This document shows, in pieces, positions 1 to 57,013 of a stretch of 57,013 nucleotides of DNA (its first letter is position 1; every line of letters begins with the position of its first letter). The DNA lies in assembly GCA_913060645.1 (NCBI GenBank), contig CAJXSW010000005.1, forward strand, positions 1 through 57,013, written 5' to 3'. The stretch comes from an uncultured Dokdonia sp. Lineage in GTDB: Bacteria > Bacteroidota > Bacteroidia > Flavobacteriales > Flavobacteriaceae. Both the position numbers and the translations under genes were made by a program. The notes beneath the pieces were generated by a model that made no database searches, was not told the origin of the DNA, and worked only from the letters and a program-made list of their open reading frames with translations.

Positions 1-48
1 CGAGATAGGAGTCCGTCTCGTGGGCTCGGAGATGTGTATAAGAGACAG
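1..48. other. Nextera read-2 adapter remnant
   Basis: The first 48 bases are sequencing adapter. They end in the transposon mosaic end AGATGTGTATAAGAGACAG, preceded by GTCTCGTGGGCTCGG and an eight-base index AGGAGTCC that matches my memory of index N705. Genomic sequence begins at 49. The same adapter in reverse complement closes the window. Confidence 0.97.
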
Positions 49-1916
49 TATCGGTAGAGAATATCTTTCCGCTTATTAAAAAGTTCTTATATAGTGATCA
101 CGAGATCTTTCTCCGTGAGCTCGTTTCAAATGCAACAGATGCAACACTTAAACTAAAGCACTTAACTTCAATAGGAGAGGCTAGTGTAGATTACGGAAAT
201 CCTAAAATTGAGATTAAGATTGATAAAGAAGGAAAGAAACTTCACATTATCGATCAAGGTCTTGGTATGACACAAGATGAGGTTGAAAAGTACATCAACC
301 AACTTGCATTTTCTGGAGCAGAGGAGTTTTTAAATAAGTATGAAGAAGGAGCAAAGGATACTGGAATTATAGGTCATTTTGGTCTAGGTTTCTACTCTGC
401 TTTTATGGTAGCATCTACCGTAGAGATTATCACAAAATCTTACAAAGATGAGCCAGCGGCACACTGGACGTGTGACGGTAGCCCTAACTTTACACTTGAA
501 GCGGCAGATAAAACTGACAGAGGAACAGAAATCATACTACACATTGCAGATGATAGCTTAGAGTTTCTTGAAGAAAACCGCATCTCTGGATTACTAGCAA
601 AGTATAACAAGTTTATGCCAGTGCCAATTAAGTTTGGTATGAAGACTGAGACATTACCTAAGCCGGAAGATGCAAAGGAAGAAGATCCAGCACCTACACA
701 AGAGGTAGATAATATCATCAACAACCCAGAACCAGCATGGACTAAGCAACCTGCAGATCTAGAGGATGAGGATTATAAGAACTTCTACCAAGAATTATAT
801 CCATCACAATTTGATGAGCCATTATTCAACATTCACTTAAATGTAGATTATCCTTTTAACCTAACAGGAATTTTATACTTCCCTAAGTTAGGACAGGATA
901 TGAACATGCAAAAGGATCGCATACAGTTATATCAAAACCAAGTTTTTGTAACTGATAATGTAGAAGGTATTGTACCAGATTTCTTGACAATGTTACGCGG
1001 AGTAATAGACTCTCCAGATATTCCACTAAACGTATCACGTAGCTATTTACAAGCAGATGGTGCCGTAAAGAAAATCTCTGGTTACATCTCACGTAAAGTA
1101 GCAGATAAGCTTAAGTCATTATTTAATAGCGATAGAGCAGACTTTGAGAAGAAATGGAATGACATTAAACTCGTAATCGAGTACGGAATGTTATCTGAAG
1201 ATAAATTCTTTGAAAAAGCAGATAAGTTTGCTTTATACCCTACAGTAGATGATTCTTACTTTACATGGGAAGAGCTTGAGGCAAAAATAAAAGACAACCA
1301 GACGGATAAGGATGGTAAAATGGTCGTGCTTTATGCAAGTGATAAAGATGCACAACACTCATACATAGAAAGTGCAAAGGCAAAAGGATATGAAGTTTTA
1401 TTACTAGATACTCCTATTGTACCGCACTTAATCCAAAAACTGGAGACAAGCAAAGAGAACGTGAGCTTTGTGCGTGTAGATGGAGATCACATCAATAATC
1501 TTATCAAGAAAGAAGAAGAAGAGATTTCTAAACTTTCTGATGATGAGATGGAAACTGTAAAAACTACCATTACAGAAGCGATAGGGACTACTTCTTATAC
1601 GGTTCAAGTAGAAGCGATGGACAGTAACGCTGCACCATTTATCATTACACAACCTGAGTTTATGCGTCGTATGAAAGAGATGCAGCAAACTGGCGGTGGC
1701 GGTGGTATGAACATGTTTGGTAATATGCCAGAGATGTACAACCTTGTAGTAAATGGTAACCATGCACTTGTGTCAGAAATTCTCAATGCAGACTCAGAAG
1801 ACACTAAAAAGCGTTTAATCACGCAATCATTTGATCTAGCAAAGCTTTCTCAAAACCTTCTAAAAGGAGAGGAACTTACTAGCTTTATCAAACGTTCTTA
1901 CGAGATGATTAAATAA
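49..1916 (+). CDS. htpG: Chaperone HtpG (Hsp90 family), 5' end missing
   Basis: Cytoplasmic ATP-dependent Hsp90 chaperone. The open frame runs into the adapter, so the first eight to ten residues are missing. The first internal ATG is at 267, but the frame upstream is clearly genuine and encodes SVENIFPLIKKFLYSDHE, FLRELVSNATDA and the DQGLGMT loop. The GHKL ATPase fold is intact: the NATDA helix, D-x-G-x-G-M, and G-H-F-G-L-G-F-Y-S. The middle domain carries a conserved catalytic-loop-like stretch (LNVSRSYLQ). The C-terminal region has a Gly/Met-rich segment (TGGGGGMNMFGNMPEM) before the dimerisation part. A strong hairpin terminator follows at 1961, so this is probably the last or only gene of its transcript. 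Confidence 0.97.
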
Positions 1917-1960
1917 TTTTACTCGATATTATTTATATCTAGTAAGAAGTAAATTTTATA

Positions 1961-1994
1961 AAAGCCACTTTTCATTTATGAAAAGTGGCTTTTT
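1961..1994 (+). terminator. Rho-independent terminator of htpG
   Basis: A 13-bp stem (AAAGCCACTTTTC pairing with GAAAAGTGGCTTT) around a six-base loop, followed by a T-rich tail, 44 bases after the htpG stop codon. Confidence 0.9.
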
Positions 1995-2104
1995 GATTTT
2001 ATAAAAGCGTAACTTTTTAAGTAGCTTACCGTCATATGAGATAGTAGCGCAATAACTTCACTTGTTATTTTGCAAACGACTACATTTAATAAATAAAAAA
2101 TATC

Positions 2105-2662
2105 ATGTCACTTACTCCTTCTACCATGCTCGATCTGGGTACAAAAGCTCCAGAATTTCAACTTATAGATACAGTTACAAATCAGCTGTGTAGTTACCAT
2201 GACATAAAAGGAGAGCGCGGTACCGTGGTGATGTTTATATGTAATCACTGTTCTTTTGTTGTTCATGTGATAGACGAGATTGTGCGTATTGCAAATGATT
2301 ACCGCGTGTTAGGTTTTGGGTTTGTTGCCATAAGTAGTAATGATATTGTTAAGTATCCGCAAGATGGGCCAGAGATGATGTGGCAAAACGCTCGTAAGAA
2401 CAATTTCACCTTTCCATACTTGCTTGATGAAACGCAAGAGGTAGCAAAAAACTATAAGGCGGCATGTACTCCAGATCTCTATGTCTTTGGACCTAATGAC
2501 AAGCTAGTATATCGCGGTCAGCTAGATAATAGTCGTCCGGGTAATGGAATTCCTGTAAATGGACGTGACTTAAGAGAGGCGCTAGATAACATTTTCAATA
2601 GTAAGCCCCAATCTACCCTCCAGAAGCCAAGTATGGGTTGTAACATCAAGTGGAAATCATAA
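2105..2662 (+). CDS. Thioredoxin-like / AhpC-TSA family redoxin
   Basis: A 185-residue protein with an N-terminal redoxin beginning (LGTKAPEFQL) and a C-x-x-C active site C46-N-H-C49, followed by the family pattern HVIDEIVRIANDY. This CNHC subgroup of the thioredoxin family is common in Bacteroidota and is annotated as thioredoxin family protein. No signal peptide is visible, so a cytoplasmic thiol-disulfide or peroxide-related role is likely. The substrate is unknown. It stands alone between htpG and cdaA, with a palindromic repeat copy 20 bases after the stop. Confidence 0.85.
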   Translation: MSLTPSTMLDLGTKAPEFQLIDTVTNQLCSYHDIKGERGTVVMFICNHCSFVVHVIDEIVRIANDYRVLGFGFVAISSNDIVKYPQDGPEMMWQNARKNNFTFPYLLDETQEVAKNYKAACTPDLYVFGPNDKLVYRGQLDNSRPGNGIPVNGRDLREALDNIFNSKPQSTLQKPSMGCNIKWKS

Positions 2663-2681
2663 ATAGTGTAGTAGGATTAGT

Positions 2682-2699
2682 ACGCTTTCGCGAAAGCGT
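2682..2699. repeat. Dispersed palindrome, copy 1
   Basis: Perfect 18-bp palindrome ACGCTTTCGCGAAAGCGT, 20 bases after the redoxin stop codon and between two genes in the same direction. The core GCTTTCGCGAAAGC recurs throughout the window. Confidence 0.9.
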
Positions 2700-2795
2700 G
2701 ACTCAATAAATATATCTTTTAAAATTCTTAAATATCAGTAAGCGTTAGGGTCGCAGTCTAGAAGTAAGCCGAAAGTAAAGACCGCAAAATCAAAG

Positions 2796-2836
2796 TAGTG
2801 CCACTTAAAATTAAGTTTTTAGGTGCTAGATTTTTT
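2796..2836 (+). terminator. Possible terminator upstream of cdaA
   Basis: TAGTGCC can pair with GGTGCTA using G-U pairs, with an inner ACTTAA/TTAAGT helix, followed by a run of six T. The outer stem is weak. It would end the redoxin transcript before cdaA. Confidence 0.35.
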
Positions 2837-2877
2837 GCTCTCCCTTTTTCTGCTATTTTTACGTAAATCCTAGACTA

Positions 2878-3651
2878 TTGGAAATTTTAGAAAATCTGCG
2901 CATCTTAGACGGTATCGACATTTTGCTCGTTGCTACCTTGATGTTTTACTTATACAGGCTCGTCAAGGGAACGGTAGCTATAAATATCTTTATAGGTATT
3001 GTGGTGATTTATCTTATCTGGCAACTCACAGTACTTCTCAAAATGGAAATGCTTAGTACTATACTAGGGCAGTTTATAGGCGTAGGTATGTTTGCGCTCA
3101 TTGTAGTCTTCCAGCAAGAAATCAGGAAATTTTTATTACTCATAGGAAGCACAAACCTCACGAAGGGCGGACTATTTAAGAATTTTAATTTTTCAAAAAA
3201 AGAAGGTGTTCTCAATCTAGATATTCATGCAATTCTAGGAGCTTGTGAGAATATGAGTAACACAAAGACAGGTGCACTTATCATTATAAGAAGGGCAACG
3301 AGTCTAGAATTTGTAAAAGATACGGGAGACCGTATGGAGATTGAGGTAAACAGACCTATTATAGAAAGTGTTTTTTATAAGAACTCTACGTTACACGATG
3401 GTGCAATGATTATTGAGGATAATAAAATAACAGCAACTCGTGTTATTTTGCCTGTAACTCAAGAACGCAATATTCCATTACGCTTTGGACTTAGGCATCG
3501 TGCTGCAGTAGGAATCACAGAAAAGACAGACGCACTTGCTCTAGTGGTAAGTGAAGAAAGTGGTGCTATAAACTATATAAAGGATGGTGAATTTGTGCTT
3601 TTTGATACCATAGATGAGCTGCGTGTTTTATTAGAACAAGAATTAATGTAA
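2878..3651 (+). CDS. cdaA: Diadenylate cyclase CdaA (c-di-AMP synthase)
   Basis: Condenses two ATP into cyclic di-AMP at the inner membrane. The 257 residues show three N-terminal membrane helices (about 15-35, 36-55 and 62-80) and a DisA_N/DAC domain with both signature motifs, DGA at 174-176 and RHRAA at 206-210. The TTG at 2878 is the only plausible start: the frame upstream is open but has no better codon, and the protein then begins like other Bacteroidota CdaA. c-di-AMP usually controls turgor, potassium and the cell wall. Four bases separate it from the DUF3667 gene, so the two are probably co-transcribed. Confidence 0.95.
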   Translation: MEILENLRILDGIDILLVATLMFYLYRLVKGTVAINIFIGIVVIYLIWQLTVLLKMEMLSTILGQFIGVGMFALIVVFQQEIRKFLLLIGSTNLTKGGLFKNFNFSKKEGVLNLDIHAILGACENMSNTKTGALIIIRRATSLEFVKDTGDRMEIEVNRPIIESVFYKNSTLHDGAMIIEDNKITATRVILPVTQERNIPLRFGLRHRAAVGITEKTDALALVVSEESGAINYIKDGEFVLFDTIDELRVLLEQELM

Positions 3652-3655
3652 CGCC

Positions 3656-4651
3656 ATGTCTAAGAAACCATCAGATAATAGTAAGCTAGATAAAAAGAGT
3701 AGTAAGCTTGCTAAAAAAAGCAGAGATGTCCTCGTAGTTTCTGATCACTGTAAAAACTGCGGAACCCCAGTACAACTAGACCAGCGATTCTGTTCTCATT
3801 GTGGAGCAAAGCGCATGTATAATAGGCTCAACACCCGTAATCTTCTAGAGGACTTCACAGAGCGTTTTCTCAATATTGAGAATGTATTCTTAAAAACGTT
3901 TATCGTATTATTTACCGCACCAGAAGATGTAATCCATGGCTATGTAGAAGGTCTTAGAAAAAGATACATGTCTGCTTTCGGATATTTTGCTGTAGCACTT
4001 ACCATAACGAGTGTCTATACCTTTTTCTTTAGAAATTGGTTTATTGATTCTGAGAGTTTCTCTGAGTTTTCAAATGGATTTGCTAGCGGATTTGAAACAA
4101 CCGACGCAACAATCTTGACTAAATACATGGACTTTGTTTTTGATTATCAAAGCCTCTTTAGTTTTCTATGTATTCCGCTGTATGCTGTGATTTCAAAACT
4201 GGTTTTTTGGAACTATAAGCAGTATAATTTTATAGAGCATGTTGTCATCTATTTATACACCTATTCTCAGGTTCAGATTTTGATGTCTGTGCTTGGTATG
4301 CTCTTCATCTGGTCAAATATGGCGCAAGTGATTTTAGGAGTAGTGACTAGTGTATTTCCAATAATTTATACGATTTATGTACTCTATAGAATATTTGACT
4401 TAACAATAGAAAAGGCTATACTTAAAACTATATTATTTCTCGCCATACTATTACCGCTATCATGCTTATTCATAAGTGCGATAGGTGGAGTAATGCACTC
4501 TTTTGGGATGTTTGACGAGTTTATAGCAGATGTAAAACAGCAATCTGAATTAGCCAGAGCAGCTAGAGAAGCCGCTGTAAAAGCAAAAGACTCTTTACGT
4601 GTAGATAGTATCAAAGCAGCTGTACAAATCGTAAAAGATACGCTCAACTAA
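3656..4651 (+). CDS. DUF3667 membrane protein, copy 1
   Basis: A 331-residue protein with an N-terminal zinc ribbon (C32-x2-C35 and C46-x2-C49), the DUF3667 core (NLLEDFTERFLNIENVFLKTF, then APEDVIHGYVEGLRKRY) and about five predicted membrane helices. The C-terminal tail is charged and alanine-rich. The function of DUF3667 is unknown. It starts four bases after cdaA and is followed 24 bases later by a clear paralogue, so this is a tandem duplication. Its place in the cdaA transcript suggests a link with envelope or osmotic signalling, which is an inference from position only. Confidence 0.85.
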   Translation: MSKKPSDNSKLDKKSSKLAKKSRDVLVVSDHCKNCGTPVQLDQRFCSHCGAKRMYNRLNTRNLLEDFTERFLNIENVFLKTFIVLFTAPEDVIHGYVEGLRKRYMSAFGYFAVALTITSVYTFFFRNWFIDSESFSEFSNGFASGFETTDATILTKYMDFVFDYQSLFSFLCIPLYAVISKLVFWNYKQYNFIEHVVIYLYTYSQVQILMSVLGMLFIWSNMAQVILGVVTSVFPIIYTIYVLYRIFDLTIEKAILKTILFLAILLPLSCLFISAIGGVMHSFGMFDEFIADVKQQSELARAAREAAVKAKDSLRVDSIKAAVQIVKDTLN

Positions 4652-4675
4652 TCTTTTGAATATTAAAACCAACCT

Positions 4676-5689
4676 ATGTCTAAGTTATCTCGCGCTGAGA
4701 AGAAAGCTTTAAAAAAGAAACAGAACCAATTAGAAGTAAAGGATACTTGTGTAAACTGCGAGCAATTTATAGCGCTAGATCAAAGGTTTTGCTCACACTG
4801 TGGAGGTAAGCGTATTTACAATAAACTCACGTGGCGTAATCTACTAGAAGACTTTATCGATCGATTTTTTAATCTAGAAAATTCCTTTATCAAAACATTT
4901 GTAGCAATGTTTCGCCAGCCAGAAGATGTGATAGGTGGTTACATTAATGGAATGCGCAAGAAGTACCTTCCTGCCTTTAGTTACTTTGCGATTGCGATAA
5001 CCTTGAGTGGATTTTATTCATTTATACTAAAGGGTTGGTTTCTTGAGGATTTTATATCTGCTCAATCTAGCTTCTATGGAGTAGATGCAGCAAGTGCTCA
5101 AATGGAAATGACCGAGACTGTTACAAACACTATGATGGAATATCAGTCCATATATATGTTTCTTAGTATTCCTATTATGGCGCTTATATCTAAGTTTGTA
5201 TTTTGGAATTATAAAAATTATAATCTTGTTGAACATTTTGTAATATATCTGTACACATATTCTCATATATCAATAATATCAGTTACTCTTAACCTATTGG
5301 TTATTTGGAATACAACACTACTTTTTGCATTTAGTTTTGTAACTGTTTTCCTATTATTTGTATTTGCTGTGTATGTGTTGAAACGACTATATCAACTAGA
5401 TAACGCCAATGTGATTTTGAAGAGCTCCTTGTTTTTAGTCATTATACTCGCGTTCTCTTGCTTTTCAACTATTCCTCTTATGATATATGGAGCAGCGCAA
5501 GGAGCCAAAATTGCTAAAGGGGAGAAGTTAGATATTGATGAAAATTCATTTTTGGGCAATATGGTTAAGCCAACTCTAGAAAAAGTAAAACGTGAAAAAG
5601 CTTTGGACTCCATAAAACAAGATAGCCTCAAACGTCTAGAATATGAGCTAGAGATCACTCCAGATATGATTAAAAATAGACCTCAGTAG
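4676..5689 (+). CDS. DUF3667 membrane protein, copy 2
   Basis: A 337-residue paralogue of the preceding gene. The zinc ribbon is kept (C25, C28, C39, C42), as are LDQRFCSHCG, NLLEDFIDRFFNLENSFIKTF and the block VFWNYKNYNLVEHFVIYLYTYS. Membrane helices follow the same layout. The C-terminal tails of the two copies have diverged: this one ends in charged sequence with KREKALDSIKQDSLKRLEYE, probably a cytoplasmic helix. Function unknown. A palindromic repeat copy begins four bases after the stop. Confidence 0.85.
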   Translation: MSKLSRAEKKALKKKQNQLEVKDTCVNCEQFIALDQRFCSHCGGKRIYNKLTWRNLLEDFIDRFFNLENSFIKTFVAMFRQPEDVIGGYINGMRKKYLPAFSYFAIAITLSGFYSFILKGWFLEDFISAQSSFYGVDAASAQMEMTETVTNTMMEYQSIYMFLSIPIMALISKFVFWNYKNYNLVEHFVIYLYTYSHISIISVTLNLLVIWNTTLLFAFSFVTVFLLFVFAVYVLKRLYQLDNANVILKSSLFLVIILAFSCFSTIPLMIYGAAQGAKIAKGEKLDIDENSFLGNMVKPTLEKVKREKALDSIKQDSLKRLEYELEITPDMIKNRPQ

Positions 5690-5692
5690 GTA

Positions 5693-5712
5693 TACGCTTT
5701 CGCGAAAGCGTA
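5693..5712. repeat. Dispersed palindrome, copy 2
   Basis: Perfect 20-bp palindrome TACGCTTTCGCGAAAGCGTA, four bases after the second DUF3667 stop and about 90 bases before the cyclase gene. Confidence 0.92.
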
Positions 5713-5804
5713 ACAACAATAAATTTTCTAACAAATATCTCTTAAACGAGTAGTGATTGTTAGTATATATAAGGTACTTTGATAGACGCAGCATAAGATA
5801 ATAT

Positions 5805-6923
5805 ATGAAACTATTTAAAAAAGAATTTACCAATAATGAGATCCTGTTCTATGTAAGGCGTGCCTTGTGGATTCTCTTTGCGTGGATGCTGGTTGCAAAT
5901 ATTATTTTCTTGTATGACTATGCTACACTCGTTTCTGCAGATGCACTTACATCAGATTTTGATTTTGAAGTTTCCTTTAAGGCAAACTTACTGGTGTCCA
6001 TTATGGCTGGCTTAATAGGTGGGATTTTTACCGTTAATATTATGGAGTTGTGGTTACGTAAATATGCATTCTGGAGAGCGCTTATTTACATCACGTTGCT
6101 CTATGTCATTATTGCGTTTATTGTAGGTACTGTAGGAGCATATTACTACTATGCAGATTATCTTGGATTACATCTTACCAGTGACTTGCTTTATGATCGC
6201 GTGATTTCCTTTTATACAGAGCACATATTCATCAAGAATTTTGTGGTGTGGCTGTTTATTGTCATTCTAACGCTTATCATCCTTATGATTAATGATAAGT
6301 ATGGTCCAGGCGTTTTTCCAGATTATTTGATGGGGCGTTATTTTCATCCTAAAACTGAGACGCGCATTTTCATGTTTGCAGATATTAGAGACGCCACTAG
6401 AATTGCCGAAAAACTGGGCGAACAAGAATATTTCAACTTTTTAAAGGATTTCTTTAATGATATCGCACCAGCTATTATGCAAACTAAGGGCGAGGTTTAC
6501 CAGTACGTAGGCGATGAGGTTGTGATTACTTGGAAGATGAAAAATGGGGTAAAAAATGCAAATGCACTGCGCTGTTATTACCGTATGAAGAATATCATTT
6601 ACAAGAAATCTATAAAATATTACAAGCGCTACAATGCCTTGCCAGATTTTAAAGTTGGCTTTCATTATGGCCAAGTTACAGTAGGGGAGCTGGGTAAAAT
6701 AAAGAGAGATATTGCCTTTTCTGGAGACGTACTTAATACTACGGCACGTATCCAAAGTATGTGTAATGAGAAGGGAGTTGATATACTCGCGTCAAAAGCA
6801 TTTGCAAGTATACTACCTAAGTTGCCAGGCACTACGCGAGTAGTATCTATGGGTGATGAGCTTCTTAAAGGTAAAAAGGAGGAAGTATCGCTAGTGACTT
6901 TTGAGCAAGGTAATATTGACTAA
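5805..6923 (+). CDS. Membrane class III adenylate/guanylate cyclase
   Basis: A 372-residue protein with four hydrophobic segments (about 20-38, 60-80, 92-112 and 145-163) and a C-terminal class III cyclase domain from about 187. Both metal-binding aspartates are present (D193 in FADIRDAT and D237 in YVGDE), as are the transition-state residues N311 and R315 (VLNTTARI) and the substrate Asp D302. The Lys that normally reads adenine is Gln (Q233, VYQYVGDE), so the base preference cannot be assigned as ATP from sequence. It probably makes a cyclic nucleotide in response to a membrane signal. It faces the ABC exporter tail to tail. Confidence 0.88.
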   Translation: MKLFKKEFTNNEILFYVRRALWILFAWMLVANIIFLYDYATLVSADALTSDFDFEVSFKANLLVSIMAGLIGGIFTVNIMELWLRKYAFWRALIYITLLYVIIAFIVGTVGAYYYYADYLGLHLTSDLLYDRVISFYTEHIFIKNFVVWLFIVILTLIILMINDKYGPGVFPDYLMGRYFHPKTETRIFMFADIRDATRIAEKLGEQEYFNFLKDFFNDIAPAIMQTKGEVYQYVGDEVVITWKMKNGVKNANALRCYYRMKNIIYKKSIKYYKRYNALPDFKVGFHYGQVTVGELGKIKRDIAFSGDVLNTTARIQSMCNEKGVDILASKAFASILPKLPGTTRVVSMGDELLKGKKEEVSLVTFEQGNID

Positions 6924-6938
6924 TCTTTGCAAACTATA

Positions 6939-6957
6939 TACGCTTTCGCGAAAATGT
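6939..6957. repeat. Dispersed palindrome, degenerate copy
   Basis: ATACGCTTTCGCGAAAATG: the left half is intact and the right half has drifted. It sits in the 57-base gap between two convergent genes, where no other hairpin is seen. Confidence 0.7.
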
Positions 6958-6980
6958 GCTCAACAGACTAACATTGAGAA

Positions 6981-8747
6981 CTAGCTAGCCTCCGCTTGTG
7001 TAAACTGTACTTCATAAAGATTACGGTAATGTCCATCTTCCTTAGCGAGAAGTTCTTTGTGTGTTCCTTGCTCGATGATTTTACCTTTTTCCATTACAAT
7101 AATTTGATCTGCTTTTTTAATAGTAGCAAGACGGTGAGCAATCACAATAGAGGTTCTTCCTTTAGTAATTTTATTAATCGCTTTTTGGATTAACTGCTCG
7201 CTGTGTGAGTCTACAGATGAAGTAGCTTCATCAAGAACAAGAATTGAAGGATTGCTCACATATGCTCTTAAAAAAGCAATAAGCTGTCGCTGGCCGCTAG
7301 ATAACATAGAGCCTCGCTCTTTTACGTTATAGTGATATCCATCAGGAAGGCTAGAAATAAATTTATGAACGCCTATGGTCTTTGCACTTTCTATCACCGT
7401 TTCCTCAGAAATGTCTGGATTGTTAAGCGTGATATTATTCAAAATAGTGTCGGCAAAAAGGAATACGTCTTGTAGCACGACAGCAATCTCATTTCTTAGA
7501 TTGTTTAGTTTTATGTCTTTAATATCTGTTCCGTCTAGTAATATCTTACCGCTATCTATCTCATAAAATCTACTAAGTAAGTTGATAATAGTAGATTTTC
7601 CAGCTCCCGTAGATCCTACAATAGCAATGGTTTGTCCTGGTGCTGCGGTGAGTGATATTCCTTTGAGTACCTCTTCATTCTCTACATAAGAAAATCTAAC
7701 ATCTTCAAAGTCTATTTTACCTTGTACGTTATTAAGTTCTAAGGTTCCTATGTCTTGTATAGAAGACTGTGTGTCTAAAATGCCAAAAACACGATTTGCA
7801 GCAACCATTCCCATTTGCAAGGTGTTGAATTTATCTGCGATCTGTCTAAGTGGTGTAAAAAGCATCTGGATATAGCTTATAAATGCTGTTATTAATCCTA
7901 TGGTGATGACATCACTTTGCGCAGCTTTAAGACCACCATACCATACAATAAGACCTATGGTGACAGAAGTACATATCTCTGCAATAGGGAAGAAGATAGA
8001 GTTGTACCATACCGTCTTATTCCACGCATCCATGTGTTTTTTATTAATCGCTTGGAATTTTTTATGCTCGATAGCTTCACGGTTAAAAATCTGTACGATT
8101 TTCATCCCAGTTACACGTTCTTGTACAAAGGTGTTAAGGTTTGCTACTTGCGTGCGTACTTCCTCAAAAGCTACTTTCATCGCTTTTTGGAATACACGAG
8201 TTGCATATAAAATCACCGGGAAAACAGCAAGAACAATGAGCGTAAGTCTCCAGCTCTCATAAAACATAAATGCAAGAACGACACTCATCTTCAATAAATC
8301 TGCAATAATCATAAAGAGACCTTGAGAGAAGATACTTGAGATGGTCTCAATATCACCTACGGCTCTAGTAACTAATCTCCCCACTGCCGACTTGTCAAAA
8401 TATTGCATCTTGAACGTAAGCATGTGATCAAAGAGTTTTACTCTTATATCCTTAATTACTTGTTGCCCTATCCAGTTAGAAAAATAAATAAATAGCAGTT
8501 GAAATAAAACCTCACCAAAAAGTACAGCGGCCATGAGCCTCATATAAAAGAATAAGTCATCACTAGATCGTTGAGATATCCCTAAATCTATGGCGTTTTT
8601 AAGGAAATATGGGCGTAGTGCAGCACAAAGTGAGAGTACTACGGCAGCTATAGCAGCTATATATAATCTACTGCGATACGGTGTCGTAAAAGCGAGTAGA
8701 CGTTTAAATAATTGCGTATCAAAAGCTTTTCCTTTAGTCTCTGCCAT
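6981..8747 (-). CDS. ABC exporter, fused membrane and ATPase domains (MsbA-like)
   Basis: A 588-residue half transporter with six membrane helices (about 1-320) followed by a nucleotide-binding domain. Visible motifs are Walker A GSTGAGKST at 378-386, Q-loop VVLQD, signature LSSGQ at 482-486, Walker B ILVLDEA at 502-508 and the switch His in IAHR at 538. This family of homodimeric exporters moves lipids, peptides or drugs; the substrate here is unknown. The ATG at 8747 overlaps the end of truA by 14 bases, so the two are translationally coupled. The adjacent TruA is a housekeeping enzyme and gives no clue to the substrate. Confidence 0.93.
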   Translation of the reverse strand: MAETKGKAFDTQLFKRLLAFTTPYRSRLYIAAIAAVVLSLCAALRPYFLKNAIDLGISQRSSDDLFFYMRLMAAVLFGEVLFQLLFIYFSNWIGQQVIKDIRVKLFDHMLTFKMQYFDKSAVGRLVTRAVGDIETISSIFSQGLFMIIADLLKMSVVLAFMFYESWRLTLIVLAVFPVILYATRVFQKAMKVAFEEVRTQVANLNTFVQERVTGMKIVQIFNREAIEHKKFQAINKKHMDAWNKTVWYNSIFFPIAEICTSVTIGLIVWYGGLKAAQSDVITIGLITAFISYIQMLFTPLRQIADKFNTLQMGMVAANRVFGILDTQSSIQDIGTLELNNVQGKIDFEDVRFSYVENEEVLKGISLTAAPGQTIAIVGSTGAGKSTIINLLSRFYEIDSGKILLDGTDIKDIKLNNLRNEIAVVLQDVFLFADTILNNITLNNPDISEETVIESAKTIGVHKFISSLPDGYHYNVKERGSMLSSGQRQLIAFLRAYVSNPSILVLDEATSSVDSHSEQLIQKAINKITKGRTSIVIAHRLATIKKADQIIVMEKGKIIEQGTHKELLAKEDGHYRNLYEVQFTQAEAS

Positions 8748-9507
8748 GATCTTTATAAATTGTTTCTGGGTATAAAATCTCTGTTAAGTATAAACCGCGT
8801 CCAGGAACTGATTTTCCAGCCTGTGATCTACTCTTGCCAGTTATTACCTCGTGCATCCATGCAATGTCTCTCTTTCCTTCGCCTATTTCTAGTAAAGTAC
8901 CTACAATGGCTCGTACCATATTACGTAAAAATCTATTTGCCGTAATGTGAAAATGATACTCATCTTCTGTCTCTATCCACGTTGCACGTGTAATATCACA
9001 AAGATAGGTGTTCACGTCAGTATTTGATTTAGAAAAACACTCAAAATCACTATAGTCAAGCAGTATCGCTGCCGCTTTATTCATAGCTTCAATATGCACT
9101 TCATTCCGTACTGTTGGTGCGTGATCTGATGTAAAAGGGTTTTTTTCTTTCCCTATGCGATACACATAAGATCTACTAGTGGCGTCAAAACGGGTATGTG
9201 CTTTATCTGCCACTTGAAAAATGCGTTTAAAGGCTATATCTTTTGGTAAAAGGCGATTGAACTTGTGGGTAAGTTTTTCTATGCTTTCTTGAGTAGTAAA
9301 ATGGTCGCCATCCCAATCAAAATGAGCATACATCTGTGTGGCATGCACACCCGCGTCAGTGCGTCCAGCGCCCATAATTTGGACTGGTTTTCTCAAAATC
9401 ATAGATAGTGCCTTCTCTATCGTTTCTTGCACGGTAACGGCATTAGGTTGACGCTGCCAGCCATGGTAGTGTTTTCCAAAGTAAGAAAGCTCAATAAAAT
9501 AACGCAC
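8734..9507 (-). CDS. truA: tRNA pseudouridine synthase A
   Basis: Isomerises uridines 38-40 in the anticodon stem of tRNAs. The catalytic Asp lies in GAGRTDAGVHA (D51 from the chosen start), with the family blocks YHGWQRQPNAVTVQETIE, FLRNMVRAIVGTLLEIG and AGKSVPGRGLYL. I chose the GTG at 9507, giving MRYFIELSYFGKHYHGW, which matches the normal TruA beginning. An ATG at 9552 would add 15 residues, but their first part is a translation of the palindromic repeat (RFRES) and lies upstream of a good -7 element. The end overlaps the ABC exporter start. Confidence 0.93.
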   Translation of the reverse strand: MRYFIELSYFGKHYHGWQRQPNAVTVQETIEKALSMILRKPVQIMGAGRTDAGVHATQMYAHFDWDGDHFTTQESIEKLTHKFNRLLPKDIAFKRIFQVADKAHTRFDATSRSYVYRIGKEKNPFTSDHAPTVRNEVHIEAMNKAAAILLDYSDFECFSKSNTDVNTYLCDITRATWIETEDEYHFHITANRFLRNMVRAIVGTLLEIGEGKRDIAWMHEVITGKSRSQAGKSVPGRGLYLTEILYPETIYKDHGRD

Positions 9508-9514
9508 TGTGTTG

Positions 9515-9522
9515 TATTTTTG
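9515..9522 (+). promoter_or_regulatory. -7 element for the YfcE-like gene
   Basis: TATTTTTG fits the Bacteroidota -7 consensus TAnnTTTG, 35 bases before the ATG at 9557. No TTG stands at the right distance upstream. It lies three bases from the opposing truA -7 element. Confidence 0.4.
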
Positions 9523-9525
9523 TGG

Positions 9526-9556
9526 CAAATATACGCTTTCGCGAAAGCGCACTCAA
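9526..9556 (-). promoter_or_regulatory. truA promoter with the palindrome as its spacer
   Basis: On the minus strand TATATTTG (9533-9526) is an exact TAnnTTTG and TTG (9556-9554) stands 20 bases upstream of it. The palindromic repeat fills nearly all of the spacer. The start of transcription would fall near 9519, about 12 bases before the GTG. Confidence 0.55.
9533..9550. repeat. Dispersed palindrome, between divergent genes
   Basis: ACGCTTTCGCGAAAGCGC, one mismatch from the full palindrome, in the 49-base gap between divergent truA and the YfcE-like gene. Confidence 0.88.
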
Positions 9557-10048
9557 ATGAAAAAGATACTCCTACTAAGCGATACACATAGTTATATAGA
9601 TGATCATATCTTGGGTCACGTAGACTGGGCAGATGAGGTCTGGCATGCGGGTGACATAGGTGACTTAAAAGTAACAGACGCTATAGCAAAACGGAAACCG
9701 CTACGAGCTGTTTTTGGAAATATAGATGATACAGAAGCACGACAAGAATTCCCGCTCAATAATAGGTTTACTTGTGAAGGGGTAGATGTTTTGATTACTC
9801 ACATAGGCGGTTATCCAGGAAGATACTCGCCAGCAATACGCGATGAGATATATAGTAACCCACCTAAGCTGTTTATTTGCGGGCATAGTCACATCTTAAA
9901 AGTGATGCCAGATAAAAAAAGAGGCCTCTTACATATGAACCCAGGAGCAATAGGAAAACATGGTTTTCATAAAGTACGCACCATGCTCAGATTTACGGTT
10001 CATGCAGGCAAGATTGAGAATCTTGAGGTGATTGAGGTAGCGCGGTAG
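9557..10048 (+). CDS. YfcE-like metallophosphoesterase
   Basis: A 163-residue member of the calcineurin-like phosphoesterase superfamily, YfcE/MJ0936 group. Metal-binding motifs are D9-T-H11, the HAGDIGD block, GNIDD and GHSH, followed by the short C-terminal MNPGAIGKHGFHKVRTM stretch typical of this group. It is a soluble phosphodiesterase of unknown substrate. I chose the ATG at 9557 (MKKILLLSDTHSYID); a start 16 codons upstream would read through the palindromic repeat (TLSRKR) and is unlikely. Divergent from truA. Confidence 0.9.
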   Translation: MKKILLLSDTHSYIDDHILGHVDWADEVWHAGDIGDLKVTDAIAKRKPLRAVFGNIDDTEARQEFPLNNRFTCEGVDVLITHIGGYPGRYSPAIRDEIYSNPPKLFICGHSHILKVMPDKKRGLLHMNPGAIGKHGFHKVRTMLRFTVHAGKIENLEVIEVAR

Positions 10049-10155
10049 CTGTCGCTCTTAGCTATTGATAATCAATTTGTAAGACTTGCAAGTTAAGCTT
10101 TGTATTACTTGAAGCTGACAATGTGGAGGTTTGTAACATTTTTGCGCAAGCATAT

Positions 10156-10185
10156 TTGCCTTCCCACTAGTAAATAGTATCTTTG
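10156..10185 (+). promoter_or_regulatory. Promoter of the cyclophilin-FKBP gene
   Basis: TTG (10156-10158) and TATCTTTG (10178-10185, an exact TAnnTTTG) are spaced by 19 bases, 22 bases before the ATG. Confidence 0.6.
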
Positions 10186-10207
10186 CAGCTCATTAAAAAT
10201 AAGGATA

Positions 10208-11140
10208 ATGAAAGACGGAATTTACGCAAAGATACATACGCCAAAAGGCGAAATCATTTTAAAATTAGAGCACGAGAAGACACCAGGAACGGTAGGAAAC
10301 TTTGTGGCGCTAGCAGAAGGAAATCTTGAGAACTCACAAAAGCCTCAAGGAACTCCATATTATGACGGATTAAAATTTCACCGTGTAATTCCTGATTTTA
10401 TGGTTCAAGGTGGTTGCCCACTAGGAACAGGAACTGGTGATGGAGGATACAAATTTGATGACGAGATTCACCCAGACTTAAAGCATGATGCTCCAGGAAA
10501 ACTTTCTATGGCAAATGCAGGTCCTGGAACAAACGGAACTCAGTTTTTTATTACACACATCCCTACAGATTGGTTAGACGGTAAGCACACTGTTTTTGGA
10601 AATGTTGTAGAAGGACAAGAAGTTGTAAATGCAGTGGCTCAAGGTGATGAGATGACAAAAATCGAAATCATTAGAGTAGGAGCAGAGGCAGAAGCATGGA
10701 ACGCTGTTGAAGCTTTTAGAACTTTTGAAGGTTCAAGAACAAAACGTGTTGAAGAAGAAAGAGCTGCACAAGCTGCAGAAATTGAAGCGCTAGCAACTGG
10801 TTTTGAAACTACAGCTAGTGGACTACGCTACCAGATTATACAAAAAGGTACTGGTGCAAAAGCAGAAAAAGGTAAAACAGTTTCTGTACACTATAAAGGA
10901 GCACTTCCTGATGGGACTGTGTTTGATAGCTCATTTAAAAGAAACCAACCTATTGACTTTCAATTAGGAGTAGGGCAAGTAATTCCAGGATGGGATGAAG
11001 GTATTTCTTTATTAAACGTAGGAGATAAGGCACGCTTAGTAATTCCTTCAGATTTAGGATACGGAAGCGCTGGTGCAGGTGGAGTAATTCCTCCAAATGC
11101 AACATTAGTTTTTGACGTAGAGCTTGTTGCTGTAAAGTAA
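10208..11140 (+). CDS. Cyclophilin-FKBP fusion peptidyl-prolyl isomerase
   Basis: A 310-residue dual immunophilin. Residues 1-165 are a cyclophilin (GTVGNFVALAEG, FHRVIPDFMVQGGCPLGTGTGDGGY, NGTQFFITH, LDGKHTVFG). Residues 170-205 form an alanine/glutamate-rich linker. Residues 207-310 are an FKBP domain (TASGLRYQIIQKGTGAKAEKGKTVSVHYKG, DGTVFDSSF, VIPGWDEGI, IPSDLGYG). Both domains keep their usual core residues, so two independent proline isomerase sites are expected. No signal peptide is seen, so it is probably cytoplasmic. Such dual-family immunophilins are known from flavobacteria and some protists. It has its own promoter and terminator. Confidence 0.95.
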   Translation: MKDGIYAKIHTPKGEIILKLEHEKTPGTVGNFVALAEGNLENSQKPQGTPYYDGLKFHRVIPDFMVQGGCPLGTGTGDGGYKFDDEIHPDLKHDAPGKLSMANAGPGTNGTQFFITHIPTDWLDGKHTVFGNVVEGQEVVNAVAQGDEMTKIEIIRVGAEAEAWNAVEAFRTFEGSRTKRVEEERAAQAAEIEALATGFETTASGLRYQIIQKGTGAKAEKGKTVSVHYKGALPDGTVFDSSFKRNQPIDFQLGVGQVIPGWDEGISLLNVGDKARLVIPSDLGYGSAGAGGVIPPNATLVFDVELVAVK

Positions 11141-11160
11141 TTAGTTTTTGATACATATTT

Positions 11161-11191
11161 AAAAGGTCTGACTCGCGTCAGACCTTTTTTT
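11161..11191 (+). terminator. Terminator after the cyclophilin-FKBP gene
   Basis: AAAAGGTCTGAC and GTCAGACCTTTTTT form a 12-bp stem around a TCGC loop with a T tail. Confidence 0.92.
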
Positions 11192-11213
11192 ATTGAATTG
11201 AGTCAATAATGTT

Positions 11214-11240
11214 TTGTATCGCAAAGCTTTCCTATTTTTG
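11214..11240 (+). promoter_or_regulatory. Promoter of the YfiT-like gene, near-leaderless
   Basis: TTG (11214-11216) and TATTTTTG (11233-11240) are spaced by 16 bases. Transcription would start at or next to the ATG at 11246, leaving almost no leader. Confidence 0.4.
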
Positions 11241-11245
11241 ATGAT

Positions 11246-11773
11246 ATGGAAACACTACAATATCCTATAGGAAAATTTCAAGCACCTGCGCTTATTACTC
11301 AAGAGCATCTCACAGCGTGGATTGATACTTTAGACCAATTACCAGCTAGACTACGAGCCCTCACAAAGGATTTAAGTGATGAGCAATTAGATACTCCATA
11401 CAGACCAGAAGGATGGACGGTAAGACAAGTGGTGCATCACCTAGCAGATAGTCACCACAATAGTTACATACGTTTTAAATGGGCACTTACAGAAGATAAT
11501 CCTGTGATTAAGGCGTATGATGAGAAGGCATGGACATTACTGCCAGATCTAGAAGCATCACCTATAGAATGGTCATTGCGACATCTTGAGGTGATCCATC
11601 ATAAACTGGTGCAATTACTAAAAGTAATGACAGAAGCACAGTATCAAAGAACCTTCAGTCATCCAAACGGAAATAAGATAGTTACTCTAAAAGAAAACCT
11701 AGGACACTACGCATGGCATAGTAATCATCACTATGCGCATATTGAAAACTTAGTGAAAAAAAGCAATTGGTAG
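11246..11773 (+). CDS. YfiT/BstA-like DinB-fold putative metal hydrolase
   Basis: A 175-residue four-helix DinB-superfamily protein. It has the YfiT beginning (LQYPIGKFQAP), the block RPEGWTVRQVVHHLADSH with a metal His, and the closing YAWHSNHHYAHI with further His ligands. The close relatives in Bacillus are metal-dependent enzymes that include a bacillithiol transferase; which thiol or substrate is used here is not known. The ATG is well supported by the conserved N-terminus. It is a single-gene transcript, ending at a shared bidirectional terminator. Confidence 0.88.
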   Translation: METLQYPIGKFQAPALITQEHLTAWIDTLDQLPARLRALTKDLSDEQLDTPYRPEGWTVRQVVHHLADSHHNSYIRFKWALTEDNPVIKAYDEKAWTLLPDLEASPIEWSLRHLEVIHHKLVQLLKVMTEAQYQRTFSHPNGNKIVTLKENLGHYAWHSNHHYAHIENLVKKSNW

Positions 11774-11792
11774 TGATATGTTTAACACATAA

Positions 11793-11826
11793 AAAAATCC
11801 CACATAGTTTACTATGTGGGATTTTT
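11793..11826. terminator. Bidirectional terminator
   Basis: A 16-bp perfect stem, AAAAATCCCACATAGT pairing with ACTATGTGGGATTTTT, with A and T runs on either side. It serves the converging YfiT-like and FabH-like genes. Confidence 0.93.
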
Positions 11827-11856
11827 ATTTGACAGCAATGTACTAGTTACAAGTAA

Positions 11857-12864
11857 TTACCATTTTATAATAGAGCTGGCCCAAGTGAATCCGCTACCAA
11901 AAGCAGCAAGGACAACAGTGTCACCTTCTTTAATTTTTCCATTTTCCCAGGCTTCGGTAAGTGCAATTGGAATTGATGCTGCGGTTGTGTTACCGTATTT
12001 CTGGATGTTGTTGTAAACTTTATCATCGCTTAACTTAAACTTTTTCTGCACAAATTGTGAGATGCGTAAGTTGGCTTGATGTGGGATAAGCATGTCAATA
12101 TCTTCTACCTGTAAGTTGTTTTTTTGTAATCCCTCCATAATCACTTCAGAGAAGCGTACTACGGCGTTTTTAAATACAAATTGCCCGTTCATGTGTGGAT
12201 AATATGGAATATCCTCTTGCGGATTAGTCTCTATAAGCTCAGGAACCCATTGCTCTGTGCTTGGTCCTTTAAGAGAAAGCTCTAATGCATGCTCACCTTC
12301 ACTATGTAAATGTGAAGAGAGAATACCTATCCTATTATCCTCTTCACGAGAAAGTACCGCTGCACCTGCACCGTCACCAAATATGACAGAAACACTACGG
12401 CCACGAGTAGTAAAATCTAATCCTCCACTATGATTTTCTGACCCTATGACAAGTACATTCTTATACATGCCAGATTTTATAAATTGATCTGCCGTTGCAA
12501 GGGCATATATAAATCCAGAACACTGGTTGCGCACATCTAGTGCAGGAACCGTCTCCATACCCATCAAGTGTTGTACTTGAACACCACATCCAGGGAAGTA
12601 ATAGTCTGGACTAAGCGTTGCAAAAACAATCATGTCAATATCCTTGTTTGTCAAGCCTGCACGTTCTATTGCAATTTCGGCAGCTTTTACACCCATTTTG
12701 GCAGTAGAGTTGCCATCACCTTTTTTTATATGTCTTCTTTCTTTTATACCCGTACGTTCTTGGATCCATTCATCATTAGTATCCATCAGTTTTGATAGAT
12801 CATCATTTGTTACGACGTTTTCAGGAACGTATTTACCAAGACCGGTAATTTTAGAATTATACAT
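11857..12864 (-). CDS. 3-oxoacyl-ACP synthase III family protein (FabH-like)
   Basis: A 335-residue thiolase-fold condensing enzyme. The catalytic triad is complete: Cys115 (DVRNQCSGF), His262 (IPHQANLRI) and Asn292 (YGNTTAAS). It also has DEWIQERTGI and the FGDGAGAAVL glycine loop. FabH starts fatty acid synthesis by condensing an acyl-CoA with malonyl-ACP. The usual fab neighbours are absent, so it may be a second FabH-type enzyme with a specialised starter unit; this is inference. Start ATG at 12864. Confidence 0.9.
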   Translation of the reverse strand: MYNSKITGLGKYVPENVVTNDDLSKLMDTNDEWIQERTGIKERRHIKKGDGNSTAKMGVKAAEIAIERAGLTNKDIDMIVFATLSPDYYFPGCGVQVQHLMGMETVPALDVRNQCSGFIYALATADQFIKSGMYKNVLVIGSENHSGGLDFTTRGRSVSVIFGDGAGAAVLSREEDNRIGILSSHLHSEGEHALELSLKGPSTEQWVPELIETNPQEDIPYYPHMNGQFVFKNAVVRFSEVIMEGLQKNNLQVEDIDMLIPHQANLRISQFVQKKFKLSDDKVYNNIQKYGNTTAASIPIALTEAWENGKIKEGDTVVLAAFGSGFTWASSIIKW

Positions 12865-12904
12865 AGTGTGTGATGTGTGTTTGAAAGAGTGTTTTGTGAG
12901 CAGA

Positions 12905-12924
12905 TACGCTTTCGCGAAAGCGTA
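12905..12924. repeat. Dispersed palindrome, upstream of the FabH-like gene
   Basis: Perfect 20-bp palindrome TACGCTTTCGCGAAAGCGTA, 41 bases upstream of the FabH-like ATG. Confidence 0.92.
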
Positions 12925-13027
12925 CTAATTGATTTCTCGGGTGTAAAGATACTTTTTTACAAGGCGGAGATAAAGCGTAAATGTGTCAATTGCTATGCAC
13001 GCATAGTTTAATGACATGAAGGCATAA

Positions 13028-13058
13028 AAAAGAGCGCCCGACTAAAAGCGCTCTTTTA
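13028..13058 (-). terminator. Terminator of the TetR-AarF operon
   Basis: AAAAGAGCGC and GCGCTCTTTT pair around a ten-base loop. On the minus strand it is followed by a T-rich tail, 56 bases after the AarF stop codon. Confidence 0.85.
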
Positions 13059-13113
13059 AAAAACAACCTAACCAATAAAGTACCGTCAAAGATCACGGTA
13101 CACTTATTACCGT

Positions 13114-14439
13114 TTATGCTACAGAATCTGTAGCGATATAATTTTTAAAATTATTGACCTTAATTTGTGCCTTTAAGTCATGCATCAAGTTATAAAGTCC
13201 AAAAAATGTTCTGTTTATATACAAGAAGTGCTTACTTCCTCTATTACCATTCATTTTACGTATTTCTGTATCCTTACTATACTTCTCACTTAAGACTGCG
13301 ATTTGATCAAAAAAGGTACTGTCTCTAAAGTCAAAATCTTCTTGTTGCATAGGTTGCGTAAACAAACTCAACATCTCGTGGAAGAGTGCCGAAAAGAATG
13401 TTACAGTATCTGCATTATCATCTTTTCTCAGTATTTCTAGCTGATATAGTTTCTCTTCAAAAACAGCAGGATTATTAATATTTGCAGGCTCTGCTAGTTC
13501 GAAATAAGGAATGTAAAAGTCCTCTGGAACATGTTTAATGCATCCAAAGTCTATTGCGATAAGATTATTATCCTTATCTACCATGAAATTCCCAGGGTGC
13601 GGATCTGCATGTATACGTTTAAGCACATGCATTTGATACATGTAGAAATCCCATAATGCTTGTCCTAATTTATTGGCAGCTTCTTGGCTAGTATTGTGTG
13701 CTACAAATTCGCTCAGGTGCTCACCATCCATCCAGTCCATAGTGAGGATGCGCTCGCTTGATAACCCCTCGTAATATTTAGGAAAAGTAAGATTAGGTAT
13801 TGCTGCACAATCTTCTGTCATAGCAATACTTTGAGCAAGCTCAAGATTATAATCTGTTTCCTCAAGAAGCTTGTCTTCTATCTCTTTAAAGAACTTTTCT
13901 TTTCCTTCACCTTGAAGATTAAACATTTTCTTTGCAATAGGCTTTACTAATGCCAGATCACTACTGATACTGTCTGCGACTCCTGGATATTGGATTTTCA
14001 CAGCAAGTTTTTTCCCATTTAATGTCGCTTGGTGAACTTGGCCTATACTGGCCGCGTTCACACTTTGAGCCGCAAACGTATCAAATAGATCTTCTGGATA
14101 TTTACCTAAATATTTTTTAAATGTCTTACGCACTAAGGGTGCAGAAAGTGGGGGAACTGAAAATTGTGATAAAGAAAATTTTTCTACATATGCTTTAGGC
14201 ATAATATTTTTCTCCATGCTAAGCATTTGTGCAACCTTAAGTGCACTACCTTTTAAACTCTTTAAGCCGTCATAAATATCCTCAGCATTATCTTCATTGA
14301 GTTGATCCTTTGTTAAGGAAGGATTAACCACTTTCTTACCATAATACTTGGCATAATTTGCGCCTACTTTCACACCAGTTGTTACAAGCTTAGAAGCTCG
14401 CTGGAGTTTATTAGTAGGTATGTGGTCTATTGTTTTCAT
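13114..14439 (-). CDS. AarF/ABC1/UbiB family atypical kinase
   Basis: A 441-residue UbiB-like protein kinase-fold protein. It has the family's N-terminal stretch (LKSLKGSALKVAQMLSM, corresponding to the KxGQ motif), ASIGQVHQATL, the AVKIQYPGV lysine strand, HADPHPGNFMV with the catalytic Asp, and the metal-binding AIDFG. There are no C-terminal membrane helices like those of E. coli UbiB. Family members support quinone or lipid metabolism. The TetR-type gene lies 55 bases upstream on the same strand; this pairing suggests the regulator and kinase act together. Confidence 0.9.
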   Translation of the reverse strand: MKTIDHIPTNKLQRASKLVTTGVKVGANYAKYYGKKVVNPSLTKDQLNEDNAEDIYDGLKSLKGSALKVAQMLSMEKNIMPKAYVEKFSLSQFSVPPLSAPLVRKTFKKYLGKYPEDLFDTFAAQSVNAASIGQVHQATLNGKKLAVKIQYPGVADSISSDLALVKPIAKKMFNLQGEGKEKFFKEIEDKLLEETDYNLELAQSIAMTEDCAAIPNLTFPKYYEGLSSERILTMDWMDGEHLSEFVAHNTSQEAANKLGQALWDFYMYQMHVLKRIHADPHPGNFMVDKDNNLIAIDFGCIKHVPEDFYIPYFELAEPANINNPAVFEEKLYQLEILRKDDNADTVTFFSALFHEMLSLFTQPMQQEDFDFRDSTFFDQIAVLSEKYSKDTEIRKMNGNRGSKHFLYINRTFFGLYNLMHDLKAQIKVNNFKNYIATDSVA

Positions 14440-14494
14440 ATATAGAATCCCATGAGGGATGTGTATTAAAATTTATTATTTAAGAACTTAGTCT

Positions 14495-15187
14495 TTATGA
14501 TTTCGAGCCAAAGTTTTCTTTGAACAAGAACTTGCCAAAATCAATAATACTTTCTAAAGGTGTAGTCTCAAAAATGTCAAAAATTGCATTGACAGATTTT
14601 TCAATAGCTACATCTGTTTTCTCAAATCCTGGAGAGTTATCACTCATCCAATATTTTAATAAGAATAAGAATTGCACCCATGCTCCTTCGCTAAATAAAC
14701 GAACAGGATTTTTTGTAATCTTATAGTTCTTATCGTCATTGCCAGCTTCAATGAGGTTTGATGCATATGAAGTGAGATGTCCTTTCAGCTCCTTGAGCTG
14801 ACTCATATTCTTAAGCATATTTTTATACTTATTTAGAGAAAATAACACATAACTTCTATTTGCTGTGAGCAATTCAAACATCGTAAAGAAGTAAGAAAGC
14901 ATCTTTTCCTTATTTGGATAGCTGTCATAATCACTGTCCATATGTAGGACAGCTACAGTATTGGTGTGAAAAGCATTCCAAATACCAGCTTTAAGGTTAT
15001 CATAAGATCCAAAGAATTGATAGAATTCTGATTCTTCAATTTTTAGATCTTTGCAAAATTTATATATAGTCTTTGGCTCCTCTCCATGTTCTAATACATA
15101 ATCCATATATGCAGAGATAATCATGGTAGAAGTAACTGCTTTCTTTTTGGCAGTTGTTTTTTTAGTCGGTGTCTTTGTAGTTGCCAT
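14495..15187 (-). CDS. TetR-family-like regulator
   Basis: A 230-residue protein. After a lysine/threonine-rich N-terminal tail comes a helix-turn-helix region (about 20-65, TIYKFCKDLKIEESEFYQFFGSYDNLKAGIW) of the TetR shape, where FYQFFGSYDNLKAGIW is the YYHFxSKxxLxxAV equivalent. The remaining mainly helical ligand domain matches the TetR C-terminal type seen next to AarF genes in flavobacteria. Its ligand and targets are unknown; it likely regulates itself and aarF. It is divergent from dnaK across 314 bases. Confidence 0.75.
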   Translation of the reverse strand: MATTKTPTKKTTAKKKAVTSTMIISAYMDYVLEHGEEPKTIYKFCKDLKIEESEFYQFFGSYDNLKAGIWNAFHTNTVAVLHMDSDYDSYPNKEKMLSYFFTMFELLTANRSYVLFSLNKYKNMLKNMSQLKELKGHLTSYASNLIEAGNDDKNYKITKNPVRLFSEGAWVQFLFLLKYWMSDNSPGFEKTDVAIEKSVNAIFDIFETTPLESIIDFGKFLFKENFGSKS

Positions 15188-15501
15188 AATACTTGTTGTT
15201 TGATGTAAAGATACATTATGTTTATCGTTGTTGCGATTTGATTAAACAAAAGTTAAGTTAAAATTATTTCAAATTATATGAAACTCTATGATGTAACAGA
15301 GATGCATATTTGACGCTATAGATATATAGGAGAGTGTTAGAAGTACGCTTTCGCGAAAGCGTAACAGCATTATACACGCATCTGTCTTATAATAGCTAGC
15401 TGCATATGCCTAGCTGTGACACCTTGTCATACTTTCTCTAGTGGCATACTCCTTGTCTATTTGTGTTTGTTGAAAATTAATAACACTTAAATACATATAT
15501 A
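15188..15501. other. Divergent tetR-dnaK intergenic region
   Basis: A 314-base region with one perfect palindrome copy (15344-15363). A TATCTTTA on the minus strand at 15213-15206 resembles the -7 consensus for the TetR gene. I see no clear dnaK promoter and no heat-shock inverted repeat. Confidence 0.5.
15344..15363. repeat. Dispersed palindrome, between tetR and dnaK
   Basis: Perfect 20-bp copy TACGCTTTCGCGAAAGCGTA between divergent genes, 138 bases before the dnaK ATG. Confidence 0.92.
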
Positions 15502-17406
15502 ATGAGTAAAATAATAGGAATTGACTTGGGTACTACCAACTCGTGCGTTGCTGTAATGGAAGGTAACGAACCAACGGTAATCCCTAATGCAGAAGGTAAG
15601 AGAACTACACCATCTGTAATCGCTTTTGTAGAAGGCGGTGAGATTAAGGTGGGAGACCCTGCAAAAAGACAAGCTGTAACAAACCCTACAAAGACCGTTG
15701 CTTCTATCAAGCGTTTTATGGGAAACAAGTACAGCGATAGTACTAAAGAAGCAGATCGTAGTGCTTACAATGTTGTAAAAGGTGATAATGACACTCCACG
15801 TGTTGATATTGATGGACGTTTATACACGCCACAAGAGCTTAGTGCAATGGTTCTTCAAAAAATGAAGAAAACTGCCGAAGATTATCTAGGACAAGATGTA
15901 ACTCGTGCGGTAATTACTGTACCTGCTTATTTTAATGATAGTCAGCGTCAAGCTACTAAAGAAGCTGGAGAAATCGCAGGTCTTAAAGTAGAGCGTATCA
16001 TTAACGAGCCTACTGCAGCAGCACTAGCTTACGGACTTGATAAGAAAGATACAGATCAAAAAATCGTTGTATTTGACTTTGGAGGAGGAACGCATGATGT
16101 TTCTATCCTTGAGTTAGGTGACGGAGTTTTTGAAGTATTATCAACAGATGGTGATACACACTTAGGTGGAGATGACGTAGATCAAAAAATTATCGATTGG
16201 CTTGCAGATGAGTTTAAAGCTGAGGAAGACATGGACCTTCGTAAAGATCCTATGGCACTACAGAGACTTAAGGAAGCAGCTGAGAAAGCAAAAATTGAGC
16301 TTTCATCATCTACATCTACAGAGGTAAACTTACCTTATGTTACTGCAACAGCATCTGGACCTAAGCACTTAGTACGTACATTAAGTCGTGCAAAGTTTGA
16401 GGCACTTATTGATGATTTAGTAAAAAGAACTATCGAGCCATGTCAAACAGCACTTAAGGCTGCTGGATTAAGTACAGGCGATATAGATGAAATTATATTA
16501 GTAGGAGGATCTACTCGTATTCCTGCAGTACAGGCAGCGGTAGAAAAATTCTTTGGTAAAGCACCATCAAAAGGAGTAAATCCTGATGAGGTTGTAGCTG
16601 TAGGAGCTGCTATCCAAGGAGGTGTACTTACTGGAGATGTAAAAGATGTTTTACTTCTTGATGTAACTCCACTTTCATTAGGTATTGAAACAATGGGTAA
16701 TGTATTTACAAAGCTTATTGAGTCTAATACTACAATCCCTACTAAAAAGTCACAAGTATTCTCTACAGCGGCAGATAACCAACCAAGTGTTGATATCCAC
16801 GTATTACAAGGAGAAAGACCAATGGCTGCAGATAACAATACAATAGGACGCTTCCAACTTACAGATATTCCACCAGCACAGCGTGGAGTACCTCAAATTG
16901 AAGTTGTTTTTGATATTGATGCAAACGGAATCATTAAAGTTTCTGCAATAGATAAGGCTACTGGAAAATCTCAAGATATTCGTATCGAGGCATCTTCTGG
17001 TCTTTCTGAAGAGGAAATTGCAAAGATGAAAGCAGAAGCAGAAGCAAATGCAGAGTCTGATGCAAAAGCAAAAGAAACTGCAGACAAAATCAACGAAGCA
17101 GATGGTATGATTTTCCAAACGGAAAAGCAACTAACTGAATTTGGCGATAAATTATCTGATGATAAGAAGAAGCCTATCGAGGATGCACTTGCAGAATTGA
17201 AAGCAGCTTATGAAACTAAATCTGTAGATGCTATTACTCCAGCACTTGATAAAATCAATGAAGCTTGGAAAGTAGCCTCTGAAGAAATGTACAAAGCACA
17301 AGCAGAAGGAGCTGGACAACCAGGACCTGATGCACAAGCTGGAGGAGATGCAGGAGCAGATACCGCTAGTGATGTGGAAGATGTAGATTTTGAGGAAGTG
17401 AAGTAA
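15502..17406 (+). CDS. dnaK: Chaperone DnaK (Hsp70)
   Basis: A 634-residue Hsp70. The actin-like ATPase domain begins [17 protein letters not shown] and has [37 protein letters not shown] (THDVS where many have TFDVS) and [10 protein letters not shown]. The linker [16 protein letters not shown] leads to a peptide-binding domain and helical lid. The tail is Gly/Ala-rich and ends with the conserved acidic [11 protein letters not shown]. No grpE or dnaJ is adjacent. It is a single-gene transcript ending at the hairpin at 17480. Confidence 0.98.
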
Positions 17407-17410
17407 TCAT

Positions 17411-17422
17411 TTTCGCGAAAGC
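17411..17422. repeat. Dispersed palindrome, half copy
   Basis: TTTCGCGAAAGC just after the dnaK stop codon. The left arm is missing its GC end, so this is a decayed or partial copy. Confidence 0.65.
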
Positions 17423-17479
17423 AGAATTATTTGATACGTATGATTTAATATCCCGTACATTTTCAAATCAATAATAGAG

Positions 17480-17512
17480 AAGTCTCACAACGTAAGTTGT
17501 GAGACTTTTTTT
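17480..17512 (+). terminator. dnaK terminator
   Basis: AAGTCTCACAAC and GTTGTGAGACTT form a 12-bp stem around GTAA, followed by seven T. Confidence 0.93.
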
Positions 17513-17774
17513 GTGTTTTTTTCCTTGTCATCGGAATAAATAACATCGTGTCAATTTAATTTCTACGTTTTCTTAATCAAAGTTAGAACGTTATTCTGAG
17601 GTTGATACAATGTTCTAAAACCCATGTTAACAGCGAATTAATGTCAGTTTATTCTATATTTATTACGTTTTAAGAAGTGTTTTTGATTTGTAACTATTTG
17701 GTAATCAGTAGTTGTAAAGTATTATATCGACGATAATGTGTATTTCGTCGGCATTAATTAACATAAAATTAGGT

Positions 17775-17801
17775 TTGTATAAGCGGTCTGATTTATCTTC
17801 G
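17775..17801 (+). promoter_or_regulatory. Putative promoter of the T9SS adhesin operon
   Basis: TTG (17775-17777) and TATCTTCG (17794-17801, one mismatch from TAnnTTTG) with a 16-base spacer, 23 bases before the ATG. Confidence 0.4.
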
Positions 17802-17824
17802 TTGCACCTTAATCCAACTTAACT

Positions 17825-20800
17825 ATGGGGAAATTATACCTTTTTCTTACTTTATTGTTATGCTCTACATTCACGGCCTTTAGTCAGTGTGCCGAGGTAG
17901 AGACATATACTGTATGTGATATGACCGTCGTAGATGGTAACGGTGACTCAATTCCAGATGGAATCATAAATCTTTATGAGGAGTTTTCTGCAATTACCGG
18001 AACAACAATCACTCCTGCCGATGGGATGTGGTTTGATCCTAACTTTAACTTTGCACTTGATGTTGTAACTGGAGATTTATTTTTATGGGATCTTGATAAC
18101 TCATCAGAAAACATTACAGACTACCAGTTTGAGTTTCTTAATGGAGCTACAGGTTGTCCAGATGATGTGCAGTTTTTATTCAATGTAGTTTTAGGGCCTT
18201 ATTCTGGAACCGCAGCAAGTACTACTGCAGGGGGTATAAATCTTCAAGTATGTCAAGGAGCTCCACCTTTTGAGTGTGACAGTACTACAAATATTGATTT
18301 ATTTCAAACAATGTTGTCTAATCCAAGTCCGCATGGAAATGGAGAGTGGTTTTATGTAGGTTCAAGTCCTAATTATGTAGGGATTTCTGGAAATAGATTT
18401 CTTAATGTTAACATACCATATCAAGCTGGGCCACCACTTGTAGATGAAGAAACTTTTGAATTAGAGTATCGTGTTCCTGGAATTACTCCTTGCTCAACTG
18501 AAGAAATTACATCTGTACTAGTATCAGTTACTAAAGAACCATTTGCAGGATTTGCAAATTCTTTCGTGATTTGTGAGACAGAGTTGTTGGCAGGGAATTT
18601 TGATATGGATATTAATTTACGTGATGACGAATATCTAGTAAATGAAAACATTGAAGGGATTTGGTTAACAGAGCCTACGGGTCAAATATCTGGACCAGGT
18701 GATTCTATTATCAATCTTAGAGAAATCTATGATGATCTTGTGGCCACCACTCCGGAGTTTGGATGTATAACTTATGACTTTACTTATTTTGTAGAAAGTA
18801 GATCATCAATTTGTTCTGACCAACAAAGTACAATCAGATTTACATTTTATGAATATATACGACCTTTTGAACAAAATGATATTCCAGAATTATGTGTAGG
18901 AGATGAAACTCTGACTACGTTAAATTTATACGATTATATAGACTTTGCGCAAGAAGGAGCTACATTATTTGATTACCCAAACAATAGTTGTACAAATTGG
19001 AGGTTGGTCTCTGGGCCTTCTAACCTTGGACTTGTATCTAATTTAGATGAAATATGTTCGCTTGTAGGAGATGTTGATTATACGAGTGCCGGTACAATTG
19101 ATGTATCAACACTTACAGACAATACTTCTGCAGGAACCTATGTGTTTGAATTCATTGTAAATGAAAGTTACCATTGTGGTCCAGGTATCACGCAAACATA
19201 TATAGGTCCAGATGGCTGCGAAGTAGTCGTGTCTGGAGATCAGCCGTGTGAATCTCAATCTACACTAGTTACCTTAATAGTTAACCCAGCAAACTACGCA
19301 GGAGAAGACACTGCAGATCTTGAGATTTGTGAAACAGAGAGTCCTCTAGTACTTACGGACTTATTAGAAGTAAATACTGATGAAGCTCCTATTTATGTAG
19401 GTTCAAACGGAGTATGGACTAATACTGCAAATGGAGACGTAGTTGATAATAACTTTGAAATACCTACTATTACAGACTCTCAATTATTCAACTTTGAATA
19501 TAATACGGTAACAGAAAACGGATGTGAAGACAGTGCTACACTAAGCTTTACTGTATATGAGCAATACGATCCAGGAGAAAGTGGACCACTTGCAGTTTGT
19601 AGTGATGCAGCTGAGGTTGATCTCTTTACTCTCTTAGGGGGAACTCCAGATACGAACGGTACTTGGTCTGGCCCTGATGGTTTTACAACCACAGATAACG
19701 TTGCTCTATTTACACCTGGAACAAGTGTTGAGGGTGCATATATTTATACTGTACCAGCAAATGGAACGTGTCTAGAAGCATCTGCAACGGTAGATGTGAC
19801 TTTAGGAGATGCAATATATGCAGGGGAAGATACTACGGGTGTTGAGTTATGTAATACAACGACAACTGTAGATTTAATTACACTTCTAGAAGATAACGGC
19901 ACAGACACTATAGATACTAATGGTGATTGGACTGATAGCTCTGGAGCAGTTATAGTAAATCCATTTACAATACCATCGATTACAGATTCTCAAACTTTTG
20001 AGTTTATTTATACTACTGGAGGTGGTGGTTGTGAAGATACAGCGACTTTATCTTTTACAGTTTTTGAGCAAGGTGATGCTGGTATAGATGCAGCTTATGA
20101 AACTTGTGAAGATGGAACCACTATAAATCTCTTTACATTATTAGGAGGTACACCAGATATAAATGGAACTTGGTCTGGCCCTAATGGATATACCACTACG
20201 GATAATGAAGCTAACTTTGACCCATCTGTAAATGCAGAAGGCGCTTATGTTTACACTATAGCCGCAAATGGTGCTTGTGAAGCGGTAACTGCTATGGTGA
20301 CGGTTTCATTCTTTGCAACAAATTATGCTGGAGAAGATACAACGGGAGTGGAGCTTTGTGATGATAGTTTTACAAATCCTATTGATCTAATTTCATTACT
20401 AGAAACTAACGGTACAGATGCAGTTTACGTTGGAACACAAGGAGTTTGGACAGATACTGTCACTGGCGATGTAGTTAGTAATCCATTTACTGTCCCTGCG
20501 GTAGATGGGCAGCAAGTATTTAATTATACGTATACAACAACGACAGATGATGGTTGTGGAGATGCAGCAACATTATCGTTTATTGTTTTTGAAAGTAGTA
20601 ATGCAGGAACTGGAGGCACTTTTCAGGCTTGTGAGGATGGCGCTATTGTAGATTTATTTACAATTTTAGGAGGAAGTCCTGATAGTAATGGTAGTTGGTC
20701 TGGTCCAGAAGGATATGCTACAGCAGATAATGATGGTTCTATTGACCCTATGACTGCAGTGAGCGGTGACTACGTGTATACCATTGCAGCAAACGGAGCA

Positions 20801-21628
20801 TGTGATGCGGTGAGTGCAACGATATCAGTAAGTATTGTGCCTATCTCAAATGCAGGAAACGATATAGATACTTTTGTTTGTGCAGGAGATTACACAACTT
20901 CTTTATTTGGATTATTATCTAACGATGCTCAACTTACAGGAGAGTTTATAAATATCGATACATCAGAAACGGTAGTAGATGGATTAATCGATGTGGGAGC
21001 ATTAGGTGAAGGCACTTTCTCATATCTATACATAGTTTTTACAGATGCATGTGGTCAGGATGATGCAACTATTACATTTACTATTACACCGGTCATGGCA
21101 CCTACAGTTGTATTAAATGAACCTTTTATCTGTATTAATGATGGAGTTACCTTAGGGAATCTTGTTGTTAGTGTAGAAGACTTTGTTTGGTACGCTTCCG
21201 CGGAAGGTGGAGATCCTTTACCATTATCTACTTTATTAGTAGATGCGACGACTTACTATGTGAGTGCGGTAGATGACAACGGATGTGAATCACCTAGAGT
21301 ACCATATCTAGCAGATGTATTACCACTAAGCGATGGAAGATGTCAGATTCAAATCTCTGATGGAGTGTCAGACAATGATGATGGTCAGAATGACTTCTTA
21401 GAATTGGGAACTTTACCAAATATCTTCCCGAATTTTGATATTCAAATTTTCAATAGATACGGAACTATCGTTTACAGAGGAAATAGAAATACTCCACTTT
21501 TTGATGGAAGTTCTAATACAGGATCTGGATTAGGTGATCAACTACCTACAGGTGTATATTTTTACATCTTCTATCCTAATGATTCAAACTCAGAACCGAT
21601 AGACGGATCATTTTACTTAAGTAGATAA
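17825..21628 (+). CDS. Large T9SS-secreted adhesin-like protein, type B C-terminal domain
   Basis: A 1267-residue secreted protein with a signal peptide (MGKLYLFLTLLLCSTFTAFSQ). The long acidic extracellular region contains three alternating pairs of modules from about 491 to 1005. The last roughly 90 residues form the gliding-motility-associated (CHU_C) type B sorting domain: ISDGVSDNDDGQNDFLELG, IQIFNRYGTIVY, PTGVYFYIFY and the end GSFYLSR. Type B cargo leaves the cell by the type IX secretion system and stays on the surface, as SprB does. The PorP/SprF and OmpA genes right downstream are the usual partners. Probable role: surface adhesion or gliding; the ligand is unknown. Confidence 0.92.
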   Translation: MGKLYLFLTLLLCSTFTAFSQCAEVETYTVCDMTVVDGNGDSIPDGIINLYEEFSAITGTTITPADGMWFDPNFNFALDVVTGDLFLWDLDNSSENITDYQFEFLNGATGCPDDVQFLFNVVLGPYSGTAASTTAGGINLQVCQGAPPFECDSTTNIDLFQTMLSNPSPHGNGEWFYVGSSPNYVGISGNRFLNVNIPYQAGPPLVDEETFELEYRVPGITPCSTEEITSVLVSVTKEPFAGFANSFVICETELLAGNFDMDINLRDDEYLVNENIEGIWLTEPTGQISGPGDSIINLREIYDDLVATTPEFGCITYDFTYFVESRSSICSDQQSTIRFTFYEYIRPFEQNDIPELCVGDETLTTLNLYDYIDFAQEGATLFDYPNNSCTNWRLVSGPSNLGLVSNLDEICSLVGDVDYTSAGTIDVSTLTDNTSAGTYVFEFIVNESYHCGPGITQTYIGPDGCEVVVSGDQPCESQSTLVTLIVNPANYAGEDTADLEICETESPLVLTDLLEVNTDEAPIYVGSNGVWTNTANGDVVDNNFEIPTITDSQLFNFEYNTVTENGCEDSATLSFTVYEQYDPGESGPLAVCSDAAEVDLFTLLGGTPDTNGTWSGPDGFTTTDNVALFTPGTSVEGAYIYTVPANGTCLEASATVDVTLGDAIYAGEDTTGVELCNTTTTVDLITLLEDNGTDTIDTNGDWTDSSGAVIVNPFTIPSITDSQTFEFIYTTGGGGCEDTATLSFTVFEQGDAGIDAAYETCEDGTTINLFTLLGGTPDINGTWSGPNGYTTTDNEANFDPSVNAEGAYVYTIAANGACEAVTAMVTVSFFATNYAGEDTTGVELCDDSFTNPIDLISLLETNGTDAVYVGTQGVWTDTVTGDVVSNPFTVPAVDGQQVFNYTYTTTTDDGCGDAATLSFIVFESSNAGTGGTFQACEDGAIVDLFTILGGSPDSNGSWSGPEGYATADNDGSIDPMTAVSGDYVYTIAANGACDAVSATISVSIVPISNAGNDIDTFVCAGDYTTSLFGLLSNDAQLTGEFINIDTSETVVDGLIDVGALGEGTFSYLYIVFTDACGQDDATITFTITPVMAPTVVLNEPFICINDGVTLGNLVVSVEDFVWYASAEGGDPLPLSTLLVDATTYYVSAVDDNGCESPRVPYLADVLPLSDGRCQIQISDGVSDNDDGQNDFLELGTLPNIFPNFDIQIFNRYGTIVYRGNRNTPLFDGSSNTGSGLGDQLPTGVYFYIFYPNDSNSEPIDGSFYLSR
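19295..20845 (+). repeat. Three tandem B-A module pairs in the adhesin
   Basis: Period about 170 residues. Module B starts YAGEDT and ends ATLSFxVxE (starting near 19295, 19816 and 20322). Module A starts with C-x-D and contains LFTLLGGTPDxNGTWSGPxG and GAYVYTIAANGxC (near 19598, 20103 and 20628). A further partial B-like start (NAGNDIDTFVC) follows the last pair. Confidence 0.9.
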
Positions 21629-21643
21629 AAAAACAACCTCAAG

Positions 21644-22564
21644 ATGAAATTTAAAATATTCATACTAGCGGCATTTTGTAGTTTATCTACGTTTGCTCAA
21701 CAAGAACCACAGTACACGCAGTACATGTACAATCAAGGTGTGGTAAATCCAGCCTATATGATTAATGAACCAGGACTTATAAGAGTAGGTAGTTTGTACC
21801 GCTCTCAATGGGTAGGTCTAGATGGTGCGCCAAAAACAGCAAATGTTTTTGCAAATATTCCTCTTAACGAGCGAGTAGAAATAGGCGTAAACTATGTAAA
21901 TGATCAAATAGGAGACGTACTCACTACAAATAATTTTAATGTAAATTTTGCTTACAGAATTAATGTAGCAGAAAGTACAAACCTATCTTTTGGACTAAAG
22001 TTAGGGGTAGATAATCAAAGTCTTGATTTTACAGATCAAAATGTAGGAGGAGATTTAGCTTTTCAAAATGGGGAAACTACCTCACTAGATGTTGGAGTTG
22101 GTGCTTTCTTATTTAAAGATAATTACTACGTTGGATTGAGTTCGCCAAGCGTGATACCGTACAAAATTGAAAATAATTTTGGCAATGGTGATTCCTCTAT
22201 TCTATATAAGAAAGATCCTACTGCATATTTAATGGCAGGTTATGTGTATGATGTGAGTGATGTGCTTAAAATAAAGCCTTCTGCTGTAGCAAAGTGGATA
22301 AGCGGAGCTCCATTAACCTACGACCTTTCATTAAACGCCCTGTATGACGAGAAATTTGAACTCGGGGTTTCATACAGACATCAAGATGCTATTGCAGCAC
22401 TAGCAGGATTTAATATTACAAATGATTTAAAAATAGGATACAGTTATGACTTTAATGTGAGCGACCTTAATCGCTTTAATAATGGAAGTCACGAGGTAGT
22501 ACTATTATACACATTTGACTTGCTAGGCTTACAAAAACGTTACATCTCACCAAGATTTTACTAA
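21644..22564 (+). CDS. PorP/SprF family outer-membrane protein
   Basis: A 306-residue protein with a signal peptide (MKFKIFILAAFCSLSTFAQ), then the family opening QQEPQYTQYMYNQGVVNPAY and alternating amphipathic strands that form an outer-membrane barrel, finishing in an aromatic-rich strand. SprF-type proteins are needed for secretion or surface attachment of type B T9SS adhesins such as SprB. It begins 15 bases after the adhesin and one base before the OmpA gene, so the three form one operon and this one probably serves the adhesin upstream. Confidence 0.93.
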   Translation: MKFKIFILAAFCSLSTFAQQEPQYTQYMYNQGVVNPAYMINEPGLIRVGSLYRSQWVGLDGAPKTANVFANIPLNERVEIGVNYVNDQIGDVLTTNNFNVNFAYRINVAESTNLSFGLKLGVDNQSLDFTDQNVGGDLAFQNGETTSLDVGVGAFLFKDNYYVGLSSPSVIPYKIENNFGNGDSSILYKKDPTAYLMAGYVYDVSDVLKIKPSAVAKWISGAPLTYDLSLNALYDEKFELGVSYRHQDAIAALAGFNITNDLKIGYSYDFNVSDLNRFNNGSHEVVLLYTFDLLGLQKRYISPRFY

Positions 22565-22565
22565 G

Positions 22566-24590
22566 ATGAAAAATATATACACATTACTTATTTTACTCTG
22601 TGTAAGTGCAAGTGCATTTGGGCAAGTACAAAAGGGAGATCGTTTTTTTAATAAAGGAGACTACGCGGGTGCTGCAAAGTATTATGAAGTGGCTTTAAGA
22701 AAAGATAACTATAAAGAAATATTAGGAAAGGTTATTGACGCTTATTACCTAGATCAAGATTATAGAAATGCATCTATATATCTTAATCAACTAGTGGGAC
22801 AGCGATTTAATGATGCAGATAGAACGTATGATAATGAGTTTAACTTTAAAATGTTTCATGTTCTTAATGCTACCGTAAGTTCAGATAAGGTGGTAGATTA
22901 CCTTGATCTTTATTATAAAAATAGAGGCGAAGACTTTGATAAAGTAGCGGCTCTTGATCTTATAAAGGAATTAAGAAAGAGAAACCCAAAATTTGACGCA
23001 ACCAAGAGTAATATAAGCTCAGAAGCAGACGATTTTGGACCTGTAAGAGTAGGAGATAGTGTTTTCTTTACATCAGATAGATTAAATGACGATGTACTTA
23101 GAACCTTATTTGCAAAGCGTTTTAAGACAACGCAAAGACCATTCTTAGATATTTATGGAGTAAGAGTAAATGATAAGAATGAACTCGCTGGTGAAGCAGT
23201 TAGGCTTGAGCAAGGTGTAAACTCACCATTGCATGATGGTAACTTATGTTTTAATACAGCAGGAGATGAGATGTACCTATCTCGTAGTGCTTATGAAAAC
23301 GGTGATAGCGGGAAGATCTTTGATGAGGAAGGGACTAATAGAGTTCATCTTTATAAAAGTGTTCGCATAGATGGAATATGGAGAGAAGCAGAGCGTCTGT
23401 CATTTGTAAATGAGAATTACTCTTACATGCATCCTACACTTACTAGAGATGGAAAACGCTTGTACTTTGCCTCAGATATGGAAGGTGGCCTTGGCGGGTT
23501 TGATATCTACTATGTAACTGTACAACTAGATGGCACCTATAGTACTCCGGTAAATTTGGGACCTACAATTAATACTATTCATAGGGAGCAGTTCCCGTTT
23601 GTTTCAAACACAGGAGATTTATATTTTGCTACAGATGGACGTTTAGGTTTAGGTCTGCTTGATATTTTTGTAGCACCACTTACAGTAAAAGGATTTACTG
23701 AGCCTATTAATCTAGGAGCACCTATAAATTCTAGATACGACGATTTTAGTTTAAGCTACTATTCTGATAATAACGGATTGTATGCCACTAATCGTAACGG
23801 AACAGATGATGATATTTATAGTTTTGTGCAAACTGGAGAAATCATAACTCGCGAGTTTAAAACTCAGTTTGAGGTACGCGACGCAGATACAGATGAGCTT
23901 ATCTCAGATGCAGCAATACAGATCCTAGGATATCAAGGTAAAGAAGTTTATGCAGACCGTAAAGAAGATGCCGCACCTTTCCAAGTGCCACTTACTGTAG
24001 ATGATTATACGTTTATAGCTTCTGGAGATAATCATGAAGAAGGACGTATGGATATTCAAATACGAGGCATACAGACAGCACCTTATGTAATTAAAGTAAA
24101 GAGGATATTTACAGATAGCGAGCTCGCTCTTATGAAAGAAAAGAATCTTTCTAAAGACCTTAAAGAGAAAGATCCAAGTCGTTTTGAGTTGCTTACAGAT
24201 GTGAATGCACCACAAGTAGTAGAGAAGGAAGGCAAGCTATATATGGATGTCGCTCCTATTTATTTTGATTTTGATTTATATGTAGTACGTGAAGACTCAA
24301 GAGCTGTACTTGATAGACTGGCAGCTAAGCTTGTCAAATACGAGCGTATTAAAATAAAAGTAAGTTCTCACACAGATAGTCGTGGTCCAGCAGCATATAA
24401 TATGCCGCTATCAGAAAAAAGAGCAAAAAGTACCTTTGACTATCTAGTTAGTAAAGGAATTGATGCTTCTAGAATACAATACCAAGGATATGGCGATACA
24501 CAGCCCGTGATTAACTGTCCTGTAGGTAAATGTACAGAAGATGATCATCAGCTTAACAGGCGTAGTGAATTTGAAATCACTGGTTATTAA
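22566..24590 (+). CDS. OmpA-family protein with TPR-like and PD40 repeats
   Basis: A 674-residue envelope protein with a signal peptide (ending SAFGQ). Regions in order: a TPR-like helical part (about 20-140, FNKGDYAGAAKYYEVALRK), PD40/WD40-like beta-propeller repeats (about 150-430, including LYFASDMEGGLGGFDIYYV), a carboxypeptidase-regulatory-like beta-sandwich (about 440-510) and a C-terminal OmpA peptidoglycan-binding domain (YFDFDLYVVR, SHTDSRGPAAYNMPLSEKRA, NRRSEFEI). This architecture resembles the PorE-type T9SS protein and the OmpA partners of adhesin operons. It likely anchors the adhesin/SprF assembly to the cell wall. A hairpin terminator follows. Confidence 0.9.
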   Translation: MKNIYTLLILLCVSASAFGQVQKGDRFFNKGDYAGAAKYYEVALRKDNYKEILGKVIDAYYLDQDYRNASIYLNQLVGQRFNDADRTYDNEFNFKMFHVLNATVSSDKVVDYLDLYYKNRGEDFDKVAALDLIKELRKRNPKFDATKSNISSEADDFGPVRVGDSVFFTSDRLNDDVLRTLFAKRFKTTQRPFLDIYGVRVNDKNELAGEAVRLEQGVNSPLHDGNLCFNTAGDEMYLSRSAYENGDSGKIFDEEGTNRVHLYKSVRIDGIWREAERLSFVNENYSYMHPTLTRDGKRLYFASDMEGGLGGFDIYYVTVQLDGTYSTPVNLGPTINTIHREQFPFVSNTGDLYFATDGRLGLGLLDIFVAPLTVKGFTEPINLGAPINSRYDDFSLSYYSDNNGLYATNRNGTDDDIYSFVQTGEIITREFKTQFEVRDADTDELISDAAIQILGYQGKEVYADRKEDAAPFQVPLTVDDYTFIASGDNHEEGRMDIQIRGIQTAPYVIKVKRIFTDSELALMKEKNLSKDLKEKDPSRFELLTDVNAPQVVEKEGKLYMDVAPIYFDFDLYVVREDSRAVLDRLAAKLVKYERIKIKVSSHTDSRGPAAYNMPLSEKRAKSTFDYLVSKGIDASRIQYQGYGDTQPVINCPVGKCTEDDHQLNRRSEFEITGY

Positions 24591-24610
24591 TAAGCATTTC
24601 ATTAAATAAC

Positions 24611-24646
24611 AAAATCGGCAATTCAATAGAGTTGCCGATTTTTTTT
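24611..24646. terminator. Terminator of the adhesin operon
   Basis: AAAATCGGCAA pairs with TTGCCGATTTT, followed by a T run. It lies between convergent genes, with a palindrome copy five bases further on. Confidence 0.88.
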
Positions 24647-24650
24647 GTTT

Positions 24651-24670
24651 TACGCTTTCGCGAAAGCGTA
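24651..24670. repeat. Dispersed palindrome, next to a terminator
   Basis: Perfect 20-bp TACGCTTTCGCGAAAGCGTA between convergent genes, directly after a conventional terminator. Confidence 0.92.
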
Positions 24671-24685
24671 ACCTATACCATTAAT

Positions 24686-25345
24686 TTACTCTTCCAGTGC
24701 AGTTAATATCTTTGGAAAGAATGCTGTGTGAACCTCATGAATACCAGGAAACACAACGACTTCTAGACGATTGCCAAAAAGGGCAGAACCGTTGAGATGC
24801 TGTTCTGTAACACGAGCTTCTGTGATATATTCGTCTTTATCTCCATAAATATATGTGACTGGAGTGGTGGTAGAAAGATGCTCAAAATCCGTCGGATTTA
24901 ACTCAGCTGGTATTGCGCCAGAATGTAACAGAAGATAACAGCAATCTATTTTTCTAGAAGCAATCCATCTGGTGACGATAGATACACCTTGAGAATACCC
25001 CATCATGATCACGTTTACAGCACTTTTATCGATAGATGCTAGTTCTGTAGTCCATAGCTCATCAAGGTAATTAAAAACATTGTCCTTCTCTGTTTCTGTA
25101 TTTTCTTTAGTGAGCCAGCTAGCGCCTACATATTTAAAACGCTTGTCTTGGTAATATTTACTAGGTGCCTGTGGGGCTATGATGTAATTCTCTTCTGGTG
25201 GAAGCTCCTTGAAGTAATTGATAAAATACCTTGACAAGTAGCCCATGCCGTGAAAAACGAACCAAATATTCTTAGTTTTGTCTGATAGCTCGTTAAGGGT
25301 GGAGTACGTATTAGTATGTGTGTAGGGTATATTTTTTTCTATCAT
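24686..25345 (-). CDS. Alpha/beta hydrolase, carboxylesterase-like
   Basis: A 219-residue soluble hydrolase. The oxyanion region is VFHGMGY at 30-36 and the nucleophile elbow GYSQG carries Ser118. Asp and His for the triad are offered by YGDKDEY and GIHEVH near the end. The layout fits the phospholipase/carboxylesterase (YpfH-like) group. No signal peptide. The substrate is unknown. It is on the minus strand, separated from the upstream GNAT-like gene by a terminator hairpin, so it is probably transcribed alone. Confidence 0.82.
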   Translation of the reverse strand: MIEKNIPYTHTNTYSTLNELSDKTKNIWFVFHGMGYLSRYFINYFKELPPEENYIIAPQAPSKYYQDKRFKYVGASWLTKENTETEKDNVFNYLDELWTTELASIDKSAVNVIMMGYSQGVSIVTRWIASRKIDCCYLLLHSGAIPAELNPTDFEHLSTTTPVTYIYGDKDEYITEARVTEQHLNGSALFGNRLEVVVFPGIHEVHTAFFPKILTALEE

Positions 25346-25402
25346 GAATAGTGAAAAATTTTATAGGATATATGTTTCAAGGTAATCTCGCAATATTGCA
25401 TA

Positions 25403-25431
25403 AAAAAAACCACTCATGGAGTGGTTTTTAA
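25403..25431 (-). terminator. Terminator of the GNAT-like gene
   Basis: AAAAACCACTC and GAGTGGTTTTT form an 11-bp stem around ATG. On the minus strand a T run follows. Confidence 0.85.
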
Positions 25432-25446
25432 ATAGAATAGGATCAC

Positions 25447-25746
25447 CTATATGTTAATTCCTACAGGTAGTAATTTTTTGTATTTACGTCTGTTAGAACG
25501 CATGAATTTTGCAATTTCAGGACTCGTAGGTACGAGGCTTATTTCTCTCTCTGCAACTTCATTAAATACTGCTATAATAAATTCATTCATGTGCTCCTCT
25601 GTGCCTTCTGGCATGAAGATTTTTGTCAGGAAGATTTTACGCTCTTGTAACGAGTATTCCATTTTTGCCATTTTCCCTGCAAATGTTGCTTCAAACTGTC
25701 TTTGGAACTCATTATCTGTCAATTCAACTGCTGTCGTCGCTTCCAT
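25447..25746 (-). CDS. Small GNAT-like (YjdJ-type) protein
   Basis: A 99-residue protein with the order of the short YjdJ-type N-acetyltransferases: strands (FEATFAGKMAKMEYSLQERKIFLTKIFMP), the helix that normally carries the acetyl-CoA loop, then a strand (EISLVPTSPEIAKFMRSN, like the family's VVPLCPFVAAYL). The usual glycine-rich G-x-G loop is not there: GTEEHMNEFI stands in its place. It may therefore be a degenerate acetyltransferase that no longer binds acetyl-CoA normally. The fold assignment is from pattern only. Confidence 0.6.
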   Translation of the reverse strand: MEATTAVELTDNEFQRQFEATFAGKMAKMEYSLQERKIFLTKIFMPEGTEEHMNEFIIAVFNEVAEREISLVPTSPEIAKFMRSNRRKYKKLLPVGINI

Positions 25747-25947
25747 AAATTTTGAAAAATATTTAAAGTATTTGTAAAATTATTAACGGGGTTATTAGAA
25801 ATCTCTCCTTAATTTTGACCCCTAAGAGGCAAGAAATAATAAGATAATCAAATCTTAATAATTTCTTTTTGAGAAAGTCTTGCAAATGTATAAAAAATTC
25901 CCGAAATAGAGCGCTTCTCTTATGTTAAACCCTTACTTATAAGTTAG

Positions 25948-26616
25948 ATGACGCACGTGTATTTAATGCCAGGTATGGCGGCCAATCCTTCTATTTTTGA
26001 GAATATAAAGTTACCCGAGGATTCTTATCAAATTCATTTGCTAGAATGGTTCATTCCAGAGGTAAATGAGTCACTACAAGACTATGCCTTGAGAATGACA
26101 ACTCATATTAAGCATGACAATGTCGTATTGCTAGGCGTTAGTTTTGGCGGGATACTCGTACAAGAAATGGTAAAGCATATTAAGGTGGCAAAGCTTATCA
26201 TTGTGAGTAGTGTTAAGACTAAGCATGAGTTACCACGTAGAATGAAGCTTTCGCGAAAGCTAAAGTTATACAACATATTGCCTACGAGATTAGTAGAAGA
26301 TATAGACACACTTACAAAATATGCCTTTGGCGAGACTATAAAAAATAGAGTGGCACTATATAAAAAGTACCTATCTATGAATGATAGAAGGTACTTGAGT
26401 TGGGCAGTAAAAGAAATGGTCTGTTGGGATCAAGAAACTGCGCCGCCAGGAATTATTCACATACACGGAAGTGCAGATAAAGTCTTCCCATTGAAGTATA
26501 TAGATAACTGTATTAATATAGAAGGAGGGACTCACATTATGGTGATAACTCGAGCAAAATGGTTTAATAAAAACTTAATCGAACTGATTGAAAATGATTA
26601 CATTGATTTAAAATAG
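25948..26616 (+). CDS. Alpha/beta hydrolase
   Basis: A 222-residue protein with the N-terminal strand and turn VYLMPGMAANPSIF and the nucleophile elbow GVSFGG (Ser65). The closing HIHGSADKVFP (Asp) and GGTHIMV (His) complete a plausible Ser-Asp-His triad. No signal peptide. Residues 100-105 (KLSRKL) are encoded by an in-gene copy of the palindromic repeat. The stop is five bases before the lytic transglycosylase start, so the two share a transcript. The substrate is unknown. Confidence 0.82.
   Translation: MTHVYLMPGMAANPSIFENIKLPEDSYQIHLLEWFIPEVNESLQDYALRMTTHIKHDNVVLLGVSFGGILVQEMVKHIKVAKLIIVSSVKTKHELPRRMKLSRKLKLYNILPTRLVEDIDTLTKYAFGETIKNRVALYKKYLSMNDRRYLSWAVKEMVCWDQETAPPGIIHIHGSADKVFPLKYIDNCINIEGGTHIMVITRAKWFNKNLIELIENDYIDLK
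26246..26261. repeat. Dispersed palindrome inside the hydrolase gene
   Basis: Perfect 16-bp AGCTTTCGCGAAAGCT, read in frame as Leu-Ser-Arg-Lys. Confidence 0.85.
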
Positions 26617-26621
26617 AAAAG

Positions 26622-27587
26622 ATGATGATAATGATAAAGAAAGTTGTTGCAGGTATTGCAGTAGTAGCTATTGCAGGCCTAGTTATAAACTCTGCACAAG
26701 CACCACAAGAAGAAGTGGTAGAAGAAAAAGGAGAGGTGCAGAATGAAAAAATGACATCAAAGAGGTTGCTTAATGACTATAACGTGTATGCCATCCCAAT
26801 GCCAGATGGATTAAACTTTGCAGGTGAGGCAGTTCCTGTTGAAAATCCGGATATACTGGAACGTATGGATCGTGAGCTCCTTGTAAACACTTACTGGCAG
26901 TCTAATGCGTTGCTTATTTTTAAAAGAGCAAATAAATATTTTCCAACTATCGAAAAGATTCTAGCAGAAGAAGGTGTGCCAGATGATCTTAAATACCTGG
27001 CAGTAATAGAAAGCGGACTGACACAAGCAGTTTCTCCTGCTAGAGCGACTGGTTTCTGGCAAATTCTAAAAGAAACTGGAAGAGAATACGGTCTAGAAGT
27101 AAACGATAATGTAGATGAGAGATATCATGTAGAAAAATCTACACGTGCTGCTTGTAAATATTTAAAGCAGTCTAAGGAGAAATTTGGAAGCTGGACAGCT
27201 GCAGCAGCTGCTTATAATGCCGGTAATTATGGAGTTTCTCGTCGTTTTAAAGAGCAAAATGTACAAGACTATTATGATTTGCTTTTAGGAGAGGAAACTG
27301 GTCGTTACGTATTTAGAATTATTGCTCTTAAGGAGATTTTAAGCAATCCAAAGAAGTATGGTTTTAACTTTAGAGCAGAGGATCTATATGCAGAGGTGCC
27401 TACGTACAAGGTAGAAGTAGACACGGCAGTGACAGATTTTGTAAAATTTGCAGAGCGTTTTGATATTAACTATAAGCTTCTTAAACTTCACAACCCTTGG
27501 TTACGTGAGACTAAACTCAATAATAGTTCAGGAAAGAAATATTATATAGAGATACCAGAAAAAGGTGCTTACACACTAGGTAGATAA
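26622..27587 (+). CDS. Lytic transglycosylase, SLT domain (MltD-like)
   Basis: Cleaves the glycan strand of peptidoglycan with formation of a 1,6-anhydro ring. The 321 residues have an N-terminal signal/anchor helix (about 8-25), a linker, and an SLT domain from about 100 to 230 with catalytic Glu130 in YLAVIESGL, then ATGFWQI, the helical repeats and AAAAYNAGNYGVSR. The C-terminal region lacks an evident LysM repeat with the usual NxG signature, although EIPEKG near the end is compatible with a relic. Start ATG at 26622, with two more Met within five codons. Followed by a strong terminator. Confidence 0.92.
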   Translation: MMIMIKKVVAGIAVVAIAGLVINSAQAPQEEVVEEKGEVQNEKMTSKRLLNDYNVYAIPMPDGLNFAGEAVPVENPDILERMDRELLVNTYWQSNALLIFKRANKYFPTIEKILAEEGVPDDLKYLAVIESGLTQAVSPARATGFWQILKETGREYGLEVNDNVDERYHVEKSTRAACKYLKQSKEKFGSWTAAAAAYNAGNYGVSRRFKEQNVQDYYDLLLGEETGRYVFRIIALKEILSNPKKYGFNFRAEDLYAEVPTYKVEVDTAVTDFVKFAERFDINYKLLKLHNPWLRETKLNNSSGKKYYIEIPEKGAYTLGR

Positions 27588-27610
27588 TACTCATAAATAA
27601 TCAATTAATA

Positions 27611-27647
27611 AATAGGCATCTCATTTTATAAAATGAGATGCCTATTT
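27611..27647 (+). terminator. Terminator of the transglycosylase operon
   Basis: AATAGGCATCTCATTTT pairs with AAATGAGATGCCTATTT, a stem of about 16 bp with a very short loop. Confidence 0.9.
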
Positions 27648-27700
27648 ATATTTATAACACTCTCTAATATGGTATTTTTATTGAAACAAAATTTAATAAA

Positions 27701-28069
27701 ATGAATGCATCAGTTATTATAGCGCTTATAGCGATAGGTCTTATTGCCGGAGTGTTGAGTGGTGTTATGGGAGTAGGTGGAGGTGTTATTATGATACCTC
27801 TTATGATTATGTTACTGCACTTTAATCAGCATGAAGCTCAAGGTACGAGTCTTGCTGTACTTGCAGTTCCGGTAACATTCCTTGCTGCTTATAATTACTA
27901 TAACGAAGGCTATGTAAACTGGAAATATGCTGCGGTTATCGCTGTGTTTTTTGTGGTAGGCGGGTTTCTAGGATCAAAACTAGCTGTAAATCTTGATCAA
28001 AAAACGCTTAAAAGAATCTTTGGAGCGGTACTTCTCGTTCTTTCTATAAAAATGTTGTGGGGTAAATAA
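27701..28069 (+). CDS. Half-size TauE/SafE-type transporter
   Basis: A 122-residue membrane protein with four predicted helices and the TSUP (TauE/SafE) signature GVLSGVMGVGGGVIMIPLMI followed by HEAQGTSLAVL and GGFLGSKLAV. Full-length members have two such halves (about 250 residues); here there is one, and no matching second half follows, so it must act as a dimer or as a minimal form. The family moves sulfite, sulfonates or organic acids. The stop is three bases from the end of the converging gene. Confidence 0.85.
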   Translation: MNASVIIALIAIGLIAGVLSGVMGVGGGVIMIPLMIMLLHFNQHEAQGTSLAVLAVPVTFLAAYNYYNEGYVNWKYAAVIAVFFVVGGFLGSKLAVNLDQKTLKRIFGAVLLVLSIKMLWGK

Positions 28070-28072
28070 CTA

Positions 28073-28765
28073 CTAATTGATAACTATAGGGTCATCACTT
28101 AGTAGTTGCTGGTTGTACAGTAACTCTGTAAGCATCCCTTTGTATAGCTCAAAATTATTGGTAGTAGATAATGCCTGATCTTGAGACAGCTTGTTAGATA
28201 AACGTCTTTTAATATCTATAATTTCCTTTTCTGAAGTAATGGTATAAGCAAGAGGAAGCCCTAAAGAATGCTTAAGGTTCTTTATAACCAAAGAGTAATT
28301 ATTCTCAGAATCATCAACATAAAGTATGTCTATATTGCGATCGTAGTCTTTACTTAATTTTTTTACTTGCTTAACATCTCCCCAAAATAGAAGTACGATC
28401 GCTACATCATCACCATATTGATTTGCCAGCTCGTTAAGAGCAGCTTGCTCTCCTTTGCTACTTATTCTCCAGCTAGAATAGGTGAGTAACATTACAGGTT
28501 TATTATAATCTGCTAAAGATTTACTTTTCTTTGAAGTGGTTTTAACCTTAAAATTATTCATCAAAGATCCCACAAGTTTATCTTCTACAAGATTATCAAA
28601 AAGCACTTTGACTTTGTCTTGTTCAGGATTTCTAATAGCTTCTTCGGCTTGTAATAAATAAGAAGGAAGGTGAGCGTCTAGCGCTTCAGAAAAGAACATC
28701 TGAGAGTTCTGTGCTGTTAGGTTAGAAATTGCTGTAAATACGAGTAAAAGTAATAATTTTCTCAT
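28073..28765 (-). CDS. Secreted thioredoxin-fold protein without the CxxC
   Basis: A 230-residue protein with a signal peptide (MRKLLLLLVFTAISNLTAQ). The middle and end look like a TlpA/redoxin fold: PVMLLTYSSWRISSKGEQAALNELANQYGDDVAIVLLFWGD, then LGLPLAYTI as the cis-Pro region and EIIDIKRRLS. Where the active-site CxxC belongs the sequence reads SSWRISS, and the mature protein has no cysteine at all. It therefore cannot be a thiol oxidoreductase and may bind a partner. Function unknown. Confidence 0.75.
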   Translation of the reverse strand: MRKLLLLLVFTAISNLTAQNSQMFFSEALDAHLPSYLLQAEEAIRNPEQDKVKVLFDNLVEDKLVGSLMNNFKVKTTSKKSKSLADYNKPVMLLTYSSWRISSKGEQAALNELANQYGDDVAIVLLFWGDVKQVKKLSKDYDRNIDILYVDDSENNYSLVIKNLKHSLGLPLAYTITSEKEIIDIKRRLSNKLSQDQALSTTNNFELYKGMLTELLYNQQLLSDDPIVIN

Positions 28766-28975
28766 AGTCTAATGATTTGGGACTATAAAGATAGGAGGGA
28801 AGAAAGGTGTAGAAAAATATTTTCGTTAACTGACTTATAAATTGGGTTAAAACGCAATAATCTGTACTATATTGATTCTTTTAGATGCGTAAAAACTTGA
28901 TATTTAGTACTTTTTGTAAGAATGTCATATTCTTGTTAGTTTCCCTTAGGAGAATTTCACTTCAAATATTGCCTG

Positions 28976-30802
28976 TTAATTCCCGTCTTTTTTAACGGAT
29001 TTTAATAGTCTTGGCGTGTTCATTAAGGCTGGATTTTGAGTGCGTTGTGTAGAGGTGTTTTGGTTACGCTCTAATAAAGCTTCTTTCTCAAGTTTGCTCT
29101 TTTCATCTAGATTTTCTTGTCCATATTTTGGCTTATTTTCTTCTCGATTTTCTAGAGTTCCTTCTTTTATATCTGAGCTTTCAGATAGCGGTTTGATTGT
29201 TGGGTCATCACTAGTTGAAAAGAAACCAGCATCAATTTCGGGTAGGGGTATTCCTTGAATTTTAGTAAGCTCAAACGGAGCTTCTCCTTTAAATATATCC
29301 TCCTTGCTCAACAACTCTTCATCACCTCTCCAGTTAAAGCCCTCAAAGGTTTGTGGTTCATTCTTAAATTGTGATTCGGGAAAAATGGTTCCTCCCGGAC
29401 TTTTAAGTTTATTAATCTCGTCTATCGTATTTTCAAAAAAAGTAATTTCTATACGAGCAGAGGTTCCTCTGTCTATGCCAGTAAGGTCACCGTTTTCTTC
29501 ACGCATATACATTATTGTCTCTGCGTTGTTTATAATGTCTACCTGTTTAAGCTGATTTTCATCATCAAAAAAGCCATATAGTTTTTGTCCTTTGACTTGG
29601 TTAAATCCAGAAATCGTGTCTTTCTGAGCGATAAACGCATTATCAAAAACCTTTAGAGAGTCTATTTTTTCTGTTTCTAGATTATTGAGAAGGTGAATGC
29701 TATCTCCTGTAATTTGGCTTTTCTCACTCCATAGTATAGGCTTTCCTATCATTTGAGTAAGTCCTGTGCGCTGGTTACTATGCAGGGAGTCGCTTTTACC
29801 ACTCATGTTACTCTTATAAAGTTTTACATTCTTAAAAGCTCTTATAATTCGGTTCTCCGGCTTTCCAGTAAGTAAAAGTCTGTCGCCATGTACGTACACA
29901 GAGTCATTATCTTCTACTGTGATAGCAACTGCTCGTTGTGTGATTAAAACAGAATCCTTTGCTCTGTACACTTCTGCATAATGTCCTTTTACAAGGCTTC
30001 TGTTTAAGGTGTCAAGAACTTTGATATTGTTAGTCGCGCTTGCAAAGTTTCTATTTCTGTCAAAATAGAGGCTATCTCCATATACTTGCCTATTGTCATA
30101 ATCTATTCTCGAGTTCTTTACAAAATAACCATAATCATTTGCAGTGTCATAAAACCCGCGCTCACAATATACCTTAGATGTTGAACTCGTAATTGTAGTA
30201 GGTCCATACAAATAAGCATGTTCTGGGACGCTATAAAAGTCTAGTTGCTCACTGTTAATTACGTACTCAGTATTTGTAACCACAACATCATTAATGAAAG
30301 AGATTTTATCCTGCTCTATATAGTAGCGACCTACGCGGCTAGTTATTTTGCTGTTTGGTGATGTGACAACTCCTCCTGTGCGATAGTACGCTTGCTGGCT
30401 TATGCGGTTAAAGTACATAGTATCTGTAGTCACTGTTGTGGTATCTTTCTTTAAGAAGACATCACCTGCTGCATAAGCAAACTTCGTGTCACCGTTATAT
30501 TCTATATATCTACCACGCATAGAGATAGAGTCGCCTTGCTTTAAGCGTACATTTCTATAAGCTTTTACAAAGTTCTCGTCTTTATAATAAAAAGCAAGAT
30601 CGCACCACATTTCGGCACCTTCGTGTTGTATGTATACTTGCTTATTTGATTTCTGAAAAATAATTGCGCCAGGAAATTCTTCTTCATTGATGCGTTCAAT
30701 GTCAGATTCTATGAGGATTTCTTTAGGTTGGTTTTGTTGCGCTTTCGTGAAAGCAGAACATAAAAACATCCCAGTAAGTAAAATGTAAAAGTAATTTTTC
30801 AT
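28976..30802 (-). CDS. OstA/LptA-like periplasmic protein
   Basis: A 608-residue secreted protein with many short repeats of the OstA/LptA beta-jellyroll (KAYRNVRLKQGDSISMRGRYIEYNGDTKFAYAAGDV, then further RAFKNVKLY- and KVFDNAFI-type strands). These folds bind lipid A in LPS transport. The low-complexity C-terminal tail (from about 525) is rich in Glu/Lys/Asn. I chose the ATG at 30802; a TTG three codons upstream is the alternative. The signal peptide is MKNYFYILLTGMFLCSAFTKAQ, whose end is encoded by a one-mismatch palindrome copy. Role in LPS transport is inferred from the fold. Confidence 0.88.
   Translation of the reverse strand: MKNYFYILLTGMFLCSAFTKAQQNQPKEILIESDIERINEEEFPGAIIFQKSNKQVYIQHEGAEMWCDLAFYYKDENFVKAYRNVRLKQGDSISMRGRYIEYNGDTKFAYAAGDVFLKKDTTTVTTDTMYFNRISQQAYYRTGGVVTSPNSKITSRVGRYYIEQDKISFINDVVVTNTEYVINSEQLDFYSVPEHAYLYGPTTITSSTSKVYCERGFYDTANDYGYFVKNSRIDYDNRQVYGDSLYFDRNRNFASATNNIKVLDTLNRSLVKGHYAEVYRAKDSVLITQRAVAITVEDNDSVYVHGDRLLLTGKPENRIIRAFKNVKLYKSNMSGKSDSLHSNQRTGLTQMIGKPILWSEKSQITGDSIHLLNNLETEKIDSLKVFDNAFIAQKDTISGFNQVKGQKLYGFFDDENQLKQVDIINNAETIMYMREENGDLTGIDRGTSARIEITFFENTIDEINKLKSPGGTIFPESQFKNEPQTFEGFNWRGDEELLSKEDIFKGEAPFELTKIQGIPLPEIDAGFFSTSDDPTIKPLSESSDIKEGTLENREENKPKYGQENLDEKSKLEKEALLERNQNTSTQRTQNPALMNTPRLLKSVKKDGN
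30741..30754. repeat. Dispersed palindrome in a signal peptide codon stretch
   Basis: GCTTTCGTGAAAGC, one mismatch from the core. On the minus strand it encodes A-F-T-K-A at the end of the OstA-like signal peptide. Confidence 0.75.
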
Positions 30803-30926
30803 CAGTGTCAAAAATAATCAAATTGCCTGCCGAAATCGATAACAGTTTATCAAAAAGAAGGTGATACCGCCTTGTATCTACATTAGGGTATTCTTTTAAC
30901 GTAGTTTATTTGAGATAAGTGTATAT

Positions 30927-30960
30927 AAAAAGCCTCCAGATATGAATCTGAAGGCTTTTT
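30927..30960 (-). terminator. Terminator after purA
   Basis: AAAAAGCCT and AGGCTTTTT plus an inner CAGA/TCTG helix with one mismatch, followed on the minus strand by T residues. It ends the rel-fur-purA transcript. Confidence 0.85.
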
Positions 30961-30982
30961 TATAATTTGAATTTTTCTAAGC

Positions 30983-32257
30983 TTATCTAAGTATCGTTTG
31001 TGTACGATCTGGTCCTACAGAAACTATTTTAATAGGTGTCTCAAGTTCTTTCTCAAGATAATCTATGTAATCATTAAGAGCTTTAGGAAGTTGATCTGCA
31101 GTAGTCATGCCTGTTAGATCTTCAGACCATCCAGCCATTTCTTTATAAACTACTTCAACGTTTTCTGGCTCAATATTATAAGGAAGGTGCTCGATAGTCT
31201 CTCCTTTATATTTATATGCAGTACATACTTTCAAGGTTTTAAATCCAGAAAGTACATCACCTTTCATCATCATAAGTTGAGTAACTCCGTTTACACGTAC
31301 GGCATATTTAAGAGCTACAAGGTCTAACCATCCACAACGACGTGCACGTCCAGTAGTAGCGCCAAATTCATTACCTACGCGTCCCATAGTCTCACCATCT
31401 TCGTCAAAAAGCTCTGTAGGGAATGGTCCAGAACCTACACGAGTGGTGTAAGCTTTGAAGATTCCAAATACTTCGCCTATTTGATTAGGAGCAACACCAA
31501 GACCTGTGCAAGCTCCTGCTGCTGTCGTGTTTGAAGAAGTCACATAAGGATAAGTACCAAAGTCAATATCAAGTAATGATCCTTGAGCACCCTCTGCAAG
31601 TATAGACTTACCAGATTTTTGTGCTTGGTATAAATACTCTTCTGAGTCTATAAACTTAAGCGTCTTAAGTGTTTTTATAGCAGCAAAGAATTCTGTTTCT
31701 AGTTCGTCTAGATCGTAATCAATCTTTGCATCATAAAAATCAATCATTGAGATATGCTTGTCTCTTAACGTAGCATAACGCTCTTTCCAGTCTGCAAGTT
31801 CTAGGTCTCCTACACGTATACCGTTACGACCAGTTTTGTCCATATAAGTAGGACCTATTCCCTTAAGAGTAGAACCTATTTTTGCTTTTCCTTTTGAAGC
31901 TTCAGAAGCTGCATCTAGTAAGCGGTGTGTAGGAAGTATAAGGTGTGCTTTACGAGAGATCACCATTTTTGCTTTATAATCTAGTCCTTCAAACTTATCA
32001 AGATTTTGAAGTTCTTTCTTAAAAATCACAGGATCTATCACAACGCCATTACCTATGACATTCATAGCATTGTCATGAAAAATTCCAGAAGGAATCGTAT
32101 GTAATACGTGCTTTATACCGTCAAATTCAAGAGTATGACCTGCATTAGGTCCTCCTTGAAAACGTGCAATAATATCGTAGTCTTTCGTAAGAACGTCTAC
32201 AATTTTTCCTTTTCCTTCGTCGCCCCATTGGAGGCCCAGTAGTAAATCTACAGCCAT
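30983..32257 (-). CDS. purA: Adenylosuccinate synthetase
   Basis: Joins IMP and aspartate using GTP, the first committed step from IMP to AMP. The 424 residues have the N-terminal signature GLQWGDEGKGKIVD, GGPNAGHT, the catalytic GIGPTYMDKTGRNGIR, EGAQGSLLDIDFGTYPYVTSSN and VGPDRTQTI at the end. It lies seven bases downstream of fur on the same strand and in the same operon. GTP use ties it to the pool that the upstream Rel enzyme consumes. Confidence 0.97.
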   Translation of the reverse strand: MAVDLLLGLQWGDEGKGKIVDVLTKDYDIIARFQGGPNAGHTLEFDGIKHVLHTIPSGIFHDNAMNVIGNGVVIDPVIFKKELQNLDKFEGLDYKAKMVISRKAHLILPTHRLLDAASEASKGKAKIGSTLKGIGPTYMDKTGRNGIRVGDLELADWKERYATLRDKHISMIDFYDAKIDYDLDELETEFFAAIKTLKTLKFIDSEEYLYQAQKSGKSILAEGAQGSLLDIDFGTYPYVTSSNTTAAGACTGLGVAPNQIGEVFGIFKAYTTRVGSGPFPTELFDEDGETMGRVGNEFGATTGRARRCGWLDLVALKYAVRVNGVTQLMMMKGDVLSGFKTLKVCTAYKYKGETIEHLPYNIEPENVEVVYKEMAGWSEDLTGMTTADQLPKALNDYIDYLEKELETPIKIVSVGPDRTQTILR

Positions 32258-32264
32258 TGTTATG

Positions 32265-32720
32265 TTAATTAGTCGTGTTTTTCTTTCCGTAAAAATAAAG
32301 TGAATGCTTGTCTATAGTAATATCAAAAACCTCTTCTATGGTTTTTTTAATAGACTGTATACGAGGATCGCAAAATTCTATTACTTCTCCTGTATCTGTG
32401 AGTATAACGTGATCGTGTTGCTTATCAAAGTATGACTTTTCATACTGCGCTTGATTATTGCCAAACTGATGTTTGCGCACGAGCCCGCATTCTAGTAAAA
32501 GTTCTATGGTGTTGTATAATGTCGCACGGCTCACCCTATAGTTCTTGTTTTTCATACTAATGTAGAGCGTCTCGATATCAAAGTGCTCTTCATTGCTGTA
32601 TATCTCTTGCAAGATTGCAAAACGTTCAGGTGTTTTGCGGTGACCTTTTTCTTCTAGATAGGCTGTAAAAACGCCTTTTACAACGTCTTGATCCTTATTA
32701 ATAGTAGCTTTTAGTGGCAT
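32265..32720 (-). CDS. Fur-family transcriptional regulator
   Basis: A 151-residue Fur-type winged helix protein (about 20-95: [33 protein letters not shown]) and a dimerisation domain with [22 protein letters not shown]102 and H104 are the usual metal ligands. The CxxC zinc pair usual near LxxCGxVxEF is absent ([10 protein letters not shown]), so the structural zinc site differs. Its metal or peroxide specificity (Fur, PerR or Zur) is not clear. It is between rel and purA, about 30 and seven bases away. Confidence 0.88.
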
Positions 32721-32749
32721 CGTTTTTAGTAAAGGACGAATTTACGGAT

Positions 32750-34960
32750 TTATACTCGAGTCACTTGGTCGATACCGTCTATTTTTTTAAGATTTTCTAT
32801 CAAGGTTTTCAACAATTCATTGTTTCTCACTAGTACCGTTATTTTTCCTTTAAAAACACCTCCTTGCGTAGTGAAATTTATACCCTTTATTTCTACGTGC
32901 TGGTGCTTTGAAATCTCTGCCGTTACTGTATTTACAAGTCCTAAATTATCAATGCCTGTAAGTATAATGTCTGTTTGATAACCAGTGTCTGATGAGTCTA
33001 CCCACTTTGCCTTAATAATTCTATAGGCATAATTACTTCTCATCGAGATTGCATTAGGGCAATTATTTTTATGCACCTTAATGCCGTCGTTTATAGTGGT
33101 AAACCCAAAAACTGGATCGCCAGGTATAGGGCTACAACACTTTGCAAATGAATAATCGAGTTTTTGATCTTCTGGGCCAAAAACTAATGAGTCATAATTA
33201 TTGGTAATCTCATCTTTATGAACATCTGGCGGACTATTAGGCTTGCGTATTTTACTTTTTATAAATGACATCAAAGCATTGCTACGTTGTGCGGCAAACT
33301 CTTTTATCATTTTGTTGTCTATGGTTCCGTTACCTATGCGATAAAATAAATCAAGACTAGTGTTTAGCTTGAAGTACGAGACTAGTTCGTTTATAGTTTT
33401 CTCGTTAAGAGGTATTTTTTGAGATTTAAGTTTACGATTCAAGATAGCCTTACCATCATCTGCAAGTTCTTTCTTTTCATCTTTGAGAGATGATTTTATC
33501 TTTGCACGCGCTCTTGCTGTTGTGGCATAGTCAAGCCAGTTATTTGTAGGATGCGCAGATTCTGATGTGATGATTTCTACCTGATCACCACTTTTAAGTT
33601 CATGACTTAGCGGCACAAGTCTACCATTTACTCTTGACCCGCGAGTGTGAAGCCCTATTTCTGTATGTACACTAAAAGCAAAATCTAGCGGAGTTGCACC
33701 TTTAGGGAGAGATTTGAGTTCTCCTTGCGGTGTAAACACAAAGATTTCCTTATTGTATAGATTGAGTTTGAAATTTTCAACAAAATCCACAGCGTTTTGA
33801 TCAGGATTTTCTAGCGCCTCTTGCAGTTTATTAATCCAGTCATCTAGTGTAGAATCTCCGTCGTTACCTTGTTTATACTTAAAGTGCGCTGCATATCCCT
33901 TTTCGGCGATTTCATTCATTCGTTCAGAACGTATCTGTACTTCTACCCATCGTCCTTTAAGACCCATTACTGTAATGTGCAGAGCTTCATAACCCGTAGT
34001 CTTAGGAGAAGAAATCCAGTCTCGCAAACGAGTAGGGTTAGGTCTAAAGTGATCTGTAACGATAGAATATATTTTCCAGGCTAAGAATTTTTCATTAGCC
34101 TTATCACTCTTATATATGATACGTATCGCAAACTTGTCATACACCTCTTCAAAAGTGACTCCTTGCGCAAGAATCTTACGCCTTATACTGTATATCGATT
34201 TTGGCCGTCCTTTGATTTGATAATTTAGTCCTTCATCGTCTAGAGAGTCTTCTATAACTTTTTTAAATTCCTTAATGTAATCGTCTTGCTGTGCTTTGCT
34301 CTCTGTGATTTTACCAGAAAGATCTTTGTAAACTTCTGGTTCGGTATATTTTAAACTTAAATCTTCAAGTTCTGTCTTTATATTATATAACCCCATTCTA
34401 TGAGCTAGAGGCGCATATATATAAAGAGTTTCACTTGCTATTTTTGATTGTTTATCTGGACGCATGGAATCCATGGTCTGCATATTATGGAGGCGGTCTG
34501 CTATTTTTATTATGATTACCCGTGGATCATCATTAATAGTAAGTAGCATTTTTCTAAAATTCTCTGCTTGTAATGACACATCTCTATCCTTTTTTAAGCT
34601 GGATATTTTAGTAAGCCCATCTACAATACGAGCGACAGTCTCTCCAAACATTTGCTCAAGATCAGATAAAGTGTAATCTGTATCCTCTACCACATCATGA
34701 AGCAATGCACTAGCAATTGATGTAGCGTCAAGGCCTATCTCGCTAGCAACAATCTGTGCCACGGCAACTGGATGAAAGATGTATGCTTCACCAGATTTTC
34801 GACGTTGTGATTTGTGAGCATCTACAGCTACGTCAAATGCTTTACGTATCATTTTTTTATCATCCTCTGATAAGGTTTGATAGCTTATGCGCAACAGTTT
34901 TTTGTACTGTCTTGTCAGCTCCTTATTCTCTGCCTCTATAAATTCTGTCGTTAATTCCAT
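32750..34960 (-). CDS. Bifunctional (p)ppGpp synthetase/hydrolase (Rel/SpoT)
   Basis: Makes and destroys the stringent response alarmone. From the chosen ATG it has 736 residues: an HD hydrolase domain (YIFHPVAVAQI, ALLHDVVEDTDYT, about 35-185), a synthetase domain (GRPKSIYSIRRKI, DKFAIRI, about 230-350), TGS (IFVFTPQGELKSLPKGATPLDFAFSVH, about 390-450), a zinc-finger-like region (FAKCCSPIPGDPVFGF) and a C-terminal ACT domain. The HD box is intact, so hydrolase activity is expected. An upstream TTG at 34999 would add 13 residues (MFIYEKMVHLRYH) that do not look like the family, so I preferred 34960. It leads an operon with fur and purA. Confidence 0.95.
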   Translation of the reverse strand: MELTTEFIEAENKELTRQYKKLLRISYQTLSEDDKKMIRKAFDVAVDAHKSQRRKSGEAYIFHPVAVAQIVASEIGLDATSIASALLHDVVEDTDYTLSDLEQMFGETVARIVDGLTKISSLKKDRDVSLQAENFRKMLLTINDDPRVIIIKIADRLHNMQTMDSMRPDKQSKIASETLYIYAPLAHRMGLYNIKTELEDLSLKYTEPEVYKDLSGKITESKAQQDDYIKEFKKVIEDSLDDEGLNYQIKGRPKSIYSIRRKILAQGVTFEEVYDKFAIRIIYKSDKANEKFLAWKIYSIVTDHFRPNPTRLRDWISSPKTTGYEALHITVMGLKGRWVEVQIRSERMNEIAEKGYAAHFKYKQGNDGDSTLDDWINKLQEALENPDQNAVDFVENFKLNLYNKEIFVFTPQGELKSLPKGATPLDFAFSVHTEIGLHTRGSRVNGRLVPLSHELKSGDQVEIITSESAHPTNNWLDYATTARARAKIKSSLKDEKKELADDGKAILNRKLKSQKIPLNEKTINELVSYFKLNTSLDLFYRIGNGTIDNKMIKEFAAQRSNALMSFIKSKIRKPNSPPDVHKDEITNNYDSLVFGPEDQKLDYSFAKCCSPIPGDPVFGFTTINDGIKVHKNNCPNAISMRSNYAYRIIKAKWVDSSDTGYQTDIILTGIDNLGLVNTVTAEISKHQHVEIKGINFTTQGGVFKGKITVLVRNNELLKTLIENLKKIDGIDQVTRV

Positions 34961-35073
34961 ATGATATCTTAAATGTACCATTTTCTCATAAATGAACAAT
35001 ATATAATAACAACATCTTGTGAGGATTTATGTAACGATGTCTTTTTAAGATATATGGAGTTTATTTTTTTATA

Positions 35074-35091
35074 ACGCTTTCGCGAAAGCGT
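35074..35091. repeat. Dispersed palindrome, upstream of the exchanger
   Basis: Perfect 18-bp copy ACGCTTTCGCGAAAGCGT between divergent rel and the Na+/Ca2+ exchanger gene. Confidence 0.9.
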
Positions 35092-35174
35092 ACTAACATT
35101 ACCACTATCGCCTCTTGTTTATTCTCAGTACACATGATTGTTAATTCTTATCTTCGCCTTTAAAATTAGAATTT

Positions 35175-36125
35175 ATGAGTATTTTTTATATCCTAGTGGG
35201 CTTAGTATTGCTAGTAGTAGGAGGTGAGTTCTTAGTAAGGGCATCTGTAGGATTGTCATTTAAACTCAATCTTTCTAAGATGGTAATAGGTCTCACAGTT
35301 GTATCATTTGCAACCTCTGCACCGGAGTTGTTAGTGAGTGTTCAAGCAGCATTAGACGGTAGTTCTGATATTGCGCTAGGTAATGTAATTGGGTCTAATA
35401 TTGCAAACATAGGTCTCGTTTTAGGTATCACGGCAGTGATTTCGGCACTTGCGATAGATCGTGATTTTTACCGTTTTAACTGGCCAGTTATGATGTTCTT
35501 TTCTGTAGCCTTGTTTTTCTTACTCTCAAATGATGGAAAACTCACCGCTACCGAAGGTGGAGGACTACTTGCAGCACTTGGTGTTTATTTATATTTCTTA
35601 TTGCGCAGAGCTAGAAAAAGTGCAGCGCTAGAAGAAAGTGATGGCGTAGACGAGGGTTTAGGACAGGCATCTTATTTTAAAATAATCCTCTGGCTCCTTA
35701 TAGGTGGTGCGGCTTTATATTTTGGTTCTGAGTGGCTTGTCTCTGGAGCAAAAGAGCTTGCAACGGCTGTTGGTATAAGCGAGTATGCTATTTCTGTTAC
35801 TGTTATCGCAATAGGTACTAGTGTTCCAGAACTTGCGGCATCTGTAATTGCGGCATTAAAGAAAGAAAAAGCTATTTCTTTAGGAAACTTGATAGGGTCT
35901 AATATTTTTAATATTGCCTCAGTACTTGGGATAACATCGCTTATTAAGGATATTAATGTAGTAGATGATGCTATTTTAGGCACAAATATTTACTGGATGA
36001 TAGGTTTTGCAGCCATCTTATTGCCACTTGCATTTATACCTGCAAAACTACAGATAGGGAGAATTAAAGGCTTAGTGCTTGTAGGAGCTTATATATTGTT
36101 TATAGCGCTTGCATTTGCAGCATAG
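35175..36125 (+). CDS. Na+/Ca2+ exchanger (CaCA family, YrbG-like)
   Basis: A 316-residue membrane protein with about ten helices and the two inverted alpha repeats of the family: FATSAPELLVSVQAALDG...LGNVIGSNIANIGLVLG and IGTSVPELAASVIAALKKEKAISLGNLIGSNIFNIASVLG. The acidic Glu residues in SAPE and SVPE bind the cation. The family exchanges Ca2+ or other cations with Na+ or H+ across the inner membrane. Single gene, with divergent rel on the left and a shared terminator on the right. Confidence 0.93.
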   Translation: MSIFYILVGLVLLVVGGEFLVRASVGLSFKLNLSKMVIGLTVVSFATSAPELLVSVQAALDGSSDIALGNVIGSNIANIGLVLGITAVISALAIDRDFYRFNWPVMMFFSVALFFLLSNDGKLTATEGGGLLAALGVYLYFLLRRARKSAALEESDGVDEGLGQASYFKIILWLLIGGAALYFGSEWLVSGAKELATAVGISEYAISVTVIAIGTSVPELAASVIAALKKEKAISLGNLIGSNIFNIASVLGITSLIKDINVVDDAILGTNIYWMIGFAAILLPLAFIPAKLQIGRIKGLVLVGAYILFIALAFAA

Positions 36126-36200
36126 CTAATGCTTTTTTAGAATACGATTAGGTTCTCAATATTCTAGTCGTCTATCTGGATGTTTATATATGATTTTAAG

Positions 36201-36220
36201 TACGCTTTCGCGAAAGCGTA
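36201..36220. repeat. Dispersed palindrome, next to a terminator
   Basis: Perfect 20-bp TACGCTTTCGCGAAAGCGTA, eight bases before a normal bidirectional terminator between convergent genes. Confidence 0.92.
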
Positions 36221-36228
36221 ACACAAAA

Positions 36229-36258
36229 AAAAATGCTCAACCTAAGTTGAGCATTTTT
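36229..36258. terminator. Bidirectional terminator
   Basis: AAAAATGCTCAAC pairs with GTTGAGCATTTTT around CTAA, between the exchanger and glutamine synthetase II. Confidence 0.93.
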
Positions 36259-36279
36259 ACATTTATATATAAATCAGAA

Positions 36280-37290
36280 TTAAACCTTTGCAGTTTTTAC
36301 AGTCTCGATAATACGACCTGCTACGCGATATGGATCTGCGTTTGAAGCTGGACGACGATCTTCTAACCATCCTTTCCATCCTTGCTCTACAGTGATAATA
36401 GGGATACGTAATGATGCTCCACGATCTGACACTCCATAAGAGAAATCTGTAATAGAAGCAGTCTCGTGATCTCCTGTAAGGCGCTCTTCATTGTGAGCTC
36501 CATATGCTTTAATGTGTTCTTTTGTTACTGGACGGAACGCTTCACAAATCTTATTGTAAGTTTCCTCAGACCCACAAGTTCTCAATACTTCATTTGAGAA
36601 GTTTGCGTGCATACCAGATCCATTCCAATCTCCTTTTACTGGTTTAGGGTGATACTCAATGTACCATCCGTACTGCTCAGTAAGACGATCTAGAAGGTAA
36701 CGTGATACCCAGATCTCATCTCCAGCTTTTTTTGCACCTTTTGCAAATAGTTGGTATTCCCATTGTCCAGAAGCAACCTCTTGGTTAATTCCTTCAAAGT
36801 TAAGACCAGCCTCGATACAAAGATCTGCGTGCTCTTCTACAAAATCACGACCGTGTGTATGGCGACCTCCTACAGAACAGTAGTACATTCCTTGTGGTCC
36901 TGGGTATCCACCTATTGGGAAACCTAAAGGTAGTTGAGTTTCTCTATCCATGATAAAGTATTCTTGCTCAAAACCGAACCAGAAATCATTATCATCATCA
37001 TCTATTTTTGCTCTGTGGTTTGATGCATGTGGTGTACCATCTGCACTTAGCACTTCCGTCATCACTAAAAATCCATCAGTACGTTGTGGATCTGGGTAGA
37101 TAGCTACTGGCTTTAGAAGACAGTCTGAAGCTCCTCCAGATGCTTGCTTAGTAGAAGACCCATCAAAAGACCATATAGGACAGTCTTCTAATTTTCCGCT
37201 AAAGTCGTTTACAACTTTAGTCTTGCTTCTCATATTTTGTGTGGGTGTGTACCCGTCTAACCAAATGTATTCTAGTTTTGACTTACTCAT
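36280..37290 (-). CDS. Glutamine synthetase type II (eukaryote-like)
   Basis: Makes glutamine from glutamate, ammonia and ATP. The 336-residue chain is the short GSII type: LEYIWLDGYTPTQNMRSKTKVV, WSFDGSSTKQASG, FGFEQEYFI, GDWNGSGMHANFS, RLTGDHETASI and DRGASLRIPI. I chose the ATG at 37290 (MSKSKLEYIW); 19 more codons upstream are open but include the -7 promoter element and do not resemble the family. It is divergent from a GSIII gene over 309 bases that hold operator-like palindromes, so it is likely nitrogen controlled. Confidence 0.93.
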   Translation of the reverse strand: MSKSKLEYIWLDGYTPTQNMRSKTKVVNDFSGKLEDCPIWSFDGSSTKQASGGASDCLLKPVAIYPDPQRTDGFLVMTEVLSADGTPHASNHRAKIDDDDNDFWFGFEQEYFIMDRETQLPLGFPIGGYPGPQGMYYCSVGGRHTHGRDFVEEHADLCIEAGLNFEGINQEVASGQWEYQLFAKGAKKAGDEIWVSRYLLDRLTEQYGWYIEYHPKPVKGDWNGSGMHANFSNEVLRTCGSEETYNKICEAFRPVTKEHIKAYGAHNEERLTGDHETASITDFSYGVSDRGASLRIPIITVEQGWKGWLEDRRPASNADPYRVAGRIIETVKTAKV

Positions 37291-37320
37291 AATAGCATTT
37301 AATGTTTTAGTTAACGAAGA

Positions 37321-37347
37321 CAAATATAAAATAATTTTAAAAGGCAA
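37321..37347 (-). promoter_or_regulatory. Promoter of glutamine synthetase II
   Basis: On the minus strand TATATTTG (37328-37321) is an exact TAnnTTTG, with TTG (37347-37345) 16 bases upstream. Transcription would start about 24 bases before the ATG. Confidence 0.6.
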
Positions 37348-37396
37348 TTGGTATTTTAGGGCTTAGTTATTAAAAAATATTGATTTTTATGAACAA

Positions 37397-37414
37397 CCCC
37401 TCAAATTTTAGGGG
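37397..37414. promoter_or_regulatory. Operator-like palindrome 1
   Basis: CCCCTCAAATTTTAGGGG, a palindrome with one mismatched pair, about 12 bases upstream of the GSIII -33 box and about 80 bases from the GSII start of transcription. Confidence 0.5.
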
Positions 37415-37425
37415 GTCTGTAATAT

Positions 37426-37458
37426 TTGGCTATAATTTTTATATTTCCCTTATATTTG
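37426..37458 (+). promoter_or_regulatory. Promoter of glutamine synthetase III
   Basis: TTG (37426-37428) and TATATTTG (37451-37458, exact TAnnTTTG) spaced by 22 bases. The leader would be about 135 bases long. Confidence 0.6.
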
Positions 37459-37460
37459 TG

Positions 37461-37474
37461 CCCTAGTTTAGGGG
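37461..37474. promoter_or_regulatory. Operator-like palindrome 2
   Basis: CCCTAGTTTAGGGG; CCCTA and TAGGG pair around GTT. It directly follows the -7 box, over the expected start of transcription, a typical place for repression. Confidence 0.5.
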
Positions 37475-37599
37475 TGTTATTGGGTTTTTAGCAAGAGCTA
37501 TGAATGAACATCTTATAAAATATTAATAATCATTGCGTTACAATAGTTTGTCTCTAGTTTGGTAGAAAATATTGTAACCGTAATAATGTAAGATCAATT

Positions 37600-39783
37600 A
37601 TGTCAAAAATTCGTTTTAAAGCTTTGCATGATGTGCAGCATAGACCAGCCGTAACTTTTGAATCCTTAGGAAGACCGTCTTCATTATTTAAGTCTAACGT
37701 ATTTGGAGAGCAAGCTATGCGTCAATTCCTGTCTAAATCTACCATAGACAGTGTGCAGACAGCGATACGAAAAGGAGATAATATAGATCGCATCACCGCA
37801 GATGCCATTGCTACAGGAATGAAATCTTGGGCACTTGATAAAGGAGCTACTCATTACACGCATTGGTTTCAACCGCTCACAGGTGCCACGGCAGAGAAGC
37901 ATGATGCTTTTTTCGAAATTACAACAGATGGTCATGTTATTGATAAATTTGACGGTGGGCAGCTAGCACAGCAAGAGCCAGATGCAAGTAGTTTTCCTAA
38001 TGGAGGAATACGCAACACTTTTGAAGCAAGAGGATATACCGCTTGGGATCCTACTTCTCCAGCATTTATATATGACAATACTTTATGTATTCCAACGGTT
38101 TTTGTGGCATACACAGGAGAGGCACTTGATTATAAAACACCATTACTCAAAGCCCTTAACACGATTGATCAAGCTGCTACAGCAGTAGCTCAGTATTTTA
38201 ATAAAAATGTAAATAAAGTGACAGCTACCTTAGGGTGGGAGCAGGAGTTTTTTCTTATAGATGCATCACTAGCAGCTGCACGACCAGACTTGATGCTTAC
38301 AGGAAGAACGCTTCTAGGTCATGCCGCTGCAAAAGGACAGCAACTAGATGACCATTACTTTGGATCTATTCCTATCAGAGTGCTGGCATATTTAAAGGAG
38401 TTAGAGCAAGAATGTTTGTTACTGGGTATTCCTTTAAAGACACGGCATAATGAAGTAGCGCCTAATCAATTTGAGATGGCTCCTATTTTTGAAGAAGCAA
38501 ATCTAGCGGTAGATCATAATGCATTACTCATGGATGTAATGCAAAAAGTAGCGCAACGTCATCACTTTAAGGTACTCTTTCATGAGAAACCATTTGAGAA
38601 TATAAATGGTAGCGGGAAACATAATAACTGGTCACTAGCTACAGATACTGGAGTAAACCTACTAAGCCCAGGAAGTACTCCAATGAAAAATTTACAATTT
38701 CTGACCTTCTTTGTAAATACTATTAAAGCGGTTCATGAACATGAAGCTTTGCTTAGAGCTTCTATTGCTAGTGCGGGTAATGATTATCGCCTTGGTGCAA
38801 ATGAAGCACCGCCAGCCATTATATCTGTCTTTATAGGTTCACAACTCACACAAGTGCTAGATGAGTTAGAAAAAGTAACAGATGGAAAATTATCTCCACA
38901 AGAAAAAACTGATCTTAAACTCAATGTAATAGGTAAGATTCCAGAGATTCTACTTGATAATACAGATCGCAATCGTACCTCACCTTTTGCATTTACAGGT
39001 AATAAATTTGAGTTTAGAGCCGTAGGTGCTACTGCAAACTGTGCAAACCCTATGACGGTTCTTAACGCAATCGTGGCGCAGCAGCTTATTGCTTTTAAGA
39101 AGGAGGTAGATGCTCTTATAGATAATAAGGACATGAAAAAGGACGATGCTATCTTTAATATCCTTAGAGAGTATATAAAGGACAGCAAGAAAATAAGATT
39201 TGAAGGAGATGGCTATGGAGCTTCTTGGGAAAAAGAAGCAAAAAAGCGCAAGCTTAGTAATAATAAGACCACAGTTTCTGCTCTTGAAGCCCGTATAAGT
39301 AAAAGTACGGTAGCATTATTTGAGTCTTTAGGTATTATGAACAATGTTGAGATTCAAGCGCGTTACGAGATCGAACTAGAAGAGTATGTAAAACGCATAC
39401 AGATAGAAAGCCGTGTGCTAGGTGATGTAGCTCGTAATCACATTATCCCAACAGCTTTAAGATATCAGAATGTATTGATAGACAATGTAAGAGGCTTGAA
39501 AGAAATATATGGTGAAGACTTTACCGCTTTCGCGAAAGCGCAAACAACCATTATCAAATCACTATCAGAGCATACCGCGAGCATCAATAGTCTTATAACA
39601 GAAATGATCGATGCTCGTAAAGAAGCTAATGCGCTTGACCTAAAAGATAAGGCAAGTAACTATGCGACAAAAGTGAAACCTTATTTTGAACTAATAAGAA
39701 GAGATTGTGATAAACTTGAGCTTTTAGTAGAAGATGAGTTATGGCCCTTACCTAAATATAGAGAACTTCTATTTGTAAACTAA
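37600..39783 (+). CDS. glnN: Glutamine synthetase type III (GlnN)
   Basis: The large GSIII form, 727 residues, which also makes glutamine and is typical of Bacteroidota. Signature segments are GRPSSLFKSNVFGEQAM, THWFQPLTGATAEKHDAF, GGQL, WEQEFFLID, NEVAPNQFEMAPIFEEANLA, HEKPFENINGSGKHNNWSLAT, ANEAPPAIISVF, NRTSPFAFTGNKFEFRAVG. A palindromic repeat copy (39525-39540) lies in frame near residue 642 and encodes AFAKA in a variable helix of the C-terminal region. It is the divergent partner of GSII. Confidence 0.95.
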   Translation: MSKIRFKALHDVQHRPAVTFESLGRPSSLFKSNVFGEQAMRQFLSKSTIDSVQTAIRKGDNIDRITADAIATGMKSWALDKGATHYTHWFQPLTGATAEKHDAFFEITTDGHVIDKFDGGQLAQQEPDASSFPNGGIRNTFEARGYTAWDPTSPAFIYDNTLCIPTVFVAYTGEALDYKTPLLKALNTIDQAATAVAQYFNKNVNKVTATLGWEQEFFLIDASLAAARPDLMLTGRTLLGHAAAKGQQLDDHYFGSIPIRVLAYLKELEQECLLLGIPLKTRHNEVAPNQFEMAPIFEEANLAVDHNALLMDVMQKVAQRHHFKVLFHEKPFENINGSGKHNNWSLATDTGVNLLSPGSTPMKNLQFLTFFVNTIKAVHEHEALLRASIASAGNDYRLGANEAPPAIISVFIGSQLTQVLDELEKVTDGKLSPQEKTDLKLNVIGKIPEILLDNTDRNRTSPFAFTGNKFEFRAVGATANCANPMTVLNAIVAQQLIAFKKEVDALIDNKDMKKDDAIFNILREYIKDSKKIRFEGDGYGASWEKEAKKRKLSNNKTTVSALEARISKSTVALFESLGIMNNVEIQARYEIELEEYVKRIQIESRVLGDVARNHIIPTALRYQNVLIDNVRGLKEIYGEDFTAFAKAQTTIIKSLSEHTASINSLITEMIDARKEANALDLKDKASNYATKVKPYFELIRRDCDKLELLVEDELWPLPKYRELLFVN
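39525..39540. repeat. Dispersed palindrome inside glnN
   Basis: Perfect 16-bp CGCTTTCGCGAAAGCG, read in frame as A-F-A-K-A in the C-terminal helical part of GSIII. Confidence 0.88.
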
Positions 39784-40193
39784 ACAGTGTATATGGCATT
39801 TAAACGTTCAAGTTTAATAATGTACTAGTAAAAGATATTGCTAAGTGCCTTACAGCGAGTATACTCGTAAGAAAAATCTGAATCCCTTATACCCCTTCTT
39901 AGAAAGGGGTGTTTACCCCTACGTGCTTAGCCACTGTAAACACTAGTGCTCACAGAAAAAAGTTAAAAATACCATAACGTTTCATCGAAAACAGCTGGTA
40001 ACTTCTTGGAAGAGAGATAGATTTCCCTAATTTAGTACTCGTATTACAATCATTATCTCCCCCTCGTAATACTTACTCCCCCGTAATAAAAGATTAAAAG
40101 ACGCACTTGCGATGACAATGACGATGATTTGTTGTGTCTTACAAATATGTATTTATTAACCATTTATATATTATTAACTTAAACTCAATTATT
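39784..40193. other. Region upstream of the curli operon
   Basis: 410 bases. Near 39890-39910 a short ACCCCTT/AAAGGGGT hairpin may end the glnN transcript. At 40037-40088 a repeated CGTAATA motif precedes the curlin gene. No ORF supported. Confidence 0.5.
40037..40088 (+). promoter_or_regulatory. Repeated C-rich/CGTAATA motif before the curli operon
   Basis: CTCCCCCTCGTAATA (40057-40071) and CTCCCCCGTAATA (40076-40088) are direct repeats, and ACTCGTATTAC (40037-40047) resembles a third. Spacing from the first repeat start to the second is 19 bases, roughly two helical turns. Possibly a site for an activator. Confidence 0.4.
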
Positions 40194-41723
40194 ATGAAAA
40201 AAGTAATTTTTAGTGCCGCGGCACTCATGATTGGAGCGGTTGCTTTAGGGCAGACGACCACAGAGACTACTGAAGCAAATTTTCAGGACACTCCAGTATT
40301 AGTAACTGCAGGATTTCCATTAACTAGTTCGGCAACTATTGAAACTGCAGATGCATTACCGCAAGCTTTTGGAATAGGACCTAATACTGGTTTTTCTACA
40401 CAAAATGGGAATAATAACCTGGTAAGAGCTCGTCAAGCTGGTGATTTAAATTCTATGTATGCAACTCAAGACGGTGATGGAAACCTTGTTTCTATGCGTC
40501 AAACAGGTAACACTAACAACGGAGGTTTCTTCATAAGCGCTATTGATAACGATGCACAAGCAAATCAAGTAGGTGACCAGAATGATGCGCGTATCGAGCA
40601 ACAAGGAGATTTTAATGATGCTCAAGTATATCAAGAAAACTCGGTAGCAGGAACAACAGGAAACTCTGCAGATATTCAACAAGGTACAGCTCAAAATGCA
40701 GAAAATAATTATGCAGGTGTAGATCAAAGAGGTAATGATAACTCTGCTAGAATTTTACAAACTTGGGATAACAGTGATGCATTAGCGCTACAAAGTGGTA
40801 CAAACAATGCGGTTGAAATTAAGCAACAAGCAGATCCAGAAAACAGTCTAGGTCAAGAAGCTCTTTCTGAGCAAGTAGGTGTGGATAACCAAGGAACTAT
40901 TAATCAACTTTCTGACGGTACTTCTGGACGTAATTATGCAAGACTTTTCCAAGAAGGTAATAACAACATGTCAAATCAAACTCAAACTACAGATGATAAC
41001 GTTTTAGGAAATGAGGCACTAGTTAATCAAGGTAGTAATATTCTTTTAGATGATGCTAATACTGCAGCTCAGTTTACTGCTGTAAATGGTGTTGACGATA
41101 TCTCTAACGGTATTGAAAGTCAAGTTTCAAGCTGGAGTAAAGCTATCCAAGTTCAGGAAGGAAATAGCAACTTAGCTGAAACTCATCAATTTGGAGATGG
41201 TACTAGTGATACTAATGGAGATTATTCTGAGCAAAACCAAGACGGTGTAGGCAACGAAGCTTATGTTTTTCAAAACATCTTTGGATCACCAACAGGTCGT
41301 GGTAACTCTGTAGTTCAAAACCAAACAGGTGACGATAACTACGTAGCGACTGGTCAAAATGGACGTCGTAACGATATCACAATCGATCAGCAAGGAACAA
41401 ACAACTACGCTATCTCTACTCAAAGAGGAAGAGATCATGTTGTTGATGCACTTCAAACTGGAGATTTCAATGCTTTAGAAACTGCACAAAGAGGAGATAT
41501 GAACACAATCGTTGTTCGTCAAGATGGAGACATAGGACAAAGCTGGAAAGCTGAGCAAAATGTACCAGGAGGACTTCCTGATGGAGGAAATACACTTGAT
41601 GTTTTTCAAACTACAGGTTTCTCTGGAATCTTACCTGCTATAGGAACTTCTCAAACTGCTAATATGGTTACAAGAGCTGCTATGGCTGCTCCAGCAAGAG
41701 CTAGATCTGGTTCAGGTCTATAG
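40194..41723 (+). CDS. Large curlin-repeat protein (CsgA-like amyloid subunit)
   Basis: A 509-residue secreted protein with the signal peptide MKKVIFSAAALMIGAVALGQ. It carries many curlin-type repeats, each with Gln, Gly and Asn in the pattern N-x-A-x-x-x-Q-x-G-x-x-N (for example NLVRARQAGDLNSMYATQDGDGNLVSMRQTGNTNN). Repeats are less regular and more numerous than in E. coli CsgA (151 residues). The tail MAAPARARSGSGL is unlike the rest. The amyloid would be exported by the CsgG encoded downstream. The start at 40194 was preferred to an in-frame ATG 20 codons upstream because it starts the signal peptide. Confidence 0.9.
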   Translation: MKKVIFSAAALMIGAVALGQTTTETTEANFQDTPVLVTAGFPLTSSATIETADALPQAFGIGPNTGFSTQNGNNNLVRARQAGDLNSMYATQDGDGNLVSMRQTGNTNNGGFFISAIDNDAQANQVGDQNDARIEQQGDFNDAQVYQENSVAGTTGNSADIQQGTAQNAENNYAGVDQRGNDNSARILQTWDNSDALALQSGTNNAVEIKQQADPENSLGQEALSEQVGVDNQGTINQLSDGTSGRNYARLFQEGNNNMSNQTQTTDDNVLGNEALVNQGSNILLDDANTAAQFTAVNGVDDISNGIESQVSSWSKAIQVQEGNSNLAETHQFGDGTSDTNGDYSEQNQDGVGNEAYVFQNIFGSPTGRGNSVVQNQTGDDNYVATGQNGRRNDITIDQQGTNNYAISTQRGRDHVVDALQTGDFNALETAQRGDMNTIVVRQDGDIGQSWKAEQNVPGGLPDGGNTLDVFQTTGFSGILPAIGTSQTANMVTRAAMAAPARARSGSGL

Positions 41724-41797
41724 TCAATTGATTGAATTTTAGGTAGGCATTATTTTTATTTTGAAATAATGAATTTACATCTAAATTAATAAAAACT

Positions 41798-41832
41798 TGG
41801 ACATACTTGATATCAAGTATGTCCACTGTTTT
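41798..41832 (+). terminator. 28-bp perfect palindrome, possible attenuator
   Basis: A perfect palindrome at 41798-41825 (TGGACATACTTGAT and its complement) followed by CTGTTTTTT. It lies between the two curlin genes and may stop part of the transcripts or protect the 3' end of the first message. Confidence 0.75.
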
Positions 41833-41872
41833 TTAGAATATGTTATCTGAATTAACTTAATATGATAGTATT

Positions 41873-42427
41873 ATGAAATTATATATAATGTGTTTAGTGT
41901 TTTTTTTTATGACGATTATTTCGGTAAATGCACAAACCTATAATGAGGATATTGAGGGGACTGCTAAACTTACAAACGTAGAACTTGTAGAGAAAGATAT
42001 TGTAACAAAAGCTGCTCTTGGTGATTTTGGAATAAGTACTGTAAAGAATACTAGGAATGCTTCAATTCAGGGAAATAGTGTTTTTATTACACAAATAGGA
42101 GACTTTAATGCTGCATTATTAAATGTAAAAAGCAGGGCAAGTGAAATAAATATAGAGCAAAATGGAGACTTTAACTTTACGGGTTTGGATTATAATGTTG
42201 AAACTGTAATCACAGATATCAAGCAGGAAGGTAATAGAAATGTAGTATTTGATATTGTTCAAGACAGAACAGCAAATATTTCATTAGATTTAGAACAACA
42301 AGGAAGTAATCTTAATTTTCAAAGATTAGGTTCTAATAGTCTTACAGAATCATTACAATTTATACAAACAGAAGCATCACCGTCATTAATTATTAGAAGT
42401 AGTACTAACGGAACACCAGATAATTAA
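41873..42427 (+). CDS. Small curlin-repeat protein (CsgB-like)
   Basis: A 184-residue protein with a signal peptide (MKLYIMCLVFFFMTIISVNAQ) and a few curlin-like repeats (GNSVFITQIGDFNAALLNV, EINIEQNGDFNFTGL, ITDIKQEGNRNVVFDIVQ, ISLDLEQQGSNLNFQRLG). The position directly after the large curlin suggests a nucleator or second subunit like CsgB; the repeats do not by themselves separate A from B. The gene is 22 bases upstream of the CsgE-like gene and belongs to the same operon. Confidence 0.8.
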   Translation: MKLYIMCLVFFFMTIISVNAQTYNEDIEGTAKLTNVELVEKDIVTKAALGDFGISTVKNTRNASIQGNSVFITQIGDFNAALLNVKSRASEINIEQNGDFNFTGLDYNVETVITDIKQEGNRNVVFDIVQDRTANISLDLEQQGSNLNFQRLGSNSLTESLQFIQTEASPSLIIRSSTNGTPDN

Positions 42428-42449
42428 AAGTTTAAATACCAAGATAATT

Positions 42450-43214
42450 TTGAAGTTGTTTAAGAAACTTATGTTACTGTTTTTCTTTTCATCCTTAGGG
42501 ATGCAGGCGCAATATTATAATAAAGAAGTAGCTGCATCAGTGAGAATAGAAAGAAACAGCGAGTTTTTGAAGTTTTTTGCACTAGCAGAAAATAAAACAC
42601 CTGTCGAGTTACCTCTTGAATATGAATTTTTGATTTTCAAAACACAAGATGATGGTACTATACAAAAGGATAGTGATAAGCAACGGTTCGTTTTAAAGCC
42701 CTATGAGAAAAAGGTATTACAAACATTGGTTTTGGGAAATGCGGTTACAAATAAAACAGTACTCGCATTACTCATTTTTGATAAAGATGGTAAGCCATTA
42801 GGTAAAGATCGAATAGTTCTAGAAAATGGGAGTCTTTCGGGAATTAATATCCAACTACCTAAGATGGATCTTTTTAGATCTAATGATCAAGCAAAACCGC
42901 AAGATGGCTTTGTCATAGAGGGGTTAGTAATCCAAAAAACAATTACAAAAGCGGGAAGAGATTTTTTTAAATATTTCTACTCGTTATACTTTAATAAATC
43001 TATTAAGTCACCTAAAGATATTATCATCGAAGAAGTGCTTGGCAGATCAAGAACAACATTAATAACAGTTAAGATTGACAATCAGATAGTATGGAAATTT
43101 TTCTCTCAACCTCAGCGTAAATTTTTGGAAGAGCAGGCACAGATTACAATTAGTAGAGTAGGTAAGTTATTGCAAATTTTAGAACAACAAAAGGATCAAC
43201 AAATACAATATTGA
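42450..43214 (+). CDS. csgE: CsgE with an N-terminal CsgH-like domain
   Basis: A 254-residue secreted protein. TTG at 42450 gives a normal signal peptide (MKLFKKLMLLFFFSSLGMQAQ). Residues about 25-125 resemble a CsgH-like beta-sandwich (ASVRIERNSEFLKFFALAENKTPVELPLEYEF, FVLKPYEKKVLQTLVLG, LLIFDKDGKPLGKDRI). Residues about 150-254 are CsgE (DGFVIEGLVIQKTITKAGRDFFKYFYSLYF, RKFLEEQAQITISRV). CsgE caps and gates the CsgG pore; CsgH blocks amyloid formation in some bacteria. The fusion joins both in one periplasmic chain. CsgE identification is firm; CsgH is by pattern only. Confidence 0.85.
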   Translation: MKLFKKLMLLFFFSSLGMQAQYYNKEVAASVRIERNSEFLKFFALAENKTPVELPLEYEFLIFKTQDDGTIQKDSDKQRFVLKPYEKKVLQTLVLGNAVTNKTVLALLIFDKDGKPLGKDRIVLENGSLSGINIQLPKMDLFRSNDQAKPQDGFVIEGLVIQKTITKAGRDFFKYFYSLYFNKSIKSPKDIIIEEVLGRSRTTLITVKIDNQIVWKFFSQPQRKFLEEQAQITISRVGKLLQILEQQKDQQIQY

Positions 43215-43215
43215 T

Positions 43216-43620
43216 ATGAGAATACTACTTTTTTTATTCATGGCTGTAGGAGTTTCTGCTTTCGCGAAAGCACAACAATTTTCTTATAAACCTATAAGTC
43301 CTTTTTTTGGAGGAGATACTTTTAATTATCAGCAGATCATAACTTCTGTGACATTGCAAAATAGCCTTTCGGAGTCTGTTGATGAGCAAGAGGAGTTGTC
43401 AGAGTTACAACAATTTGGTAGAGAGCTCAATAGGAATTTATTAAATGCTATAGAGAGCCAGTTAAGCCAGGCACAACTAAACGCTTTAAATATTACTGAA
43501 GAGGGCACTTTTACATTTGGATCGCTCAATGTAGAGGTGTTTGAAACCTTTGAGGGATTAGTTATAAATATTTTGGATACCAATAATGGTGAAGAAACGC
43601 AAATAGTAGTACCTAACTAG
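43216..43620 (+). CDS. csgF: Curli assembly protein CsgF
   Basis: A 134-residue secreted protein. The mature part begins QQFSYKPISPFFGGDTFNYQ, the conserved CsgF start that plugs the CsgG channel (compare FxYxPxNPxFGG). CsgF sits at the cell surface on CsgG and attaches the nucleator. The signal peptide MRILLFLFMAVGVSAFAKAQ ends in a stretch (AFAKA) encoded by the palindromic repeat. The start is one base after csgE stops, and csgG follows ten bases later. Confidence 0.92.
   Translation: MRILLFLFMAVGVSAFAKAQQFSYKPISPFFGGDTFNYQQIITSVTLQNSLSESVDEQEELSELQQFGRELNRNLLNAIESQLSQAQLNALNITEEGTFTFGSLNVEVFETFEGLVINILDTNNGEETQIVVPN
43258..43271. repeat. Dispersed palindrome in the csgF signal peptide
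   Basis: Perfect 14-bp core GCTTTCGCGAAAGC, read as A-F-A-K-A at the signal peptide cleavage site. Confidence 0.88.
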
Positions 43621-43630
43621 AACTAACTGA

Positions 43631-45061
43631 ATGTTTATGAGAATCTTACAAAAGTTGACACTTGTGATCGGCTTCTTTTTATTGTCTTCGTGTGGAGCTT
43701 ATTTTAATCAGAAATTTGACCAGCAGCCCGCTCGAGTGGGGGAGTTTTCTAAAACTACAAAAAAGTTGTTAGATCTTCCAGAAGCATCATTGCCTGTAGA
43801 AGTAGCAGTTTATAATTTCAGTGATCAAACAGGCCAGTTCAAAGCTATTGAAACAGGAAGTACTTTTAGTACAGCCGTTACTCAAGGTGGAACAACTATT
43901 TTGATAAAAGCACTTGAGGATTCTGGATGGTTTAGACCTATTGAAAGAGAGAACTTAAGTAATCTATCTACAGAACGTAATATTATACGTAACACAAAAC
44001 AGGAGTATATAAAAAACTCAGACCCCAATGAACCTCCTTTACCACCTTTGTTGTATGCAGGATTACTTCTAGAAGGAGGTATAGTTTCTTATGATACTAA
44101 TATAGTTACAGGAGGTCTTGGCGTTAGATATTTTGGGTTAGGCGGATCTGCTAAATACAGACAAGATAGAATTACTGTTTATCTAAGAGCTGTATCAACA
44201 AGTAATGGTGAGATCTTAAAAACAATTTATGTTTCAAAAACAATATTATCACAGGCATTAGACGCAAGCTTTTTTAGATTTGTTAAGTTTCAACGATTGC
44301 TAGAGGCAGAAACGGGAATCACTCAAAATGAACCTGTTCAGATTGCTGTAAAAGATGCAATTGAACGGGCAGTACACGATTTAATAATGGAGGGGCTCAT
44401 TGATCAATATTGGAGTGCAAAAGATGGTCGTGAAGTAAACGAGGAGCTCATTGCAAATTATTTAAAGGAAAAGGAGATAGAAGAAAGTTCAGGTCTTTAT
44501 GATAGAATGTTTGTAAATGATGAGTATGATACTCATGTTACACTTCAAGGGGGTGTGAATCTAATAGATGGCGATTTAACTCCAAATAAACCTGGTTTTA
44601 TGTCAAAACTCACCATAGAGCAAGATGTTACAGATAAATTTAGTGTTGGTCTTTCTGGGAGTGTTTTTGAATTAAATAATGGTGACGCATACTCAAATAT
44701 TATGGGTAGTGTAGATTTAAATGCAAGAATATTTTTATTGCCGAAAGATGATTTTGGTCCATATATATTTGGAGGACCTGGTCTGGTAGTTGATTTAATA
44801 GACTCTGCACAAGATGGATTAGGTCTTGGTAAAACTTTTCCAAAATTACAATACGGAGCAGGTTTACAATACAAGTTTTCACCTAGATTGAGCTTCACTG
44901 CTTTTGCCGAACATAATGTATTACTTAATGATGATATTGATTTCATTGATCAAGGTAAGCGCAATGATTTCTACTATAATTTTGGTTTTGGGTTGAGATA
45001 CGGGCTAAATTTTAAAAGTCAAAAGAAGAAAGATAATGAGTCAATAGTAATTGAAAATTGA
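43631..45061 (+). CDS. csgG: CsgG curli secretion lipoprotein with a C-terminal beta-barrel
   Basis: Forms the outer-membrane pore for curlin subunits. The 476 residues start with a lipoprotein signal (LSSC, Cys21). The CsgG domain (about 40-285) has VEVAVYNFSDQTGQFK, the ALEDSGWFRPIERENLSNLSTERNIIR block, and LLYAGLLLEGGIVSYDTNIVTGGLGVRYFGLGGSAKYRQDRITVYLRAVSTSNGEI. From about 300 to 465 there is an added outer-membrane barrel-like part with aromatic-ended strands (FGPYIFGGPGLVV, LQYGAGLQYKFSPRLSFTAFAEH, FYYNFGFGLRYG). E. coli CsgG (277 residues) has no such part. Next gene overlaps or abuts. Confidence 0.93.
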   Translation: MFMRILQKLTLVIGFFLLSSCGAYFNQKFDQQPARVGEFSKTTKKLLDLPEASLPVEVAVYNFSDQTGQFKAIETGSTFSTAVTQGGTTILIKALEDSGWFRPIERENLSNLSTERNIIRNTKQEYIKNSDPNEPPLPPLLYAGLLLEGGIVSYDTNIVTGGLGVRYFGLGGSAKYRQDRITVYLRAVSTSNGEILKTIYVSKTILSQALDASFFRFVKFQRLLEAETGITQNEPVQIAVKDAIERAVHDLIMEGLIDQYWSAKDGREVNEELIANYLKEKEIEESSGLYDRMFVNDEYDTHVTLQGGVNLIDGDLTPNKPGFMSKLTIEQDVTDKFSVGLSGSVFELNNGDAYSNIMGSVDLNARIFLLPKDDFGPYIFGGPGLVVDLIDSAQDGLGLGKTFPKLQYGAGLQYKFSPRLSFTAFAEHNVLLNDDIDFIDQGKRNDFYYNFGFGLRYGLNFKSQKKKDNESIVIEN

Positions 45062-45072
45062 AGAATTTAAAG

Positions 45073-46596
45073 ATGTCAATAATGAATAAGTACTTTTTAG
45101 TAATAGTCGCATTTGCAGTTTTATTATTCTTAGGTTGTTCTGAAGATACCATAGAGGCAGATGTATTCGGGTCAATCTCAGGAGTTGTTACAGCAGAAGA
45201 CACAAACGAGCCATTAAATAATGTAAAGGTTTCTACTAGTCCTGCTAGTAATACCGTTTTTACAAATGAAGAAGGGAAATTTAGTATTTCTAATGTACTT
45301 GTTAATTCATATTCAGTGGAAGCCGAATTAGATAACTATAATACGGAGTTTGAGGGAGTAGAAGTTTTAGAAGGACTAAATTCTGAAGTTGCTATGGAAT
45401 TAGTACTCTCAAATACAGGAAATGGAGCTCCTAGTACACCTATTCTTCTAAGTCCTCTTGATGGGGCTATAAATGAGTTACTAGAAATTGAGTTTGCATG
45501 GAATTCAATAGATCCTGAGGACGATGAAATCACTTATACAATTCAATTAAGAAATGGATCTACAAATGAGATGGAAGAATTTCAATTAGTAGGAGATACT
45601 ACGTATACAGTAAATAATTTGAGTCTTGAGACCAATTATTTCTGGCAAGTCTCTGCAAAAGATGAACTTAATGAATCAGTAAGTTCAGAAATAAGTTCTT
45701 TCACTACATTTTCTGCGCAAAATAATCCTTTCTTATTCATAAAAAGGATAGACGGAAATAGTGTTGTATTTTCTGGAGCAAATTCTGATGAGGTTAATGA
45801 AACCACTGATGCAAATGTTCTACAGCTTACAGATGAATCTAAAAATAGTTTTCGACCTAAGCGAAATAACAACGTCGGTAAAATTGCATTTCTAAGAACT
45901 ATAGGAGGAGAAAATCAAATTTTTACAATGAGTCTTGCTGGAGCAAATGAACAACAAATCACTTCCACGGTTCCTGTTGCTGGATTTAGACAGGAAAGTA
46001 TACAATTTACTTGGGCTGAAAATGGACAAAAATTTTATTATCCAAACTTTGATAAACTATACGCCATTAATAATGATGGTAGTGGGTTATCTCAAATATA
46101 TCAAACGAATGATGGGTCATTAATATCTGATGTAGCTGTTTCGTCATTCAATCCCGATACTATTATTTTAAAAACCAATGATGTTGACGGTTACAATGTT
46201 AGAGTATTTGCTATTTCTCAGAGCTCAGGTCAACTATTATACACAGTTTTAGAAAATCAACTCGGTGCAGTTTCGGGAATAGATGTAACTGCAAATATGG
46301 ATAAAGTCCTCTATGCGCGTGATGTTTCAGGCTCAGAAAATGGAGATTATAGAATTTTCACAAGTCGAATTTTTGAATATAATGCAAATACTCAAGAGAC
46401 CTCAGTGGTAGAGACAGAGGTAATAGCAGGGGAGAATGATCTTTTTCCTAGTTACTCTCCTGACGAAGGGAGAATTATATTGACAAGAGTTTTAAATAAC
46501 CAAGGAGCAATACCTTCAATATATCTCGCCTTTCTGAATGATTCTGATGACAATGATGAACTATTTACAAACTCTCTTATGCCAGATTGGGAATAA
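45073..46596 (+). CDS. Lipoprotein with CarboxypepD_reg-like, FN3 and PD40 regions
   Basis: From the chosen ATG, 507 residues: a lipoprotein signal (LLFLGC, Cys22), a carboxypeptidase-regulatory-like beta-sandwich (about 30-105, GSISGVVTAEDTNEPLNNVKVSTSP...FTNEEGKFSISNV), a fibronectin III-like domain (about 112-205, STPILLSPLDGA...YFWQVSAKDE...SSFTTF) and PD40/TolB-like propeller repeats (about 220-500, NNVGKIAFLR...LFPSYSPDEGRIILTR). It is the last gene of the curli operon, directly after csgG. A curli-specific extracytoplasmic partner is possible, but the role is unknown. A TTG at 45058 overlaps csgG; the ATG at 45073 or 45082 is preferred. Confidence 0.85.
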   Translation: MSIMNKYFLVIVAFAVLLFLGCSEDTIEADVFGSISGVVTAEDTNEPLNNVKVSTSPASNTVFTNEEGKFSISNVLVNSYSVEAELDNYNTEFEGVEVLEGLNSEVAMELVLSNTGNGAPSTPILLSPLDGAINELLEIEFAWNSIDPEDDEITYTIQLRNGSTNEMEEFQLVGDTTYTVNNLSLETNYFWQVSAKDELNESVSSEISSFTTFSAQNNPFLFIKRIDGNSVVFSGANSDEVNETTDANVLQLTDESKNSFRPKRNNNVGKIAFLRTIGGENQIFTMSLAGANEQQITSTVPVAGFRQESIQFTWAENGQKFYYPNFDKLYAINNDGSGLSQIYQTNDGSLISDVAVSSFNPDTIILKTNDVDGYNVRVFAISQSSGQLLYTVLENQLGAVSGIDVTANMDKVLYARDVSGSENGDYRIFTSRIFEYNANTQETSVVETEVIAGENDLFPSYSPDEGRIILTRVLNNQGAIPSIYLAFLNDSDDNDELFTNSLMPDWE

Positions 46597-46651
46597 TAAC
46601 GGAGATCAATGGTAAGTTGTTTATTAATATATAAACTCACATAAATTTTAT

Positions 46652-46686
46652 AAGAAAGAGCGCATTTATATAAATGCGCTTTTCTT
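46652..46686. terminator. Bidirectional terminator of the curli operon
   Basis: AGCGCATTTATATAAATGCGCT (46659-46680) is a 22-bp perfect palindrome, flanked by A-rich and T-rich arms. It lies between convergent curli and MACPF genes. Confidence 0.9.
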
Positions 46687-46708
46687 ATTTACTTAATATT
46701 CTTTCTAT

Positions 46709-49700
46709 CTATTTCGCTCGCATTGCTTTCTTAAAAACGCTTCTTGTAGTTTTATTTAATGCATAATCAAGTGGTTTCTTGCCTTTGTGATTCATTTGAC
46801 TTAAGTCTGCACCATTAGTTATCAAAAGTTCAATTACAGGTAGCGCATATTCCTTTTGACTTGCTAGAATATGTAATGCTGTATTACCAGATGGATCTTG
46901 AATGTTTATGCGAGCGCCAAGTTCAATGAGCATCTGCACAATTAATTCACTGTCTTCAGTTAATGATCTACTTAGGGTATGTATTGGGTAATTACCATTA
47001 TCAAAAGCAGTATTTAAATGTATTTCTGGCTGTTGCACAAGTTGTAAAACTCCTTCAGTAAAATGATAATCTATAGCTATTCTCAAATGCTCTTGACTGC
47101 ATATAGCTCCATTTTTGATAAGCTCTTTAAGCGAACCTATCATTTTATAGCGAATTGCATCTTCAATAGCTAGGGAAGAATTTGCTCCATTAGATAGTAA
47201 TCTTTTTAGAACTGATAAATTTCCTTTGCGGGCTGCGCTGCGAATGAATTCATTGCCTTCTAAACTAGAAACATGATCCATTAGCAATAAAATGAGAGGT
47301 TCGTTTTTAGTTTCCATTGCATTTGCTAGTGACTCATCTGCTTTAGCACCGCTGTTTAATAAGGAACTTACAATTTCAATATTTTCTGTTTCTGTTGCGT
47401 CAAGTAATGCTTGGTTGAGGTTAACGTCTCCTTGATTCACAAGTAACTCAACAAGACCTAGGTTTTCATTTGTAATTGCCGACTCAATAAGAAGTGGGTC
47501 TGTGGTGTCTGCTCCCATAGAGATTAAGTACTGACTTATTGTTTGGTTTTCTATAGTTATTGCTTTATTAATTCCTCTACTAGGATTACTATTATTAGAA
47601 ACCAAGAGTTTTACCATGTCAACATTCTCACCAGCTACGGCAAGCGGTAATAAATTATCAACATTCAATCCTTCTTTTTTTGTAGCAATCACAGACTCTG
47701 CAAATGGGAGATTATTTTCCTTAATTGCTGCTGTCATAGCTACATCTGGGTTTCCTTCATAAAGGTGAAGTACATCATTAAATAATTGAGCATCATCTTT
47801 TTGAGCAGCATAAAATAGGGTGCTGTCTGGAGCTGCCTTATTTTGAAGAGCAATATTGATAGCTTTGATATTATCTTTTGTGATGGCATACTCTAATGAC
47901 TCAGAGGCATTTCCACCATTTTTAAGTGAGATATCTAGAATTTCATAATTATTGTTGTCTGTTGCTATATTAGAGATTTTATTACTGCTTATACGTGCAT
48001 TCTTATTGATAAAGTAATTGAATAACTCTGTGTTATCAAGCATTGATGTCACTTCGAGGGTGTTTTCATTTGCTTCAGTTACAGGTATGATTATGTCTTT
48101 AAGCTCTTCATTACCATTTCTCAGAGCGCTATCTAAAAGAGATGCATCTGCGGTTGCACCGAGTATTGTAAATTTTTCAGCGAGCTCAGCATCATTGTTT
48201 TCTACGGCTAGAGATAGTTCTTTTTTACCTGCTTCAAATGCTTCAAACTCCACACTCATTAAAGCCTTGACAGATGGATAGTGATAGGTGTCTAGTGCAA
48301 ATGATAAATCATTGTTTACAGGAGTAGCTCCCTCCCTCAGTAGCGCATAAATAATAGGTTCGCTTTGAAAAGCAACTGCTTTATAAATCATATTATTTTT
48401 AAAGGGAGCACCTCTTTCTAAAAGGATTAATACTTTTTGTTCATCAAAATACTCTTTGAGGAACAGCAAGTCGAGATCCTCACTATTTGGTATTACTCCT
48501 TTATCTAGTACAAAATTTAGTATTTGTGAAGATTGTTTTGAAGTAATGATAGCAGCGATTAAACCCGGGATTCTTCTAGTTGCATTTTGTGCCAATAAAG
48601 TTTTCATGCGAGCTAGATCGCCTATGTTTGCAGCTCTTACAATTTCTGTTTGTAATGCAGTATTGTAATGTTGTGCGCTATTTTCTAATAATTTTTTTTC
48701 CTTTTCTAGAGACAATACGTAAGCCACTTCATAAATATCGCCGTCTATAGTCGTTATCTCCACATCTTTATGAATATCCCTTACGAGTGCTTCTTTATAA
48801 AAAGTTTTTGCTTCTTCCGGACCAGAAACTCGTAAGCGCTTGCGTTCTCTGCTTTTGACTAGTTTTTTTGTGTCATCCCATACACTTACATATCCTTTTT
48901 CTAAGTCCTCAGGTTTTGCTGTAATGATGACTTGTTTATTGAGTTTTATTTCTTCGTCAGTGATTAAGGTTTCTAGCCGTACACCGCCACGGTCTATAAG
49001 TGGTGCTGTGCGTAACATGGCTTCATCTTTTGAAAATCCTCCAAAAAATAAATCACCCGTGTAGGCATCCACATCACTTGACGTAACACCAGCACTTTTT
49101 TTAACTAATTTGTCAATAGACTGTTTAAATCGCAAAGAGTATTTAGTGAAATAAGCAGAATGTTGCGGGGCATATAATTGATTTTTAGAAGTACGTATAG
49201 CTATGTTAATAATACTATCTAGTAATTGTATAATCCTTTCTTTATCCTGTATATCTGCTGTAGTGAGGTTTCTTAATGCCTTGGTCCAGGGTTGTAGCGT
49301 GACATCTATGGCCGCAGTATTATTTTTTACAGTAGTTTGCCAGTCTGTAAACCAGGGTGTATCGATATCACCTCCCTTTGTAAATGAGCTGCTAGATCCA
49401 GCGGAAATGTATGGGTCTGTATCCTCCTTATTTTGATGTGATGCACTAATGTCTTCTATTACTTTTTCCTTAAAAAAGTCACGATCATACGGAGAGTATA
49501 TGAAATCGTCATTTTTGATTAAGTTTCTCTTTAAGAAAAGACCTCCATAAATGACTTCATGAGCATAATGTGTGCCGTAACGGTATATAAATCCTTCTGG
49601 AGTGATATCGCGTCCTAGTCTTTTAAAATCTTCAACCATTGCACTATCTAGTACGTTAGAAGAAACAGCTACAAGTATATCTTTTGATAATGGTATTTGT

Positions 49701-50086
49701 TTTTTAGTATAAACTAAGAGGGTTTTATTTGACTCATCGTTATTAAAGCCTTTGTAATGTGCTTCACTATGTAACGCATGATAGGGTTTTGAAAGGGTAT
49801 CGGCATTTAAAATTTGTTTTTCAAACTCGTAGGGAGACGTTATAAAATGAAAACTCTCCACTGGACTAGTATCAAGAGAAGTACTATGTATGGATCCATA
49901 GATAAGTTGCTTTCCTTTTGAAGATCCTAGCCAGTCTAAGGCATCAACATAACGTATGTCAAAACCCTGCCCAATGAGATTAGGATTTTGTGGTTGCTGG
50001 CAGAATAAAGGGTTATTTAAAATTAATAGGAATAGGGGGAGCATAAAGTATTCCTTTCGGAAAAAGCGTGTAGTCTCCAAAGGCAA
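46709..50086 (-). CDS. Secreted MACPF-domain protein with a long ankyrin-repeat tail
   Basis: A 1125-residue protein, among the largest here. A hydrophobic signal (PLFLLILNNPLFCQ) is followed by a MACPF domain (about 35-400) with the perforin signature FIYRYGTHYAHEVIYGG (Y170-G-T-H-Y174, then G181-G). From about 495 to the end there are about 20 ankyrin-like repeats; the last are canonical (SGNTALHILASQKEYALPVIELLITNGADL). MACPF proteins form pores by oligomerising; Bacteroides relatives kill related bacteria. The target is unknown. TTG at 50086 gives a charged n-region; ATG at 50044 is the alternative start, beginning at MLPLF. Confidence 0.88.
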   Translation of the reverse strand: MPLETTRFFRKEYFMLPLFLLILNNPLFCQQPQNPNLIGQGFDIRYVDALDWLGSSKGKQLIYGSIHSTSLDTSPVESFHFITSPYEFEKQILNADTLSKPYHALHSEAHYKGFNNDESNKTLLVYTKKQIPLSKDILVAVSSNVLDSAMVEDFKRLGRDITPEGFIYRYGTHYAHEVIYGGLFLKRNLIKNDDFIYSPYDRDFFKEKVIEDISASHQNKEDTDPYISAGSSSSFTKGGDIDTPWFTDWQTTVKNNTAAIDVTLQPWTKALRNLTTADIQDKERIIQLLDSIINIAIRTSKNQLYAPQHSAYFTKYSLRFKQSIDKLVKKSAGVTSSDVDAYTGDLFFGGFSKDEAMLRTAPLIDRGGVRLETLITDEEIKLNKQVIITAKPEDLEKGYVSVWDDTKKLVKSRERKRLRVSGPEEAKTFYKEALVRDIHKDVEITTIDGDIYEVAYVLSLEKEKKLLENSAQHYNTALQTEIVRAANIGDLARMKTLLAQNATRRIPGLIAAIITSKQSSQILNFVLDKGVIPNSEDLDLLFLKEYFDEQKVLILLERGAPFKNNMIYKAVAFQSEPIIYALLREGATPVNNDLSFALDTYHYPSVKALMSVEFEAFEAGKKELSLAVENNDAELAEKFTILGATADASLLDSALRNGNEELKDIIIPVTEANENTLEVTSMLDNTELFNYFINKNARISSNKISNIATDNNNYEILDISLKNGGNASESLEYAITKDNIKAINIALQNKAAPDSTLFYAAQKDDAQLFNDVLHLYEGNPDVAMTAAIKENNLPFAESVIATKKEGLNVDNLLPLAVAGENVDMVKLLVSNNSNPSRGINKAITIENQTISQYLISMGADTTDPLLIESAITNENLGLVELLVNQGDVNLNQALLDATETENIEIVSSLLNSGAKADESLANAMETKNEPLILLLMDHVSSLEGNEFIRSAARKGNLSVLKRLLSNGANSSLAIEDAIRYKMIGSLKELIKNGAICSQEHLRIAIDYHFTEGVLQLVQQPEIHLNTAFDNGNYPIHTLSRSLTEDSELIVQMLIELGARINIQDPSGNTALHILASQKEYALPVIELLITNGADLSQMNHKGKKPLDYALNKTTRSVFKKAMRAK
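50054..50070. repeat. Possible decayed palindrome copy
   Basis: CTTTCGGAAAAAGCGTG differs from the repeat by a small insertion and a substitution. It lies at the 5' end of the MACPF reading frame, upstream of the ATG at 50044. Confidence 0.4.
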
Positions 50087-50240
50087 AGGTGTTAGTTAAA
50101 TAAAATGGTCAATAAGTATCTAAAATACTTATAAAAAAGCTAAGAAAAAATTCAATTAGATTAAGGTGTAAATAACTGGATTAAAGAGGGTTTGAAGTAA
50201 AATGTTTGTAAGAAACGACTGATTTTTAATGGTTTTTATC

Positions 50241-50258
50241 ACGCTTTCGCGAAAGCGT
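50241..50258. repeat. Dispersed palindrome between MACPF gene and purM
   Basis: Perfect 18-bp ACGCTTTCGCGAAAGCGT in the 284-base divergent gap, about 110 bases upstream of purM. Confidence 0.9.
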
Positions 50259-50370
50259 AATTATAAAATATAACATAGAAATAAATATTTTAGAAACTTG
50301 GTCAAACTGTTTGTAAATCAATTTTAAAGCCCATTATATAATCCCTATTTTTGCGATGTAAAATTTATAG

Positions 50371-51552
50371 ATGAGCCAAGAAATTTCTAAACGATACGCA
50401 CAACGCGGAGTCTCTGCAGGTAAGGAAGATGTGCACAATGCCATTAAAAATGTAGACAAGGGATTATTTCCTAAAGCATTTTGTAAGATTGTACCAGACG
50501 CACTTACGGGAGACGAGGATTACTGTCTTGTAATGCATGCAGATGGGGCAGGAACAAAATCTGCTCTTGCATACATGTACTGGAAAGAAACTGGTGATAT
50601 CTCTGTATGGAAAGGCATCGCTCAAGATGCTCTTATCATGAATATAGATGATCTATTGTGTGTGGGTGCAACAGACCATATCATGCTATCATCAACAATA
50701 GGGCGTAACAAGAATGTAATTCCAGGTGAAGTTATATCGGCCATTATTAATGGATCTGAAGAACTTTTGGCAGAGTTAAAATCTTATGGAGTGACCATTC
50801 ACTCTACAGGTGGAGAAACAGCAGATGTAGGTGATCTTGTGCGCACAATCATTGTAGACTCTACTGTTACGGCACGTATGAAGCGCAGCGATGTTATTGA
50901 TAATGCAAACATACGTCCCGGAGATGTTATTGTAGGTCTATCATCTAGCGGTCAAGCGACTTACGAAAAAGAATATAATGGAGGTATGGGGAGTAACGGA
51001 CTTACTTCTGCACGTCACGATGTGTTTGATAAGTACCTTGCACAAAAATATCCAGAGAGTTTTGACGCAGCAGTACCAGAAGACTTGGTGTATAGCGGTT
51101 CAAAAAAACTTACAGATGCAGTAACTGGGAGTCCTCTAGACGCTGGTAAGCTAGTGCTTTCTCCTACGAGAACCTATGCGCCCATTATCAAAGATATTTT
51201 ATCTAAATATAACTCAGACAGTATACACGGTATGGTACACTGCAGTGGTGGTGCTCAAACAAAAATTTTACATTTTGTAGAGGACTTACATATTATCAAG
51301 GATAATCTATTTGAAACTCCGCCACTTTTTAAACTTATACAAGAGGAGAGTGGTACAGACTGGAAAGAGATGTACCAAGTGTTTAATATGGGACATCGTA
51401 TGGAGATCTACTGCCCACAGGAGGTAGCTCAAGAGCTTATAAAGATCTCAACATCTTATAATGTTGATGCACAAATAGTAGGTAGAGTAGAGGCTTCTCA
51501 AAGTGGAAAGAGACTTACTATAACTAGTGAGAAAGGAACTTTTACTTATTAA
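50371..51552 (+). CDS. purM: Phosphoribosylformylglycinamidine cyclo-ligase
   Basis: Closes the imidazole ring to make AIR in purine synthesis, with ATP. At 393 residues it is the longer form found in Bacteroidota (E. coli PurM has 345). Recognisable parts are YAQRGVSAGKEDVHNAI, LVMHADGAGTKSALAYM, ALIMNIDDLLCVGA, IHSTGGETADVGDLVRTIIVDSTVTARM and GDVIVGLSSSGQATYE. A TATTTTTG at 50346-50353 may be its -7 element, although no TTG stands at the right distance. Single-gene unit with its own terminator. Confidence 0.93.
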   Translation: MSQEISKRYAQRGVSAGKEDVHNAIKNVDKGLFPKAFCKIVPDALTGDEDYCLVMHADGAGTKSALAYMYWKETGDISVWKGIAQDALIMNIDDLLCVGATDHIMLSSTIGRNKNVIPGEVISAIINGSEELLAELKSYGVTIHSTGGETADVGDLVRTIIVDSTVTARMKRSDVIDNANIRPGDVIVGLSSSGQATYEKEYNGGMGSNGLTSARHDVFDKYLAQKYPESFDAAVPEDLVYSGSKKLTDAVTGSPLDAGKLVLSPTRTYAPIIKDILSKYNSDSIHGMVHCSGGAQTKILHFVEDLHIIKDNLFETPPLFKLIQEESGTDWKEMYQVFNMGHRMEIYCPQEVAQELIKISTSYNVDAQIVGRVEASQSGKRLTITSEKGTFTY

Positions 51553-51602
51553 TATATAGTTTGTAAAGCACCTCCTAAAAAAGGGTTGTTGTAATAAAAC
51601 AG

Positions 51603-51632
51603 AAGGTCTGTATTCTTTACAGGCCTTTTTTT
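51603..51632 (+). terminator. purM terminator
   Basis: AAGGTCTGTA pairs with TACAGGCCTT (one T-G pair) around a five-base loop, followed by a T run. Confidence 0.85.
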
Positions 51633-51819
51633 ATGCACAAGAAATAGGGCGTTAAGTTTTGTTTCACACATGGTAATAATTTGCTTTTAGGAAAGTTAGC
51701 TGTTTGTTTTAGGATTTTTTTATGATTTCAGAAATCTGCTGACTATCATTTTTTCGTATATTTTCTATCCCAAGTCAAACGATTATTTAACTACCCTAAT
51801 TAGTCAAATAACTATCCGT

Positions 51820-52545
51820 ATGGAGAGAATTACATCAGCAATAAAATGTAGGAGATTACCATTAATCATCGGTTTTGTAATCTTGATTAATATAGTAGCT
51901 GTCTTTACCTCAGATTTAGAGATTATGAGGATAATACGCTTACTTACAATTGGAGTATATGTAGCCTACTATCTTTTAAGCGTATCTCAAAGAAGTCTTA
52001 TAGTCCTTGTAATATTATTTAGTTTGCTAGCTAGAGATATAGCGGTGCTATTTTATGAGACTAATGTAGGACATACATTGTACCTTATATTAGGTATTGC
52101 GGCATATGCAACTATCTGTTTAGAAAGAGGAGATATACTTAAAGTGATAAGTAGAGATAAAAGTGCTTTGATTTTTACACTTGTATTTGTTGTGCTCAAT
52201 ACATTTGCCCTAAGTGAAATTGCTAGTTTTATTAATGTAGGGTTCCAAGGTCCATTTGACCCTTTTCTATTTTATATGTATGGTGTGTTTATGATTGTTT
52301 TTGGAGCAACCGCAATCATTTATAATCAAGTGTATAATAGTAATAGGTCACTTGCTTATATATTATTTATGATTAGTTTTCTTACAAGTGATGTCACCTC
52401 GTTATTTGCATATTACTTTGGATATGAGATGCTTTTTTACGTAGACCGTGTTGCTTATGCGGTAGGATTAGGTCTTTTTTCTTATACAGTTATTGAAACT
52501 AGTAGTCAGCTTGAAGAAGCAGAGCAATATGATATGTTATCTTAA
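51820..52545 (+). CDS. Eight-helix membrane protein, paralogue 1
   Basis: A 241-residue integral membrane protein with about eight helices and very few charged residues inside them. Conserved points shared with the next gene are a polar RD/RE pair in helix 3, the block YNQVxNSxRSLAxxxFxxxFxxSDVxSLxxYYFG, and a C-terminal acidic tail. The layout vaguely resembles YhhN/lysoplasmalogenase-type proteins, but I cannot confirm that family. Function unknown. It lies alone 267 bases after purM. Confidence 0.75.
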   Translation: MERITSAIKCRRLPLIIGFVILINIVAVFTSDLEIMRIIRLLTIGVYVAYYLLSVSQRSLIVLVILFSLLARDIAVLFYETNVGHTLYLILGIAAYATICLERGDILKVISRDKSALIFTLVFVVLNTFALSEIASFINVGFQGPFDPFLFYMYGVFMIVFGATAIIYNQVYNSNRSLAYILFMISFLTSDVTSLFAYYFGYEMLFYVDRVAYAVGLGLFSYTVIETSSQLEEAEQYDMLS

Positions 52546-52796
52546 TGAGCTGGGGTGCTTTTTTTAATTACCAACTTCTCTATAATTATTTCTTTACTGT
52601 AACCGCATCGCTTTATTAATGCAATGTACGACAGGTGTGATTGTATTAATTTGGGTTGTAAATATCTTTATTTAAGCTGTTTATAATTATTTAGTTTTGT
52701 TAAAGTATATCTGAGGCGGTATTTATATTTTTACTTTTACTTACTTTTATTAACAAGTAAAATGCTTTTAGTATTCCCCCAACCAATAATTGACTA

Positions 52797-53522
52797 ATGC
52801 AATTTTTATTACGTAAAGCAGGTAGATATTTACCATTAATAACTCTAGGTTTAGTAGCACTAAACATACTGTCTTGGTTTTTGAGACGTGAGTTTTACCT
52901 CTTCAGATATATACCGCTTTTAACTGTACTAGTCTTTCTCATTTATTACATAATCAAAGCACCTCGTATTAGGTTTATCGTTATAGCAATTCTAGTAATG
53001 TTAGCCCTACGAGAATATTCTGTGTTCTACTATTATAAAAACTTTGGGCAGATAGCTTATATCCTTCTTGGCTGTGTGACTTATAGTCTCATTATTATAA
53101 AGCGGTTAGATATGCTTAGTGCATTTTTAAAAGATCGAGCAGCGATAATATGCACTCTAATTTTTATTACACTCAACATGCTTATACTTAATGAACTAGT
53201 GTCTCAGGTGAAGGAAGGTTACGAAGGGTCTTTTCAGTCTGGTCTTGTGTTTCTTTTTGGAGTTATCATAAGTTTATTAGGAGCAATAGCAGTCTTATAT
53301 AACCAAGTTGTTAATAGTGATAGATCATTAGCTTTTCTGTTTTTTGTATTTTGTTTTATCTTTTCGGACGTGGCATCTCTTCTTGGGTACTATTTTGGAA
53401 TTAGTTTCTTCTATTATATTGATTTTGTTAGTGCCGCGTTAGGATTGGCCTTTTTTATATACACGGTTTTGGATGTAGATAATAAAGAAGAAGAGAAGAA
53501 TCAACTTACTCAATCGTATTAA
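52797..53522 (+). CDS. Eight-helix membrane protein, paralogue 2
   Basis: A 241-residue paralogue of the preceding gene, the same length exactly, sharing YNQVVNSDRSLAFLFFVFCFIFSDVASLLGYYFG and ALGLAFFIYTVLD. The 251 bases between them contain no ORF I can support. The pair are a local duplication. Function unknown. A palindrome copy begins 17 bases after the stop. Confidence 0.75.
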   Translation: MQFLLRKAGRYLPLITLGLVALNILSWFLRREFYLFRYIPLLTVLVFLIYYIIKAPRIRFIVIAILVMLALREYSVFYYYKNFGQIAYILLGCVTYSLIIIKRLDMLSAFLKDRAAIICTLIFITLNMLILNELVSQVKEGYEGSFQSGLVFLFGVIISLLGAIAVLYNQVVNSDRSLAFLFFVFCFIFSDVASLLGYYFGISFFYYIDFVSAALGLAFFIYTVLDVDNKEEEKNQLTQSY

Positions 53523-53539
53523 TCACTATTTCTTTTTTT

Positions 53540-53553
53540 GCTTTCGCGAAAGC
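53540..53553. repeat. Dispersed palindrome, upstream of prfA
   Basis: Perfect 14-bp core GCTTTCGCGAAAGC followed by GTATA, 17 bases after the membrane gene stop. Confidence 0.88.
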
Positions 53554-53626
53554 GTATATAGACCTCCATTTACCTTTCATTCCTTGTTTAAATTATCGTA
53601 AATTCGCTACTTATTATAGAAAGTAG

Positions 53627-54706
53627 ATGTTAGAAAAATTACAAATAGTAAAGCAACGTTTTGATGAGATAAGTGATCTCATTATACAACCAGATATTAT
53701 AACAGATCAAAAGCGCTATGTCCAGCTCAATAAGGAATATAGCGATCTTAAGGCACTCATGGAAGTGCGAGAGGTATATATAGAGCTTAGTGAAAACCTC
53801 AAAGAGGCCGAAGAAATCATAGCCGATGGTAGTGATGCTGAAATGGTTGAAATGGCCAAGATGCAATACGATGAGGCAAAAACTGGTATTCCTGAACTAG
53901 AGGAAAAAATCAGAATGATGCTTATCCCTAAGGATCCAGAAGATGCAAAGAACGTCGTTGTAGAAATACGCGCTGGAACTGGTGGTGATGAAGCAAGTAT
54001 TTTTGCTGGAGACTTATACAGAATGTATACGAAGTATGTAGATTCTGTCCCAGGATGGAAGCATAGTACGGTAGATTATTCTGAAGGTACTTCTGGAGGA
54101 TTTAAAGAAATCCAATTTGAAATTACAGGGCAAGATGTATACGGTACTATGAAGTTTGAAGCTGGAGTACACCGTGTACAGCGAGTACCGCAAACAGAAA
54201 CTCAAGGTCGTGTGCATACCAGTGCTGCAACAGTAATGGTACTTCCAGAGGCAGAAGAGTTTGATGTTCAAATAGAGCCTAAAGATGTACGTGTAGATTT
54301 TTTCTGTTCTTCTGGACCAGGTGGGCAGTCTGTAAACACAACATACTCTGCAGTACGATTAACACACATCCCTACAGGACTTGTAGCGCAGTGTCAAGAC
54401 CAAAAATCGCAACATAAAAACAAGGAGAAGGCTTTTAAAGTACTACGCTCACGTTTATATGATATGGAACTTGCTAAGAAGCAAGAAGAAGATGCGGCAA
54501 AACGTAACTCACAAGTAAGTAGTGGTGACCGTAGTGCAAAGATTCGTACGTATAACTATCCTCAAGGACGTGTAACGGATCACCGTATTGGATTAACATT
54601 ATACGATTTACAGAATATCGTAAATGGTGATATTCAAAAAATTCTTGAAGAGTTAAGGCTTGTTGAGAATACAGAGAAACTCAAATTTACTGAAGGAGAA
54701 TTATAG
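53627..54706 (+). CDS. prfA: Peptide chain release factor 1
   Basis: Reads UAA and UAG stop codons and triggers peptide release. The 359 residues have the peptide-release GGQ at 232-234 ([12 protein letters not shown]) and the stop-recognition tripeptide PxT as PQT at 188-190 ([22 protein letters not shown]), which identifies RF1 and not RF2. The N-terminal helical domain is complete. It begins a short operon-like run with pyrF (42-base gap) and the metal-receptor-like gene. Confidence 0.97.
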
Positions 54707-54748
54707 CATAATAAAGCTGACTATTATCTAGATCTGAAATAAACGACA

Positions 54749-55570
54749 ATGAAAACAGCTGATTTAATTACCCAGATTAAAAAGAAGCAATCTTTTTTAA
54801 TAGTTGGTCTAGATACAGATCTTGATAAGATTCCTGCGCATTTATTGGAAGAGGAAGATCCTATTTTTGCTTTTAACAAAGCGATTATAGATGCCACACA
54901 CGATTTATGTGTAGGTTATAAACCTAATACTGCGTTTTATGAAGCTTATGGTATCAAAGGATGGCAAGCGCTAGAGAAAACAATTAACTATATAAACGAA
55001 AAGTATCCAGAGCAATTCACGATTGCAGATGCAAAACGTGGAGATATAGGGAATACATCTACTCGATATGCTAAGGCATTTTTTGAGGACTTGAGCTTTG
55101 ATTCTGTAACGGTTGCTCCATACATGGGTAAAGATTCTGTAGAGCCATTTCTGGAATTTAATGACAAGCACACTATATTGCTTGCGCTTACTTCAAATAA
55201 GGGAGCCTTTGATTTTCAAACAAAGGAGATTGAGGGTAAAGAAGTGTACAAGCACGTACTTGAAACCTCTAAGACATATACCAATAGTGAGCAACTTATG
55301 TATGTAGTAGGTGCTACAAAAGCTGAGTACCTCACAGATATACGTGCTATTATTCCTGAGGCATTCTTACTCGTACCAGGAGTAGGAGCGCAGGGAGGTA
55401 GCTTACGTGAAGTTTGTAAATACGGAATGACCAAGGATATAGGGCTTCTTGTTAATTCTTCTCGAGGTATTATTTACAATTCTCAAGGAGAAGACTTTGC
55501 AATCGCTGCGCGCAATGTTGCACAGCAAATGCAAGAAGAAATGAGAGAGCTTATTTTAGAACATATCTAG
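54749..55570 (+). CDS. pyrF: Orotidine 5'-phosphate decarboxylase (subfamily 2)
   Basis: Final step of UMP synthesis. The 273-residue TIM barrel starts with [14 protein letters not shown] and has [14 protein letters not shown], the catalytic tetrad segment [27 protein letters not shown] and the phosphate-binding [12 protein letters not shown]. The length and these motifs place it in the longer subfamily 2. It follows prfA and ends one base before the next gene starts. Confidence 0.96.
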
Positions 55571-55571
55571 T

Positions 55572-56369
55572 ATGAACATTACAGATCAAATAGGCACTCG
55601 TCTAGAGTTTGATCATACACCACTGCGCATTGTTTCTTTAGTACCTAGCCAGACAGAACTTCTAGTTCACCTGGGATTAGAAGAGCACATCGTAGGTGTT
55701 ACAAAATTTTGTGTTCATCCATTGCATCTGCGTGGTGATAAAGAAGTAGTAGGAGGTACAAAGCAAGTAGATATTGTAAAAATAACCGCGCTACAGCCAG
55801 ATATTATACTTTGCAATAAAGAAGAAAACACAAAAGAGATTGTAGAAAGTTTACGAGCTATTGCTCCGGTACACACATCAGATATTATAAGCGTTCAAGA
55901 GTCTCTAGATCTCATACTACAATACGGAGTAATTTTTAAAAAAGAGGAAGAAGCACTGCAACTTGCTACCGCTATTACAAATGAGCGCAATCAATTTTTA
56001 AAGGAGCTCAAGACATCGAGTCAAGGTAGTGTAGGCTATTTTATCTGGAAGGAACCAATGATGGTTGCCGGTGCACATACTTTTATAAACACACTATTAG
56101 AAGAGGCTGGTTTTAAAAATGCTTTTACCTCTTTAGAAGGTAGATACCCAGAGGTCCAAACAGAACAGTTAGCAAATCTTGATTACATCTTCTTATCATC
56201 AGAGCCTTTTCCATTTAAGGAAGAACATATCGCATTATTCAAAAAAAATACCACTGCTAGAGTGGTATTAGTAGACGGTGAGTATTTCTCATGGTATGGA
56301 AGTAGACTTCTTAAGGCATACTCATACTTTAGAAATTTACGATCTCAACTAGAATTGCAAAAACTTTAA
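55572..56369 (+). CDS. Helical-backbone metal receptor-like protein without signal peptide
   Basis: A 265-residue protein of the BtuF/FepB type: RIVSLVPSQTELLVHLGLEEHIVGVTKFCVHP, DIVKITALQPDIILCNKEENT, a long connecting helix and GYFIWKEPMMVAGAHTFINTLLEEAGFKNAF. Most such proteins are periplasmic cobalamin- or haem-binding subunits of ABC importers. Here the ATG at 55572 leads straight into the mature fold (MNITDQIGTRLEFDHTPLRIVSLVPS), and no transport genes are adjacent, so a cytoplasmic cobalamin-related role is possible. It is translationally close to pyrF. Confidence 0.85.
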   Translation: MNITDQIGTRLEFDHTPLRIVSLVPSQTELLVHLGLEEHIVGVTKFCVHPLHLRGDKEVVGGTKQVDIVKITALQPDIILCNKEENTKEIVESLRAIAPVHTSDIISVQESLDLILQYGVIFKKEEEALQLATAITNERNQFLKELKTSSQGSVGYFIWKEPMMVAGAHTFINTLLEEAGFKNAFTSLEGRYPEVQTEQLANLDYIFLSSEPFPFKEEHIALFKKNTTARVVLVDGEYFSWYGSRLLKAYSYFRNLRSQLELQKL

Positions 56370-56516
56370 TTTTGAATCGAGTTGTAGCGCTTCAAAGGTA
56401 AGCACATCACTTTGCTCGTGATCTGTGTACTTTAAATTGTAGGCCTCTTCTACAAGTTTTTTGTGCTTGCGCTCCATGTAGGTCTTGATGCGCTGGTGTT
56501 TATACTGGGAATTCAT
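56349..56516 (-). CDS. Small 55-residue protein, Lacal_2735-like
   Basis: A minus-strand ORF too small for most gene finders, 55 residues, overlapping the end of the preceding plus-strand gene by 21 bases. Its sequence is charged and helical, with HKKLVEEAYNLKYTDHEQSD then FEALQLDSKL, the pattern I remember from the flavobacterial Lacal_2735 family (KxYKKLxEEAYxLSxxDRxxSD). Start ATG at 56516. Function unknown. The match is from memory and by eye. Confidence 0.55.
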   Translation of the reverse strand: MNSQYKHQRIKTYMERKHKKLVEEAYNLKYTDHEQSDVLTFEALQLDSKLKFLQF

Positions 56517-56636
56517 AATACAAGTAGGTTAATTTGGGGTTAAACTTATTTTCTCTACTTAAATGTATTAAAAAAAAACCAATCTTAAATACTATAACTA
56601 CATAAAAATCAAGTAATTAATGTAAGAATAATCTTG

Positions 56637-56963
56637 TTAATCTTGAAGTGCAAATACACGCTGTAAAAGATCTGTAGTCCTACTTTGTGTTTTTGTACGG
56701 ATTTCCTTTTCTTCTACCGCAATCATTTTATAAACTCCTTCAAGAGCTTGTTGCGTTACATAATCTGTAAGGTCAGGGTTTACATCATTAGTAAGTGGTA
56801 ACTCGTTATACTTTGTAATTAGGTTAGTCCATATTTGATCTGCACCTACTTTTGCAAAGCTATTTTTTATCACAGGATTAAACTTTCCATAAAGTGCTGT
56901 TTGTGTTTTTCCTTCTAAGTATGAGGTAGCAGCATTATCAGATCCTAATAAAATGTTACGCAC
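56637..56963 (-). CDS. DUF4197 protein, 5' part missing
   Basis: The C-terminal 108 residues of a DUF4197-like protein (ILLGSDNAATSYLEGKTQTALYGKFNPVIKNSFAKVGADQIWTNL, then TDYVTQQALEGVYKMIAVEEKEIR). Full members are about 220-250 residues and lipoprotein-like, of unknown function. The genuine sequence stops at 56963; the apparent start MYKRQ further out is translated adapter. The gene continues beyond this contig. Confidence 0.85.
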   Translation of the reverse strand: MRNILLGSDNAATSYLEGKTQTALYGKFNPVIKNSFAKVGADQIWTNLITKYNELPLTNDVNPDLTDYVTQQALEGVYKMIAVEEKEIRTKTQSRTTDLLQRVFALQD

Positions 56964-57013
56964 CTGTCTCTTATACACATCTCCGAGCCCACGAGACGGA
57001 CTCCTATCTCGTA
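56964..57013. other. Nextera read-2 adapter remnant
   Basis: CTGTCTCTTATACACATCT and the following bases are the reverse complement of the adapter at 1-48, with the same index. Confidence 0.97.

Follow-up and report, generated by a model that had tools for sequence, protein, structure and literature searches.

The window analysed here, a whole 57,013-nucleotide stretch of DNA from an uncultured Dokdonia sp., carries a dispersed 14-bp palindrome with the core GCTTTCGCGAAAGC. Allowing up to two mismatches we find 16 matches (13 exact, one with one mismatch and two with two), while shuffled versions of the window give a mean of 0.07 matches and never more than 1; the original prediction had counted about 16 copies, and ours lie 0 to 3 bases from where it placed them. 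In eight of these copies the match extends to an exact 18-mer. The site placements, like the gene-aware null, the gap contents and the metal-efflux-like islands discussed below, use mechanical open reading frames (ORFs) instead of annotated genes, and on our reading of these ORFs roughly 12 of the 16 copies are intergenic, in agreement with the twelve claimed earlier. None of the sites is assigned a strand.

Exact cores found by matching and also seen in the alignment of relatives lie between genes at 5696..5709 and 12908..12921, in divergent gaps at 15347..15360, 35076..35089 and 50243..50256, and in a tandem gap at 53540..53553. The exact core at 2684..2697 is conserved in place in three relatives (G302, G299 and G313), and the one at 9535..9548, which we read as lying in a divergent gap and which two mechanical ORF starts overlap, is likewise conserved in three relatives. 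Two exact cores adjoin a separate hairpin that by eye resembles a terminator: 24654..24667 (matched and aligned in relatives) and 36204..36217, which sits in a convergent gap 1,128 bp past the previous core. Two further copies are one-armed. The intergenic copy at 6942..6955 retains its left arm, and G302 has the same one-armed form; the copy at 17409..17422, found by the match search, retains its right arm and stands directly past an ORF ending at 17406. The single copy with one mismatch (30741..30754, at a doubtful ORF start) is exact in G302, G299 and G313 and degenerate in G305. Finally, three exact cores are inside ORFs: 26247..26260 in ORF 25948-26616, identical in four relatives; 39526..39539 in a gene for type III glutamine synthetase (37600-39783), also identical across five relatives; and 43258..43271 in ORF 43216-43620, where it encodes the AFAKA of a signal-peptide-like N-terminus and is kept in G305 and not in G302.

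Distribution among genomes

The Dokdonia genome that holds the window contains 705 exact copies of the core and none of the reversed control, and all 18 Dokdonia members searched contain between 369 and 905, so that counts in other genomes are, as the original prediction required, far above expectation. In a sample of 299 genomes from the family, five have 408-857 copies and every other genome has 19 or fewer; a sample of 395 genomes from the class adds no further genome with more than 4. The palindrome is limited to a few genera, in a few groups of marine bacteria. Within Dokdonia there is one site per ~3.6-7.6 kb depending on the genome (for the stretches from G302 and G305, one per 4.3-4.7 kb). 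Cover is even: all 23 stretches examined along one chromosome have 3-9 exact sites per 20 kb. Some phage-like contigs also carry copies of the element complete with flanks; a search of viral contigs for relatives of one window protein found none. A small test for other palindromes serving as dialects, on one 20-kb sample each from G051, G076 and G287, found none recurring three times. Judging from search listings, we found no description of the palindrome in the open-licence literature (queried as 14-, 12- and 10-mer and with Dokdonia, Nonlabens and Flavobacteriaceae); the 10-mer occurs in papers with unrelated titles.

Anatomy of the element

The repeated unit is larger than its core. We find a two-fold symmetric element of ~64 bp, made of the core (ac)GCTTTCGCGAAAGC(gt) and ~25 nt on each side, an average reach that applies to all copies in the window. 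The flanks are keto-rich (G/T, poor in C) on the strand entering the core and poor in G on the strand leaving it, within and between genes alike (flank G frequency in G299 is 0.09 in ORFs and 0.08 outside), and beyond ~25 nt they look ordinary. The polarity is that of a miniature terminus, with keto-rich strands meeting at the palindrome from left and right. In one-armed copies the skew is stronger next to the intact arm, and when the G-rich strand is taken as leading these copies show no bias with respect to replication (22 leading, 25 lagging). In G190 the flank skew is weak. Since C falls on the inbound strand while G climbs along with T, we judge selection a likelier source of the skew than mutational deamination. 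An extended structured RNA hairpin is rejected, with flank pairing at positions 4-25 of 0.403 against 0.408 in the control (184 sites). The flanks also show a half-turn periodicity, best near 5.75 nt and accounting for 39% of the residual variance, which is too weak for a claim.

Conservation in place and spacing

The palindrome is held in place by selection. Aligned sites are conserved in place at 12 of 12 positions in G299, 12 of 12 in G313, 5 of 5 in G305 and 12 of 13 in G302, against a background of 7-9%; conservation far above background at orthologous sites is what the original prediction had called for. Five site positions in two genes, AddA and AddB, have arisen by substitution, without insertion in the protein alignments. 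In G299, 72 of 149 sites lie inside mechanical ORFs, and of the intergenic ones 45 fall in tandem, 12 in convergent and 15 in divergent gaps, a spread that argues against a role in transcription. The evidence supports the earlier view that the copies have no common explanation in termination: none of the seven copies in positions 1-20000 of the window is among the 17 terminator-like sites there, the flanks have no T run, and sites occur in ORFs and in divergent gaps, so we reject an intrinsic terminator.

Sites also keep their distance from one another. In four Dokdonia genomes taken together the gene-aware null predicts 90 of 342 gaps shorter than 1 kb, and only 6 are seen, all of them in G299, with the reservation that related species share sites, so the gaps in this table are not independent. 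We rely on this table and not on the gap histograms, which count some G299 and G302 gaps twice. The window's own genome has no such gap among 59 (12.8 expected), and G242, with 99 gaps, has a CV of 0.44 vs 0.99 and a smallest gap of 1,268. Degenerate copies avoid exact ones as well, 7 of 67 having an exact copy less than 1 kb away when random placement would give 50%. The test is not significant in G190 (CV 0.64 vs 0.93, P 0.06, 12 gaps). There is thus a minimum distance between sites near 1 kb, a rule that is broken in a few cases: gaps of 197-997 bp occur in G299, one of 539 in G313 and gaps of 136 and 821 in G302, and two gaps in named loci measure 856 and 933. Each gap shows no correlation with the next (-0.05 over 320 pairs). 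We also reject a coverage model, under which a site counts only through the gap that it splits; it leaves the step in the single-gap distribution unexplained.

Interpretation

Because the palindrome is present in hundreds of copies, is under selection and is rare within ~1,000 letters of another copy, some machine of the cell probably reads it. Our leading, still tentative, choice is that the element is the site of a putative chromosome-wide DNA-binding or DNA-processing complex whose likeliest job is chromosome organisation or segregation. A dimeric or two-sided protein complex would recognise a pair of inverted half-sites, each of 7 bp + 25 nt, load or stop there and act on roughly 0.5 kb per side, a reach that would make a second site within ~1 kb useless or harmful; the likeliest role would be a docking or stop site for nucleoid architecture or for a translocase. 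More specifically, it is possible that symmetric 64-bp elements with converging keto-rich strands, set every ~4 kb and nearly barred from within 1 kb of each other, form a previously undescribed class of signal, marking docking or stop points of a putative machine, either a DNA translocase or a strand processor, that would handle chromosomal DNA in units of ~1 kb or more. Several observations count against the organisational role: the search for a binding protein found none; a keto/amino skew with little change in G+C is better accounted for by a process acting on single strands than by a double-strand binder; flanked copies on phage-like contigs are not needed for a purely chromosomal architecture; and there are the exceptions to the spacing rule and the weak results in G190. 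The nucleoid- or segregation-protein site proposed originally stays in front, without its obvious protein. Sites of the parS/Noc type are palindromes with TTTC/GAAA arms that resemble the element, whose arms, however, are one base closer to the centre and whose sites number in the hundreds. A single HTH_ParB protein is present in each of nine genomes rich in the palindrome, which rejects an extra ParB; ParB aligned from five rich and five poor genomes looks alike and ordinary, and no binding factor was found.

We consider it rather unlikely, though the strongest of the alternatives, that the element is a bidirectional Chi-like signal, at which an AddAB-type helicase-nuclease halts from either side and RecA is loaded on the surviving 3'-ended strand, at the GT-rich 25 nt that directly precede the core. 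Site density resembles that of Chi. The flanks have the polarity expected under this model, with GT-rich DNA on the strand that would survive Chi-type processing, and the copies on phage-like contigs would suit it. RecA favours GT-rich DNA; an open-licence literature search found no support for this preference. PDDEXK_1 (AddB/AddA-like) genes are present in 23 of 23 genomes, poor ones equally, and their presence therefore does not discriminate. In the AddA tree the rich rows form one group (5 rich among 17 rows, with Nonlabens-like rows missing and one poor row a fragment); in the trees of AddB (7 rich among 20 rows) and Kbl (5 among 15) they do not form one group. Chi is a short oriented oligomer whose orientation is typically biased with replication, whereas this element is a 14-bp palindrome, without orientation when complete; its one-armed copies, expected to be oriented if forks are repaired, are not, and the model offers no reason for pairwise exclusion at a minimum distance. 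A DNA uptake sequence of the DUS/USS kind, kept by preferential uptake in natural transformation and by recombination, appears quite improbable, even though the population features are much alike: PMC2397512 and PMC7811141 describe DUS/USS as numbering from hundreds to thousands, kept at the same positions, situated in permissive regions of the core genome and relatively evenly spaced, and our element is over-represented, conserved in place, evenly spaced and in permissive positions. The half-element also about equals in length the 31-bp full-length USS given in the excerpted text of PMC7811141, some long gaps contain variable-looking DNA, and copies accompany metal-efflux-like islands. A ComEC-type gene occurs in 22 of 23 genomes but fails to separate rich from poor. 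Pilus uptake machinery, tested through the T2SSE component (pilus/type II secretion ATPase) alone, exceeds the cut-off in two of nine rich genomes and in three of the 14 poor ones, with weak matches below cut-off in all 23; the uptake proposal of the original prediction keeps its population features, but seven of nine rich genomes have no match to this ATPase above cut-off. Unlike Neisseria DUS or Pasteurellaceae USS, the element is palindromic with two flanks skewed keto/amino, not A+T, has a ~1 kb minimum distance (the parts seen of PMC2397512 and PMC7811141 mention closely paired DUS and USS and no 1-kb exclusion), and travels on some phage-like contigs.

Less probable again is a HIP1-like explanation, in which a palindrome iterated many times over is connected with DNA methylation, a possibility that the original prediction also listed, or with mismatch repair. 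HIP1 of cyanobacteria (GCGATCGC) has a role that PMC4390886 calls unsettled. The element shares with it symmetry, great abundance and placement both within and between genes; its core is longer than and unrelated to that of HIP1, it belongs to another phylum, and its long strand-skewed flanks and spacing rule are not expected of a methylation mark. Dispersal of the palindrome as a mobile element by a transposase, whether REP-associated (RAYT) or of another kind, which the original prediction had offered in miniature form, can be virtually discounted. Copies are numerous, dispersed and enriched between genes, as REP elements are, and Y1 transposase matches occur in three of nine rich genomes (G206, G010 and G242). 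Against this, no Y1 match at E <= 0.001 is found in the other six, there is no loop pair, the five AddA/AddB sites require no insertion and are built by substitution, flanks beyond ~25 nt are ordinary, and conserved positions with repulsion between sites are unlike insertions; we reject RAYT/REP.

KOPS recur in hundreds of copies along the bacterial chromosome. PMC4390886 names Chi, DUS/USS and HIP1 as classes of signal repeated in this way. Few signals at hundreds of repeats per chromosome are known, and each has opened a part of chromosome biology. The element described here, from harmless marine bacteria, has a well-defined anatomy, is conserved in place and follows a measurable spacing rule, of a kind we have not seen reported for Chi, DUS/USS, HIP1 or KOPS and which provides a clean test of how selection affects the layout of sites. 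Three features go beyond the original prediction: the strand-skewed 25-nt flanks, the minimum spacing and the confinement of the element to a few genera. The palindrome also marks DNA that has probably passed through the carrier genera.

A conserved palindrome abundant in Dokdonia

The palindrome GCTTTCGCGAAAGC is repeated 16 times in the window at up to two mismatches (13 copies are exact, where 0.07 are expected), in agreement with the original observation. The genome from which the window comes, G000, is about 89% complete (219 contigs, 3.11 Mb). It contains 705 exact copies, and the core spelled in reverse occurs nowhere in it; in a 117-kb sample of this genome 28 copies are exact, 3 have one mismatch and 5 have two, where permuted palindromes average 0, 0.02 and 0.19, respectively. 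All 18 members of the genus that were searched are rich in it (369-905 copies). Across a family sample of 299 genomes, 61 carry any copy, five (G000, G206, G010, G242 and G190) carry 408-857 and the remaining 294 at most 19, and in a class sample of 395 genomes G000 alone exceeds 4. A 16-mer scan of named genomes returned Dokdonia, Nonlabens or strain BBFL7 for 67 of 80 among the matches listed and other organisms for 13. Group g11 (G010 and G242) we infer to be Nonlabens; G190 adjoins Dokdonia in the trees of AddA (SH-aLRT 98) and AddB (87).

Individual sites are also conserved beyond their surroundings. Window sites that align are identical at all 14 positions in 12 of 13 cases in G302, 12 of 12 in G299 and in G313, and 5 of 5 in G305 (all Dokdonia), against 0.26-0.30, 0.07-0.09, 0.06-0.09 and 0.03 for other 14-mers of the same alignments; local alignment possibly favours the palindrome in diverged gaps, a bias from which the in-gene sites at 26247 and 39526 are free. 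In the reverse comparison, the relatives' aligned sites are identical in the window in 12/13 (G302), 12/13 (G299), 11/13 (G313) and 4/4 cases (G305). Five in-gene site positions could be aligned with genomes that have no site there. Two are in AddA, one of them common to four Dokdonia genomes and the other belonging to G190; of the three in AddB, G190 has two and G242 has one. Because the alignments require no insertion at these positions, the sites were made by substitution, seemingly at the cost of amino-acid changes.

Strand-specific flanks and apparent inverted half-sites

Past the core, Dokdonia sites share a flank consensus of G at +1 (85%), T at +2 (60%), A at +3 (77%) and A at +4 (61%), as counted in both flanks of 414 sites (828 in all). 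Between +6 and about +25 the outgoing strand is C-rich and depleted of G, alike on either side of the core, with a G frequency of 0.07-0.105 where random 20-mers have 0.183; past +25 the skew drops back towards baseline. No G or a single G occurs in 49% of 20-nt flanks, compared with 11% of random ones. Since G+C shifts little, the bias is a keto/amino one and strand-specific. The skew is the same within and outside ORFs of G299 (G 0.093 and 0.078), is present at 52 sites of Nonlabens loci (0.095-0.121) and is weak in G190 (46% G+C). Among 184 sites we find no left-right flank pairing beyond composition.

Copies with a single intact arm (n=71) have the stronger skew on the side of that arm. 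With the leading strand assigned as the one richer in G, those in regions of clear local skew divide evenly into 22 leading and 25 lagging. The element therefore has the appearance of two half-sites in inverted orientation. At about 9011 of locus L405 there is a different, related palindrome, GGTACACTTTCGCGAAAGTGTACC, with both arms altered symmetrically.

Spacing and placement

Neighbouring sites rarely lie within 1 kb of each other. None of 59 gaps in G000 is this short (12.8 expected). A null preserving coding and intergenic site numbers was applied to stretches of G302, G305, G299 and G000 with 342 gaps in total: for gaps shorter than 1 kb, binned by 250 bp, it predicts 37, 19, 17 and 17, and the counts seen are 1, 1, 3 and 1; the bin just above 1 kb holds 22 (16 expected). 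All of these short gaps belong to G299 (197, 328, 606, 615, 668 and 997 bp); others are 539 bp in G313, 136 and 821 bp among the first 100 sites of G302, and 856 and 933 bp in named loci. The 99 gaps of G242 have a minimum of 1,268 bp and a coefficient of variation of 0.44 versus 0.99; for 12 gaps in G190 evenness is not significant (P 0.06), which, like the short gaps listed, tells against a strict spacing rule. Degenerate copies likewise shun exact ones: 7 of 67 have an exact copy within 1 kb, against 50% at random. In locus L113 of G299, two copies 1,633 bp apart (226-1859) match each other exactly over the 20 nt to their left and right, probably through a recent duplication.

Intergenic DNA is strongly preferred in G299, since 72 of 149 sites fall within mechanically called ORFs that cover 92% of the DNA; its intergenic sites occupy tandem, convergent and divergent gaps. 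In G190, 47 of 55 sites are within ORFs. Along the chromosome of G299 the sites are evenly dense, each of 23 stretches having 3-9 exact ones per 20 kb. Seven site-free gaps above 11.5 kb were seen in the stretches read; judged by the look of the sequence, three contain giant surface-protein-like ORFs, one a sugar-transferase cluster, one a helicase-like region and two housekeeping-like genes, and foreign DNA does not fit these last two. The window also encodes, at 46709-50086, a 1,125-aa ORF with MACPF and ankyrin domains.

What might read the palindrome

Gene searches over nine rich and 14 poor genomes found AddAB-like PDDEXK_1 proteins in all 23, a ComEC-type gene in 22 and one strong HTH_ParB match in each, with a weak second match in three poor genomes and no second HTH_ParB protein in any rich one; ParB aligned from five rich and five poor genomes is the same kind of protein. 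Six of nine rich genomes give no Y1 transposase match at E <= 0.001, and a T2SSE ATPase exceeds the cut-off in two of nine rich and three of 14 poor ones. None of these families separates rich from poor, and no palindrome-reading factor was found in these searches.

That the palindrome is a DNA uptake sequence seems improbable: its population features agree with uptake sequences as described in PMC2397512 and PMC7811141, but the pilus motor has no match above the cut-off in most carriers tested. A Chi-type recombination signal, with which both flank polarity and site density agree, is somewhat less doubtful, yet still unlikely, as the one-armed copies have no orientation and the spacing step does not fit. 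The step in the single-gap distribution suggests physical interference, or complete redundancy, across about 1 kb. This step, together with the mismatches of the other two readings, leads us to favour, tentatively, a predicted site at which a two-sided complex that handles the chromosome would dock or stop.

Copies in poor genomes and viral contigs

In eight partly read poor genomes (17 stretches) all 35 copies lie within mechanical ORFs, about 28 of them, from seven genomes, in ORFs classed as metal-efflux-like by sequence look only (long RND-like, 405-aa, Fur-like and metal-ATPase-like). Five genomes have two copies separated by exactly 933 bp. The metal-efflux-like islands (L065-L080; G087, G215, G101, G078, G012, G201 and G111) span several genera, and the 933-bp pair sits inside the 405-aa ORF; these islands are likely DNA that once passed through a palindrome-rich genus. 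Poor-genome copies often encode AFAKA in a signal peptide, like the window copy at 43258, and the end of the signal peptide is apparently a tolerant spot for the palindrome within genes. AFAKA is the palindrome's coding at this position in different ORFs (window 43216-43271; L066, L067, L070, L074, L078 and L081).

Most copies in viral contigs fail a simple flank-skew test, which 13 of 133 among the matches listed pass. Ten proteins scanned from five flank-skewed viral loci include matches to integrase, tail, baseplate and transposase families. At viral loci L161, L165 and L170, which have such matches, and at L203, the outgoing flanks of the palindrome are poor in G; of these four the family scan covered the first three, and one site is common to L161 and L203, with identical 25-nt flanks.
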